Shown: positions 1 through 64,000 of the stretch, one piece after another
How positions within the stretch are numbered: the first letter of the stretch is position 1
Layout: each line of letters starts with the position of its first letter
Source: Buxus sempervirens
Lineage: Eukaryota; Streptophyta; Magnoliopsida; Buxales; Buxaceae
Direction: 5' to 3'
Length of the DNA stretch: 64,000 bases
Assembly (NCBI GenBank): GCA_947561395.2
Contig: OX387185.1
Location: 31,538,213 to 31,602,212 of the forward strand
Position numbers and translations under genes: made by a program
Notes under the pieces: model-generated
The model's database searches: none
What the model saw: the letters and a program-made list of their open reading frames with translations, nothing else
What the model was told of the DNA's origin: nothing

Positions 1-160
1 AGAAGATTTAAGGTCAAGAGAGGGGATCTGATTATTAAACCCAAAACACGTATGTGTAAGGTGTCTTCTACCTCAAGTGAAGAATCTATCAATTCATATA
101 TTTCCGAGTTTGTAAGCTATCACATATGTTGGGAAAAAATTTGTATGCCAAAAAACTAAA

Positions 161-703
161 GTGGGATTAGGTATTAGAAGTTTTACTGAAGTAAATAAAG
201 CTTGCATGGCTAAGCTTGGGTGGGAAATTTTAAATGATAGACAGAACTTATGGGTGGAGTTAGTTAAGGAAAAGTATCTAAAGGATAAAGATTTTTTTAA
301 AATAGAAGCAAAGAATGGAGATTCGTATATATGGAAACAAATTCTTAAGCAAAGGGAGATATTGAGAAAAGGTATTAGATGGAAGCTAGGTAATGGGGAA
401 AATATTGGCTTTTGGAAAGATAAATGGATGAGTGATACACCGTTAGTAGAATTGATTCCGGTGGAAGAAAAAGAACAGATAAATACAAATTTAAAAATTA
501 GGGACTCTTTGATAGATAATAATAGGTGGAATGTTGAACTACTGAGGAGCACACCTCTTAATGTTGATCAAGTGAATGAGATTGTCCAATTGTACATACC
601 TCAACAAAATAATCTAGATGAGATGTCTTGGGGATTAACAAGAAATGGAAAATTTTCTATCAAGTCAGCTATATGGGCGTTAAAAATCAGAATGATTATT
701 TGA
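161..703 (+). pseudogene. LINE ORF2 linker between RT and zinc finger
   Basis: A 180-codon open stretch beginning GLGIRSFTEVNKACMAKLGW, the conserved segment just downstream of reverse transcriptase in plant LINE ORF2 proteins. It goes on through the usual K-W-x-(I/L)-G-(N/D)-G block (RWKLGNGENIGFWKDKW). The GTG at 161 is not a start codon; the segment is internal to a longer ancestral protein and is joined upstream through a frameshift. The stop at 701-703 lies just before the zinc-finger domain. It is a fossil protein fragment with no independent function expected. Confidence 0.8.
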
Positions 704-734
704 ATGAAAATCTGGACCTAATATTAAAAATGTA

Positions 735-990
735 GAAATTTAATTGTCCTCCAAATATGAAAATTTTTGCTTGGATGTTGTTAAATAAGAGTTTATCTAC
801 GGCTGAGTTTATAAAAAAACAGAAATATTGATGAGAATGAGCGGTGCACTTTTTGTAATGATAATGAAGAAACTTTAAATCACTTATTTAAAGAATGTGT
901 GTTTTCAAAACAAGCATGGCAATTAAATAGTCAACTGCATGAAATAATGGGTATGGATGTAGTAATATTTGGGATTGTTTTAAGGAATCA
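735..990 (+). pseudogene. LINE zf-RVT (reverse-transcriptase zinc-binding) domain remnant
   Basis: Spread over more than one frame, the translation gives FNCPPNMKIFAWMLLNKSL, then CTFCNDNEETLNHLFKEC at about 845-898. This is the C-x2-C ... H-x4-C finger that follows RT in plant L1 elements. At least one frameshift (about 820-830, in a run of A) separates the halves. It links the upstream linker to the downstream RNase H and shows that the three pieces are one LINE. Confidence 0.75.
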
Positions 991-1002
991 TTAAGGCAAG
1001 GT

Positions 1003-1692
1003 TTGGATAACTTTGAAAAAGTAATGGGTATATGTTGGAAAATTTGGGAGATGAGAAACAAGATGAGATTTCAAAGAATTAATGTATATCCTAATCAAAT
1101 TGTAGACTCTGATGCCCTTAGTTTAGTATGTTATAAGGATGCTAATGATGTAAATGCTACTGATGTGAATGCTAATTGTTTTTCAGGTTGCGGCAAGAGT
1201 GGTCAAGATAGAAGAAAGGAGGAATTGGTGGCTTGGAAATATTCTCAGCCACATTGGTTTAAACTTAATTTTGATGGGGCTGTGAGTAGAAATGGTATAG
1301 CAGCTGCTGGTGGCGTTTTGAGAAATAGTAATGGGGATGCTTTGTGTCTATTTGCTGAACAAGTTTTTGGTTGTGATGTTTTTAAAACTGAACCTTTTGC
1401 TATGTTAAAAGGTATTAAAACAGCTATAAGTAGGGGTATTAAATACTTAGAAATAGGAAGAGATGCTTTGCAGGTGGTTAAAGGAATTTTGAAGGAAATG
1501 GAGTTTCCATGGCAAGCGCATTCTATGGTCAAAGAGGTACAAGGTTTGATAACAAAATTTCAGAATGTGAAGATTCAGCATGTCAAAAGAGTTGCTAATA
1601 GAGTGGCTGATGCAATGGCAAAGTTGGGTCTCTATCTAAGCATAGGGTGTTTTGGGATAGAACCGTGCCATGTAGGATTTCTACTATGTTAA
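1003..1692 (+). pseudogene. LINE C-terminal RNase H (RVT_3-like) domain
   Basis: Open for 229 codons. The RNase H fold starts at KLNFDGAVSRNGIAAAGGVLR (catalytic Asp in FDGA), with the Glu in KTEPFAML, the third acidic site in GRDALQVV, and the C-terminal HVKRVANRVADAMAK helix (His and Asp). In plant LINEs this domain degrades the RNA strand during reverse transcription. The domain is uninterrupted although the element is broken upstream. Domestication is formally possible, because many plant RVT_3 ORFs are annotated as genes, but the contiguous linker and finger upstream argue for a LINE tail. Confidence 0.85.
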
Positions 1693-1854
1693 GGGAGGAC
1701 TGTAATAGACAGTTTCTATTAATACAATTATTATGTTTATTACCAAAAAAGAAAAACTAAAGAAGAGAGATATTTTATTTACTGTAATTCTTATATCTTG
1801 CTTTGTGTTTGTGTAAGAATGTTGAAAGTGATGAACTGGTTTCTTCTTCTATCA

Positions 1855-2017
1855 AGCTGAACCTGATGTACAAGGATCCTGTCATTGCCCAGGATTGGGG
1901 GAGGGTCTAATATATGCAGCCTTACCTTTACAAGCGGAGAGATTGTTTCCTATGACTCAAACCTGTGACCTTTAGGTTGTAATGGAGCAATTTTACCGTT
2001 ACGTCAAAGCTCACTCT
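1855..2017 (-). mobile_element. tRNA-derived SINE
   Basis: Read on the minus strand it begins aagagtgagctttgacg, has an A-box-like tract (tgacgtaacgg), then a B-box (ggtcacaggtttgagtc), then the GTAAGGCTGC...ACCCTCCCC body typical of a widespread dicot SINE. Pol III promoter boxes are recognisable but diverged. The 3' end near 1855 is approximate and no clean target duplication is seen, so this is an old copy. Confidence 0.72.
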
Positions 2018-2190
2018 TATAACTTTTAACCTCTCAAAGAAATTTGTTTTTTTGTTATAGAAATTTGGATGATAAAGATTTCATAACTACCTTAATATCT
2101 CAAAAAAGTGTCGTGGTGATGTATCGTTAACACCACGTGTACATGCGTTTAAAGGGGACAAATTCTTCTAAGATCTTGGCTCCTCTCCTT

Positions 2191-2309
2191 GTATCAGTCT
2201 CCAATGAGATTGATATACATATCCCTCGAATTGGCTAACTTTTCCTTTTATTTTAATTTCCTAAACCGATTTAATGGGCATGTGTATCAATCTCATTGAA
2301 GACTGATAC
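2191..2309. repeat. Foldback (MITE-like) with 30-bp arms
   Basis: Arm 2191-2220 (gtatcagtctccaatgagat...) and arm 2280-2309 are inverted copies matching at about 28 of 30 bases, separated by about 59 bases. Weaker complementarity extends outward (agatct and ctcctct words on both sides). No target duplication is clear. It could be a small MITE or simply a hairpin-forming repeat. Confidence 0.6.
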
Positions 2310-2910
2310 AAGAGTGATTGAAGATCTGAGAGGAATGGCTCCAACGTTAAAGTGATTGAAATTGCCTACTGACTCACGCCGTTGGCAGTACTAGACATCA
2401 TGCATAATGGAATAATGCCTTGTTCTTTGGGTAACTTCACAATCACAAATGGACTATTCTATGCCTTCTTTTCCACCAATTGTAAGTGTGAATCTTTTCT
2501 TTTTCTTTTTTCTTTTTTTATTTTCAACAAGGATGTGTGGGTTGTCCATTTTGAAAGTTGTGGGAAAGACTGGGAATATATTTTTCATTGGATGATGCCA
2601 CAATACTAGATACAACAGAAATATGAAAGGAATGTTATGCCCATTTTGGTCATTAAAAATAGTATTGTTACACAGTATTGATACACTTTATACAACTGCC
2701 TAGTGGGATCCAGGCAAGAGGTGGTTGAGAGAGCAATGTTGGCTAGCTGTCTCCTACTAAGGAAAGCAAAGTCAATGTCAATCCTCCAACTTTCTAAAAG
2801 TTGGAAATTAGAACTTTTAAGAGTAGTCCAAGCCATTGTGTCTGCATTTTGATTTTTTCAATGTTATGCCATAGCACCATGATATGACTTGAAATCTGTT
2901 GGAGCCTTTT

Positions 2911-3003
2911 GCTGGAAGATCTGCTGGTGAAATATGTGTCCACATAGGTGCATGAAGCCTATGTGTACACACCCTCCACTGTTGGACTAGCAGATCTTCC
3001 AGC
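2911..3003. repeat. Two-step foldback, about 93 nt
   Basis: Outer arms 2911-2928 (gctggaagatctgctggt) and 2986-3003 pair at 17 of 18 bases. Inner arms 2935-2948 (tgtgtccacatagg) and 2958-2971 pair at 13 of 14. The transcript of either strand would fold into a long hairpin with one asymmetric bulge. No reading frame is involved. Confidence 0.65.
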
Positions 3004-3908
3004 ATGAGGGACCGGCGGATATGGCCTCCCATGATATGCAGTCCTCATAATCTCAAAGGAAATAAGCATTATTTCCTTAAAAATCTTCCATTATTTTATT
3101 TAGTTTTGGAAAAAAAATATATCAGTTAGTCATAAAACAATATGACATTTTGACCTTGACAGCCACAACCGGCCCAATATGATTCATGTCTCCATACAAG
3201 AACGCTGGACCATTCTTATGTATCTAACCTGGCATCCACTCAAAGAAAAGGACTAAAACTACTTGTCATACATGAGAAATCAATATGAAAGGTTTATCCC
3301 TTGTTTTGTTTTGTTTTGTTTTTTTTTTGTTTTCGGTAGACTTACTAACACTTATACACCAATTTACTTAGACCTATAAGGAATTAATCCTAATTTAATG
3401 TTGATAAAAAACTAATCTACATACAAAGGATTAGACTATAATTAGAATAAGCCACTTAAACCATTTTTATTAAAGTATTTAACCACAACTTACTTCCTAG
3501 TTTATTTAGGCAAAACCAGATATGTCCACGAGGCATTGTGTCATTTTAGGTTTCATTTAGTAGACTTGCACAACACTTTCCCACTTGGCACACGTGACAC
3601 AGCAATTTTTAGAATTATTTTCCAAAACACGCACGACTCTTTGGGTAGCGGTGACTTTGAAAACCTTCATATGGTCATACAATTTTTTTCGTAAGTTAAA
3701 CAATAGCCTTAATCTTTATGTGGTATCCTTATACAAAAAATCATAACTACACGAATCATGGTTGTTATGCTCTATAGGTGGGAACTTCTTTCCATGTATC
3801 ACAATGTAATCAATCTCTCTCGCACAAGTCCTTATGTGGCATAAGGTTTATGATTGGATATTCGTATTATTTATCTAGTACTCTATGTCTCAACTTTATG
3901 TATATTGA

Positions 3909-4256
3909 GTAGGAATGGAAATGGAGTGGGATACCCATTTAACCAGCCCCTGCCTTTCCCCTAATGGTTAAGGTTTGGTATCCCTAAAATCGAGTTAGGA
4001 ACAAGTTCGGGTTTAGCCAAACCTTCATATATTAAAATATTATTTCATATATATTATGTATACAAATTACATATTCCTTTATTAAATATATTATCAATGT
4101 ATATATTTTAGTTTTAAAAAGCTTTTTTTTTTTGGCATATGATACACCAACCAGGGCATACCCGCCCCGCCATGCTCCGCTACCAACCCGATAGGGGCAA
4201 GTAGGGTTTGGTATTGGCTAAACTCTTATAAGGGCGGGTTTGGGTTCACCAATATC
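3909..4256. mobile_element. Possible remnant of a non-autonomous hAT
   Basis: GC-rich words (gtggggatacccatt-like at the left; cccgccccgcc, aacccgatagggg and gggcgggtttgggttcacc at the right) stand out from AT-rich surroundings and recall the subterminal repeats of the clear non-autonomous hAT at 58521. No matching terminal repeats or target duplication could be verified, so this is only a suggestion. Confidence 0.25.
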
Positions 4257-4463
4257 AACACAAATAAATAATAAATAAACTTTATATAGCTGTAATTGTA
4301 AGGTGTCAAACAAAATATAAAATTAGCTTATAAAATCCATATGGCCTTAATGTTATTTATTATTTTAAAAAAAAAACTATGTGGCAAGCGTCCTGTCATA
4401 GGACTAATAACCGTCAACTTTGTACTTCAAATAACAACCTTATAATCATTTATAACAAGATAC

Positions 4464-4620
4464 TTAGGGAAATACAACAATCTTGTAATCATTTAATATG
4501 TCTAACGTGAGCGAAAATCTTGTAATCCTTAGGGAAATACAACAATCTTGTAATCATTTAATATGTCTAACGTGAGTGACAATCTTGTAATCCTTAGGGA
4601 AATACAACAACACTATTATC
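4464..4620. repeat. 65-bp tandem repeat, about 2.4 copies
   Basis: The word ttagggaaatacaacaatct recurs starting at 4464, 4529 and 4594, an exact 65-bp spacing, with the rest of the unit (taatcatttaatatgtctaa...) nearly identical. Confidence 0.85.
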
Positions 4621-5200
4621 ACAATAAATCTTTATATAGAATCAATTATTCTAATTTTTGTAATAAAGTTCCTTAACCAACAAGAAGCCTGTGGTGCTGT
4701 TCTCATGACATGTCACAAACATTACCTTTACAATTGAAAAAGTCACAATTGTCTGCTTATTGTACATAAAAATATAACACCATTAGCAAACAAAATATCA
4801 TCTTTGAAGACTTTTCCATAGTCAATAATGTTAGCATCTATATATCTGATTTGTTTTAGATGATCATATCATCTTTCGGTAAGCATGTAACTTTCTATGC
4901 TTTAAAATATATCTTATAAACATCGTGGTAGCTATTTAATGATGCATACCTTAATTACTTTGGCTTTTACTTGATATTCCATTGTAAATTCAATATATGG
5001 GCCTAAATATTATCGATAAATAAATATGGAATATATTTTTTTAGTTCCAAAGTATAAAAATTGGAATAAACTAAGCTTATTATCTACAAAAATGGAAGCT
5101 AAACAAAGATTTCTTTACTCACAACTTTCTCGAACTTTATTAATATAAGCATTATGAATCTTGAAAGTCTTGAAGATTTATATTAATAAATCAATATGTC

Positions 5201-8200
5201 TAGGGATGAGTACTGGGCCATGCCGGCCCGAGCATAGCATGGCCCAGCACGCCACGCCCACTGGGGCGTGCCGTGCCAGGCCTAGGGCCCTGGGGGCATG
5301 CAGGCCTGTGCGTGTCGCGAGCGTGCGCGGGCCGCGTTGGCTAGCTCTCTTCCCCCCCCCCCCCCCCCCCCCCCACACATAAAAGTGGTTTTTAGCCACT
5401 TTTATGCCCATTTACCCCCCCCCCCCCCCCCCAACAGCCATATAACAGCTATATTGGGGGGCTATAGTTGTAATTGATGATTAAAAGACCTTTTCTACCC
5501 TTCCAATTGCAAAATAACAGTCATATTGAAAGGTAGAGGTGGTAAAAAGCCACTTTTAATTTTCTATTAATAGCCACTCCCTTTCCCACTCCAAACCACA
5601 CCTCTTCTACAATCTCTTACTCTCTTCTAATTGATTATCAAATAGTTTCTTTGCTTTAATTGTTGTAATTGGAAATTAGTGATACTCGATCTCTTCTAAT
5701 TGTTCAAGCATTAGAAGTGGGAAATTGGACTCTGGAGGTTGAAGGTTTCAATTGCAAAGTTCAAGATTCATTCTAAAGAGGTATTCTTCTATTTAATTTT
5801 CCGATTTTAAAATTAGTATAAATATTATTATTATAAGTAAGTCTCTCCTTATACCTTTCTTATAAATTAGTATCACCAAATATTTATTATAATATTATTT
5901 ATTAAGAAATTTTTTTTCCAAAAATTTGATAATGGACCCTAGGTATACTATGTTTTTTGACATTGAAGAAAGGGAATATCTTAGACCCCTTTCTGACCCA
6001 ACATTTTCTGATGATATAACCCAACCCCAATATAATGACCCTCCCATCCAAGATCTTGAAACTGAATTGCCTTCGCAAGATATGGGATCGTCTTCCCTAC
6101 CACCTAGGAGCACCAAAAGGAGTAGAACCTCAGGTGTTTGGCTCAATTTTACAATTGAAAATGTAGGGAGTGAAGAGAGGGCAGTGTGTAACCATTGCAA
6201 AAAACATTTTAGTTGTAAAGGAAAAAGTGGTACAGGCCACTTGAACCGGCATTTGCAGAAATGCCTTCCAAAACATGGCCAAATTGACCATAGGCAAACC
6301 CAAATTTCTACTCGTAGTGTTACTATGAGTAATTTTGTTTTTAATCAAGAAGAAACTAGGCTTGAAATAGTAAAGTGGGTAATTCAAGAAGAATTACCCT
6401 TTAGATTAATAGATTCTAAAAGATTTAACCGTTTAATAACTAAATATTTAGCACCACAATTTAAACCTTTTTCACGCCACAATTTAAGAAAGGATGCTAT
6501 AAAATTATATGGAAAAATGAAAAATGCATTAATAGAAACTTTTTCAAACAATACCTTTAAGATAGCTTTAACCTTAGATATTTGGACAAGTAGACAACAA
6601 ATAAGTTATTTAGCTATAACTGCACATTATATTGATGAAAATTGGAATATGGAAAAAAGAATAATAACTTTTGAACCACTAGATGCTAGCCATACTAGAC
6701 TAAATATATCAAATACTATAAGTAGAAATCTAAGAAATTATAAAATACACAATAAAATAATGTCTCTAGCACTTGATAATGCAAGTGCTAATAATGTTGC
6801 AGTAGGAATATTAAGACAACAATTAAACTTAAATATAGATGGAAGTTTATTTCAAGTTAAGTGTGCTTGTCACATCCTTAATTTAGTTGTGCAAGATAGA
6901 TTAAAAATTTTTCAACATCATTTAATAAATATTAGAGATGCAGTAAGATATATAAAACAATCTAGCACAACCACTAGAGAATTTAAATATTATTGTGAAA
7001 CTTTAGGAAAGCAATATAAAAAAATTACCCTAGATGTTGAACATAGGTGGAACTCAACATATTTAATGCTAGAAGCTGCACTAGGATTAAAATAAGAACT
7101 TGCAATATTTTATAAAACTAAAATGCCTGAAAGTGAATTAGAGGATCTTGATTGGCAAATAGCCGAAATTTTAAGAGATTTTTTAAAAGTTTTTTATAAT
7201 GTAACAAGATATTTATCAACGGTTTATTACCCAACATCCCCAAGTATTGTAGCTTGTTTATATCAAATAAGTATTTGTTTTAAACAATATAGAAATGTAC
7301 CCATTGCTAAGGAAATTATCCCTGCAATGGAAGCTAAAATTTTAAAATATTGGCAAGAGATGCCTAATTTATATTGTTTAGCTACTACAATGGACCCTAG
7401 GATTAAATTAGGAGTTGAAGACTTAATAGATGGAATAAATGAGAATATGAATTCTACTTTTCAAATAGATATACGTAAAATAAGAACCCTATTAGAAAAA
7501 CTTTTTTGTGAATACGATACTAGTAGTAGCATACAAGGTCATACGCGAACCCAACAAACACTACCAGATAATTCCCCTTGGAATTTTTTAAGTGGGAGAA
7601 GAAAGGGAAAACAACCAGTATCTAGTAGTGGGGGATCATCTGAATTAATGATTTATTTAGAAAGCCCCCTAATGAGTTTCAATACTATAGAAGAGCATAA
7701 TGCTTTTAACATTTTGACATGGTGAAAGCAAAATCAGGTTAATTATCCTGTGCTTTCCGCCATGGCACGTGATCTACTAACGGTTCCGGTGTCCACAGTT
7801 GCATCGGAATCAGCTTTTAGCGCAGGTGGACGAAACGTGGACGACTACAGGAGCAGATTAAATCCGAAGATGGTGCAAGCATGTGTCAGTCTTACAGATT
7901 GGTTAAGGGCGGAACTGAGAGATCAAGAATATGAAGATGATCAACTTGCTGGAGACTTTGATGATTTGAATATTGATTTTAGTCAACCAGAGTAGTCTGA
8001 GTTTTGTTATAATTTTTGTAATCAAAGTATAGGAATTGTACTTTCTCTTTTTTTTTTTGTTCCTTTTAAACTGCAAATGATAGATAGATGAGTGGGTGCC
8101 AACCTAGTTGGGATGTGCTTATACTATAGTGATGCAATATTATTTGTTCAAGTAATTATGTAATTTTTGCAAAGTTTTAATTGTACTTGTGATAATTAAT

Positions 8201-8438
8201 GAATTTATATTTTTTTGAACAAAATCTATCCCAATATGTGTAAGACAGTTTTGTGAATAATAAAAGTATTTTTCAGAAATTTTTTGGGATTTTTTTTTTG
8301 TATTTTTTTAAGTTTTTTTTTAATTTAAAGGGGTTTGGCCCGCCAGCGGCTCGCCAGCCCGGCACGGCACGCCTGCTGGGCCGTGCCGTGCCGGGCCGAG
8401 GGTCCTGGCAAAACGGGCCGGCCCGCCACTCATCCCTA
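5201..8438 (+). mobile_element. hAT DNA transposon hAT-1a, nearly whole
   Basis: A 3238-bp element bounded by terminal inverted repeats (left TAGGGATGAGT, right complement the same) and a perfect 8-bp duplication AATATGTC at 5193-5200 and 8439-8446, the hallmark of hAT integration. Both ends carry GC-rich subterminal repeats (GGCCCG, GCACGGCACG and complements), probable transposase-binding sites. C-runs lie at about 5352-5374 and 5415-5432. One plus-strand transposase gene fills the middle. A related copy lies at 54564-57730. Confidence 0.93.
5932..7995 (+). pseudogene. hAT transposase (BED finger, RNase H-like core), two in-frame stops
   Basis: Transposase for cut-and-paste movement. From the ATG at 5932 the frame runs 687 codons to TAG at 7993-7995 without a frameshift, broken only by TAA (codon 388, 7093-7095) and TGA (codon 598, 7723-7725). 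Domains: BED zinc finger (C86-x2-C89 with His103/His107/C111); catalytic core with LTLDIWTS near residue 215, LALDNASANN near 280, CACHILNLVVQD near 312 and RWNSTYLM near 373; C-terminal hAT dimerisation motif SESAFSAGGR near 626. Copy hAT-1b has CAA at the first stop but the same TGA at the second, where relatives encode Trp-Trp. Upstream (5932 back to about 5580) is a probable leader with a donor-like AG|GTATTC at 5779. Confidence 0.92.
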
Positions 8439-9832
8439 AATATGTCTATATAATAGGAAAGTTTATATGTATTTTTCCTGATAGTATGAGGCAAGAAACA
8501 GTTTTGTCTCATATAATATACCAAACTTATTACCAGCTAGCAGAATTTTGTTGATATTCAAGATTAAAAAATAATTTAACTCCCACGAACCTCAAAATAT
8601 CCATAATTTTCTTCATACAACCAAATGGAGTTGTAACGTTATGAAACTTTATATCCCACCATCGAGAGGTCTCCTTAAAGTCTGCAGATTAACTGGTCAT
8701 GAGTCCACAACCATTTAATTCCATTTTTTGAATAAAAAAGTCCAAAGAAAATTATGTAGACCCCTTCTTTAAGATCCTCATACAAATTAAATCTTTTGGC
8801 AAATTTCACTTAGTAAAGACCTTCTAGAGGTATTGCACTACTACTCCAAAATACCTTAAGGCCAAAACCTTATTGGACTTGGAGATCTAAGGTTCGTAAT
8901 CCTCTCTCTCCTCATTTAAGTTTTCTTCATTTATTTACCCAAAAAAAAAAAGTTTTCTTCATTTCTTTGCAATTACTTTGAAAACTGCGCCATGTCCTTC
9001 TACTTTACATGCCTACACCCATTATATTTCATCAATAAAGTCCTTTTCAACTTACTTTGCATCAATTCTTATAAGTTTTTGCTATTCTTTCTTCTTTGCC
9101 AATACTTCTAGATTAACCGACACCTAAAAAGGGTTTAATATATGCAAGGCCTTCATGAATATCTCATGCTGACATCACCTGTTATGTTTACTTGAATTGC
9201 CCCCTGCATTGGCCATAAGATGCTACCATGTGGAGCATCTCGGGAATAATGTTTTTTCACTGTTATAAACGATTCAAGTGGAGCCCACGTGAAAAACATA
9301 TAAGAAGATTTCAAGCCGAAAATCTCGAATTCACTGGACTCATATTTCCTTGGAAGCTGAACATCCATTTTTTTAGAAAATTGATGCGACCTTCCCAAAA
9401 GTAAATCTATTCACAAGAAATGGATAGAAAAGTTTTTAGCATAACCATTTGTAGGAGACAGTTAGGGCTGGAATTAGTCGTCTACAAAACCTGATCATAC
9501 GTAGGCAACAGATATCTTAAAAAAAAGCAGTAACAATCCCTAGGAAATGGCTATCCTATAAAAATATAATGTATAGTTTATTTTAATGACAATTGATAAA
9601 TAATTAAAATAATTAAAAAGACCACATTGAACAACTGGATAACTAGCTATTAGATATATGGGATGATGTGATTTCCGAGTCTTCTTGAAACCATAACTAA
9701 ACCACTTACCCCTTCTTTGATTCAGACCATCTGTATATTATGTTTTGATGTTTTCTTAAATCTTAACCAACTAATAGTCAATCTTATTTTATAAAGCAAC
9801 CACAATCACACACCATACTCTAATTAATTTAA

Positions 9833-9927
9833 AGGCTGGTTGGTATAACTTTTCAAAGTGACTTTTTTACTTTGTTTCTATTTTAAAAAATTGAAACGTA
9901 ATTTTGAAAAGTTATACCAAAGAGCCT
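9833..9927. mobile_element. Small MITE-like foldback
   Basis: A 95-bp unit with 25-bp terminal inverted repeats: aggctggttggtataacttt... at the left, and its inverted partner ending gttataccaaagagcct at the right, with 2 mismatches. The TTTGGTATAAC type of end is common in plant MITEs. No certain target duplication. Confidence 0.6.
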
Positions 9928-10499
9928 CTTAGTAATTGAATAAAATCATTGGGACCCCTAAACGAAGGTGCGCACAATAGATATAGATTTCTTGAAAGGC
10001 AATTTCCTCTAGTCCTAAATCTGGTGGTACCATGATACAACTGGGTAGGATGTGTTTTGGGGTGTGGGACTCCCTATTGAAACGAGGTATGCCAAAAAAA
10101 TTTGTAGTTTCATGTAGATTAAATGCTTTTAAAATTTTCTTATTAATCATTTTCCTCTTTTTCCATTTACATACCATCAATGTGTTTTTCAAGGTTCGCG
10201 GGATCAAGTCTTGCCATCATCAAGTGTAGTGAGGAGTAAGGCTCAAAAACTACTTCATAGGGACTTCGAGTCATTTCGACAATTTTTTAACCATATATTG
10301 TTTTTGGAAAATAAAAATCAAAAAAATGATAAACTTAAGTTTAAAAACATAAACTAAAAAAAAACACTCCAAAATTTTTTTTACTTTTTAGAAAAGTGAA
10401 AAGATGAACCATTTGGTAACAACTACTTAAAATTAGGTCTGATTTTAAAAACAAAATAAATACGCTTATAAAATCTAATGATCAAGATAAGATATTTTG

Positions 10500-10594
10500 T
10501 TTGTGGTAATGGCAGAGGTGGTGGTGATGGTGATGGTAATTGTGGTATTAGTGATAATAGTGACCATAGTGATGATGGTTGTGATAATGGTGAT
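10500..10594. repeat. GTG/GATG-rich degenerate microsatellite
   Basis: Trinucleotide-like run of gtggtgatggtgatgg and variants, ending directly against the LTR that starts at 10596. Confidence 0.7.
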
Positions 10595-11121
10595 TTGTAA
10601 AACCCTGACCCTGATTATATCTTAATTATTAAGTTTAATTATTTAAAGTGGGATTATTAGACAAATTAAGTACTTGTGTTATGAAGGTGAAGTGGATGTG
10701 GATCATGCTTGAGAATTTTGGGAAGCAAATTGAACTTTATTAAAGGTTATTAAGGTAAGCTTAATTAAGGTTATGTTTAAATTTCAATTGGCTAAGATAC
10801 GCTCCAAGTAGTTCTAGTGAAATAGGAATCAAATTCTGAAAATTTGAAGTTAATTGTGGAATTTGCCTTAACGCGCAAAACTTAAATCATGCGTTGAACA
10901 AATGCTCGAACAGAAGCTTTGTCGGGCGTAGACCACATGCGCTCGTTGAGTTATATTCTGCAGAACTTGTTTGATAAAAGTTCAACGCTTGAATGTCAAA
11001 CTTTAACGTTTGTGCATCTAGTAAAAAATTTCCAGATTTATTGTTTTGTGCCCAAATTTGAATTGCAACACTCCCAAATCTTTTTAAACCCTCATTAACA
11101 CCAATTTGGGCCAAGTATACC

Positions 11122-13998
11122 TGTGCACGCGTCCGATCCGCGGGATCGCACATTGTTGACTCGAGGTGCACAGGGGTGCGTGCCTTTCTTTTGGGAAATT
11201 CGGGATTTCGGAGTCGCCACTGCCTGATGGGGTGCAAGCAGACAACTGGGTTCCTAATGTTTGTCTATTAGATGGTCTGCGGCTTGAGATTCTATTTAAG
11301 CTCTCGGTTACGGTCCAGGGAAGTCCGTAAATACCCCGGTCCGCCCCATCGGGTGACAGGTCCCACAGGCTTTCCTGGTTCTGAGTCAACTCTTGTTCTA
11401 TCTCACCCAATTCCTAATCCAATATGCACTCTTTGATTCAAGTCTATGTGGGGACCACTTGAGTGGTGTGGGTCCCCTTTACTTGATTTTATATTCCTTT
11501 ATTTAAGTGGTCTCTGTCTGATTGGGCGAGCCCCATTGGAAGGTCCACAGATTCCTTGGTGGGCTAAGCATAGCCCATATGTCCCTTTTGATGGGCTTTG
11601 ATCTAATCCTAAAAGCCCTTAAGGGTTTTGGTTAGTTTAATTGCCTTTGTTTAGGGTTTTATCAAAGAATTAGCTTAAGTTTTATTTGGTGGGCCTGGAT
11701 GGTTTGTGGGCCCATTGGGTGGGTCGCACAAGGGTTGCCTTGAGATTTGTTTTATCTTGATTAGGTTTATCTGCACTTGGGCTAAGAATGGGCTCGGGGC
11801 CCATGTCCTAGGCTTTAGGCTTTCAAAGCCCAAGACTTTGTGGATTAGGGTTTTGGATCCCCCCTCTCTTTGGTAAGTGGGCTTTCCTTAAAGAAGGAAG
11901 TAGGGCCCGATAAGCCTAAGCCCAAGTCACGACCAAACCATGATCATGCATCCAATCCACCAAACAATCCATTCATTGTGATAAGTTAAACCAAGCATGA
12001 AATCTATTAAAACAATAACTAAGAGTGTGTGTGGTTGTGCACATGTGCATACACATAAATGGAGTGAAACTAGAGGAAGGAGCCTAAGCATACTTTCTAA
12101 GCATTCAAGGCACAAGCATGACATTTGATGTTCATTTCACAACACAGTGAAAAAACAAAACAATGGATAGGGGAGCTGACGTGTAGTGTTCATGGTAACA
12201 AGGATGGTAATAAGAAAACTAAGCCATGCATAGCTTCTAAGTAGGTCATGTGCATGGTGTACTTGAAGAAGGGGGGACATGCAAATAGAAATCACCAAAA
12301 CAGTAGGTAAAAGGCATATGGTTACATGGTTATGGGGATTCATGTTAAGGGGGATGGGGAGTGTGCCACTTGAGTGCGTGCAAAGCTATAACCTTATACA
12401 ACATATTTCATGATAAAGAAGGAACCAAAAAAGTAAGCTTGAAGACACCTTGTGAGTCATTAAAGAAAGGATTCGGGGGGTTTAAAGGGTACATGTGGCA
12501 TGAGAAGGGAGAACATGCTCTCCTTTAGATGATAAGAAGAAAAGATGGTGGGGGGAGCATGGTAAAGTGTATTCAAGTATAACCCAACATGGTCTCTCCT
12601 CCCTTTCTTTGTACACTAAACCTTCCCCTTATCATGGGAGCTCATTTTCATGAAGAGATGAAGAGGAAATGAAGAAAAAGAGTGGAAAAAGACATGCTCA
12701 TATGAGTGAGAATAGTAAACAAGAGACACATGCTCACATTTATTTCATTTCCATATATGTTAAATAGAATCCAACAAGAAGGCTTACCTTGGGGTTTGGG
12801 GCTTCCTTGGTGGGTGTGGGAGTTCCCTTGAAGGTTGGACAGCACTTCGAGAGACTTCTTTCACTTCCACAGCACCTCCTTGCATCCTCCTTGGCTTTAG
12901 GTTGGGGAAGAAGAGAATAGGGAGAGGGTAGAGAGTGTTTGAAAGAGGTTTTGGTGAAGAAGGGTTTGGAGAAGAAGGGCTTGGAGAGGGGTTCTAAAGA
13001 AGGGTTAGAGAGATTAGTTGGAGAGGGTTGGGAAGCTTGGAGAGAGTTCTAGTTAGGAGCCAAGACCACCCCTATCTTCCTTTTATAGAGAGAAAATTAC
13101 TTAGGGGTTAAGGAAGAAAGATGTGGTGGTAATGCTCTCTCTCTCTCTCTTATCACTTTATTATTATTATTTTTGTTTACTTAGGGGTTAAGAAAGAAAG
13201 ATGTGGTGGTGGTGCTCTCTCTCTCTCTCATCATTTTTTATTATTACTTTTGTTTACTTAGGGGTTAAGAAAGAGAGATGGGGTGGGTGATGACCACGTG
13301 GCGCAGTTTGCCACGTGGGCAGATTTTCTGCAATTTTGCCCTAGGGTTTAAACTGCTCACAGATTCTTCACTTGGACTTCGATTCTAGAAAACTCAGTTG
13401 TTTTGGAACCGGGTCAGCATTTTCTATCCACTGGGACGGGGTGAGGCAACCAATTCATCTTTTTGGCAAATGGTCAAAGCCACTCCCTGGATTTTAATCT
13501 ACTCATATCTTCCTGATCCGGACTCCAGTTCTAATACGCTTGATTGCATCGGAACCGCGTCGGGATTTCATATCTTTCGGGATAGCGATGGCAGTTAATT
13601 TGGGTTTGAGCAGAAAGTCAATTTTTGCCCCCTTCCTTGGGTTTGACCTGCCCATAACTTTCTCATCTGGACCTCGATTCCGGCAAACTCAGTTGCGCTG
13701 GGACTGTATCGGGATTTCATATTCATGGAAATAGGGTATGCAGCTAATCTGGGTTTGGGCAGAAAGTCAATTTCTGCTCCCTAGGGTTTGACCGGCTCAT
13801 AACTTCTTTGTCTGGACTCTGGTTCTGGCAAACTCAGTTGTGTTGAAACCGTGTCGGAATTTCCCATCCATTGGGATGAAGTATGGCAGTCAATTCAAGC
13901 TTGACCAGAAAGTCAATTTCTGCTCCCCAGGGTTTGACTTGTCTTTTAGGGTTTTCATTTCCGGCACTTCTAGGAGGTGCAAAAATGAGGTGCTTACA
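11122..13998 (-). mobile_element. Solo LTR B1
   Basis: TG...CA-bounded 2877-bp unit with a perfect 5-bp target duplication ATACC (11117-11121 and 13999-14003). Transcription would run on the minus strand: a TATA box (complement of ccttttatagag, about 13078-13089) is followed by a leader and a donor-like AAG|GTAAGC near 12790. It shares with B2, B3 and B4 the block containing gagtcgccactgcctga (about 11211) and ccccggtccgcccc (about 11335). U3 carries four tandem copies of a roughly 150-bp unit and two CCACGTGG palindromes (13294, 13311). It is an LTR fossil without coding capacity; family Ty3-like, not firmly placed. Confidence 0.85.
13337..13980 (-). repeat. U3 tandem repeat of about 150 bp, four copies (in B1)
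   Basis: Units begin near 13337, 13477, 13626 and 13779. Each contains ctcataact-, ggact(c)-, aactcagttg- and agaaagtcaattt- words in the same order. The same unit occurs about twice in B2 (20250-20600) and about three times, inverted, in B3 (26870-27320). The position upstream of the TATA box suggests an enhancer-type repeat. Confidence 0.8.
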
Positions 13999-14003
13999 AT
14001 ACC

Positions 14004-14402
14004 TAAGGCACACCCCCAAGTAAACATAATGTACACACTCCCAAGTACACTTAAAGTAATACCTAAGAATACCTAAAGCACCTCCCAAGTATACCTAAAG
14101 CACCTTCCAAGTATATCCAAAGTACCTCTCAAGTATACCTAAAGTACCTTCCAAGTATACCCAAAGTACCCCCAAAGAACCCAAAGTACCTTCCAAGTAT
14201 ACCTAAAGTACCTCCTAAGAATACCTAAAGTACTTCCCAAGTATACATAAAGTACCTCTTAAGAATACCTGAAGTACCTCCCAAGTATACATAAAGTTCC
14301 TCCCAAGAATACCTGAAGTGCCTCCCAAGTATACCCAAGGTACCCTCCCAAATAACACTAAAATACCCTATTGTATTACCGAAGGTATCCTCCTTGTATA
14401 CC
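14004..14402. repeat. Tandem repeat with a roughly 22-bp CAAGTATACC unit
   Basis: Degenerate copies of caagtatacctaaagtacct repeated about 15 times, some with one base gained or lost. They belong to the LTR that B1 interrupts, since the same phrase precedes B1 at 11112. Confidence 0.85.
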
Positions 14403-15309
14403 TGTAAGACCCTGATTTTTTTTGTGAGTTATTTATTTATTTAGTTATTTATTTTGATATATAAACTGTGTTTATCAGGTGATTTTTTGGTTTGAGGGCT
14501 TAGCCCATACTCGTATGTACAGGCGTTATATAGCCATTTTTCAGGAAAAATTATATTATTATTAGTATTAAAAATATATATATATATATATATATAGCTT
14601 GGGCACTTGTTAACCTAAGTGGTCGGAACATGTAGGATTTTTCAGTGGGCCAGCGTGCATGGGATCAAGGAAATGGGAGAAGGATCGAGCGGCGTATGTA
14701 TCAAGGTAAGTATACTAAAAAGGGTAAGTAGGGTTTTGGGGTTTATGAGAATACGCGTACTATACTTACGGAAACATTTTCGTTAGCCTGGATATCAGAG
14801 GAAGTGAGCGATTTCGGCTGGAGTGGCGATTAGGGCTTTGCTCGTGAAGAACAAGCATCGCAAGGGGTAAGAGACGGATTTTGGAGTTGAAGTTGAGTGG
14901 GTTATTTCTCTCTACTCGAGACGAATTGTTTGGGTAGATTCTGTACTCGCGTGCGTGGCTGGAGTGGTGATCGGCCGAGGTTTTGGTATTCTGGAATAAG
15001 CGCTTTCATGTGAGTAGCATTGATTTACAACTGGGTTTTGTGTTTGATGTTTTCGTGAGCTTATTCTTATGCATGGTTTGTATTTTAAGTGATGTATGAG
15101 TTTTCTGGTTTTTTTTTTGGTTTTCTGGAATGACATGAAACAGAGTTGGAGATTGAATTTTATCTTGAAATTAAAAGTGTTTAGATTAAATCCAAATATG
15201 GTTGGGAAGTCTTCTGGGAGTACTAGGAGGGTATTAGAGCAATAACAGACCGAAACAAACCAGCCAGAGTTATAGATCTCGAATTTACAGAGAACTGGAA
15301 ATCGCAAGG

Positions 15310-15560
15310 GGTATCCGCGAACCTGGCGCCCACTCGCGTTCACCTAGGAGGTAGGCGCCTAGTTAAGATTATTCTTACCGCCGAGCTCGCGCGAACCCGG
15401 CGCTAAGCTCGCGTGCACTAGAAAACCTGCCGCTCAGCTCGCGCGAACCTGGCGCTCAGCTCGCGCCTATCTCGCGCTCACTTAGCGTCGAGTGAGCGCA
15501 AGCAACCTTTTACCTTATTTTTCTTACCGCCGACCGACGTCCACCTGGCGCCCACTTCAG
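15310..15560 (+). repeat. GC-rich word array in the C1 LTR (GCGCTxAGCTCGCG)
   Basis: Recurrent words agctcgcgcgaacc, ggcgctcagctcgcgc and ggcgcccact in an otherwise AT-rich LTR. They are dense in CpG and partly self-complementary. The flanking sequence (tcttctgggagtactaggag) matches that before the GC array in B3 at about 28500. Confidence 0.75.
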
Positions 15561-16500
15561 GAAGTGAGCGCCTACCCTATTATACTTACTGAAATGGAAA
15601 TCTGATTTAGCCAAGAGTAATTGGGTGTCTTAAGGGTTAAACCACTTCACTATTCACTTGTTTGGGAACTTTGGGATCTACTTTGCCTATGAAAATATTA
15701 GAGGAAAATTTAGTGAACTTCTTAAAAGCTTCCAAGTTGTGTTTAGGTTATTTATGAGTGTTGTGCCGGATACCAAACCACTAAGAGTTACCAGTTACAT
15801 TTACTCTGTTTTATACACTGTTTTGATTGAGGAGTTATTCTATTCTGGTTTCACTTGTTTGGAAACTGTAAATGTATTGTGAGGATTTCCTTGGTATGAA
15901 TGAATTGAGTTTTGTTTCCGAATGGCATGTGTTACGAAAATGAGAAAATGCTGAAATTACTTGAGATACTGCTTGGTCCAAAGGGACAGGTGATGAACTG
16001 TGATGGGTTTTACATGATGTGGAATGAATAGTTTTACTTTGATATTGGAATTGAGATTATACGATGTTTTACTGTTTTGGTCTAGCTTGTCCTGGATCCA
16101 GATGTTTAAGCTTAGTAATGTGATGTTATTGTTGGTTGTTGGAATTGCATGGCCTTGTGTGTTGCCACGACCGGTGTAGAGCAGCCAGAAACCCTGAGTA
16201 GGCCTGGTTGTCAATGCAGAAACCCGGGGAGTAGGCCTGCATTGGATGACGAAACCCTGAGTAGGCCGGAACTGTGTACATGGAGGTGTGGAGTGTCTAC
16301 TTGGCATGTTTAATTTATCAACTAAACGATAGTCATGACATTGACCAATCGATGTGTTGCCGTACTTAACTGAGAGGTGATTTGTTTGATTTGAACAAGT
16401 GTTGGTTTGAACTTGGGAAACTGATGTTGGTTGTTTAACCGTATTGAGTGTTTGTCGATGCATAGCTTTAAGTTGTGATCAACTATTTCTACATGCATGT

Positions 16501-16634
16501 GCTACTCGCTGAGATATTCGTATCTCACTCCGTTGTTTTGTGTTGTTTGTTTTTCAGATACTCATGGTGAGGCGATTACTGGGGTAGATCCTGCTGAGGC
16601 TTATAGGGAGGAGGATTACTATTACTTTCCTTAG
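16501..16634 (+). other. LTR module: stem-loop, intron acceptor, small E-E-D-Y-Y frame
   Basis: A perfect stem TGAGATA-TTCG-TATCTCA (16510-16527), a T-rich tract and CAG acceptor (16555-16557), then a short frame ending ...AYREEDYYYFP at TAG 16632-16634. The module recurs in the LTRs of C2, C3, C4 and C6. Any role is inference: a leader intron acceptor is plausible, and the peptide may or may not be made. Confidence 0.6.
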
Positions 16635-16885
16635 ACTTGTAGGTTATCTTGTTCTGAATTTGAGAACTTTGAATTATTGAGATGTATTAAAGTTTAATTG
16701 GGGTTGAACCATATGATTCTAGTTCAATTTAAATGTTACAATTTTGGATAAATGGAAATGTGCACTCTGTCAGGTTATAGCTAGATGATTATCCAGCGAT
16801 CATAATTGATTAACGATCCTTGCCTAACCTCCGTGAGACGTGTTATATCTTTATTGAACAACACGGATCCGAGGCGTTACAGAGA

Positions 16886-16896
16886 TGGTATCAGAG
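16886..16896 (+). other. Primer-binding site of C1 (tRNA-Met type)
   Basis: TGGTATCAGAG, complementary to the 3' end of initiator tRNA-Met, 4 bases after the 5' LTR. This is the usual primer site of chromoviruses. Confidence 0.88.
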
Positions 16897-17038
16897 AGAC
16901 TCAAGCTGGAAAATTTGAGGTTCCTAGGTAGTAAGACCATAGAAAACCCTGGGGAAATAGTGTGCGTACGTTAGATAGAACCATGAGGATTAGAAGATAG
17001 TTCTTAACTAATGTGGTATTTTGTGCTTACAGGTATAC

Positions 17039-18186
17039 ATGGCCGGTAGAGGCAGACGTGCGAGGGCTGTGGATTGTCCAGAGAGGGATATACCACAGGA
17101 GCAGCCACCTGCACCACCACGGGGAGCCCCACCACCAGTGGAGGACATTTGGGCTGCGGTTGGCTCACTTGCCCACCTCCTTGCGATGGAGAGGGAGGAA
17201 AGGATGAGTCAAACTGGAAATGGAAATGGCCAGCGAAATGGTCATGGAGCTGCAGTGGATCAGCAGCGGGTGAGAGAGGAGCTGTCCTTGAGGGACATCG
17301 ATCAGTTCAGGAAGCTGACTGCCCCGCCGTTTTATGGAGTTCCAGATCCGTTGGAGGCAGAGAGCTGGGTAGCTAGAGTGGAGCGCATGTTTGACACTAT
17401 GGACTGTCCAGAGGACCGGAGGGTGAGACTGGCTACCTTCACCTTAGAGGGTGAGGCTCAGCATTGGTGGCAGTCATTGCGAAGACAAGCAGTAGATGGG
17501 ATACAAATGACTTGGGACTAGTTCAGGCAGGTCTTCTATGAGCAGTATTTCTCTGCAGAGGTGAGGTTGCAGAAGGAGAGATAGTTCATGGATATCTCTC
17601 AGGGATCCTTGACCGTAGCACAATACGAGGCTCGGTTCGCGGTTCTTTCTCGATTTGCTCACCATATAGTGCATGATGAGCAGAGGCGCACCCAGCATTT
17701 CGAGAGAGGACTGAGGGCAGACATCAGGCGCATGGTCTCGGTGCTGATGTGCACCAGATACTCTGATCTAGTGGGGAGAGCTCTGCGGGTTGAGAGAGAG
17801 ATTAGAGATTCAGGGACTGATCAGAGCAGAGTTAGAGCACGGCCGAGCGGCACAGAGACACGGAGGGTCCCGGATAGGGACAAGAGACCGAGGATCGACT
17901 ATGGACAGAGAGATAGAAGAGGCTCAGGGGGTTGCTTCAGTTGCGGCCGATTTCACATCCCAGGTCCATGCGTGTCACCGCCAGGCGCGTGTTTTAGATG
18001 TGGCCAGCATGGGCATCGGGTTGCTGACTGTCCACACCCGAACGCTTACCAGTTACTCAAGCCAGCCCTTACTGCACCTACGGATACCCGGTCGGCCGAG
18101 GCTTCAAGATTTCAGTATTCTAGACCCGTGCCAGCACTACCAGCACCATCGGGATTTCAAGGTCAGAGCCGTGGGGGATATCAGAG
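17039..18186 (+). pseudogene. gag region of C1
   Basis: Begins with ATG 17039 just after a cttacag acceptor-like site. Early residues MAGRGRRARAV, a Pro-rich stretch, then the Ty3 gag core (FYGVPDPLEAESWVARVERM, QHWWQSLRR) and two zinc knuckles, the second a canonical C-x2-C-x4-H-x4-C at about 17990-18031. Gag would form the virus-like particle. It is a fossil, not an active gene, and is followed by the B2 insertion. Confidence 0.85.
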
Positions 18187-18916
18187 GCAACTGTGCGCAC
18201 CTAAATCTGACCTAGATCGCACACCGGGCGCACCTTTGGTGCGTGCCTCGGGACATTCAGAGTCGCCACTGCCTGAGAGTGCAGGCAGACATGGTTTTGC
18301 CCTAATCGGGTCTAAGTCTGGTCTGCGGCTTTTCAGAGTTCTAGCTAAGTCCTCGGTTACGATCCGGGGAAGTCCTAAAGACACCCCGGTCCGCCCCGTC
18401 GGTTTGACAGGTCCCTCGGGTCTCCCTGGTTTCTGAGTCAATTTCACCCTTCCTAGACCAGCATGCTGCTTTGTTCGGTCTGGCGGGGCCCTCTGAAGGT
18501 GTGGGTCCCTTTTATTTGATTTTATCTTTGTATTTAAGTGAAGTGGGTCAGACCCGGGTCCCGTTGGAAGACCCGTGGGTTGCCATGGTTGGGCCTTGGG
18601 CCCAGTTGGGTTATTGGGTAACCCATTTGGTTATCTTATTTATTTACAAATTTCATGGGCTTAGTGGGTTTGGATTTGGCCCATTAGTCAAAGGTCAAGG
18701 GGCCCAGGCCTGTTTATTGAAAATAGGCTTGGTTTGGGCCGGTCTATGATGGACCATACATGTGGGCCAAAGGGATCTTGATGGGCCTATTTAGGCCCAA
18801 AGTCAAAAATGGGCTTAAGATAGCCCAAATGGTTTAAGGGAGCGGTTCAAACTGGCTTAGACCGGATCAGGTCCAACCGAACCAAGAAATGACAAATTTT
18901 ACATTATTTTACAAGT

Positions 18917-18991
18917 GCCCGTATTTTCTCTACGGTCCGGCTTGCCCGTGAATGGATTCCGGTCCCCCTCGCCCGTGAATCAGATACGGTC
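18917..18991. repeat. Inverted-repeat array GCCCGTx-N7-xACGGxC, three units, 27-bp period
   Basis: Units of 21 bases begin at 18917, 18944 and 18971, exactly 27 bases apart. Each is a short inverted repeat of GCCCGT(A/G) with TACGG(T)C. It is a degenerate relative of the array at 19841 in the same LTR. Confidence 0.85.
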
Positions 18992-19840
18992 CAGGCTGGA
19001 CCGGCCTGAGTTTACGGGTGCTTCCAGTTCTGTGCTTTTGCTGCCGATTCTTCTTGGGATCACTCCGGCGGCTTTCTCAGATGTTCTGGTGACTCCAGTC
19101 GGTTTCTCCAGTTCCTTCGGATGCTTCAGTGGCTTCACTTGGCCTAAAAGGCCTTCTTTCTTCTCATGTTCTTTGGGTCTTCAATACCACAATGTTATAA
19201 AGTCCCTTTCTTCTTTCTTTAAATAGTTCATTTTTCAATTACTTTCCATTAAGAATGAAGATCAGATGAAGATAATAGGTTAGAAAGGATTTATTCCTCT
19301 TGTATAGGCAAGTGAAATCAAATGTTTTCATGCCTTTCTTCTTAGGCTTGTTTCACTTGCCTATTCTCCTTCTTTCCCATAAGGAAGCTTTCATTTGTAT
19401 TAGTGTACTTTGACAAAAACAAAGCAAGAAGGATTAGTAGTAAAGCAACAAGAATTTGAAGAATTATTCAAATAAGATAATCATGTATATATATGAAAAT
19501 TAAGAAGAGTTACCACAATGCTATTCCTCTTTGATGATGTAGTGGTTCTTGGATGATCCCGGCAGCGCTTCCGCGTCCTCCAAGATTTGCTGGGATGGAA
19601 GGGAAAGAATTTGGTTAAGGTGAATGGGTTCAAGGCCAAATTGAAGTGGATTTGGACATGGTATTGGGTGATCTTAAAGCATAGGGGTAGTTTGGGTATA
19701 AAAGAGGTTTAGGTTAGGAGTGGTGGAGGTTGAACAGCATTTGGTCGTGGGGAGCTCCAAGAGGGAGAGGGTCATGGCCAGGGAAAGAGGCTTGTTCAAA
19801 TGAGGGGGGTGGCCTCTCTATTTATAGGCAAAATTTTCGT

Positions 19841-20045
19841 GCCCGTATTTGAACTACGGGCATGCCTTGCCCGTACTTCAAGTACGGGCGTGCCTTGCCC
19901 GTACTTCAAGTACGGGCGAAAAACGAATATTTGCAATTATCGCAGATTCTTCCGTACGGGACGCGTGTCCCGCCACGCGTCCTCTTCTAGAAGCTTGCCC
20001 GTAGTTAAAGTACGGGCATGCCTCGCCCGTAATTCAAATACGGTC
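19841..20045. repeat. Inverted-repeat array GCCCGTA-N7-TACGGGC, five units, 28-bp period
   Basis: Units of 21 bases begin at 19841, 19869, 19897, then 19997 and 20025. Spacing is exactly 28 within both blocks. Units 2 and 3 are perfect palindromes with a short loop. On the transcribed (minus) strand the array lies directly upstream of the TATA box at about 19820. Confidence 0.92.
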
Positions 20046-20632
20046 CCGCACGTTTTTAAAATGTTTGGATTTCAAACCTTTATTCAATTTGGTTTATTTA
20101 AAGATTTTTATCCGATTTTTTGATTATTTTATTATAAAAACAAGATTCTTTTATTAAAATATTATTAAAAAATAAAGATATTTTATTAAATGATTATTTT
20201 ATTTATTTAACTCATTTATTCTGCTTTTTGCTGCTGTTTTGCCACATGGGCAGTTTTCTTTGAAACTTCAACTGCTCATAACTTCTTTATCCGGTGTCCG
20301 ATTTCAACAAACTTAGTGTCGTTGGAATCAGCTCGGAACCACCTATCCATTGGGATCAAGTTTGGCAGTTGAATTAGGGTCGAGCAAAAAGTCAACTTTT
20401 CGCCCCCCCAAAAGTTTGACCAGCTCATATCTTTCTCATCCGGACTCCGATTCCAGCAAATTCAGTTGCGTTAGAATCGTGTCGAAATGCTCTTTTCAAT
20501 GATGTAAAGTTTGATGGCCAAATTATCTTGAATCAAAAAGTCAATTTTTTGACCCCCTCAGGGTTTGACTTTTAGTTTGACTTTTCACTTTTCTTTATTT
20601 TGGGGGTGCAAAAATCAGGTGCTAACAGCAAC

Positions 20633-22087
20633 GGGCACCGCAGAGGCAGTAGGCACCCCAGAGGCAGCAGGCACCACCCCCACGTCCTCAGCAGACTAGA
20701 GTATATGCAGTAGCAGCTCAGGAGGATGAGCCTGAGGGAGGGCATGTCGAGGAGGCTCGTGAGGAGGAGCCAGAGGCGCCACAGTTGGTTGGAGGTATTC
20801 TTTTCATTCATGGCAGATCAGCCGTATGCTTATTTGATTCGAGTGCTTCTAGGTCTTTCATTACTCCTTTATGTGCATGCCGTATTGGTTTGGTTCCTTC
20901 CACACTCGAGTCCGAGTTACTTGTACACACACCATTGGGGGAAGCCACTAGAGTACAGACCGTATTTAGGGATTGCATGATCAGGTTGGGTTCTTTGGAG
21001 TTGCCAGGGGACTTGGTAGAACTGGAATTCGGGGAATTTGATGTGATCTTAGGCATCGATTGGCTTTTTCGGCATCATGTGAGCATAGATTGCTATAGGG
21101 GTACCATTATGGTGTGTCAGCCAGACCAGCCAGTGCACTGTTTCCGATGTGAAGGGTTGAGAACACGGATCAGTTTGGTAGCATCCCTTGAGGTTGAGGA
21201 GGCAGAGACTACGACACTTAGTCTTTCTAGTGTGCCTGTAGTAGTAGAGTTTGATGACATATTCCCAGACGATTTACCGGGATTACCGCCACCTAGAGAG
21301 GTGGAGTTCAGTATACGACTCTTACCTGGTACGGCACCTGTGTCCAAACCACCATACAGAATGTCACAACCTGAAAATCATGAGATGAAGAAACAGTTGG
21401 ATGAACTGGAAGTGAAGGGTTTTATTAGACCCAGTGTGTCACCATGGGGTGCACCGGTCCTGTTTGTCCAGAAGAAGGACGGGACGATGAGGATGTGTAT
21501 AGATTACCGCCAGTTGAATCAAGTCACTATCAAGAATAAGTATCCATTACCTCGGATTGATGACTTGTTCGACCAGTTGAGGGGAGCGTCTTGGTTTTCT
21601 AAGATCGACCTGAGATCTGGATACCACCAGTTGAGAGTAGCCCCAGAGGATATAGAGAAGACGGCTTTCCGTACTCGATATGGGCACTACGAGTTTCTGG
21701 TTATGCCTTTTGGGCTGACTAATGCCCCAGATGTTTTCATGAACCTGATGAATCAGATATTTCACACCCACTTAGATAGCTTTGTGGTTGTGTTCATTGA
21801 CGATATTCTAGTGTATTCTCGAAGTAGGGAGGATCATGTACGGCACCTCCGAACCGTATTGCAGACATTGAGAGAGCACAGATTGTATGCCAAGTTCAGC
21901 AAGTGCCAATTTTTGTTAAGAGAAGTGAGTTTCTTGGGGCATGTGATTTCCGGAGATGGGATAGCAGTGGACCCAGCTAAGGTTCAGGCTGTGGCAGATT
22001 GGCCTAAACCTTCGTCGGTGACTGAGGTACGGAGTTTCTTGGGAATGGCGGGTTATTATAGAAGGTTCATCAAGAACTTTTCCCGAG
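20633..22087 (+). pseudogene. Protease and reverse-transcriptase region of C1
   Basis: After B2 the element resumes with a Q/P-rich linker, a retropepsin-like stretch ([17 protein letters not shown]), the Ty3 linker ([18 protein letters not shown]) and [38 protein letters not shown], and the catalytic FIDDILVYS near 21795-21822. It runs on to GMAGYYRRF just before 22087. RT would copy the genomic RNA. A fossil copy. Confidence 0.9.
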
Positions 22088-24555
22088 TGTGAGACATGGA
22101 AAAATCACCTAGATGATTCCCTCCGTCATCACACGGGCTCAACAAAAATGGGAGAGTCGCCACCATTCAGTTTTAGGGTGTGAATGGACACAAAAAATCA
22201 TCATAAAGAGCAAAAAGGCAAAATCTAGAGTAAAAATAACTCTACTTGAAAATAAAATCTAGAGATGGGTAAGAGTATTAGATTATGAACGGGGGAAGGT
22301 GTTATGCACCCCCATTCACCCACACAAGGTGGTTGCCAAGTGTTGTTCATGCTAAAAAATAAGAAAGCTTGCTAAAATAATCAAAAACCTTGAAAAATGA
22401 TTAAACAAATGTATCATATTTCCAAATGAGAAATCCAATGAATTCCAGATCCTCTTTTATGTCAATATCACTTTTGGGACATCACTAATAGATGAAAATC
22501 AAAGCAAACCTTGAATAAAACCAAGTTGAGACAAATCCGGAAAATTTGATAAAAGATAGAGCCATTTGTCTTGAAATCATTCAAATCCCACTTCAATTGA
22601 ATCAAACCAAATCCATTTGAAAGATTATGATAAATAGAAGACTCATGCAAATTCAATCAAATCCGGTTAAAACCCTAGGAGTTATGCTCCTTTTACATCT
22701 GCTGTTGGAAATCGGTAAAAGTAACAAATGAGCAACTTTGGAAATTCATTTAGAAAAATTGGCTCCATATAAATCTGTGAAATTTGTCATGAATAAAGTA
22801 TGTAGGGCCATATTTTATATGAAACTAGCCTCATACAAAAATTCATCCGGATGTGCCTTGAGTGACCTCCCGAACAGGCCCCGAAGATCACAGATTAACC
22901 CAGAAATGTGCTGTTGAGCAGTTCTGAGTAAATCTGTTACCCACGACACAAATGGAATCAAAAAATTATAAAACCAACTGGATTTGAAATTAGACTTCCG
23001 AAGGAAAACACAAAAATAAAAATAACTCAAATTGGACTTAAAACGAACACATGGTGCTCATTTGAAGTGACAGGTTTAGCAATCAGACCTGAACTGTCCT
23101 GTCAACTTCGACTGAATGGTATCAAAAATCCCCTTCATAAAAATTGATGAAAGTTTACAGACATAAACTAGACAGACTCACCTTTCCCATGGCTTTAGAA
23201 TCACTCCAAAATTCATCCGGATGATGAAGTTATGAGTGTCCAAAATTAGGGTACAGCTGCTGTCTAGTTTAAACCTTTTTAAGCAAAATCAATCCCAAAC
23301 GGTGATCAAATGTGTGTGATCCGTGCAATATGAATCAAAATCATTCGAAAAATTGTTGAAGAACCTCTAGGTGGAAATAGAGCACAAGGTTGGCTCACCA
23401 TCCTCTCCGATTGGAGAGAATATGCTAAAAACCCTAAAATTGAGCAAAAATGCCCAAAACCGAGAGGTTAGACCTTGAGGTCTTCAATACTCAAAAAGAA
23501 CTTGCTTGAAATCAAATTAAAAATCATTGAGATATATCCCAGAATTGCTTGGGGCTATTTATTTGAGATCTATCACAATGAATGCAATAGATCCGAAATG
23601 CAAGCCGATTCCGTAAAAAACGGGTGCTATGTGTATATGTGTAAAAATCATTTCTTCAATCACAACATAACAACATATGGCATTCATATCAATCAAATGG
23701 GGTTCTCAAAAGACCTAGGGTTCCATTCCATTCTCGTTTTCCTTAGTTTTCTCTCCCCGTTTTACTGTTCTTCGAGATAGTCTTGGGGTACTTTGAGTAT
23801 GAAACGGTTTTCATAGAACAAAAGGCTTTTCAAAAAGGGTTCTATCATTAAAGGTCAATCCTTAGTCTCGTTTCCCCTAGATCCCGTCTTCACGTTTTAC
23901 GGTTAAAGGGAGTCTTGAGGTACTTTGAGTAGAGGAAGGGGTTGCATACACAAAGATTAGGCCATTATTCTACAGAAAGGTAGAAGAAAAGAACTAACCC
24001 TAGAATGTAAAGACAGAAAAATAAAGAGGGATTTAGGCTTACCTAGGTTTCTGGAAGCAGTGCGGCAGCGGTTCCCTTCTTTATTCGGAGCTCTTCAACC
24101 TCCAACTTCTTGGCCATTTGCTTAAGGAGGAGCCTCCTATTTATAGACAAAAGCTAGGGTTAGGGTTTGCATGATGCTAGACAAAAAATGATGTCTAGAG
24201 TCCACCAACCTAAACCCTAAAGCTATTTCTGATATTTCCACTCCTTAAATGAAGGATATGATGGTAAAAAGTGAAAACTCTCGGAAAACCCTAATTTTGA
24301 GCAAAAACCTTGTATCCAATAACTCAGATCGAATACAAGGGCACATATATGTATCCGACATATGTCGTCGGATACAATAATACCTGCTTGTATCCGACGA
24401 CTTGTGTCGGATAAAAAAAGATATGCTTGTATCCGATCTAAGTTGTTGGATACAAGAAAAAAATGCTTAAATCTCAAATTTTGTGCGGGTTATAAAGGAA
24501 AGAATGATTTTTGCTAATTATTCAATATTTAACTGTGCAATTTGGGGTGTCTACA
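22088..24555 (-). mobile_element. LTR A1
   Basis: On the minus strand it starts TGTAGACACCCCAAATTGC and ends ...CCATGTCTCACA. TATA box on the minus strand at about 24137-24147 (complement of ctatttatag), leader, donor-like CTAG|GTAAGC near 24040. A 39-bp-period inverted-repeat array lies upstream of the TATA. Flanks CCGAG / CTAAG are a poor target duplication (3 of 5), and the DNA on the two sides belongs to different elements, so the left border is set by comparison with A3. Noncoding fossil of a Ty3-like family. Confidence 0.75.
24309..24456. repeat. Inverted-repeat array CTTGTATCCGAC...GTCGGATACAAG, four units, 39-bp period
   Basis: Units begin at 24309, 24348, 24387 and 24426, exactly 39 bases apart. 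Each is an inverted repeat with arms of 8 to 11 bases; the second (TGTATCCGAC / GTCGGATACA) and fourth are the cleanest. It lies between the LTR A1 end and its minus-strand TATA box. Confidence 0.92.
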
Positions 24556-25399
24556 CTAAGACTATCCCACTGAAAAAATATGTATTTTTTGGATTTTAAG
24601 GCATTCGTTTTACTTGATTTGGTTTTATGAAAGTGAGGTTGAAAACTCTTATATGATTTAACAAGGCTTATGGCCTATGGTTTGAATGGCGGTGGTTGGG
24701 AATTCCACTAGGCCACGGTTGATTTGGTAGTGGATGGGGAATTTCACTTGGCATATGATATGGTTTGACAGTGGATGGGGAATTCCACTTGGGCCTAGTT
24801 TGTGCACTGAAGCGTTGGTTTTATGCATCAAATTGAATGGTAGTTTTGAGTTGTGAGTCGTCTAATGGGGCATTGTACTTAGTGTGGATCCATAGTGAGT
24901 CTAGGCAGTGTGTTAGTGTTGGCTTGTTAGCTTTAACGACCTTCTCCATACTACTTTCCGCTATGGGGTATCAATGAGGCCCTCTTGGGGTATGGAGGTG
25001 TTGCAGTAACCAACCGCCATGGGGTAATTTGCGGGATTTTATTGTGATTCATGTTATTTATGCGGCAATGGATGGGGCATTCTACTTGGCCTTGATTATT
25101 GGTTTAGTTGTCACTTGCCAGCCCATACGTGGGTGCTCCGCTTGCTGAGTTGTCCCTAGCTAGGTTTCTCCCTATAAGTTGTGTAGGTGGCAAATGGCAG
25201 TGATCATTAATCTAATTTAGAGACACGCTAATCCACGAGTCCTACCAAGACATGCTTGTAGTGTATGATTGTATTTATTGAATTAATTTCATGTGTTACC
25301 TGATTCACATAATTTGACTTGGATTTACACTTTATATTTGATAATATTATCATGGTGTTATAAAATTGCATAAACTACTTGTAGTCATGCATGTTTGCT
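24556..25399 (+). mobile_element. LTR C2, left piece
   Basis: Middle part of a C-type LTR: tggatccatag at about 24890, short repeats of tggatggggaattccacttgg (24660-24800) and the phrase gtcatgcatgtttgct at the right. The same LTR resumes at 32726 after the insertion of C3. A fossil fragment. Confidence 0.7.
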
Positions 25400-26339
25400 T
25401 GTAAAATCCTATATTTTAGTAATAAATAAATCAATAGAATAATTTGTTAATAATATGCAGGAGATGAAATTTTGGTTCAACCTGGAGGAAATCAAGATGA
25501 ACCGGAGATGATAGGAGAGCTTATATAAGGTGAGTTCCTGATTATTGACCAAATATAATTGTAATATAATAATTATTTGTGCTATGGTTTATATTAGTAA
25601 GAACTAATGAGAAATAAAATAAAAGATAAATCATAGGGGGAGTGGTCGAACCCAAGGAGAGTGGGTTGACCCGGAATTATTTGGTTTAAGGATTAAAGGT
25701 TTTTTTGTAATTGGTTTAAGGAAGGAGGGTATATAAGTAAAAGTCATTAAATAATAAACAAACCTAGTAGTGCATGGAGTTATTCACGTGGAGTTTAAAA
25801 GCTCAAAATAGAAGAATAGCCGCACGTCCTTGCTTGCTTCCTCTATTCTTCTCCTAGTTTCCTTGTGACTAAACCAAACCCTAAACAACTTGTTGGAGCC
25901 ATCGTAGAGAAGGAAGAAGGAGGATTTTCGTGCACAAGAACTCAGGTAATAGCCAAATAGAAATAAGTTTCTGTTCTGGATATTTGAGCATGTTTAAGAG
26001 TCTTAAAAACATGATTTTTCTTAACCCAGACGAGATCAAGACTTGTGAGATTATTGGAGTATATTTGGGGTGATATTTCGTTGCTTTTAGAGAAGATTTA
26101 AGTTCCTAAAACTAGGTAAGTAGTCCCATGACGCTTGCATAAAATACAAATTCGTGTTTAGACGACATACATGGTTATTCGGTGATTTGAAGCATTGTTT
26201 TTATTATTTACGATGTTTTAATTGTTGGGAATTGTTCTAGCATGTTTATAAAGCGTTTTAGAATGATTTAGAATGGTTTTGATGCATTGAATATTGAGTT
26301 GTGGAATTTTTATTGAATTTCATAAAGTTACGGATTTTT

Positions 26340-26520
26340 CACGTATCGAGCCACCTGAGCAGTCGCTCAAGCGCCCTGTGTATTTATTCCAAAACCCGAG
26401 AGCAATTTTACCCAGATTGAACTATCGCTAGAACAGTCACTCGAGCAACCTATCGAGTGACATACCTTGAAACAACCTATTTTGTAAGGTCGATCGAGCG
26501 CCCTTGGCCGCTCGAGCAAC
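26340..26520 (+). repeat. CTCGAGCG word array in C3
   Basis: Words gctcaagcgccct, cactcgagcaacc, atcgagtgac, gatcgagcgccc and cgctcgagcaacc recur over 180 bp. The equivalent stretch of C7 (62045-62230) and, inverted, of C4 (44230-44400) has the same kind of words in different order. Confidence 0.8.
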
Positions 26521-28599
26521 CAGTCTGTCAGATTTTTGGAAATTAGCTTTTCAACCTAGTTTTCACTACGGAAGTGTTTTTATCCAATTTTACCTATGTA
26601 CCATCAAGATTGGGATATTTGGGAAGTGTTTGCACTGGCGGATGTTGAATTTCAATTTTATAAAGATTTTGGGTAGATGTTTCTAAAGAGGCACTTTTAC
26701 TTGATTCCATTGTTCCAAAAGAGTTTACTTTTAACCAAGGTTGGTTTTGTGAGTTCATACACCTGTATTTGGGTGATATGAAGGTATTTTGTGCATTGAT
26801 GAAATCGATACACATTCAGGACATATTGGCACTGTAAGCACCTCATTTTTGCGCTCCCGGAAGAACCGGAAATGCAAACCCCGGACGGAAAGTCAAACCC
26901 TAAGGGGTGAAAAGTTGACTTTTTGATCAAGTGATAATTGTCCACCCCCTATATTATTGGATAGAAAATCTCAACACGGTTCTAACGCAACTGAGTTTGC
27001 AGGAATCAGAGTCTGGATGAAGGTTCTGTGGGCGATCAAACTTGAGTGGAGCCGAAAGTTGACTTTCTGCTAAAATCCGATCCAGATGCTTACCCCTATG
27101 TCATCGGATAGAGGGCTCCGACACAGTTCCAACGCAACTGAGTTTGCAGGAATCAAAGTCCGGATGAAGGTTCTGCGGGCGGTCAAACTTGAGTGGAGTC
27201 GAAAGTTGACTTTCTGCTAAAATCCGATCCAGATGCTTACCCCTATATCATCGGATAGAGGGCTTCAATACGATTCTAACGCAACTGAGTTTGCCCAGAT
27301 CGGAGTCCGGATGGAGAAGATATAAGCTGCCAAAGTTTCCGCGCAGCAAAACCGGCAAACTACACACATGGCAAAAAGCTGCACACGTGACGAGTTGCGC
27401 AGGAAAATATCTCAGGGATCAAATCCGTGAATATCCAAACGTACAAAATATCCTAGGAACTAAATCTGTAAAATCCAAGAATATCAGATTAAATTGAAAA
27501 TATCCAGGGACTAAATCCAAAAAATCGGATTTTCCGACCAATTAGCGGCCGCATTTATTATTTTTTCATCATTTTGCCACTCGCGCGAACGGGGCAAGCG
27601 TGAAACGCGCGGGGCGCCCGCTGTGCGCCAACCCGGCGGACCTATTCCCCTTGTCTATAAAAGCCGCGCGAGACTTCATGCAAAAGGGTTGGGAAATTTT
27701 TTAGTCGGGAGATTTTCTTTGGTTGGCCTTACTTCTCCTTCTTCTTCCTTCACCCGAAACCCCCCTCTTCTCATCCCTCCTTGCCTCCAAAAAACCCCAA
27801 GCGCCTCACCTTTCCTTCGTTCTCCTCCATTTCAACCTAAGTGAGTGGAAGCTTGCTACTGTCGATGCGGTAAAAGTGGAAGCTCCAATTGCTGTCCGGC
27901 TTCGAGGAGGCGTCTCCACTCTGCTCCAGAATTCAAGAACCACCAGGTAAGGGTCCTTGTTACTTTGGGTTACACATATATGAATATGCGATGTTTTCTA
28001 AAGGTTTTCATAAGCCGGTCTTATTCCGTGGTATAAGACCATTGCCATGAAAGCTTGCCATGCCTTTTCTTTTCATTGCCACTCGACGAATGCCACCAAG
28101 TAAGGAAGAGGAAGATGCATGTTCCCTCAAGTTCCCTTCATCTATTGTACCCCTGTAAACCCCCCTTCTCCTTCCCTTCTCCGAATGTCTGTGTGCATGC
28201 CCAGAGTTCAAAGTTCAGGTACAAGCGTAGGTGCAAAAATTATGTTTCCATCTTACGTAGGCGATCTCTGTTTGTTATTGTTTTTTTGTTGTTTTATTGT
28301 TTGCTAGGCTTGCCAACATGCTCCCCTGCCGCCTGCTGTTTTCTTGTTGTGTGCTTGCTAACATGCTCCATCACCCCCATTACCCCCTGTGTAGTCTGTA
28401 GCTATTTTTTATATATCATCGGGCTTGGTTTTGTTTAAAAGGAGAGCTGGAGTCATGTCTTTAAGTAGGTTAGAATAATTTCAAAGCATTTTTAAGTGTC
28501 TTCTGGGGGTGCTAGGAGCACCTGGGAGGTGTTACAGAGACTAGAAATGATCTCAGTTATGGAGTTTTCAGAAAAACAGAGAGTTGCATGCGCAGAGGG

Positions 28600-28885
28600 G
28601 TGTCCGCCGAGCTGGCGCTGAGCTCGCGCTTAGCGCTTTTGCTTGTGCCTAGCGCACGCTAAGCTCACGCGAGGCTCGCGCGAGGCGCTTTTTCGCTCGC
28701 GCTCAGCATGCGCGCGCAAGGGCCCCTTGTTCGCGCGAGGCTCGCGCTCAGCGCGGGCGTGCAACGGCCTTTCGTTCGTGCGAGGCTCACGCTCAGCACA
28801 CGCGCACAAGGGCCTTTCGCTCGCGCCTAGCTCGCGCGAGGCTCGCGCTCAGCGCGCGCGCGCAAGGGCCTTGCCGGTTCCGCCC
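28600..28885 (+). repeat. GC-rich word array (GAGGCTCGCGCTCAGCGCG)
   Basis: Tandem, roughly 60-bp units built from cgcgaggctcgcgctcagc and gcgcgcgcaagggcc, with many self-complementary CpG words. The preceding 150 bp resemble the C1 LTR at 15190-15280. Confidence 0.82.
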
Positions 28886-29514
28886 AGTGTTAGTGAGCTA
28901 GTCTCCCCTGGTAAGTGTTGGTTTTGTATATTTTCTGTGATGTATATTCTGTAACTTTTGCTAGATGTGGGTGTTATTTCCAAACCGAACCAAATAAACC
29001 AACAGGGTTTCCGGGTCACCCGGAAACCCAACTTGGGACATGGGCCATCGGTCCAATTTGGTACATTAGTGGACCTTCCAACGGGGCCCAGCAAGCCCAA
29101 CAAACTCTAAAGCATGCAAATAAGCAAGTTAAAGTAAGATTAACTGATTAAATCGGGCGGGCCAAACCTAATGCGGTCCACCCGAACCAGACTTGTGAAA
29201 TTGATGCATGAAATGTGTGGTTTGGCCGAGACCAAGGGCAAGGGCCTACCGGGCCCGCCAAAGCCCACCACCCGAACCAAGGAAGGGTGCAAACCCTAAC
29301 TTCCCGTAACTTGGGCTTTCAAGCCCTAATTAGGACTACGGGCCCCAAGCCCAGTGTCCAACCCATTTTTGGAAACTTAAAAAGATGAATCCACTAAATT
29401 ACTTGGCTACCATGTGGGCCCACCTAAGGGGCCCACAAACCAAGCCGGCCCACCTTTACATGAAAACCACTTAAATCCAATTTGAAACCAAAAGTAAAAT
29501 CAAGTGAACTAAAC

Positions 29515-31185
29515 TGATAAGTCATGAAAATACCACATTATAGCACATTAATTCCATGACTTATCTGGTTTTATTTCATATTCAATTCCAAATATTACTT
29601 AGAAATTGTCAAAATCTTTCATCTCTACATTTTATTTTCATTGTCTAAATTATGCCTAATTTGTTGATGTAGAGATACTCTTGGTGATTATAGAAGTCAT
29701 GGTTCAAACGGCGTAACAATCGGAGTCAATTTGTAGAAGATATCACGAACGTTCGCTGGCCGTTCGCCTGCCGTTCGAACGTTGGTGTTCCACAGAGAAA
29801 CCCGAGAGCAACGTTCGCTGGCCGTTCGCCTACCGTTCGAACGTTGGTGTTCCACAGAGAAACCCGAGAGCAGCGTGCGCTGAACGTTCGCCTGCCGTTC
29901 GAACGTTGGTGTTCCACAGAGAAACCCGAGAGCAGCGTGTGCTGAACGTTCGACTGTCGTTCGAACGTTGGTGAAAAATAGAGAAATTGTGAGCAGCGTT
30001 CGCTGACCGTTCGATGAACGTTCGAACAAGAGATGAAGAAACAACTTTTTGACTTGAGCGTTCGACCCGTGTTTGACGACCGTTCGAACGATCAAGTAGT
30101 AAATCCTGTTATAAAATTCCGAACTTTGAGGATTTGTTTCCTTTTTCTTGGGGATCTTCTTCTAGTCTTTAGGAGGATTTTTAGGGGTTTCTAATAAAGA
30201 AGATTAGGTCGTTTTTGGACTTGAAAGTGGTGGATATACAAGGAAAGGAAGTTCTCTCTTCCTAAGGAGTCTTAGAAGGCAAGTTTCTATTTTTCTCTTC
30301 AAGGGATTTCTGGGAAAGTTTGGAGATATAAAAAGGAGGAGCTTGGACGTGAAAAAGGGAAATTGATGCTGGAAACGTGAGGAAGAACCAGAGGAACGTG
30401 GGAGATCAAAGCTTGGACTCCATTAGTTTACTTCTTCTCTTTTCTTCTCTTTTTCTAATATACTCTGTTTTTAATGGTTATTCCTAGTTCAGTCATGAAC
30501 TAAATTCTTTTTCTAAGGCTTTGATGTAGTCTAAACATGATGTTTTATTTCTGAATATTATTGCTAATGGATTTGTGATTCACTATTTGAGTATTTTATT
30601 ATTGTGCTTAACCCAATTGAGTATTTGATCACCATTCAATTGTATTTGATAATTGTATTGAGACCGAGAGGAGATATACAATTTTAGTTCCTATGATAAA
30701 ATACCATACTCTACATGTTGATAGAGATATTGGCATGGTTTATGTAGCTTTGTGTTTTTGACATGAAAATCTACAGATCTTAATGTGCCTTGTTGCTTTT
30801 AAATTCATATAGAGATATAATGAGTTATCGTGGGAAGGTAAGTTCGTTGGTGCTCGAGAGAGACCATTGGATAGAATAGGGATTTTCGCTTTCAAATTGG
30901 ATTATAACATTCATTAACATGTGTATTCAAGAATTAATTCAGATTTGTTTATGATGAAATCAAATGCCTTAGTATTTTAAATCTCTTGTTAAATCTAAAT
31001 CTTATATTTTCTTAGGTGATAATTTTAATTGTTAGTTAAATACTCATCTCAATCTTTGATTATTCAAATAGAATTTAGGATAGTAATTTCAGTATTTAGT
31101 AGCTACCATTCCCTGTGGGTTCGACACTCTATTTCATCACTTTATTACTTGTTACGAATTCGTGCACTTGCGAAAAAGTACATCA
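29515..31185 (+). mobile_element. Solo LTR D
   Basis: 1671 bp, TGATAAGTCATG...AAGTACATCA, perfect duplication TAAAC (29510-29514 and 31186-31190). TATA box gatataaaaagg at about 30325. The 3' portion has the ccctgtgggttcgac ... gtgcacttgcg phrase typical of one group of plant LTRs (probably Ty3; clade not certain). U3 holds a 62-bp tandem repeat. Inserted in B3, so it is the youngest layer of this stack. Confidence 0.88.
29750..30030 (+). repeat. 62-bp tandem repeat rich in CGTTCGAACG, four to five units
   Basis: The word CCGTTCGAACGTTGGTG (or close variants) recurs at 29771, 29833, 29895 and 29957, exactly 62 bases apart. Each unit also carries further GTTCG and GAACG words, so each can fold on itself. 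Located in U3 of D, upstream of its TATA box. Confidence 0.9.
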
Positions 31186-32240
31186 TAAACCAAAGCCCAA
31201 AGGGCCTCTCAGGCTAGACTGAGGCCCACATGGGTACATGGGCTTGACTAAGCCCACCAAAGACACCGTGGGCCTTCCGACGGAGCCCACCCAACTAGAC
31301 TCAAATTACCTAATTAATCAAGATAAAAGCAATTAAAGGGACCCACACCACTCAGGTGGTCCCGCCAGACTTAACCAAGCTGCATATCGGATTAGGAATC
31401 GGGTGAGACCAAAGTAAGCTGACTCAAACCAGGATAAACCTAGGGGACCCGTCACCCGACGGGGTGGACCGGGGTGTCTACGGTCTTCCCCAGACCATAA
31501 CCGAGACCCTACTTAGAATCTCAAAAGTCGTAGACCAAAGCCTTAATAGACAAGATTAGGCACCCAGGTGTCCACCTGCACCCCATCAAGCGGTGGTGAC
31601 TCCAAACTTTCCCGCGCCGCGTTTCCGACGCGAACACAGGCCCATTGAAACCTAGAGTTTTGGACATATGACTTGGTGCATTTTGTTTTGGTTTTGGGTC
31701 ACTGGTGTGACAAAGCTGGTGCTTGATTTATTGTTTCCTGCATGGGCGGATTTGGTGATACAGATAAGGTTCTGTATTTGGTGGGTGTTATTGAGAAGTA
31801 TGTCCATTACCCTGGTTGGTTTTTCTCACTGTTGAGTGGCCTTAGAATTTATATGGATCCATAGAATAGCTAGTAAGTGAAATGTGTATTAGAGGGGTTT
31901 GAATTCTGTGTCTGAGGCATTCCATCATCTTGAGGATGGTACCGCTCCTGGATTGATCGGTCGCTACGTTACCCACTCCTGGATTGATTGGGCCGTACAT
32001 GCTAACTCATGGTTGGGTTCTTCCGTTGGTGTTGAATAACCAGACTGCAGAGCAGCTGGTCCATCGTAATTCAGTTAAGTAGCATATTGGCACATGTCTA
32101 CTCTCTTTTTCTGGTATACTATTTTGTGAGTCCCATGAGGTGGACAAATTGTATTTCATTGTTGTCTTGAATCTTATTGTGATTATTCGGATTAAGCGTT
32201 GCATATTTTGTTGTGGTCAACTATTTGCATGACTGCTTAC

Positions 32241-32372
32241 TGAGATGTTGTTTCTCACATTATTGTTTTATCGGTTTTGTTTTCAGATATTCCTAGAGAG
32301 GACGTTGCTGGGGTAGAGACTCCGGGGGATTACTGTGATTACCAGGAAGAAGACTATTTCATTCCTGCGTAG
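32241..32372 (+). other. LTR module in C3: stem-loop, acceptor, small E-E-D-Y-F frame
   Basis: TGAGA-N7-TCTCA stem at 32241-32257, acceptor tttcag ending 32286, then a frame ending ...GDYCDYQEEDYFIPA at TAG 32370-32372. Same order and spacing as the module in C1. Confidence 0.6.
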
Positions 32373-32725
32373 GTCTAGGAGGACATGGAGAGATATTTAG
32401 ATTTATTTTCTTAGGAATTAACTTTAGTATTTTATTTGAGGATTTTAATGTCATTTGAAGGATTATTAGTATATTTATTCCACACCCTTAGTGGATGTTA
32501 TTTATGTTATTTAGTTGAACCCTTTCCAGACATTATAGATGAAATGATAATAGATTATTTTAGTGGTTTAATTCCGCGCTTTCTGAAAGATGTTTTTATT
32601 TCTGCACTCTGATATTAAAAATGAAATTGTTTAAGTTTGGAATAGTTGTTTTGGGTCATTTTCCCTAACGAACCAGATTTGGTTTATGTGTTTAAATAAA
32701 CCTGGATCCGGGGTGTTACATTGCT

Positions 32726-33238
32726 ACTTACTGGGACTTTCGTCTCACGCCTGTTTTGTTTTACGGGTTTTGCTTTTAGATCCTCTTGGTGAGCTATGTA
32801 TTGGGGGGCAGAGATTGAGGGAGAGCCTGAGTATAGGCAAGAGGACTTCTACCACCCATTGTAGGGTTCTATTTATGATGTTGGATTTAGTTTTTGGGAA
32901 CTGTAAATTGAATATGTAAATATTCTTTTGGACTTATAAACTTGAGAGTTACCTTTAAATTATCACCTTTGTATATGTCTGTACACATGAGAGATAGAGA
33001 TAGTGAGCATTTAGTTGTCTTTTGTATACACATATATCATATTTTTGGAGGTTATTATATAGGTGACTTTTTGTTAAATGGAAACTTTTATTCCATGCTT
33101 CCTATGTTTATGTATTCTGATGATTACATTATAATTGCCTAGGTTGATTGTATTAATTAGGTTCTTTAGGGTTCATAAGTAGGGCTCGGGGACGGTTTGG
33201 TGCCCCGTATGGGCAGACCCGGTTTCGGGACGCTACAT
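32726..33238 (+). mobile_element. LTR C2, right piece
   Basis: Resumes after C3 with acttactggg, contains the stem TGGGAC-TTTC-GTCTCA (32732-32747), an acceptor-like ttttag (32779), a small frame ending EPEYRQEDFYHPL at 32862-32864, and ends ...GGGACGCTACA at 33238. It is the 3' end of the LTR whose left piece is 24556-25399. Confidence 0.72.
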
Positions 33239-33639
33239 GATTGTTATTGGCTAGTGGCATGAAGTGGTAGTGATTTTAGTGGTGGTTAACGAACCCTAAA
33301 GTAATTAGCTCAACCAAATAAGAAATTATAAAAAGCCATAGGAAAATTTTGAAAATTATTTTTGTTGTTTTTAAATGTTGAAATTTTCAACTTCTAAAAA
33401 CCAAGGCTGTTTTTGGATTTTTTTTTTAAATTAACTTGAAAATCAATGTATTAGAGACCTATTTGAGCTATGCACATTCAACTAACCACAACTCACACAT
33501 ATGAAATCCAAAATTGATGAAATCAAAGTTATTTAAAAGCTTATTTAATGTACAAAACATTGTAAAAATTTCATTCAAAACAAATCCAAATTGAGAGAGT
33601 TATGCTGTGATCAACAGTGTACTGCAATAATAGAAATCA

Positions 33640-34860
33640 ACAATGATGAAGAACAGAAATCCCTTAAATGAATAGCACTGTTTAGAGAAAGTAATATACA
33701 GTTATCTAGATTGTAAATCAAAATAGTAAAAGCATGCTTTATCACAAAACAAAACCAGAGATACGATCTTGAGATGATATGCAATATCAGGTCTTATTTT
33801 GGGAAAAGAAACACAAGCACAATGGACAAAACAGGTTCTGAGCACAATGGACAAAACAGGTTCTGATTTCAATGATTTTCAACAGTGATATGCAATTCTG
33901 AAACAATATGTAGTGAGCTGTGATTTAGAGGGAACTAACAATCACTCGACATACAAAGCAGATTATGTTTTGTTACTATGATGAATTCAGATACAAAGAG
34001 ATAGAAAACACAGATTCATGAATTTACAAATTCACAGAATAGGAATAAGTAACAGACAGAGAAATAAAGATAAAACTATGCTGCAATCAAACACGAACAG
34101 AGCTAAAATAGGGACAGATAAAATTAAGAGCGATTAGAAATCTGTTTAAATCGAATTAAACTTATCGGTTGAAGTAGACCGAGACAAGGCTTGAGAAGCC
34201 TTTGTACTCAAAACATTAAAGCGCCCCTTTTCGGATGAAATCCTCAGCACAAAGGTTGTGGCACTCAAGCTCCCAGCATTCAACGGCCAAGGACGTCTGG
34301 TAGGTCGTACAACACTACCAGGTACAGACGAAATCTCTTGAAGTGGCACTCAGATCAGGAGGAAAACTTCAAATAGAGAATAATCAGAGGGTTCAGAAGG
34401 GATTCACTTCTACTCTGATCTCTGTTTTCTCTTTTCTCAGAATAATTGATAAAAGCAATCAAATGAGGGTTTCACGAATTCAAAATAGGGAGAAAAGAGA
34501 GCTGTTGAAGTTTGAAAGAAGGGGTTTGCAGATCTGATATCTTAGACCTGAACACAATGCAAATAAGAGGAGAATTAAATATCAACAGCAAATGAAGATA
34601 TCAACGCAGAGAACAAACTAGGGTTCGTCCCCTTCTCCTCTCCTCTCGTTTTTCAGAATTTTTAAAAGATGATCCTCAATTGAAATAGTAACCAACTTAA
34701 ATAGTTGAACCGGGCAAACCAGATGCCTGGTTTGTCGGTTCGGTTACAACTAAATCAAACGTTTAAATAACGTTATGAAATTATAACGTTATTTAACGTT
34801 AACAAATAACGTTAAAAAAAACCCCCAAAAAACGGAGTCTCTGTTTTGAGACTTTCCAAA
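33640..34860 (-). mobile_element. Unidentified LTR-like insert within A2
   Basis: On the minus strand it has a palindrome array (34715-34814), a TATA-like ctatttaag near 34697-34705, a CT-rich leader and then a stretch (34349-34146) open for 67 codons with no recognised product. A 25-bp tandem duplication lies at 33816-33865. Borders and family are uncertain; the layout resembles the U3 and leader of an LTR element. Confidence 0.35.
34715..34814. repeat. Palindrome array AACGTT plus CAAACCAG/CTGGTTTG
   Basis: Hairpin CAAACCAG-N4-CTGGTTTG at 34715-34734, then five AACGTT palindromes: AAACGTTT 34757, ATAACGTTAT 34767 and 34783, TTAACGTTAA 34793, TAACGTTA 34807. On the minus strand it sits just upstream of a TATA-like box. 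Confidence 0.85.
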
Positions 34861-36513
34861 ACAAAAATACAACATATGCTTGGTGGAAATTGTTGTTCTA
34901 TCATAGTAATAGTGATAACCAACACACTTTCACAAGCTGATTTGTGAAAATCCTCTTCATATAAATCTATGATAATTGGTGTGGATAGAGTAGGAAGTGC
35001 CCTCTTTTGAATGGCATGGGGTTCAACTAAAGATTCATCCATATGAGATCTTTGTGCTTTCACAAATACCTCAACACCATCATAGATTGACCATGTAATC
35101 TGCTATTGAGCAGTACAATGTCAATAAAGCATACAAAACTCAATATTGCTTTAAAAATCATGAAATCAGTTTGTTTTGAAAATAGATTTATAAAAAAGAC
35201 TCTGAAACAAGAATCAAACAAATCAGATTTCAATGAGCCAATTGTGCTTAGTTAAAGTGACAGGTTCTACAATCAGATTGTTGCAGACATGTCAAACTTC
35301 AATCAAACGTGTGGAAAATATATGTCTCCATAAAAATTATTCAAAATTTACAAGATTAAACTAGACTCTAATACCTTTTACATGCAACTGAAACTGGAAT
35401 CACTTAAAAATTTATCTGGAGGACGAAGTTATAAGTGAAACAAGCTGATGTTCAAATATAGTCCAGATTTGAAGAGTTTGAGTAAAATCAACACCAAAAA
35501 CATTAGATCTGTGCACTGAGCTCTCTAAATCCAATTTAAAACATTTAAAATGAAACAAGAAATTTTAAAAACATTTAGAGCAAAGGTTTGCTCATATCTC
35601 TAATGATTTGGAGAATAAGAGCCAAAACAACCCAAATTCACTTAGGATTCTTTATATCTAAGTAGATCTAGCCATAAGGCCTTCCCCAAAAGATCAAAAC
35701 CATTTAAAAACTTATGAAAGGGTCCTAAGATGTCGATTTGAGGCTAAATCCTCAAATCTACCATATTGAGAATGATAGATCTAAGGATTCATGCTTAGAA
35801 CTGAAGAAAAGTGATTGTGTGCACATATAAAGTGTGTAAAAAGTCAATAACATGGAGGAATTTTAGATCCAAAGCAATGAGTTGGCCTAGATCCATGAAA
35901 TTCCTCTTAATTTGAAGAGTAAAATCACATAAAATTGCAACTAAAAGATCCACAAAAAGAATGAGTCAAATCACATAGGTTCTAGATCTAGGGTCCATTC
36001 CATAGATTGTTTATCCTAGCTGTCTCTTCACTTTTTACGGCTAGAAATAAGCTTAAGCTACTTTGATCTAGGTTTGGGGCTTCATATATACAAAGACTCT
36101 ATCCTAGAGAAAGATAGAAGAGAGAGATTGCTAAAAATTGAAAGGAGAAGCTGAAAATTAAAGAGGAATTATACCTTGAGAGCTTTGATGCCTTGAGTGA
36201 TTGAGAGCACAATTGGGCAGAGTGTCACCTCCTCCAGCAAGAGCTTTTGATCTCAAAATTTCCAGCCCTTTGCATGGAGTAGAAGCCCTCTATTTATAGG
36301 CACAAGGAAGGACAATGCATGTGTAAGGGCAAAGCTAAAAGTTCTCTCTAGATCCTTCTAACTAAGGATCAAAGCGTGTTTTGGAGGAAAATAGAGAGAA
36401 TTTTGAGGGTATTTCAGCTAATCCAAGGCCTTCAGAGAGAAGTAGAGACAGAAATTAAACACGGATCTCGGCCTTTTTCAATTCAACAAAACTCATGAAG
36501 AACCTTATATATT

Positions 36514-36717
36514 ATACGGTGCTTCAAGCATCGTATATATAATACAATTCTCAACAATTTGTTCGCCACCGTATAATAAATACGGTGGCATTTAGTTATC
36601 CTCTCATGTGGCACAGCTAACATGGTATAAGGTAGAATCTTCCTTATGCCACATCGAATGCAATTTGCACTCATACAAGTCATGCTTCAGGGTAACTGCA
36701 TTGGCAATACAGTTACC
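36514..36717. repeat. Group of four short palindromes in U3 of A2
   Basis: ATACGGTGC/GCATCGTAT near 36514-36536; perfect CCACCGTAT-N5-ATACGGTGG at 36566-36588; nested ATGTGGCA...TGCCACAT at 36606-36654; GGTAACTG...CAGTTACC at 36691-36717. They occupy the place where A1 and A3 have their phased arrays. Confidence 0.8.
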
Positions 36718-36888
36718 CCCGTATTGATAATATGGTGAAATCAAAATGAATGTAACCATAATATTCATATGGTTCTCTATGATTTTTTATTTTTTGAAAA
36801 TTAAGACACTTGTATTAATACATGTATCTTATCTTGAAACACTTTCATCATTTCCTCATATTTTGGTGCAATTTAGGATGTCTACAAC

Positions 36889-37363
36889 TGTGACATCCCG
36901 ATCCCACATCAAAAACGGATGAAAGCCCGGTAGGGTATATGAATCATGAAGAACACTAAACCTAACGAGGCGCCTTTTAGGGAGAAAACCATGTAGGCTT
37001 AGGCTTAAAGCGGATAATACCTCGCTGGGTTGGGTCGTTACAAATGGTATCAGAGCTGGATTCAGGTCCAGTAGTCTGTGGCTGGTGTGGGTCTTGGCGT
37101 TGCCCATGGGAGGTGGTTGGATCAACGAAGGTGGTCCCATAAGGGGTTGGCAGGCTTCTAGGTGGCTATTGCACAGGGATGTGCAGCCCTGAAAGGGGGG
37201 GGGAGGGGGAGATTGTGACATCTCAATCCCACATCGGAAATAGATGAATACCCGGCAATGTATAAGAGTTAGGGAGAACACTTAACTTAGCGAAGCGCCT
37301 TTTGGGGACAAAACCATGCAGAGGCTCAAAGTGGACAATACCTCGTTGGGTTGGATCGTTACA
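36889..37363 (+). mobile_element. Complete TRIM (miniature LTR retroelement)
   Basis: Two short LTRs, 36889-37042 (154 bp) and 37214-37363 (150 bp), both TGTGACATC...TCGTTACA, about 80 percent alike by eye. A tRNA-Met primer-binding site TGGTATCAGAGC lies at 37045-37056 and a polypurine tract (g/a run) at about 37192-37213. Target duplication ACAAC is perfect (36884-36888 and 37364-37368). The internal part is only about 170 bp with no coding sequence; movement would have needed proteins from another element. It looks structurally whole. Confidence 0.93.
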
Positions 37364-37651
37364 ACAACTGCCCCCTCTTTGCTAGAATTGGACACAATGA
37401 ACAACAAAGAGCAAAAATGACCCACAAATTGCATCTTCCGAGATTTACCACATCAATCATAACTTACAAGGATCAAGGGTACTTTTGGAAAAGAAATTTA
37501 CGAAAATCTGCTAAAAGTCTCTAACCTTAAGGGGCAGTTCTTCTTCTTATTTAGATCTCATGGAGCTCTTGTAGCCATAAAATGGGATCTAAGTAAGCAA
37601 ATTTGAGAGACAAAAAGTGATTTTATGAGGACCTTTGTATTTATGATCAAT
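37364..37651 (-). other. Noncoding internal sequence of the A2 element
   Basis: Lies between the TRIM and C4. On the minus strand it leads into the polypurine tract next to LTR A2, so it is internal sequence of that element. No protein domain is visible on either strand. Confidence 0.5.
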
Positions 37652-37966
37652 ATTGATGTCAAAACCCAGATCCAGGTCTGACCCTCCAAGGCTCAGACCC
37701 GTCCTAGACCATCACAGGTGGGTCTTTATACCTGATAAAATGCAGAGAATTTAAAACTTTTTCCTAAGGCAAGTGAAGTGATAAACAGTTCATGCTTGTG
37801 CGTATCAAGTGTGTATTTGTATAAAAGAAATCTAACAAGTCACGGGGACTACAAAGTTATTTACAAAATTACTATGGTTACACAAAATGGTGGGTGACTA
37901 ATCACACCTCTCAGTTACAAAGGTTACATGTCCAAAAAGAAACTACAACATGTATAAAAAGAAATC

Positions 37967-38103
37967 CTAAGTGGGTCTATAGTAATCCTCCTCTCTATAC
38001 CCAAAAGCTTTTTCTTTTCCTTTATCCCCAGTCCGGTCCTTCACACCAGATGTTGATGGATCTGAAAAATAAGATGATAAACAACTGTGAGACGGATGGC
38101 TCA
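37967..38103 (-). other. LTR module in C4: stem-loop, acceptor, small E-E-D-Y-Y frame
   Basis: On the minus strand: TGAG-N8-CTCA (38103-38088), acceptor tttttcag (38064-38062), frame ending ...FGYREEDYYRPT at TAG 37969-37967. The third strongest example of the module. Confidence 0.6.
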
Positions 38104-40169
38104 GTAAGCAACACATGCATGCTCAGTTGAAAACACAGTTTAGGCATATGTCATTCGATGAAACCATGACATGTGGTTAATTGAAATATTGCGAAAACAA
38201 CGACAACTTAGTGTCATACAATAAGTGCATGCATGTGCGTAGGTGTACAGGCCATCTATTTATAACAATCATATTCATTGGTCATCATATTAGACGTCTC
38301 AGATTTCCAAGCTTGCATGGAGGATGTTAGTTCTCTCTCTCCAAGTTAGGGTGAACAATGGTCCACTACCCCCAACTGAGATGAACCACACACACTACCC
38401 ACCAAGACTTACTATTGTGGAGGATGCTAGTTCACTACCACCAAATTGAGATGAACAATGGTTTACTACCCCTAATTGAGGTGAATCGCACACACTACCT
38501 GTAAAACCTCGAATTTTAACCTAATAAATAAATAAATAATAAATAAAAGAAAATATGAGTTAAGTCCTAGTTAAAATAAAAAGTGAAGATTTAGAGAATA
38601 ATTAATTCGAATAAGTCATAAGTTGAAAATAAAGAAAGAATTTTAATGAAATTAGCCTAAAAGAATAAAAAGGGTATTTTGGTAATTTTTAGAAAAGGGT
38701 AATTAATAATTAGATCATTAAATAAAAACTAGATTTAGAAAATAGAAGGAAATAATTTATTTTGACAATTTAGAAATTAATAAAAGCCTAAAGTGGGAAA
38801 AAGGGTAATTAGGAGATTTCACGTATTAAATTGGAGAAAATAAGGTTTTAGGTGATATTTAATGTTTAAGTAATTATTAGGCACGAAATAGGTTGTAAAG
38901 AGGAGTTTAGATGATAAGAGATTTAATTAATATTGTTTAAGTTGAAAAATAGAAGGTGGAGAAAAAGTAGGAATTAAATTAGAAGGTGTTAGACATTAAT
39001 TAGACCATGGTTGGGTTAGCCCAAACTAAAGTAGCCAATTAGGGGTTGGTTTAGGACTTCTAAAGCCTAATATAAATAGGAAACTAAGGTTAAACAAGAG
39101 GGAAATTTCGTGGGTTATTATTGAGAGAAAAGAGGGAGAGAAAGGAAGAAGGTGGCTAATGGAGATGTCTGGCCAACCATCATCAAAATATGATCGGGGA
39201 AAATCCGTACGGTGGATCGCCTTCAAATTTGGAGGCTTTGTTCATCACTAATGGAATTACATTGTGTACGGTGGAGATTTGAATTAGAAGACTCTAGCTT
39301 AGTGCGTTTGGGAGCAAAAGTAAGGTCCAGAATTAGAAGTTTCAATGGAAGAAGGATTTAGCGTATAAGGCAAGTAATAACCTTGGAAAACGTGAGGAAT
39401 TGCATGATTTGGTTTTCTGTGATTTTATATGGTTAGAATGGATTAGACGGAACTGTATTTACATGGAATCAAGTTGCTTATATTTTCATGATTGGTATTC
39501 TTGATGGATTTATCAAATTAAAGAAGAAAGCTTAGTTGGATTATGTAAATAAAGGTATGAGGGTATTTAATTTATAAAAATTACTCTAGAAGGCTTAGGT
39601 ATGTTTCAGAAGGTTTGTAGATTAATTTAGACCAAGAAAACATATGGCAAAGGCATAAAAATCTGAACTTTAGAAATTTGGAAATTTCTGTTTAATTTTG
39701 CACGAGCGCCTAGGATCGCCCAGCCCTATAGAGGTCAGCGCTCTAAGTAAAATTGGCAGATTTTGGGGATTCGGTAATTTGAATAAATGTACAATGATTT
39801 TTCTGATTAGTTGAGCATGTTAGCATCATTATAAGGACCTAATTAAGGTATAAAAATTATAAAATTAATTTGGAAAGATTAAGCAATACATTGAAGGTTA
39901 TAATGAAAGGTTTGTCTATAAAAGGGGCAAAGGGTATGGATATTGCTAGAAATAATACCACTAGTGCTTATAGCTTATAAACATCTTCTAAACTTTATTT
40001 TAGGTCTGTAGAACATGCTGGGGAAATAAAATACAGAAAATTTAAATAGAAACTAGCTTAGGCGTTAAGATAGGAAATTGGATTCTAATAAAAGGGATTA
40101 ATTAAAGGAAACTCTAAGTAAGATTTGTTTTACTTTATTTGAGCTTTCAATATGAATGTTGGATTCTGG

Positions 40170-41954
40170 TATGAGACATGGGGAAAAATCAATTCAAAGA
40201 CTTCCTCATCATCACACAGGATTGGTTAAAAACAAAGAGTCGCCACCATTCTGTTTAGGTGTAAATGGACACCAAAATATCAAATAAGCACAAAAGGCAA
40301 ATTTAGGGTAAAAATAACCCTCTAGAAAAAAAACAACCAGAGATAGGTAAGGGGATTAGGTTATGAACAGGGGAAGGTGTTAGGCACCCTTATTCATCCA
40401 CACAAGGTGGTTGCCAGGTATTGTTCACGTTAAAATAAAGGAAAAAGGGCTTGCTAAAAAAAGACAAAATGTATGGTTATTTCATACGAATAGCCTGATT
40501 GATCCAGAACTTTCAAATATGACCATACCATTCCTAGGGCTTCATGATTAAAATAAAATTGAGATAAAATCAAATAAAACCAATTTAAAGTGAAAACTTC
40601 AAAAATCTGGCCTCAAGTTAAATTCTAGAAATCTAGAAAAATATGATTTTTATAAAATATTGAAGAATTGAACTTGAACAATCCAGGACATAGGTATAGC
40701 CCAAATTTCACATTAAATCAAGAAATCAAAACAAAAAATACCCACGTTGATGAAGAACATCAAAAGGGGAGAACTTAGACCGTAGGGTCTTCTCTCAATA
40801 ATGACAAAGGACTCAAAAACCACTTCATGAAACCCTAGAAGTTACTTTCAGGCTTCTGGATCCAGATCTATCATATTGATTATGATAGATCTAGGATCTT
40901 AGCCTAATATCACAAAAATCACGAAAACAGTGATGTAGGTGCAAAGGTGTGAAAAATCTCAATTTTAGGAGAAAAAGAGGATTTCATGCTATCAACATCA
41001 TAGACATATGATTCATTCAGATTCAACATAAAAACAATTAAAACATGATCAGGATATCAAAAGCAACCACATCTCACAGATTAGAGCACATGGAGGTCTA
41101 CCCTACGGATCCACCTGTTCTCTTTTCCCCTAGCTCTCTTTTCACGTTTTACGGCTAAAGAGGATTCTTGAGGTACTTGGAGATAGGTTTGGTTATACAA
41201 ACACAATCAAAGGCTTTATTCTAAAAAAAGGAGAAAAACATATATGGGGTTCTATTCTAGGGATCCACCTGTTCCCCTTTCCCCTAGCTCTCTCTTCACG
41301 TTTTACGGCTAGAGAGACTCTTAAGGTACTTAGAGACAAGTTTAGGAATACAAGATAAAAGATGGCCTTATTCTACAGCAATGGAGAAAATCCTATTACT
41401 TCTAGAATTGAAGACAGAAAATGAAAGGGAAAAGGGACTTACCTGGATTGAGCAAGCAGAGCAGCAGGGATTCCTCTCTTCTCTTGGAGCTCCTTGGACT
41501 TCAAATTTTCGTGGCCTTTTGCTTGAGAAGAGGCCCTCTATTTATAGGCAAACACAGGGGCATGGTTGGTCCAACGTTTGGCAAGATAGAGTTTCAGATT
41601 GAGTAAAACACTAGGATAATGCCCATCCATGGCCAACAAGGATATTTCGAACGAATAAAAGAGATAATTCGCTCATTTAAAGATATATTGGACTAAAGAT
41701 AAAGCTCAGAAATCGAGAAAGGATAAAACTCGCACAAATCTAATGTGCCCGTAAATGATTTACAGTCCAATGGTGTCCGTATATGCATTACGGGCGCTGC
41801 GTGCCCGTATACAAAATTCGGGCATGCTCAGCCCGTAGATACAATACGGGCAAGGCTTAAATTATTGATTTTCATGCATTTTTGGCCTGTTTTAAATCCC
41901 AATTACATGTTTTCATTATTTTCTCATTTTGTAGTGCAATTTGGGGTGTCTACA
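40170..41954 (-). mobile_element. LTR A3
   Basis: Minus-strand TGTAGACACCCCAAATTGC...CCATGTCTCATA, about 1785 bp, flanked by TCTGG / TCTAG (4 of 5). TATA box (complement of ctctatttatagg) at 41536-41548, donor CCAG|GTAAGT near 41441. It shares with A1 the right-end phrase gtgcaatttggggtgtctaca, the gagtcgccaccatt block and the cacgttttacggcta phrase (twice, 41135 and 41297). Its U3 array uses a different word from A1. Noncoding fossil. Confidence 0.82.
41747..41851. repeat. Inverted-repeat array GCCCGTA-N7-TACGGGC, four units, exact 28-bp period
   Basis: 21-base units begin at 41747, 41775, 41803 and 41831, each a GCCCGTA / TACGGGC inverted repeat with up to 2 changes. Same word and same period as the array in B2, a different LTR family. 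On the transcribed strand it lies about 200 bp upstream of the TATA box. Confidence 0.93.
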
Positions 41955-43549
41955 TCTAGAATTCCATAAACTCTGGTTTCTATCGAATTTATGATACATG
42001 AGCTTTATTCGAATATAATTAAGAAATTGCATATGTTATTCTGAAAAAGCCTTTTAATGGAATTAGTAAGGATTGAATCATGGATTTCACATGGAATGGA
42101 ATGGAATACTTGGGTATGGTTTGGTATGTGGTATGATGTTGTTCACTTTACTTTTACGGTTGGGTGATACGGCTTTTGTGGTTGAGTTGATACTAACTTT
42201 TACGGCAGAGATGGGTAATCCTCTATGTAGAGATGTGTAATCCTTTATGGGTAAAAGTGTGTATGCCTCCTACATTAACGTGTCCTCCCGTATGTGGTTT
42301 TATCGTGGTTTGTGTTAGTGGGCTTAGCTGTATATGGATCCATAGTTTTGGCTGGTTAGCTAAGTGGTATTTAGTTTGGGTTGATTTAATCCTATATGCG
42401 AGCGCGCTTCCCTTGCAAGTTAGTTTGCTCTGGGAAGGTCCTATATCTGGAGGGACACCCCGGCGCGCCGCTAGTGATTCCTTGTACATGTAGATAAGCG
42501 ACCATCTCCATGTATTGATTCTGGTGCTGCATGCTGGTGGTACATGCCAACTCTGTTGAGTTCGTGCACAATAAGTCGGTGACTACGGCTCTTGTCTATA
42601 GCTGCGCTGCATGGGGCTTGAGTATCATCAAGTAGCACTGCCCCTAAGCCGCACGGTGGTATAGCAGTTAGTTGAGTGTCATCTCAAATACTTATCATCT
42701 TTGTGAGTCCTGCAATGGCACGTGTTTTATCGCTTTTGTCGGTTTTACCTCGTTAACATCAAGTTACTGGTATTTATGCATGATCATCTGTTTTATCGCT
42801 TTATTTGTAATTGCCATGAATAACTTGGATTTCTTGTCTTATCGTTGATTAATCGAATACCTCATGACTATTGCTTACATTGGACTGTTTCAAATTGCAT
42901 GCACCTGCTACTTGCTGAGATGTAAGTCTCACTCCGTTTTCCCCTATTTTTTAAGTTGCTTGGAGAGATCACGAAGATGGGGTTTTAATTTGATGGGTAG
43001 ATTTATAATTGGTATTAATGTCACATGTTGATTAAATAAACTTTGTTGTAAACTGAATTGATATTATTGAATAAAGAATTGTTTATTGGCCACCATAACT
43101 CTGATGTAATTAATTAGTAAAGTTTAAAATTATTGTGAATCTTAGTTTGTATCTAACCCCAGCTTCGTGGTAACACCTCGAGTTTGGTTGTTGAACCGGA
43201 CTTGGGTTGTTACAGTAGCGAACCGGGTTCGGGTTGGGTGCCGGTTTGCACTGACCCAGGTTCGGGGCATTACACTACCCACCAATATTCATATACTCAG
43301 TTGTTCATCATATTCGATATCACAATTTCCAACTTCGGTGGAGGATGCTAGTTCACTACCCCCAAATTGAGGTGAAAAATGGTTCACTATCCCCAATTAA
43401 GGTGAACCGCACACACTACCCACCAATACTCACTTTTGTGGAGGGGCTAATTCAGTACCCCCTAAATTGAGGTGAACCATAGTTGACTACCCCCAACTGA
43501 GGTGAACCGCACACACTACTCACAAATACCAATCATATCACAGACTATC

Positions 43550-43830
43550 AAATGGGGCCAATGCCCTTCATGTCACACAAATCAATTCAGGCTACTGCCC
43601 TCTTCATATCATGTCATGTTGACAATATATATATATATATATCATGTTAATAAGCAGTGGGCCAATGCCCTAAATGTCATGCGATTCAATTCGGGCCAAT
43701 GCCCTTCATATCATATACCAAATATTGGGCCAATGCCCTTCATGTAATACATCAATAACTGGGCCAATGCTGTTTCCATATCATGATCACAATATACGGC
43801 ATGCTAAACAAATGGGCCAATGCCCTAAAA
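43550..43830. repeat. Dispersed repeats of GGGCCAATGCCC in C4
   Basis: GGGC-CAAT-GCCC occurs, exactly or nearly, at about 43556, 43670, 43694, 43728, 43761 and 43813, each a tiny perfect hairpin, separated by 24 to 115 bp including a TA microsatellite. Confidence 0.78.
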
Positions 43831-45212
43831 TACATTGCATGCTTACAAGGTACTCAATGATATCAAAAATACAATTTCAACAATACACTTTGCATTTCAT
43901 GACTCACCTAGGCAACCTATGCCTCAATTCCTGGGAAACATGTGCAATTTGAATTTGGCTTTGGTTTTCTACTCCCAAGGGTCATTTGGAAGGTGTTCTA
44001 AGTGGTAGAATTGTTATCCCACTTCTATAAAAATCTGGAACTTAAACTCTCTCTATAAGGCCTATTTTAGTAAAACGTACCCAAAATCTTTATTATTTGG
44101 AATTTTGAGATAATTCCAGTTGGTACACTTTATAAACACCTAACTCCTACTTATACATTGGTTGGATTCAAATGAAAACATTTTGTAGTTTGATCTGGGC
44201 TAAAATCCAAGTTTTCACAAAAACTGACCAGGACGCTCGAAGGGGCTCTCGAGCTTGCTTCTAGTGGTTGGAAAATAGCTCTCGGGTTCTTCTAGTTCAA
44301 GCAGGTCGCTCGAGCGGCCATGCCCTCAGTCAAAATCTTAACAGGCCGCCCGATACCGCGCTCGAGCGGTAGTTCAGGCGCCTGGGCTTCTCAACAGTTC
44401 ACGAAAATCAGAACTTTGTGGATTTTGCTAGGTTTTGCGATTCTCACTACTTTCTACAATTTTAGGCTCTAAATTGGTTCTAGAATGTGGTTACTTATTT
44501 CCTACAAAACCCCCCAACAAAAATCCCTCCTATTTGCACTAATAAATGTTTTCACATCTCAAACCCTAACTTCCACATTTACATACGAAAATGGCCGAAA
44601 ATTTAAAGATAGGTGAGGGTAATGTTGCTTACCTCTTCTAAGCAAATAAGCAAACCTCCTACCTCCTTTTGCAAGCCACGAGCAGCACCCTTGGTTGCTC
44701 TTCACGAATCTTCAAGCTTCCAAGCCTCCCAACGAAAATGCCCTCTTGGGTTTTCTTCTTCTTTTCTTGCTAACAATCTCTCTTCAAATGGGTTTAAAGT
44801 GAATGGAAATGATGAGGGAGAGAAAATGAGGAGAAGATGAAGAAGAAATGAAAGTGGGAGATAAGAAGGTGAAGAAGGAAAGAGAATGAGGGATGGTTTG
44901 GTCGTATAGGGCTTCCCTTTTGTTTTCCTTCACTTAAGCAAACTTTCCTCTCACAAGACACCAAATTTTACAGTTTTGCCACTCCACCTATTTACACACA
45001 ACCAACACTTAGTCATTCTCCATTTCTAAAATAATTTGCTCAATAACTTAGGGATTTCTCAGATGAAGGAAGGCTTACCTTTATACATCACTGATGAGCC
45101 TAGACTTAACCACTTGGCTGGCTTCAAGTCGAGGCTTCTCCAACCTCACCTACACGACAAGTTACACTGTTTAGAGTGCTAATGGTATGGAAATCTGGGG
45201 TTTCACAATTGA

Positions 45213-45700
45213 CATTGATCTCTTGTTAAAATTTGGAGAAAATGCTGAAACTTGTTTTTCTTATAGAGCACCGTACTAATGCTACAGTTCCTTTAGATTT
45301 TTGTTCCACCGTAATTATCATACGATTAGTTAGGGCTCTTTATAAACCCTTCATGCACAGGAGATGTTTAAGCTTACTTGTGTTTGTACATTTTTCCTGA
45401 ACATACTCTCCCTCTGTGAGAAGCTTTATACCCTTGATAACCTTCCCTTCCAACAGTTACAAACCATTATCGACACTTGCAAACACTTTTTGGTGACTTC
45501 ATTTTCAGCAACGATGACCGTGCTTGCTTTCTGGTGGTTCTGTTCATTGCATTTCACACCACTTCCGAAAACTGTGAACGTTTGCCTTTGCATTATTGTG
45601 AGTCATCGCCGGTGAGTCTTGGGCTTCTAACAATTTTCCTTGCATTTCGCACCAATCTCGGCAATAAAAAGGTTCGCTTTTTCTCATTTCAACACCACTT
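45213..45700. other. Spacer, possibly promoter and leader of unknown origin
   Basis: Holds a TATA-like ctctttataaaccc at about 45338, a C/T-rich leader, and runs to cttattgtaac where hAT-2 inserted. Beyond hAT-2 the sequence continues ...aag|gtaagattt (54334-54341), a good donor site. No protein is recognised. It may be leader sequence of an old LTR element or of a lost gene. Confidence 0.3.
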
Positions 45701-46210
45701 ATTGTAACCAAGGTTTTAAGTTTCGGTGCTACTGGGCGTGCCATCGAACGAATTCACCGAAAAACTGATTTTCCGGTGAATCGCTGTTGAAATTTCGCCA
45801 GAAAATTTTATCCCTATTTTTTGGGTCCAAAATGATAGACTTACAACAAAAATATGTGAAATAATTGCATTTACATGTACAATTGCACTTAAAATTACCA
45901 CAAGTATCTGTTATATACTTCAAAAATCATGCAAACACAATATTACATGTAAATATAATGATCGGGCCCATCGGGGTGATGCTGTGCACTGTGTTCAAAT
46001 CAAGAATGACAAAGAGGATCTAAATTTTAAATTAAACTGAAACAACAATATATAGAGTAAAAAACATACAATCATACCGTCAAATCAGTAATGAAATGAA
46101 TGACGCGGCTCAAACCCTGATCTTTCGCCAATAAAGTGACAATAACGCTTCCATCCCATCCGAAATCTGTACTCTCTCTGATATGAACAGACATGCTGCT
46201 TATAATCCTC

Positions 46211-49200
46211 CTATGTCATGTGAGCCATGATACCATCTGGAGGGAAATCATCATAATAGTAGCAGGGAGCTGGCTCTGGCTATGGTGGTGACGAAGGAGA
46301 CAGCGTAGGATAACCGGGATGCTTGTATAGAGGGGCTACTGCTACAGCTCCAGTAGCAATAGGTACCGGCATAGCATAATAACCGTACGGATATGGGTTC
46401 ACTAGAAAGATCCCAAATGGATCAGATGTCTGCATATGTGCCCCAGGATATCCGTATGATGTACCGTAACTACTACTATCTGATGAATCTACTGGCCCAA
46501 GCTACTAAGGATAGTAGACTGGATAGTGTCCCTGGCTCAGCTGTGGTGGATAGTAAGGATACTGCTCTCCACAAGAACTTGATGATCCTCCAACATCTAA
46601 AGATCCGAAAACTTTGTGCTATGGAAGACGAGTCATCGTGCATCCCTGTATTCTGTCTCTCCTTGCCTTTCCTCCTCTGAAAGAAATATGCCTCACTCTC
46701 ATCACGACCTGTACCTCTGTGGTCAGTATCCTGTGTGGCATGATGGAAAGCCGCCTCTCCAGTAAAGGGGCTCAACACCAGGCCACTGGTGCCAATACCA
46801 CCATAACTACCACTAGTACCACCATCTCCATCATCATCATCTGAAGATCCGGACTCATCCTCCTCATCTGTCTCCTCCTCCGATGATGATGATGAAACAT
46901 GCCTACGGGCTGGGACTGGGGCTGATGTTGTCGCAGTAATGGAGGAAGGAAAACTCTGACGTATCTATCCAGTGAGTCTCTGCTAACCTCCCCCTCTCCT
47001 CTTGCATAGCTGCGTCCACATCAATGCCCAACTCTGCTACAGCATGTGCAATGACTGGGCTAGGACTACCATCAGGCTGATCCATCTCAACACATTTAAC
47101 CCACTCTGAAATTGGATCCTCGTCATCAACTTCATTACTGAATAACACATCCAAAGGATACTTCACAGTCACAGCGGTGGTGTTGTGCTCTATCTCTAAC
47201 TACCTTGTCCTCAGTCTCATGTTATAATGGCAGAAGACCAACTTCGGTAACCTCTGATAAGCTAGCCGGTTCCTCTGCTTCGTGTGTATGAGTGCAAACG
47301 TACTCCAATTGCACTCACAAGCAGAGGAGGATGCTATCTGAGCCAATATTCGACATGCTAGCTTCCTAAGTGTGGGGGCACTTGTGCATATCGCCCGCCA
47401 TTCACCTGGATTTACAAATAGAAAATATTAACATTTATTTAGAAATTAGAAATTTAAAATATTAATATTCATAATCCCTTGTCACTTACACGGCATCATT
47501 GTGTCCCTCGATGCAATTGCCGTAGTCAACCCGAACAAGCCCATCGCATCTCTTAATTGTATCAGCTGGTAGTGGAATAATTTGAAAGGGTCAGTACTTA
47601 ATATAACTATTAAGAAGAAGTGATATCCATAACATAAGTCAAGTTAAATGCCACGGCCCCTACCTTGTTTCCAAATTCCCCAACTGATTTTGAATGGGGG
47701 TCTAATTTCATGAAAACCTCGTGGACACAAGCGCAGAGGTCGCTGTGTGTGCCAAGATTATCCTTATAATGATATTTTGGATTCAAATAATACGTTACAT
47801 TGACAATTACAAGAAAAAACATTAGTACAATAATTAAAATATAATTATAAACATCATTGAACATAAATGATTCAAATAAAATTATAATTATACTTGTTGT
47901 ATGCAAAGGATGACCTAGCGACTTAAACCATCTATCGTTAACAATCTTGAGTACCCACTGATATGATTTGGATGCTGCAGCCTTAATCTGAGCTTTCATC
48001 ACCGCCATACACTTATAAATGGATCCTACTGTAGGATAGGAATCTGTATCAAGTATCCTTAGTATACGGTATATGGGCTGCAGTATATTAATTAACTCTC
48101 GCACAGGACAACACAATGTCCTCAACTTTCCTCCATGTATCTTTGCGACTTTGAGCACATCCCGTCCAATCCTCACTGGTAAATAGAGATCTCAATCCCT
48201 GCCTGTGGCTCATAATACTCTCCAATGCAATATAGTTCGTGCCGAATTTGGTAATCCTCGACCGAACTATGTCACCACCACATCTCTCTCATCTTCACTA
48301 GTACATAATTATGGTTGTACACAAATGTGGTGAGTGCTCGTACATCCCTCAATGTCGTCAGCACCTGGCTTCTCTTGCCAATCTCTTTTAGCATAAAGTC
48401 AGTGCAATGTGCAGCACAAGGCGCCCAATACAGGTTATACCGCTCCTCTAATGTCTCGCCGGCTTTCTTGAATGCACTAGCAATGTCTGTCATAATCTGA
48501 ACCACGTTCTCAGGGCCAACCTCCTCTATCACCCTCTCCAATAAGCCAGTAATATAAGGCGCATCCTTGATATTGTGTGATGTGTCAACAGATCTCAATA
48601 ACACTGCCCTGCTTCTACAATACACCATGAAATTGATGATGGACAGTTTAGTAGGACCTGTCCATCAATCACACATGATGGTAACTTAAAACTGCTGCCA
48701 ATGGGATCGTAGGGATGCAATAAACTCTCTCATCTCTGCCTCCTCCTGATCCAAGTACGTACCCATAATCTCCCGTGGCATAGGAGGCAAGACTCCCTAA
48801 CCCGACTCCTGGATAACATCAACCATGTTCTTGAAATTGGGGCTCCCTGCTGCATTTGCTAGAATGTGATTGAAGATAAAAAAATTTGGATATGAACTTT
48901 CCCATCTTCTCCCTGACATTGCCCTTGCTCCACACATCCTTCAATCTTTTCTGCCTACCATCAGATGAACGCCACATACTCGGCTACATAGGATAATCGG
49001 GCATCCTGGTGCTCTGAGAACGAGTGAGCCCAGGTCCAGCCCCAACCCCATGTGTAGGAGTATCAAAATCAGCTGCATCTGCATCTCCTCTAGAGGTACC
49101 ACCCCTGTGAAATCTGTACCTCCCAGTCTCTCTCCTTTCAAACTCAGATTGCACAGATGCTCGTACTGAGGCTTTGAATACTGTCCTCTTTGCCTCTGTC

Positions 49201-49580
49201 ACCATATCGTCTGGGTACACGGTGTCATCATAATCATCATCATCAGGCACTGACGGTCGGAAAGGCTCTGCCAATCTACGTCTAACCTCCTCCCATGCGT
49301 GCCTCTTCCTCTCCCTAGATGCACTCCCTGACTCTAAGTGCTCTTTTATCTGCCTTTTAACCTCTGGAGGGACTTGAGGACAGTTGGCCATGTTTTTGTA
49401 GCCGTGCGCCAAATGCTGCTTCAACCGTGATACCCCACCACCCTTTATGACTTGGTGGCAATAGTTGCAGACTGTCTTATTTCTGTCTCCTTCGTATCTC
49501 GTGCCATAGGCCCAGCCAATATCCTACCTCCTGCCACCATCTTTGCCCCCACCACTACCACTACCACTGCCAGAGGCCAT
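46211..49580 (-). pseudogene. hAT-2 transposase (BED finger, DUF659-type core, hAT dimerisation)
   Basis: Starts ATG 49580-49578 (MASGSGSGSGGGKDGG) and ends near TAG 46213-46211. Domains in order: BED finger (VCNYCHQVIKGGGVSRLKQH, C at NMANC); linker with acidic DDDDYDD; DUF659-like core (FMVYCRSRAVLLRSVDTS, PENVVQIMTDIASAF, YWAPCAAHCTDFMLKEIGK); dimerisation block (SSACECNWSTFALIHTKQRN); a Ser/Glu/Asp-rich tail. An intron with GTAAGT...CCAG borders lies at 47489-47406. Broken by an early stop at codon 19 (49526-49524) and several later stops and frameshifts, for example after PDYPM near 48984. A dead copy. Confidence 0.85.
47406..47489 (-). other. Intron in the hAT-2 transposase gene
   Basis: 84 bases, donor CCGT|GTAAGTGAC at 47489 and acceptor ATCCAG|GTGAATGG at 47406, AT-rich between. 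Joining the exons keeps frame across ...SRDTMMP and EWRAICTSAPTLRKL, a position within the hAT C-terminal region. Confidence 0.75.
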
Positions 49581-49760
49581 ATTGTCTATCTGTCTCTAAC
49601 AGGCTAACCAAGAAGCGCTACACAGTGCACACTAGAATCCGAACCCCTGCACAGTAATAGAGCACAATAAAAAATTATGAATATTAATCCACATTCCACA
49701 ATATTAACATTACCAACTAATTATAATTTCTTATTTATAATTACCAACTAATTATAACCA

Positions 49761-51760
49761 GTGTTGATTGTGCCATCCATGGATGAGGCATTTGCAGTAT
49801 ATTGTGATGCTTCTAGGATAGGCTTGGGATGTGTATTGATGCAGCAGGGCAGAGTTATAGCATATGCTTCGAGATTGTTGAGGCCGCATGAGAAGAACTA
49901 CCCTACCCACGATCTAGAGCTAGCAGCCATAGTCTTTGCACTGAAGCTATGGAGGCATTACCTTTATGGGGTAGAGTTTGAGATCTTTTCTGATCATAAG
50001 AGCTTGAGATATCTGTTTTCACAGAGAGACTTGAATATGAGGCAGCGAAGGTGGATGGATCTGCTAAAGGATTTCAAGTTCACTTTGCAATACCACCCTG
50101 GTAAAGCAAACGTAGTGGCGGATGCCTTGAGTAGAAAAAGTGCAGTTGATGATCAGGTAGCTACTTTAGCAGCTTTCATGATGAGCCAGTGTAGATTGAT
50201 TGATTCAATCAGATATTGGCAGGGAGAGTTTAGCATGCCACAGGATGGAGTGATTCGAGTTGCTCGTGTTCAGATTGAACCAGATTTGGTTCAGTTGATT
50301 CGGGAGAAACAATTGATTGATCCACAGTTGATTCAGACTAAGGAGATGATGAGTAGAGGATCTGAGGAAGCTGTAGACTTTTCAGATAGAGACGGGCTAT
50401 TGAGATATAGAGGTCGTATTTGTGTTCCATCTGATGAGGAGATTAAGGGGAAGATATTATCAAAGGGGCATAGATCGAGGTACGCAGTTCACCCAGGGAG
50501 TACGAAGATGTACAAAAATTTGAAAGAAATCTATTGGTGGTCAGGAATGAAGAGAGAGATTGCAGAGTATGTGGCAAACTGTTTGATATGCCAGCAAGTG
50601 AAGGCTGAACATCGGAAACCACCTGGTTTACTTCAGTCACTTCCTATTCCAGAGTGGAAGTGGGAGCATGTGACTATGGATTTTGTATCTGGGTTACCAT
50701 TGACAGCAAAGAAAGAAGATGCTATTTGGGTTGTCGTGGACAGACTGACTAAGTCCGCACATTTCTTGCCTATGAGCACTACGCAGCCGTTGAAGTCCTT
50801 AGCTAAGTTATATGTCAAGGAGATAGTGAGACTTCATGGAGTGCCAATTTCTATAGTGTCTGACAGAGATGCATGTTTCACAGCACGCTTTTGGCTTGCA
50901 TTTCAGGCAGCTTTAGGAACTAAGCTTAATTTCAGCACTAGCTATCATCCTCAGACAGATGGACAGTCTGAGCGTACCATTCAGACGTTGGAAGATATGC
51001 TGAGATGTTGTGTTATGGATTGGGGAGGCAGTTGGAATCAACACCTACCATTGGTGGAGTTTGCCTATAATAACAGCTATCAGGCGAGTATTCAGATGGC
51101 ACCATTTGAGGCACTTTATGGCAGACCGTGTAGATCCCCAGTGTGCTGGGTGGAAGTTGGAGAAAGACAACTCATTGGGCCGCAGATTGTACAGGATAGC
51201 ATTGAGTAGGTGAATCAGATTAGGCGGAACATGCTTACAGCCCAGAGTCGTCAGAAGAGCTATGTAGATACCAGAAGAAGAGACTTACATTTTGAAGTTG
51301 GTGATTGGGTATTTCTGAAGATATCACCATCTCGTGGAATTAAGAGATTTGGAAAGAAAGGCAAGTTGGCTCCAAGATATATAGGTCCGTTTGAGATTAA
51401 GGGTATAGTGGGCCATTAGCATACAGATTGGCTTTACCTACACAGCTGGAAGGAGTTCATGACGTATTCCATGTTTCTATGTTAAGGAAGTACGTGCATG
51501 ACCCTACTCATATCATTCAGCACGAGCCGATAGTAGTGCGAGGGGACTTGACTTATGAGGAGCATCCAGTTGAGATTCTGGACAGGAAGGAGCAGGTTCT
51601 TCGTACTAAGGTGATTCCACTTGTGAAAGTACTTTGGCAGAATCACACAACTGAGGAAGCTACTTGGGAATTGGAATCGGAAATGCAGATAAAGTATCCC
51701 GACCTATTTCTGGAACCACAAGGTAAATTTCGAGGACGAAATTTTTCTTTTAGGAGGGGA
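49761..51760 (+). pseudogene. RNase H, integrase and chromodomain region of C6
   Basis: RNase [58 protein letters not shown]. Integrase: HHCC finger ([11 protein letters not shown] ... [11 protein letters not shown]), then core [20 protein letters not shown] and the Glu in [11 protein letters not shown] (D, D, E). A C-terminal chromodomain-like block (HPVEILDRKEQ ... VLWQNHTTEEATWELE) places it among chromoviruses, which use this domain to target chromatin. It is a fossil with a few breaks. Confidence 0.88.
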
Positions 51761-51763
51761 GGA

Positions 51764-54087
51764 TGTAAAACCCCGAATTTTCTTTAAATAATAAATTAAA
51801 TTAGTAAATAATATTATTGAGATTTATGATTGATGGAAATATTTTATTATTGTAGGGGGTGATCAATTTAGCGGAGATCCAGAATTAGACGCAGATCTGA
51901 CCGTCCGATAATGAGATATCGAGGTTTGTATTCTAATTGGGCAGAGTGTATAGGAGAGTTTGCATGGGAGATACATGGGATCAAGAAGTATATATATGTA
52001 TAAAATAACCTAAGTATTGTCGTTCGTATTGAATAGCCGCACGCGAACAAGCCGAAGCCGAGAAGAAAAGAAGAAGAAGAATAAGGGAGGAAGACCAGGG
52101 TTTATCTTGCTCTAAGAGTTGTTTTGCAATCGTAGAGAGGTTGGAGTGTTGCTGTTTAGAAGAGAAGAAGAGGAACGCACGTATCAGAGGTAGGTGACAT
52201 CGTTTTGATTTCAAAATTTTGATTTACCTTCGTTTAATCGCAAACGCATGTTTCTATTATATGTAATGGTGTATTTAGTTAGATAAGCATGTTATAAATA
52301 CATTAGAATGAGTTTAGACGAGAAAATTTATGATTTAGAACTGTTGTTGTTCGATTTTGTATGACCGCCGACCTCGACTGTACTCGGCGATCATCGGCGC
52401 TAGTTATAAAATTTGAGGATGCCGGAGACCGTGAGACGACGGACCGTAGGCACTCGAAATTGAACTACCGCTAACTAGGGACCGCCAGGGCGATCCTGAG
52501 CGATCCTCGGCGCTCTAAGCAGAAATTGCAGATTTTCATAATTTCGAACCTAATTCAACTCTAAACTATTTTTAGACAATTTTAAGGAGTAATTAAGGTG
52601 TTTTAAGACAAAAATAAACTATCTAATTCCCTGTTTTACAGAAAAATAAATTAGGGAGGTATTTAGGACATTAGTTGCCAAGTTTTAAAGGTAATTGAGA
52701 AATATGATTTTGGAAAAGCCTAACTACCATTTGATTATCAAAACACCTCTAAATGGCATTATAAATCAGAATACATTATAAAGAGAATTCAGAATTCAGA
52801 TGAACGAATATTGAAGTAAAGGTACAGATATAACCATTATATGCCGCTAGGCACCAACCCTTATAGAAATATGATACTTTAGGGAATTTTGGAGTCTAGT
52901 GGTCATAGCTGGTTATGGATCCATAGTCGTGGCTAGATAGCTGAGGGATATGTCATTTGGGTTGAGTTACTCCTATATGCGACGCGCTTCCTTTGCAAGT
53001 TAGTTTGTCTGGGAAGGTCCTATGTCTGGAGGGACACCCCGGTGAGCCGCTGGTGATTCCCTGTACATGTGGATAAGCGACCATCTCCATGCATTGATTC
53101 TGGTGCTGCATGCTGGTGGTACATGCCAACTCTGATGGGTACATGTGCAATAAGTCAGTGACTACGGCTCTTGTCTAAGCTGCGCTCATGGGACTTGAGT
53201 ATCATTAGTAGCATTGCTCCTAAGTCGCACGGTGGTATAGCAATTGGTTGAGAATCATCTCAAAAGGTTTATCTATCTTTGTGAGTCCTACAATGACACT
53301 AAAATCACAACACTTGGTATTATTATTGTATACATGCGGGAGGCATGTGATTGAGATATTGATCGGATGTAACTGTTTAGTACATCCTGGCAAAATGTGA
53401 ATTATGTTACTGATTTGGCTATTGGATTCTTATATTAAAACTTGCTGAAATCCATTTCTAGAACTGTTTATCAACTGTTTTGTGTTCACGAATGATATAA
53501 ATGATTATGCGAGCCTGATTAGTCGATGTTGCTTAATCGTGCATGAACTGTTACTTTACTTATATTAACTGTTTACTCATGCATGTGTTACCTACTGGGA
53601 TATTCGTATCTCACCCTACTTTTATTCCATTTTTCAGCTGATACGCGAGAGGGGGATCTCTTAGACTTCCAGGGAGAGTTAGCTGAGTATTCACCGGAGG
53701 ATTACTATTATCCAGATCTTGTCTGAGGTGGATTAATGCTATAGACTTAGTAATTTTGATCAGACTATTATTATTCATTGGGTTTGATGTATTTGAGAGA
53801 TAAGAGAGATAGTGCCCAGTTTATTTTACCAGACTTTGATGTTACTGACTGATGGTCAAGCTTTATGTTTAGTTGAGGATTTTGACTACACTTCCGCACA
53901 TACTTATTTCCGCAACTCTGATAGTATAATAAAGTGAATGGATTTTGATTCTTTGGTCTGATACGTTATTGATGTTCTATTTGATATGGGCTAGTAACAC
54001 CTCGGATTTGGTTGTTGAACTAAATTCGGGTTGTTACAGTAGCGAACCGGGTGCCGGTTTGCACTGACCCGGGTTCGGGGGGTTACA
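51764..54087 (+). repeat. 3' LTR of C6
   Basis: 2324 bp, TGTAAAACCCCGAATTTTC...GGGGGGTTACA, starting right after the polypurine tract. TATA-like tatatatatgtataaaa near 51989, donor GAG|GTAGGTG near 52188, CpG-rich words at 52360-52510 (gccgacctcgac, ctcggcgatcatcggcgc), the conserved tggatccatag (52917), and the module at 53581-53726. Confidence 0.87.
53581..53726 (+). other. LTR module in C6: stem-loop, acceptor, small E-D-Y-Y-Y frame
   Basis: Stem TGGGATA-TTCG-TATCTCA at 53596-53613 (with one G-U pair), acceptor tttttcag ending 53637, then a 28-codon open frame DTREGDLLDFQGELAEY... ending PEDYYYPDLV at TGA 53724-53726. Confidence 0.62.
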
Positions 54088-54331
54088 AAACCCCTGGTAT
54101 AGGCATGTTCGTCGTCTCCTTGAAAACCCCCTTCGTCGGTCGATTTGGGCGAAATTTCTTTTAAAGTCACTCGCACACGTGTTTTGAACTTTAAAAAAAA
54201 ATCACTGAAACCCAGTGAAATTTTGCTGGTTTTGATGAAATTTCAAAACAAATCGCCAGTGAAACTCCCCTATCAAAACGCATCGCCGGGGCAAAAAAAT
54301 CGAAATTTCAACTTAAAACCTTGATTGTAAC

Positions 54332-54563
54332 AAGGTAAGATTTTTCTTTCCCATTTCTAACCCATTTGCAATTTATGTGAGAAACATTTCCATGCCATGA
54401 TTTCAATGTTCTTCTCTTCTCATATACACGAAAAAGGAATATTGTTATCTATTGTAGCCCATAATATGCTTTTCCATTTTGTTCCACCTATTGCCTTTTC
54501 TTTTTGCCCTAATGCCATGATTCTGAGCAACACGTTATTTCCCTAATACACTCTATTTGCAGC
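54332..54563. other. Short spacer between two hAT elements
   Basis: Begins with a donor-like aag|gtaagattt and is otherwise T-rich, with no recognised coding sequence. It is the continuation of 45213-45700 across hAT-2. Confidence 0.4.
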
Positions 54564-57500
54564 TAGGCTTGCTTATCGGACCGTGCCGGGCCTGGGGCCG
54601 CGGCACGCCGGCACGGGCTCTGGATCGGGCTCGCACGCCGGCCCGCCGAGAGCTAGCTGTGTCCCTCCAAAAAAGTGGTTTTTTAACCACTTTTTTGCCC
54701 ATTTTACCCCCCCCCCCCAATAGCTATATAACAGCCATATTGGAGGGGGGTATGGTTGTAATTGATTATTAAAAGACCTTTTGTACCCTTCCAACTGCAA
54801 AATAACAATCATATTGGAGGGTAAAGGTGGTAAAAAGAAACTTTTAATTTTCTATAAATAGGCTTACCCTTCCTACTCCAAACCACACCTCTTCTGCAAT
54901 CTCTTACTCTCTTATAATTGATTATCAAGAAATAGTTGCTTTGCTAAATGTTCTAATCGGAAATTGGACTCTAGAAATTGGTGATACTCTCTTCTAATTG
55001 TTCAAGCATCAGAAGTGGGAAATTGGACTCTGGAGGTTGAAGGCTTCAACTGCAAAGTTCAAGCTTCATTCTAAAAAGGTATTCTTCTATTTAATTTTCT
55101 GATTTTAAAATTAGTATATATATTATATATAAGTAAGCCTCTCCTTCTATCTTTCTTATAAATTAGTATCACCAAAAATTTATTATTATATTATTTATTA
55201 AGAATTTTTTTTCCAAAATTTGATAATGGACCCAAGGCATCCTATGTTCTTTAACATTGAAGAAAGGGAATTTCTTAGACCCATTTTGACCCAAATTTTT
55301 CTGATGATGTAACCCAATCCATATATGGTGACCCTCCCATCCAAGATCATGAAACCGAGTTGCCTTCCCAATAGATGGGATCATCTTCCCTACCACCTAA
55401 GAGCACCAAGAGGAGTAAAACCTCCAATGTTTGGCTCAATTTTACAATTGAAAATATAGGGAGTGAAGGGAAGGCAATTTGTAACCACTGCAAGAAAAAA
55501 TTTAATTCTAAAGGAAAAAGTGTTACAAGCCACTTGCAACGGCATTTGTAGAAATGCCTTCCAAAACATGGCCAAATAGACCCTAGGCAAACCCAAATTT
55601 CCAGCAGTAGTGTTAATTTTAGTAATTTTGTTTTTTAATCAAGAAGAAACTAAGCTTGAAATAGTAAAGTGGGTAATACAAGAAGAATTACCCTTTAGAT
55701 TAATAGAATCTAAAAGATTTAACTGTCTAATAATCAAATATCTAGCATCAGGATATAAATCCTTCTCACGCCACACTTTAAGAAAGGATGCTATAACATT
55801 ATACGAAAAAAATGAAAACAGGATTAATAGAAACTTTTTCAAACAATAACTTTAAGGTAGATTTAACCTCAAATATCTGGACAAGTAGACAACAAATAAG
55901 TTATTTAGCTATAACTGCACATTATATAGATGCGAATTGGAGTATGGAAAAAAGAATACTAACTTTTTAATCACTAGATTCTAGACATTCTGGATCAACT
56001 ATAGCAAATACTATAGCACATAATATAAGAAAATATAAAATACAAAATGAAGTAATGGTTCTAGCACTTGATAATGCAAGTGCTAATAATGTTGCAATAG
56101 ATATATTAAAACAACACTTAAACTTAAATATAGATGGATGTTTATTTCATGTTAGGTGTGCTTGTCACATCCTAAATTTAGTTGTACAGGATGGCTTAAA
56201 AATTGTCCCATATCATTTAACAAATATTAGAGATGCAGTAAAATATTTAAAACAATCTAGCACAACTGCTAGAGAATTTAAAAATTATTGTGTAAGTTTA
56301 GGAAAGCAGCCTAAAAAAATTACCCTGGATGTTGAACATAGGTGGAACTCAACATATTTAATGCTAGAAGCTATACTAGCATTAAAACAAGAACTTACAT
56401 TATTTTATAAAACTAAAGTGCCTCAAAGTGAACTAGAAGAACTTGATTGGCAAATAACAGAAATTTTAAGAGATTTTTTTAAAAGTTTTTTATGATGTAA
56501 CAAGATATTTATCAGCGGTTTATTACCCAATATCCGCGAGTATTTTAAATTATTTATATCAAATAAGTATTTGCTTTAAACAATATAAAAACACGCCCGT
56601 TGCTAAGGATATTTACCCTGCAATGGAAGCTAAATTTTAAAAATATTGGCAAGATATGCCTAATTTATATTGTTTAGCTACTACAATGGACCCTAGGATT
56701 AAATTAGGAGTGGAAGACTTAATAGATGGAATAAATGAGAATATGAATTCTTCTTTTCAAATAGATATACGTAGAATAAGAACCCTATTAGAAAGACTTT
56801 TTTGTGAATATGATACTAGTTGTAGCAGACAAGGTCAGACTCAGACCCAAGAAGCACTACCAGATAATTCCCCTTGGAATTTTTTAAGTGGGAGAAGAAA
56901 AGGAAAACAACCAGCATCTAGTAGTGGGGGATCATCTGAGTTAAGGATTTATTTAGAAAACCCCCCAATACTTTTCAATACTATGAAAGAGCATAATTCT
57001 TTTAACATTTTGACACGGTGAAAGCAAAGTCAGGTAAGTTATCCTGTGCTTGCCGCCATAGCACATGATCTACTAACGGTTCCGGTGTCCACAGTTGCAT
57101 TGGAATAAGCTTTTAGCGCAGGTGGACGAAATGTGGACGACTACAGGAGCAAATTAACGCTGGAGATGATGCATGTGTCTGTCTTACAGATTGGTTAAGG
57201 GCGGAACTGAGAGATCAAGAATATGCGGATGATCAACTTGCTAGAGACTTCGATGATTTGAATCTTAATAAATTTAATCTCCGAAATTAGTCTAAGTTTT
57301 ATTATATTTTTTGTAATCAAAGTTTAGGAACTTTACTTTCTCTTTTTTTTTTCTTTTAAATAAATTACAAATGAAAGATAGATGAGTGGGTGCCAACCTA
57401 GTTGGGACGTGCTCATACTATAGTGATGCAGTATTATTTGTGCAAGTGATTATGTATTATTTGCAAAGTTTTACTTGTACTTATAATAATTAATTTATTT

Positions 57501-57730
57501 ATATTTTTTGGAGCAAAATCTATCCCAATATGTGTAAGACAATTTTGTTAATGATAACATATTTTTCAGAATTGTTTGTGATTTTTTACTATTTTTTTGG
57601 AATTTTTGTCATTTTTTATACCCCAGGCCCGGCTGGGGCGTGCCGTGCCGGGCCAGGGGTTTATATAAAATGGGCCGAGCATGCTGCGGCCCGCCAGGCC
57701 CGTGGCCCACCGGACCGTTTAGCAACCCTA
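54564..57730 (+). mobile_element. hAT DNA transposon hAT-1b, decayed copy
   Basis: 3167 bp with terminal inverted repeats TAGGCTTGCTTATCGG and, on the other end, complement TAGGGTTGCTAAACGG (about 16 of 20 alike), GC-rich subterminal words, and the same internal order as hAT-1a. A TATA box ctataaatagg at about 54853 is better kept than in hAT-1a. No target duplication is recognisable. Where compared, the predicted proteins of the two copies are about 80 percent alike by eye. Confidence 0.87.
55226..57290 (+). pseudogene. hAT-1b transposase, multiply broken
   Basis: Same family as the gene at 5932: start ATGGACCCAAGGCATCC at 55226, BED-finger stretch (NFTIENIGSEGKAICNHCKKKF at about 55435-55500), core VLALDNASANNVAIDILKQHL (56055), RCACHILNLVVQDGLK, DVEHRWNSTYLMLEAI, C-terminal region up to about 57290. 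It is split into at least four open pieces (near 55610-55849, 56055-56495 and 56656-57021 among others) by frameshifts and stops. It keeps CAA where hAT-1a has its first stop, but shares the TGA at the Trp-Trp site (57019-57021). Confidence 0.87.
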
Positions 57731-58512
57731 TTCATGGTTAACCGGACCAACGAGTACCAGATTGTATCGGCCAGTCTGTGCTAGGATCAGATGGTCCTGG
57801 TTCGGGACCATCCTAGCTCCTAGAAGATTTAAACCCCGAGTTAATACTTGTTTTTAATTTTAAAAGTAAAAAAATTGCCTTGTAGGCCTACAAAGTCACC
57901 TGACATTGCTTAGTCTGCAAGAGTAAATAAAAAAAAAGGAAAAAGAAAGAAAGAGAGAGACAGAGATAGAGAGGGAGGAAGGTCGAAGGTGTCCTCCCTT
58001 TGTTCAGGTAGGGGCAGTGGGGCACTTGTTTAGTCGTTTGAAGCCTTCCTGTAGGGGCTCAAACTTGAAGACGTCATTAGATCGAAGTGTTGCCTGATTG
58101 CCGATGGCAAACACTCCATCTCAAGTCAGGTGAGCATGTGAGAGAGAGAGAGCGAGCGATCTCCTTCTACGTCTATGGTTTTTAGTTTTCAGAGGGGCTC
58201 AGAGGGAGGTAGGTAGAGAAGAAAGAGAGAGAGAGAGGGAGGGATTGAGGGAAGGACTATTGCCACATTTTCGGTCGGAGTAAGGGAGCAAGATGAGAGA
58301 ACAGAAGGGGAGATGGGGACTGTCGCTTGTCATTTGAATCCTGATGAGCTTTGTTTGACTACCTGGGACTACCTAGTATGGCCGGCCTGGTCCGGTTTGT
58401 ACTGAGATCGGCTGAGAATGGTCAGACCTATGGTCTCAGTATTGAAAGCATGTGTGTATTCTCTATGACTAGTCAGATCATTTCTATAATTTGGGGTTTA
58501 TTTAAACGAAAG
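57731..58512. other. Spacer with GA-rich microsatellites
   Basis: AG/GA-rich stretches at about 57925-57980, 58138-58160 and 58210-58250. Words ccggacca and its complement tggtccgg (57742, 58388) hint at another degenerate inverted-repeat element, but no ends could be fixed. No gene is recognised. Confidence 0.45.
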
Positions 58513-58520
58513 GGAATTAG

Positions 58521-59348
58521 TAGAGCTGGCAATTTTTGAACCAACCCGCCCGAACCCAACCCGAATTTAATGGGTTGGGTTGACCCATTTAATAATTAGG
58601 TTGGTTTTGGATTTTGATTTTCTCAACCTGTCCAAAAACAGGTCAACCCGAATCCAACCTGCCAGCCCATTGGGTACCCACTTACATTTAAAGTTTCCTT
58701 CTTTTTCCCCCTTATTTTTATCTCTTATACCCAATTTATATTCTATCTTATTATGTTATTAAGTACACTTATGGATTAAGCTTGTTAAATTAATATTATG
58801 AGACTTTAATCAACAAATTATTTTTATGACTAATATTATTTATTAATTTTGAGAATTAATAATATTGCAATATATACACAAGTTGTTATATTTATTATAC
58901 AATATATAGGTAATATGGTTATATAGTTGTATTATATAAACTTTAAAAGTTATATTTTTAATACAATGCATGTGAGACTAACTATTATAATTTTATTTAA
59001 ATCATTTAATTGCTTTTAAATATTTCTAATCTTCTTCTCAAGTAAATTTCGCTTATTTTTTGAGAAAGAAATCATGTTTATTAAGTGTTTTTTTTTTGGT
59101 TATTTATTAAGGTTTTACTATGTAAAATAGAGGTTTTATATAAGCATAATTGAAATTAAAATAGGAAAAAAATTAATTAAAAAATAAACGGGTTGGATTG
59201 GGTTCAACCCATTTATTGCCGGGTCAGGTTAGGGTTGGTGATTTCTTAACCCGTTAGTAAGCGGGTTGAGCCCAAACCAACCAATTTAGCTATCAACTCA
59301 TTTACAACCCACCCAAACCCAACCCGACCCGACCCATTGCCACCTCTA
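58521..59348. mobile_element. Non-autonomous hAT element, 828 bp
   Basis: Ends TAGAGCTGGCAAT and complement TAGAGGTGGCAAT, with perfect 8-bp duplication GGAATTAG (58513-58520 and 59349-59356). Both subterminal regions are packed with AACCC(A/G)-type words and their complements (ttgggttgggttcaaccc and similar). The middle is AT-rich with no transposase. It would be moved by a hAT transposase made elsewhere; its ends differ from both autonomous families here. Confidence 0.93.
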
Positions 59349-59397
59349 GGAATTAGTAGTGGCTAAAAGAAATCATGACTAAATATGTTCAATTTGG

Positions 59398-60123
59398 GAT
59401 CCTATGACAACTATGCTTGTATCCTACTATGACTATCCATGTATTCCATTGTGACCGTTCTTGTATCTCATGATGATTTGCTTGTATCCCATGATAACTG
59501 TATTTGTATCCCACTATGACAGTGCTTTGTCCCAATATGAAAGGGATTATATTCTATAATTGTGCTTGTATCCTACTATAATTGTGTTTGTATCCCCATA
59601 TCTTACTATGATTGTGCTTGTATCCTATATATCCCTGTATGATTGTGCTAGTAGCTTACTATGATAATGCTTGTATCCTACTATGATAAGACTTGTATCC
59701 CCATATGATTGTTCTCGTATTCCTGTATGATTGTGCTTGTATCCTACTATAATAACAGTTGTATCCCTGTATGATTGTGCTTGTATCCACTTAAAATTAT
59801 GTTTGTATCCAGTAGAATCATACTTGTGTTCTCCTATAATAACGCTTGTCTCTTCATATGTATAATTGTGCTTGTATCTTACTATGATAACGCATATATA
59901 TCCATATGATTGTGTTTGTATCCTACTATGATAATGCTTGTATCCCCATATGATTGTGTTTGTATTATACTATGATAACACTTGTATCCCCATATGATTA
60001 TGTTTGTATTCTCATATAATTGTGCTTGTATCCTGCTATGATAATGTTTGTATCTCCATATGATTATGCTAATATCCTACTATAATAACGCTTATATCCC
60101 CATATGATTGTGATTGTATCATT
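59398..60123. repeat. Minisatellite, roughly 22-bp TATGATTGTGCTTGTATCC units
   Basis: More than 25 degenerate copies of (c/t)tatgat(t/a)(g/a)tgcttgtatcc, often alternating cctac and cccca joins, which gives a roughly 44-bp higher-order unit. No coding frame is preserved. Confidence 0.88.
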
Positions 60124-60623
60124 GGGGGGAACACCTACATTCACTAAGGGGATGGTTTATATATTATTATAAAAACCATTGTAATAAAGATAATGTATGG
60201 CTTATTGAGATGCTTGTATGCTATGATTGGTCCTTTTTTTTTTTATAAAACATATGAGAAGGACAAAATCTAGTAAATCTGTATGTCTATTCTTCAATAT
60301 ATTTAGCTAGTGGAGAAAAACTCGCAAGAAAAAGATTATAAGCACCTGTAACCAACTTAGAGCTATCTTTTATTTATATCTTGGACACCCAACTTTCTGT
60401 CTCTTACAAAACCATTGCAAAATGCCCAAAAATTAAATCTATAGATGATTTAGATAGGGCCTTTCATTTTTTATAAGAAAAAAAATCAACTTCGGTTAAA
60501 TTTAGAAGGAGAGAAAAGATTGGGTACACAAATTGTGTCTCGTTGCCTACGTATCTTTGACATCATAATTTTTTGTTCATCGAAGGACTACTTAGCAATG
60601 CCAAATAACCAAATATGTTGATA
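60124..60623. other. Spacer without recognised features
   Basis: AT-rich, no convincing reading frame, terminal repeat or promoter on either strand. Confidence 0.5.
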
Positions 60624-60628
60624 GACAG

Positions 60629-63600
60629 TGTAAAACCCTAGATTTTCCTAAAATAAAGTAAATTAAATAAGCCTAAATATTGAGAAGTTAAGATTTTAAT
60701 ATAGGTATTCGAGGAATAACAATATAATCCAAGAGATATTAGTAATTAAATGAATAAATAATAATTTTGAGTAGTTAGAAAATTAAATAGTAACTCCAAA
60801 TTAATTAGAAAAAAGAAAAGAAGAGGATGATTTAGATAAATTGGGAGAGTGAATTAAATATAAAGGATTGGAGACGATAGGTATTAATCCAAGTGCATTA
60901 TAGGGTTAAGATTGATGTGAGGAATAAAGAGGAGAATGTTTGGAAAAAAGATTCAAAAGTTAAATATGGAATTACAAGGAAAAGGTATTTTGGTCATTTT
61001 CCAATTAACCAAATTAATATATTGAGTAATTAAATAATTATTAGATTTGAAATATTTAACTAGACTTAATTTGGGTTAGGTTTGAATTTAAATAGCAAAT
61101 TATGGTTTAAAATTAGGAAAAATGGTATATTGGTGATTATGGTTGATAAGGAGCCTTAAATTTAGGAATAAAAGGAGCTTTGTGGTGTTTTAGTAATATT
61201 TTAAAATAAGGAATTAAATATGCACGAAAATTAGCTAGAAAGAAGAGTTTAAATAGTGAGGGATTTAATTGGTATAATACTAGTAGAGAATTAGAAAGTG
61301 GAGAAAAAGTAGGAATTTATTTAAAGGGTTCCTAAACCTATTAGGACTTCTAATTAAGAGAGCCTATAATAGGGAAGGTCTAGGGAAGGTTTAGGGTTTT
61401 AGCAAGTCAAAAATAAGGAGAAAGAAGAGGGGAATTTATGCTTGGGTTTGGAGAAAAATAAGGAAAAGAAGAGAAAAGAGAAAAGGAGGAGATTCTACGA
61501 AGAAAGAGGAGTTGCAGAGATGACCGACCAGCCAACTTCGAATGACGAGCTAGGAAGATCCAACCATTGGAATAAACTGAAATTTTAGGGTTTTGATCTA
61601 CTCATGAGAGACTTCAATATGAACGGTGGAGATTGGATTCGGAGGAGTTTAAGGTAATGCGATCAAGCTCAGAAAATGGCTAGGTGAGCAGATTTCAAAA
61701 CAGACTTAGTTCATGTAATGAGGCAAGTAGCAAACACTTAGAAAACTGGAGGAATTGCATGATTTTCGTGTTTTATTATTTATTATGAGATGATTTAGAA
61801 ACAAACCATGTTCGTTTAGACAAGGATTTTAATAGGTGTTACGTGTTTTTTTAGGGTTTTCTCCAAAACTGTTAAAGAATAGTTACATGATTAGTTTTGA
61901 TACGATTTGATTTATAAACGAAGTTTTATTTTGTTTAAATTGTTCTAACATGTTTATAAAGTGTTTTAGAATGATTTAGAATGAATTTGATGCATTGGAT
62001 ATTGAATTGTGGAATTTTTATTGAATTTCGTAAACTTGTGGATTTTTTTAACTTATCGGGCCGCCTTAGCAATCGCTCAAGCGCCCTATGTGATTATTCA
62101 AAACCCAAGAGCTATTTTCCTAGATTGAACTGTCGCCTAAACAATCGCTCGAGCGACCCATCGAGTGACCAATCCTGAAACGACCAAATTGTTAGGCCGT
62201 TCGAGCGCCCAACTGCCGCTCGAGCTCTCTGTCTGTCAGATTTTGAAAATTTGCCTTTCAGACTAGTTTTTCACTACGGAATTGTTTTTATCCATTTTAT
62301 AATCTATGTACCATCAAGTTTAGGGTATTTAGAAATTATTTGCACTAGCGGATGTTTAAAATTCAGTTTTATAAAGATCTTTGGTAGATTTTACCAAAGA
62401 GGCACTTTTACTTAATACCATTGTTCCAAATAATTGTCTTTTTAACCAAAATTGATTTTATGAGTTCCTTCACCTGTATTTGAAACATCTGAACATGTTT
62501 TTAGTTCCGAATGATTTTATATATACCTGGATTATTTTGTCCATTGAAACCGTAATCTTGAAGCATGTATTTGACTCCACTTGTGTGGGTTTTTGGGTCA
62601 CAGTTGTGACAAGGCAGGTACATGGTTTATTGTTTCCGCAGGGCGGATTTGGTTATTGGAATTTATTTATCCTAAGTCCATGTACTCGGCGGGATACTTC
62701 CTAAATCCGTGTACTTGGTGGGAAGATGGTTATTTGTTATCCTCAGTCTGTGTACTCGGCGGAATACTTCCTCAATCCGTGTACTTGGTGGGAAGATGGT
62801 TACTTGTTGTTGTTTTGAAGATGGTTACTTGTTGTTTTGCGGCTAATTACTTGTTGTTTTGAGGCTGGTGCCTTTTATCCTCAGTCCATGTACTCGGCAA
62901 GATACTTCCTAAATCCGTGTACTCGGTGGGAAGCTGGTTAATTGTGGTTATCCTCAATCCGTGTACTGGGTGGGAAGCTTGTTATTGGTATTTACTTCCT
63001 AAATCAGTGTACTCGGTTGGAAGAATATTTTTTGGTGGCTGTTGCCTTTTAACCTTAGTCTGTGTACTCGGCAGGAGGTTACATTGTGGTTGTATTTCTA
63101 TTCCACCATGCATGGATTTATATTTCATTATATCCGAATTTCATTGTAATTACATTGTGGTTGTACTTGTTGGTGTTTGTGATTATTTTTCATTATGTGA
63201 TGTTACAGGGTGGTATGCTGTTTGCCGTGATTTCTATATTATAGTTTTTCTAGTTGTTGTTTTGGTTTAATCGCATACCTCATGGCTTATTTTATATAAA
63301 TATAGACTGATTTCATGCATGTACCTTGCTACTTGTTGAGATTTATTCTCACTCCAGTTTTCCCCAATTTTTCAGGTAATCTTAGCACGGACGACAAGCA
63401 TTGGACTAGTATGTAAAAAGGGTAGCCAGTTTAGTTGTAGACTAGTTTCATGAGCTTAAGGAAATTGTAAAGGTTAAAGATTAATTGTTAGTGAATATTA
63501 TTTTATGTTTCCGCATATAACTCTGATGATATAATTAATAAAGGTTTTAATTTGATCTGGATTTTAGTTGCTTTTGTTACTTATTATAACACCTCGGGTC

Positions 63601-63633
63601 CGGGAAAATTTGACCTGGAACCGGGGCGTTACA
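60629..63633 (+). mobile_element. Solo LTR C7
   Basis: 3005 bp, TGTAAAACCCTAGATTTTCC...GGGGCGTTACA, perfect duplication GACAG (60624-60628 and 63634-63638). TATA-like gcctataatagg near 61364, CTCGAGCG words (62045-62230), about seven repeats of (c/t)gtgtact(c/t)gg(c/t)ggga (62680-63075), the stem TGAGA-N5-TCTCA (63337-63351) and acceptor tttttcag (63375). The small E-E-D-Y-Y frame is not evident in this copy. An LTR fossil. Confidence 0.92.
62045..62230 (+). repeat. CTCGAGCG word array in C7
   Basis: Words atcgctcaagcgccc, atcgctcgagcgaccc, atcgagtgacc, cgttcgagcgccc and cgctcgagctc over 185 bp, homologous in place to 26340-26520 in C3. Confidence 0.8.
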
Positions 63634-63638
63634 GACAG

Positions 63639-63787
63639 TACATGCAAATACTTTTGTTTCTAGGTAAAAGGAACTACTGAAAATTTGGAGAGAGGAGATG
63701 AAATTATTAGGCTACCAAATTGTGTATGTTAGCACCTGCATTGTTTGATGTTCAGCGAATTACATGTATAAATTGATTAAAGCATAC
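63639..63787. other. Short spacer without recognised features
   Basis: About 150 bp of AT-rich DNA between C7 and the following LTR. Nothing recognised. Confidence 0.5.
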
Positions 63788-64000
63788 TGTGCACACCCCC
63801 ATTTCGGGCCGCACGACGAGGTGCATGCTGATGTGATGCTCGCCTCAGGACTGGTTTGGAGTCGCCACTGCCTGAGAGGTGCAGGCAGACACAAAAGGGG
63901 CACCTATTCGGGCCTAATTATTCTGGTCTGCGGCTTATTAGAGTTCTGAGTAAGTTCTCGGTTACGTCTAAGGAAGCCCGAAGACACCCTAGCCCGCCCC
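63788..64000 (-). mobile_element. LTR B4, start only (cut by the window end)
   Basis: Begins TGTGCACACCCCC and carries the conserved B block: ggagtcgccactgcctgag at about 63871, ctgcggctt at about 63940, ctcggttacg, and agcccgcccc at the window end. Same order as B1 at 11211-11350 and B2 at 18262-18405. The possible target duplication CATAC precedes it. Confidence 0.75.

Follow-up and report, generated by a model that had tools for sequence, protein, structure and literature searches.

Results

LTRs of the A, B and D families

The window, by which we mean the full 64,000-nt stretch of DNA numbered from its first letter, holds LTRs that we assign to families A, B and D. The B copies are solo LTRs: B1 (11122-13998, minus strand) and B2 (18192-20627, minus strand) are flanked by target-site duplications of ATACC and GCAAC, respectively, and B3 (26833-31638, plus strand) lies between GGCAC and GGCCC, which match at 4/5 positions. 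Nested inside B3 is a solo D LTR (29515-31185, plus strand) that runs from TGATAAG to TACATCA, has a target-site duplication of TAAAC and contains a TATA-like site at 30325. B2 sits between the gag/zinc-knuckle and the protease/RT coding sequences of another LTR retrotransposon; with the Pfam families RVT_1 and RVP_2 as a guide, we take this coding sequence at 17-22 kb to be probably gypsy and presume D to be Athila-like. The first-pass annotation had also set apart a family 'C', which we rejected because its segments, including 18237-18540 in B2, belong to the B LTR as its 3' portion.

Target-site duplications were found neither for A1 (22090-24555, minus strand), which has the ends TGTAGACACC...CATGTCTCA, nor for A3 (40172-41954, minus strand). 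The 5' tip of A2 (36870-36886, minus strand) is abutted by a 475-bp TRIM-like insertion (36889-37363; target-site duplication ACAAC). Past this insertion, with the two flanks read separately, lies the polypurine tract AGAGGGGGCAGT, and A2 is therefore taken to be a 3' LTR. No internal coding region belonging to the A, B or D copies was detected in the window; searches for tRNAs and for Rfam families at gathering scores returned nothing, the A tip had no match in viral contigs, and the literature matches listed for the LTR-end motif GTGGCGACTC included none that was related, judged by title.

Five clusters of inverted words share a CCG-N11-CGG layout

The arrays of evenly spaced inverted words in these LTRs are real. 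The B2 array (19841-20045, minus strand) comprises five 21-bp units of GCCCGTA-N7-TACGGGC in two runs (19841-19917 and 19997-20045), with half-sites at 14-bp steps, six at 19841-19911 and then four at 19997-20039. It is also part of a large inverted repeat of ~227 bp, in which 19830-19889 pairs with 20056-19997, and the TATA box follows at 19818-19830 (TGCCTATAAATAG on the LTR strand, minus). The same word recurs in A3 (41747-41851, minus strand) as eight alternating GCCCGTA/TACGGGC half-sites at exact 14-bp steps, with one extra weak, 2-mismatch match at 41798 between the half-sites of 41747-41845; inverted-repeat symmetry is only 71.6 percent over 81 bp. In A1, four 23-bp units of TATCCGAC-N7-GTCGGATA, 2/4 of them decayed, recur with a period of 39 rather than 28 (24309-24456, minus strand), and the whole 148-bp array likewise forms one large inverted repeat. 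In the A2 array (36508-36589, minus strand), the unit CACCGTA-N7-TACGGTG lies at 36567 and TACGGTG is paired with CATCGTA at 36515; a decayed unit lies farther away at 36717-36737. B2 carries a second cluster (18917-18991, minus strand) of three GCCCGTR-N7-TMCGGTC units at steps of 14 and 13, located ~0.8-0.9 kb downstream of the TATA box and outside U3. Most arrays lie in U3 upstream of a TATA box as originally described, but this cluster does not. The gap between array and TATA box is not fixed and ranges from 10 bp in B2 through 159-205 bp in the A copies to ~234 bp in D.

In A1, A2, A3 and B2 the half-words alternate in orientation, and each CCG lies 14 bp from its partner CGG (CCG-N11-CGG), flanked on each side by two bases that vary among the four word sets. 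This arrangement matches 19 times in the window, where ~2.5 matches are expected, and 15/19 fall within these four arrays and the second B2 cluster; two separate sets of 200 block shuffles gave means of 2.6 (largest 10) and 2.5 (largest 7). Among CCG-CGG spacings of 0-25, N11 is the commonest in each of the five clusters, although in A2 this amounts to one site only. Against 300 dinucleotide shuffles per region, with regions picked after inspection, inverted-repeat content exceeded all 300 in B2, A3, A1, A2, D and B1 and 299/300 in the AACGTT insert described below; the score of the second B2 cluster was matched by 5/300. CpG observed/expected ratios are 1.24-1.86 in the B2, A3, A1, A2 and D arrays, 0.98 in the second B2 cluster and 0.85 in B1, compared with 0.58 for the window.

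The arms of these units are kept more closely than the sequence around them. Pairwise identities for arms, loops and linkers are 0.97/0.67/0.37 in B2, 0.86/0.45/0.21 in A3, 0.90/0.24/0.39 in the second B2 cluster and 0.83/0.26/0.49 in A1, a contrast that is partly built in because the arms were chosen for being repeated. These values cover four arrays, leaving out A2, and array-edge sequence was scored as linker (one edge within the B2 set and one per array end). The arm mask nonetheless ranked first among all cyclic shifts in 4/4 arrays of this set. Across 18 units and 130 pair positions, leaving out the oppositely oriented A2 pair at 36515/36529, arm changes were one-sided in 17 cases and two-sided in one. 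CpG is retained in 32/36 half-sites.

Other layouts and the origin of the arrays

The words occur where the first-pass annotation had put them: GCCCGTA/TACGGGC in B2 and A3, TATCCGAC/GTCGGATA in A1, CACCGTA/TACGGTG in A2, CGTTCGAACG in D, and five copies of AACGTT in an insert within A2 (34758-34813, minus strand; steps 11, 16, 10 and 13). Its proposal that words change while the layout stays is upheld for A1, A2, A3 and B2, with the second B2 cluster; it does not extend further, because the palindromes of D, the insert and B1 are laid out differently and the B3 slot lacks palindromes. The D array (29748-30091, plus strand) is built of 62-bp tandem units containing AACGTTCG and CGTTCG at 11-bp steps, and its CGTTCG copies are direct, unlike the CCG group. 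B1 has a single G-box palindrome, CCACGTGGC-N7-GCCACGTGG (13294-13318, minus strand). The B3 slot (27575-27645, plus strand) is CGCG-rich (CpG observed/expected 1.37) with no inverted-repeat excess, as 300/300 shuffles score as well. The words do differ between sets, but the four CCG sets have their core in common.

Within a single LTR family, different words occupy roughly the same place, in U3 upstream of TATA, and one word is common to two families (A3 and B2), both as first noted. The further proposal of an exchangeable cassette did not hold up. From 5' tip to TATA, alignments among the A copies score little or no higher than shuffled sequence (z 0.6, 2.3 and 2.4, the A1 slice starting 2 bases outside the LTR), those among the B copies do not outscore it (z -3.3, -1.6 and -0.6), and the B3 TATA flank does not align with those of B1 and B2 (z -0.1 and 0.7). 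Because U3 is barely alignable, no cassette edges are visible or demonstrable, and we set a clean cassette swap aside as unprovable; for the same reason, nothing beyond the word can be shown to link the A3 and B2 arrays by descent. Nor do the loops support a recent A3-B2 transfer, since their similarity does not exceed that of shuffled loops (0.36 vs 0.31, p 0.28).

Discussion

A candidate array of dimer binding sites

That several elements share one spacing and a CCG core points to sites bound by a paired protein. Of the roles first proposed for the arrays, a binding array is the best supported, because the half-words and their spacing persist whereas loops and linkers diverge. We therefore favor, at roughly even chances, a reading of the CCG arrays in A1, A2, A3 and B2 as cis-regulatory, dimer-bound site arrays of LTR promoters. 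Two inverted half-sites (two bases, CCG, two bases) 14 bp apart would together be recognized by a single dimeric protein. This would most likely be a host transcription factor by which transcription at the downstream TATA box is driven or licensed, and the word changes may be adjustments to different members of one protein family. Tandem duplication, inverted duplication and template switching inside palindromes probably enlarged and reshaped the arrays; what the sequence shows directly is the large-scale inverted symmetry of A1 and B2. Such reshaping would let array RNA fold into long hairpins, which, by analogy with maize Sireviruses, might be a source of small RNAs. The fixed CCG-N11-CGG spacing offers a concrete probe with which to seek a candidate binding protein.

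Several observations sit less comfortably with a binding array. The steps of 14, 28 and 39 bp do not equal whole DNA turns, the gap to TATA varies from 10 to 205 bp, one B2 cluster lies downstream of its TATA box, and a hairpin or a mutational reading would account equally well for the large inverted repeats that A1 and B2 form. The evidence comes from one window and five clusters.

The arrays could instead be a mutational product with no protein reader, in which template switching during reverse transcription or replication, together with inverted duplication, homogenizes and multiplies quasi-palindromes. Template switching between inverted repeats is reported to homogenize arms (PMC8604942) and to create and repair hairpins (PMC8794818), and A1 (24309-24456) and B2 (19830-19889 vs 20056-19997) are large inverted repeats, with complementary loops in hairpin partners (6/7 outer and 5/7 inner in A1, 6/7 outer in B2). 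We nevertheless regard this as unlikely: it does not predict a single CCG-N11-CGG spacing across five clusters with differing words, periods and unalignable flanks, large-scale symmetry is slight in A3 and the downstream B2 cluster, and 17/18 arm changes were left unrepaired. If the arrays acted as structured RNA in U3 at the transcript 3' end, or as small-RNA feedstock, strong folding would be in keeping, and fold z scores reach -15.6 in A1, -14.0 in B2, -5.4 in A2, -4.1 in A3, -3.7 in B1 and -3.5 in the insert; palindromes are small-RNA hotspots in maize Sireviruses (PMC5311732, PMC10760457). Yet D (-1.2), the downstream B2 cluster (-2.3), the region downstream in B3 (-1.9) and the B3 slot (+0.8) fold weakly or not at all, compensated change occurred once vs 17 one-sided changes, 6/17 of which still form a G-U pair on the strand tested, and a hairpin does not require a fixed CCG core, making a role in RNA quite improbable.

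Comparisons with published elements provide further alternatives. QuinCent of the gypsy element RLG_Quinta is described as a single cryptic inverted repeat of 162 bp that is linked to nucleosome positioning and lies upstream of TATA in a non-conserved half of U3 that is unalignable with the sister family; it has a homologue in a copia LTR and so is held by its authors to have been replaced from there, moving between families (PMC11302176). By analogy, our arrays might be nucleosome-positioning segments, as the inverted repeats of A1 (148 bp) and B2 (~227 bp) occupy the same U3 place at a QuinCent-like scale of ~160 bp, but D and B3 lack such a repeat and the parts of that report cited here describe no repeated short words; we consider this very unlikely. 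Least probable to us is that the arrays would be targets of an element-encoded, sequence-specific anti-silencing protein, with words turning over alongside the protein, as suggested by VANC. Its motifs, like our CpG-rich arrays, are short, tandemly arrayed and non-coding and differ between related elements (PMC5735166, PMC10398659). In the portions of these reports on which we draw, however, they are direct repeats rather than spaced palindromes and do not lie at an LTR promoter, and VANDALs are DNA transposons with their own VANC gene. We saw no such gene in the A or B copies, which are solo or truncated and thus could not have contained an element DNA-binding gene. A further scenario, which we find improbable, is that several LTR families independently carry arrays for a dimer family reading CCG-N11-CGG, with flanking bases shifting array-wide through co-evolution of array and protein, whether a host activator or a VANDAL-like element anti-silencing protein.

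Relationship to known promoter boxes

The first-pass annotation knew of no system exactly like this one; published precedents exist in QuinCent and in the repeated motifs of Sireviruses. For palindromes and small RNAs in Sireviruses, the principal study is Bousios 2016 (Genome Res), used here through papers citing it (PMC5311732, PMC10760457). Sirevirus (Ty1/copia) LTRs carry palindromic, CpG-rich and divergent RM boxes a short way upstream of TATA, which were described as confined, among Ty1/copia elements, to this genus (Bousios 2010, PMC2829016). As in our arrays, many short CpG palindromes cluster shortly upstream of TATA, words vary by element yet can be near-identical despite low overall homology, and CpG is abundant (CpG islands there, an observed/expected ratio here). 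The gap to TATA is ~37 bp after the island in Sireviruses as opposed to 10-205 bp here, and by our count of Table 3 (PMC2829016) 12/13 consensus words contain CGG-N4..6-CCG, whereas ours are CCG-N11-CGG units whose 7-base loop is free. Similar palindromic boxes are thus already known, and what sets ours apart is a spacing unlike the 13 consensus words published there. In the window, CGG-N4..6-CCG occurs 21 times (shuffle mean 7.7, largest 16), scattered, with 2/21 in the array regions tested.

Other Sirevirus marks were sought in the window. The 3' LTR mark is the polypurine tract AGGGGGAG followed by AT/TG, while A2, the sole LTR with a visible tract, has AGGGGGCAGT/TG; AGGGGGAG occurs at 25635, 37204 and 46988, none adjoining an A, B or D LTR tip. 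For the 5' junction CA/ATTGG-TATCAGAGC, A[TG]TGGTATCAGAGC had no match in the window, where the A, B and D LTRs are solo or truncated. Over the terminal 80 bases of six LTR ends, C runs are at most 3-4 long (the slices of B1, B2 and D being offset by 1-3 bases from the true end), a comparison with the polyC-rich Sirevirus integrase signal by run length rather than exact motif letters. If LTRs without Sirevirus marks bear boxes of another fixed spacing, palindromic promoter boxes would be a general device of plant LTRs.

Tnt1 reportedly has a hypervariable U3. In plant LTR elements more broadly, U3 differs between subfamilies and bears their regulatory motifs (PMC10794571), but the 14-bp alternating CCG layout is not known to belong to Tnt1-type U3 and does not figure in the cited portions. 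The listings and passages of openly licensed papers that we surveyed describe no LTR arrays of CCG-N11-CGG, and GCCCGTA-N7-TACGGGC matched 70 stretches of viral contigs, with no array among the matches listed because each stretch is one site counted on both strands. A VOZ/NAC reading, VOZ being the sole plant factor compared, was rejected on spacing: its site GCGT-N7-ACGC (PMC6321167) has 0 matches in the window. The shorter CGT-N7-ACG occurs 5 times, 0 of them in arrays, and CGT-N9-ACG occurs 16 times, with 10 in arrays.

Ordered palindrome arrays in two LTR families

The palindrome arrays in the U3 of A1, A2 and A3, copies of one LTR family, and of B2, from another, are real and ordered, each unit consisting of a half-word (arm), a 7-base loop and the inverted half-word, with linkers between units. 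A half-site map places eight consecutive half-words of A3 in alternating orientation at exact 14-bp steps, as it does runs of six and four in the B2 U3; a further B2 cluster at 18917-18991, downstream of the TATA box, has steps of 14/13, and inside the pairs of A2 the step is 14. The 8-base words of A1 stand at step 15, yet their CCG-to-CGG distance is again 14. Across these LTRs the words GC-CCG-TA (A3, B2), CA-CCG-TA (A2) and AT-CCG-AC (A1) keep a constant CCG core within variable flanks. The claim that layout stays while the word changes thus holds only for A1, A2, A3 and B2; their layout is not shared by D (a solo LTR nested in B3), the AACGTT-bearing insertion in A2 (34758-34813), or the corresponding U3 slots of B1 (a single G-box palindrome) and B3 (a CGCG-rich stretch).

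CCG-N11-CGG occurs 19 times in the window, against 2.6 (largest 10) and 2.5 (largest 7) in two sets of 200 block shuffles each, with 15/19 inside the five clusters and 4/19 outside. One of the latter is at 27339; the other three (11336, 18386, 31456) mark one homologous, array-free place that B1, B2 and B3 share in the conserved 3' region of their LTRs. The reverse order, CGG-N11-CCG, which equal-step alternation also generates, is present 10 times (six in the B2 and A3 clusters). A 79/80-bp tandem repeat (2.4 copies, 13097-13286) separates the B1 palindrome from the B1 TATA box, and GCTCGCGC-rich tandem stretches within LTRs at 28590-28880 and 15300-15560 have inverted-repeat content not above shuffles (reached by 24/300 and 56/300).

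Constraint on the arms and turnover of U3

Between-unit identity in the four arrays tested is 0.83-0.97 for arms, 0.24-0.67 for loops and 0.21-0.49 for linkers, a contrast somewhat overstated because arms were picked by their own repetition; the arm mask ranks best among all cyclic shifts in 4/4 (permutation p <= 0.0002). Recent duplication alone would hardly leave near-random loops between arms in such exact steps. Since 17/18 arm changes are one-sided, the word rather than base pairing seems to be kept. Taken whole, the A1 and B2 arrays also form large inverted repeats whose RNA folds strongly (z -15.6 and -14.0), and inverted duplication and template switching therefore contribute to the form of at least two arrays. 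Folds are weaker in A2 (-5.4), A3 (-4.1), B1 (-3.7) and the insertion in A2 (-3.5), and unremarkable downstream in B2 (-2.3) and B3 (-1.9), in D (-1.2) and in the B3 slot (+0.8).

Inner U3 was aligned from base 41 to TATA-60 in A copies and from base 400 to TATA in B copies, and scored over shuffles. The A copies reach z 0.6, 2.3 and 2.4 there; elsewhere they align at the 5' tip (6.4-9.5), around the TATA box (8.0-9.5) and in the stretch after it (10.2-14.5). The first 340 bases of the B copies align (z 20.0-21.6), and from 400 to TATA no alignment exceeds shuffles (z -3.3 to -0.6). The inner U3 has therefore turned over in its entirety in both families, and the array-only swap implied by an exchangeable cassette cannot be demonstrated. 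The first-pass annotation was right that A1 and A3 differ in word (AT-CCG-AC vs GC-CCG-TA) and that A3 and B2 share both word and period (GC-CCG-TA, 28 bp). Recent exchange between the latter is not favoured, since neither their loops (0.36 vs 0.31 shuffled, p 0.28) nor their linkers (0.30) are clearly related; convergence or old exchange would fit better. By our own arithmetic, four free bases coincide by chance in 1/256 per pair compared, CCG given; with few pairs, the single common word is therefore no more than suggestive.

Relation to published systems

No described system of this kind had been known to the first-pass annotation; similar devices are published, and the arrays are a variant of these, not a new kind of system. 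Bousios 2010 (PMC2829016) describes Sirevirus boxes as clustered palindromes with a CGG-CCG core, accompanied by CpG islands and by a TATA box ~37 bp past them; it notes that elements with little homology can bear almost the same boxes, and terms the boxes Sirevirus-specific relative to other Ty1/copia elements. Later work in maize, as relayed by citing papers, associates the palindromes of Sireviruses with hotspots of small RNAs and with fast evolution, and PMC11302176 reports a gypsy element whose inverted-repeat U3 segment derives from a copia LTR. Sirevirus spacing is CGG-N4..6-CCG, whereas the window's arrays have CCG-N11-CGG in equal alternating steps; the Sirevirus polypurine tract is missing in A2, the only array LTR in the window with its tract visible. 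CGG-N4..6-CCG is itself over-represented in the window (21 vs a shuffle mean of 7.7) but scattered, with 2/21 in the array regions tested.

The arrays are probably functional. On their best explanation, which we rate at about an even chance, they would serve at the LTR promoter as arrayed binding sites of a dimeric protein; co-evolution of array and sequence-specific protein is improbable.

Elements and nesting

The window consists of plant LTR elements nested within one another. In self-comparison and pairwise BLAST the previously separate B and C segments merge into one single LTR, with copies at 11122-13998 (B1, minus strand, duplication ATACC), 18192-20627 (B2, minus, GCAAC) and 26833-31638 (B3, plus, flanks matching 4/5), the last enclosing D (29515-31185, plus, TAAAC). 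B2 lies between the gag/zinc-knuckle and protease/RT parts of another LTR element. LTR-element coding at 17012-22092 (gag/zinc knuckle, protease, RT) stops at 22.09 kb and picks up again at 49.76 kb with RNase H and integrase (49758-51209), as if split by ~27.7 kb of nested insertions; the two might belong to a single copy.

A1 (22090-24555) and A3 (40172-41954), both minus, carry the same tips, and a search for target-site duplications at the two found none. A copies are diverged, with 71-78 percent identity in matching stretches of A1/A3 and 64 percent in A1/A2 (self-comparison). A2 is taken as a 3' LTR because a polypurine tract stands past the 475-bp TRIM-like insertion at its 5' tip (36886). 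This TRIM-like element (36889-37363, duplication ACAAC), which adjoins the A2 tip, has a TATCAGAGC primer-site match at 37048 and a AGGGGGAGATTG tract at 37204. A 2.9-kb repeat pair (5378-8309 and 54668-57598) is 87.9 percent identical, its first copy containing BED-type zinc-finger coding.
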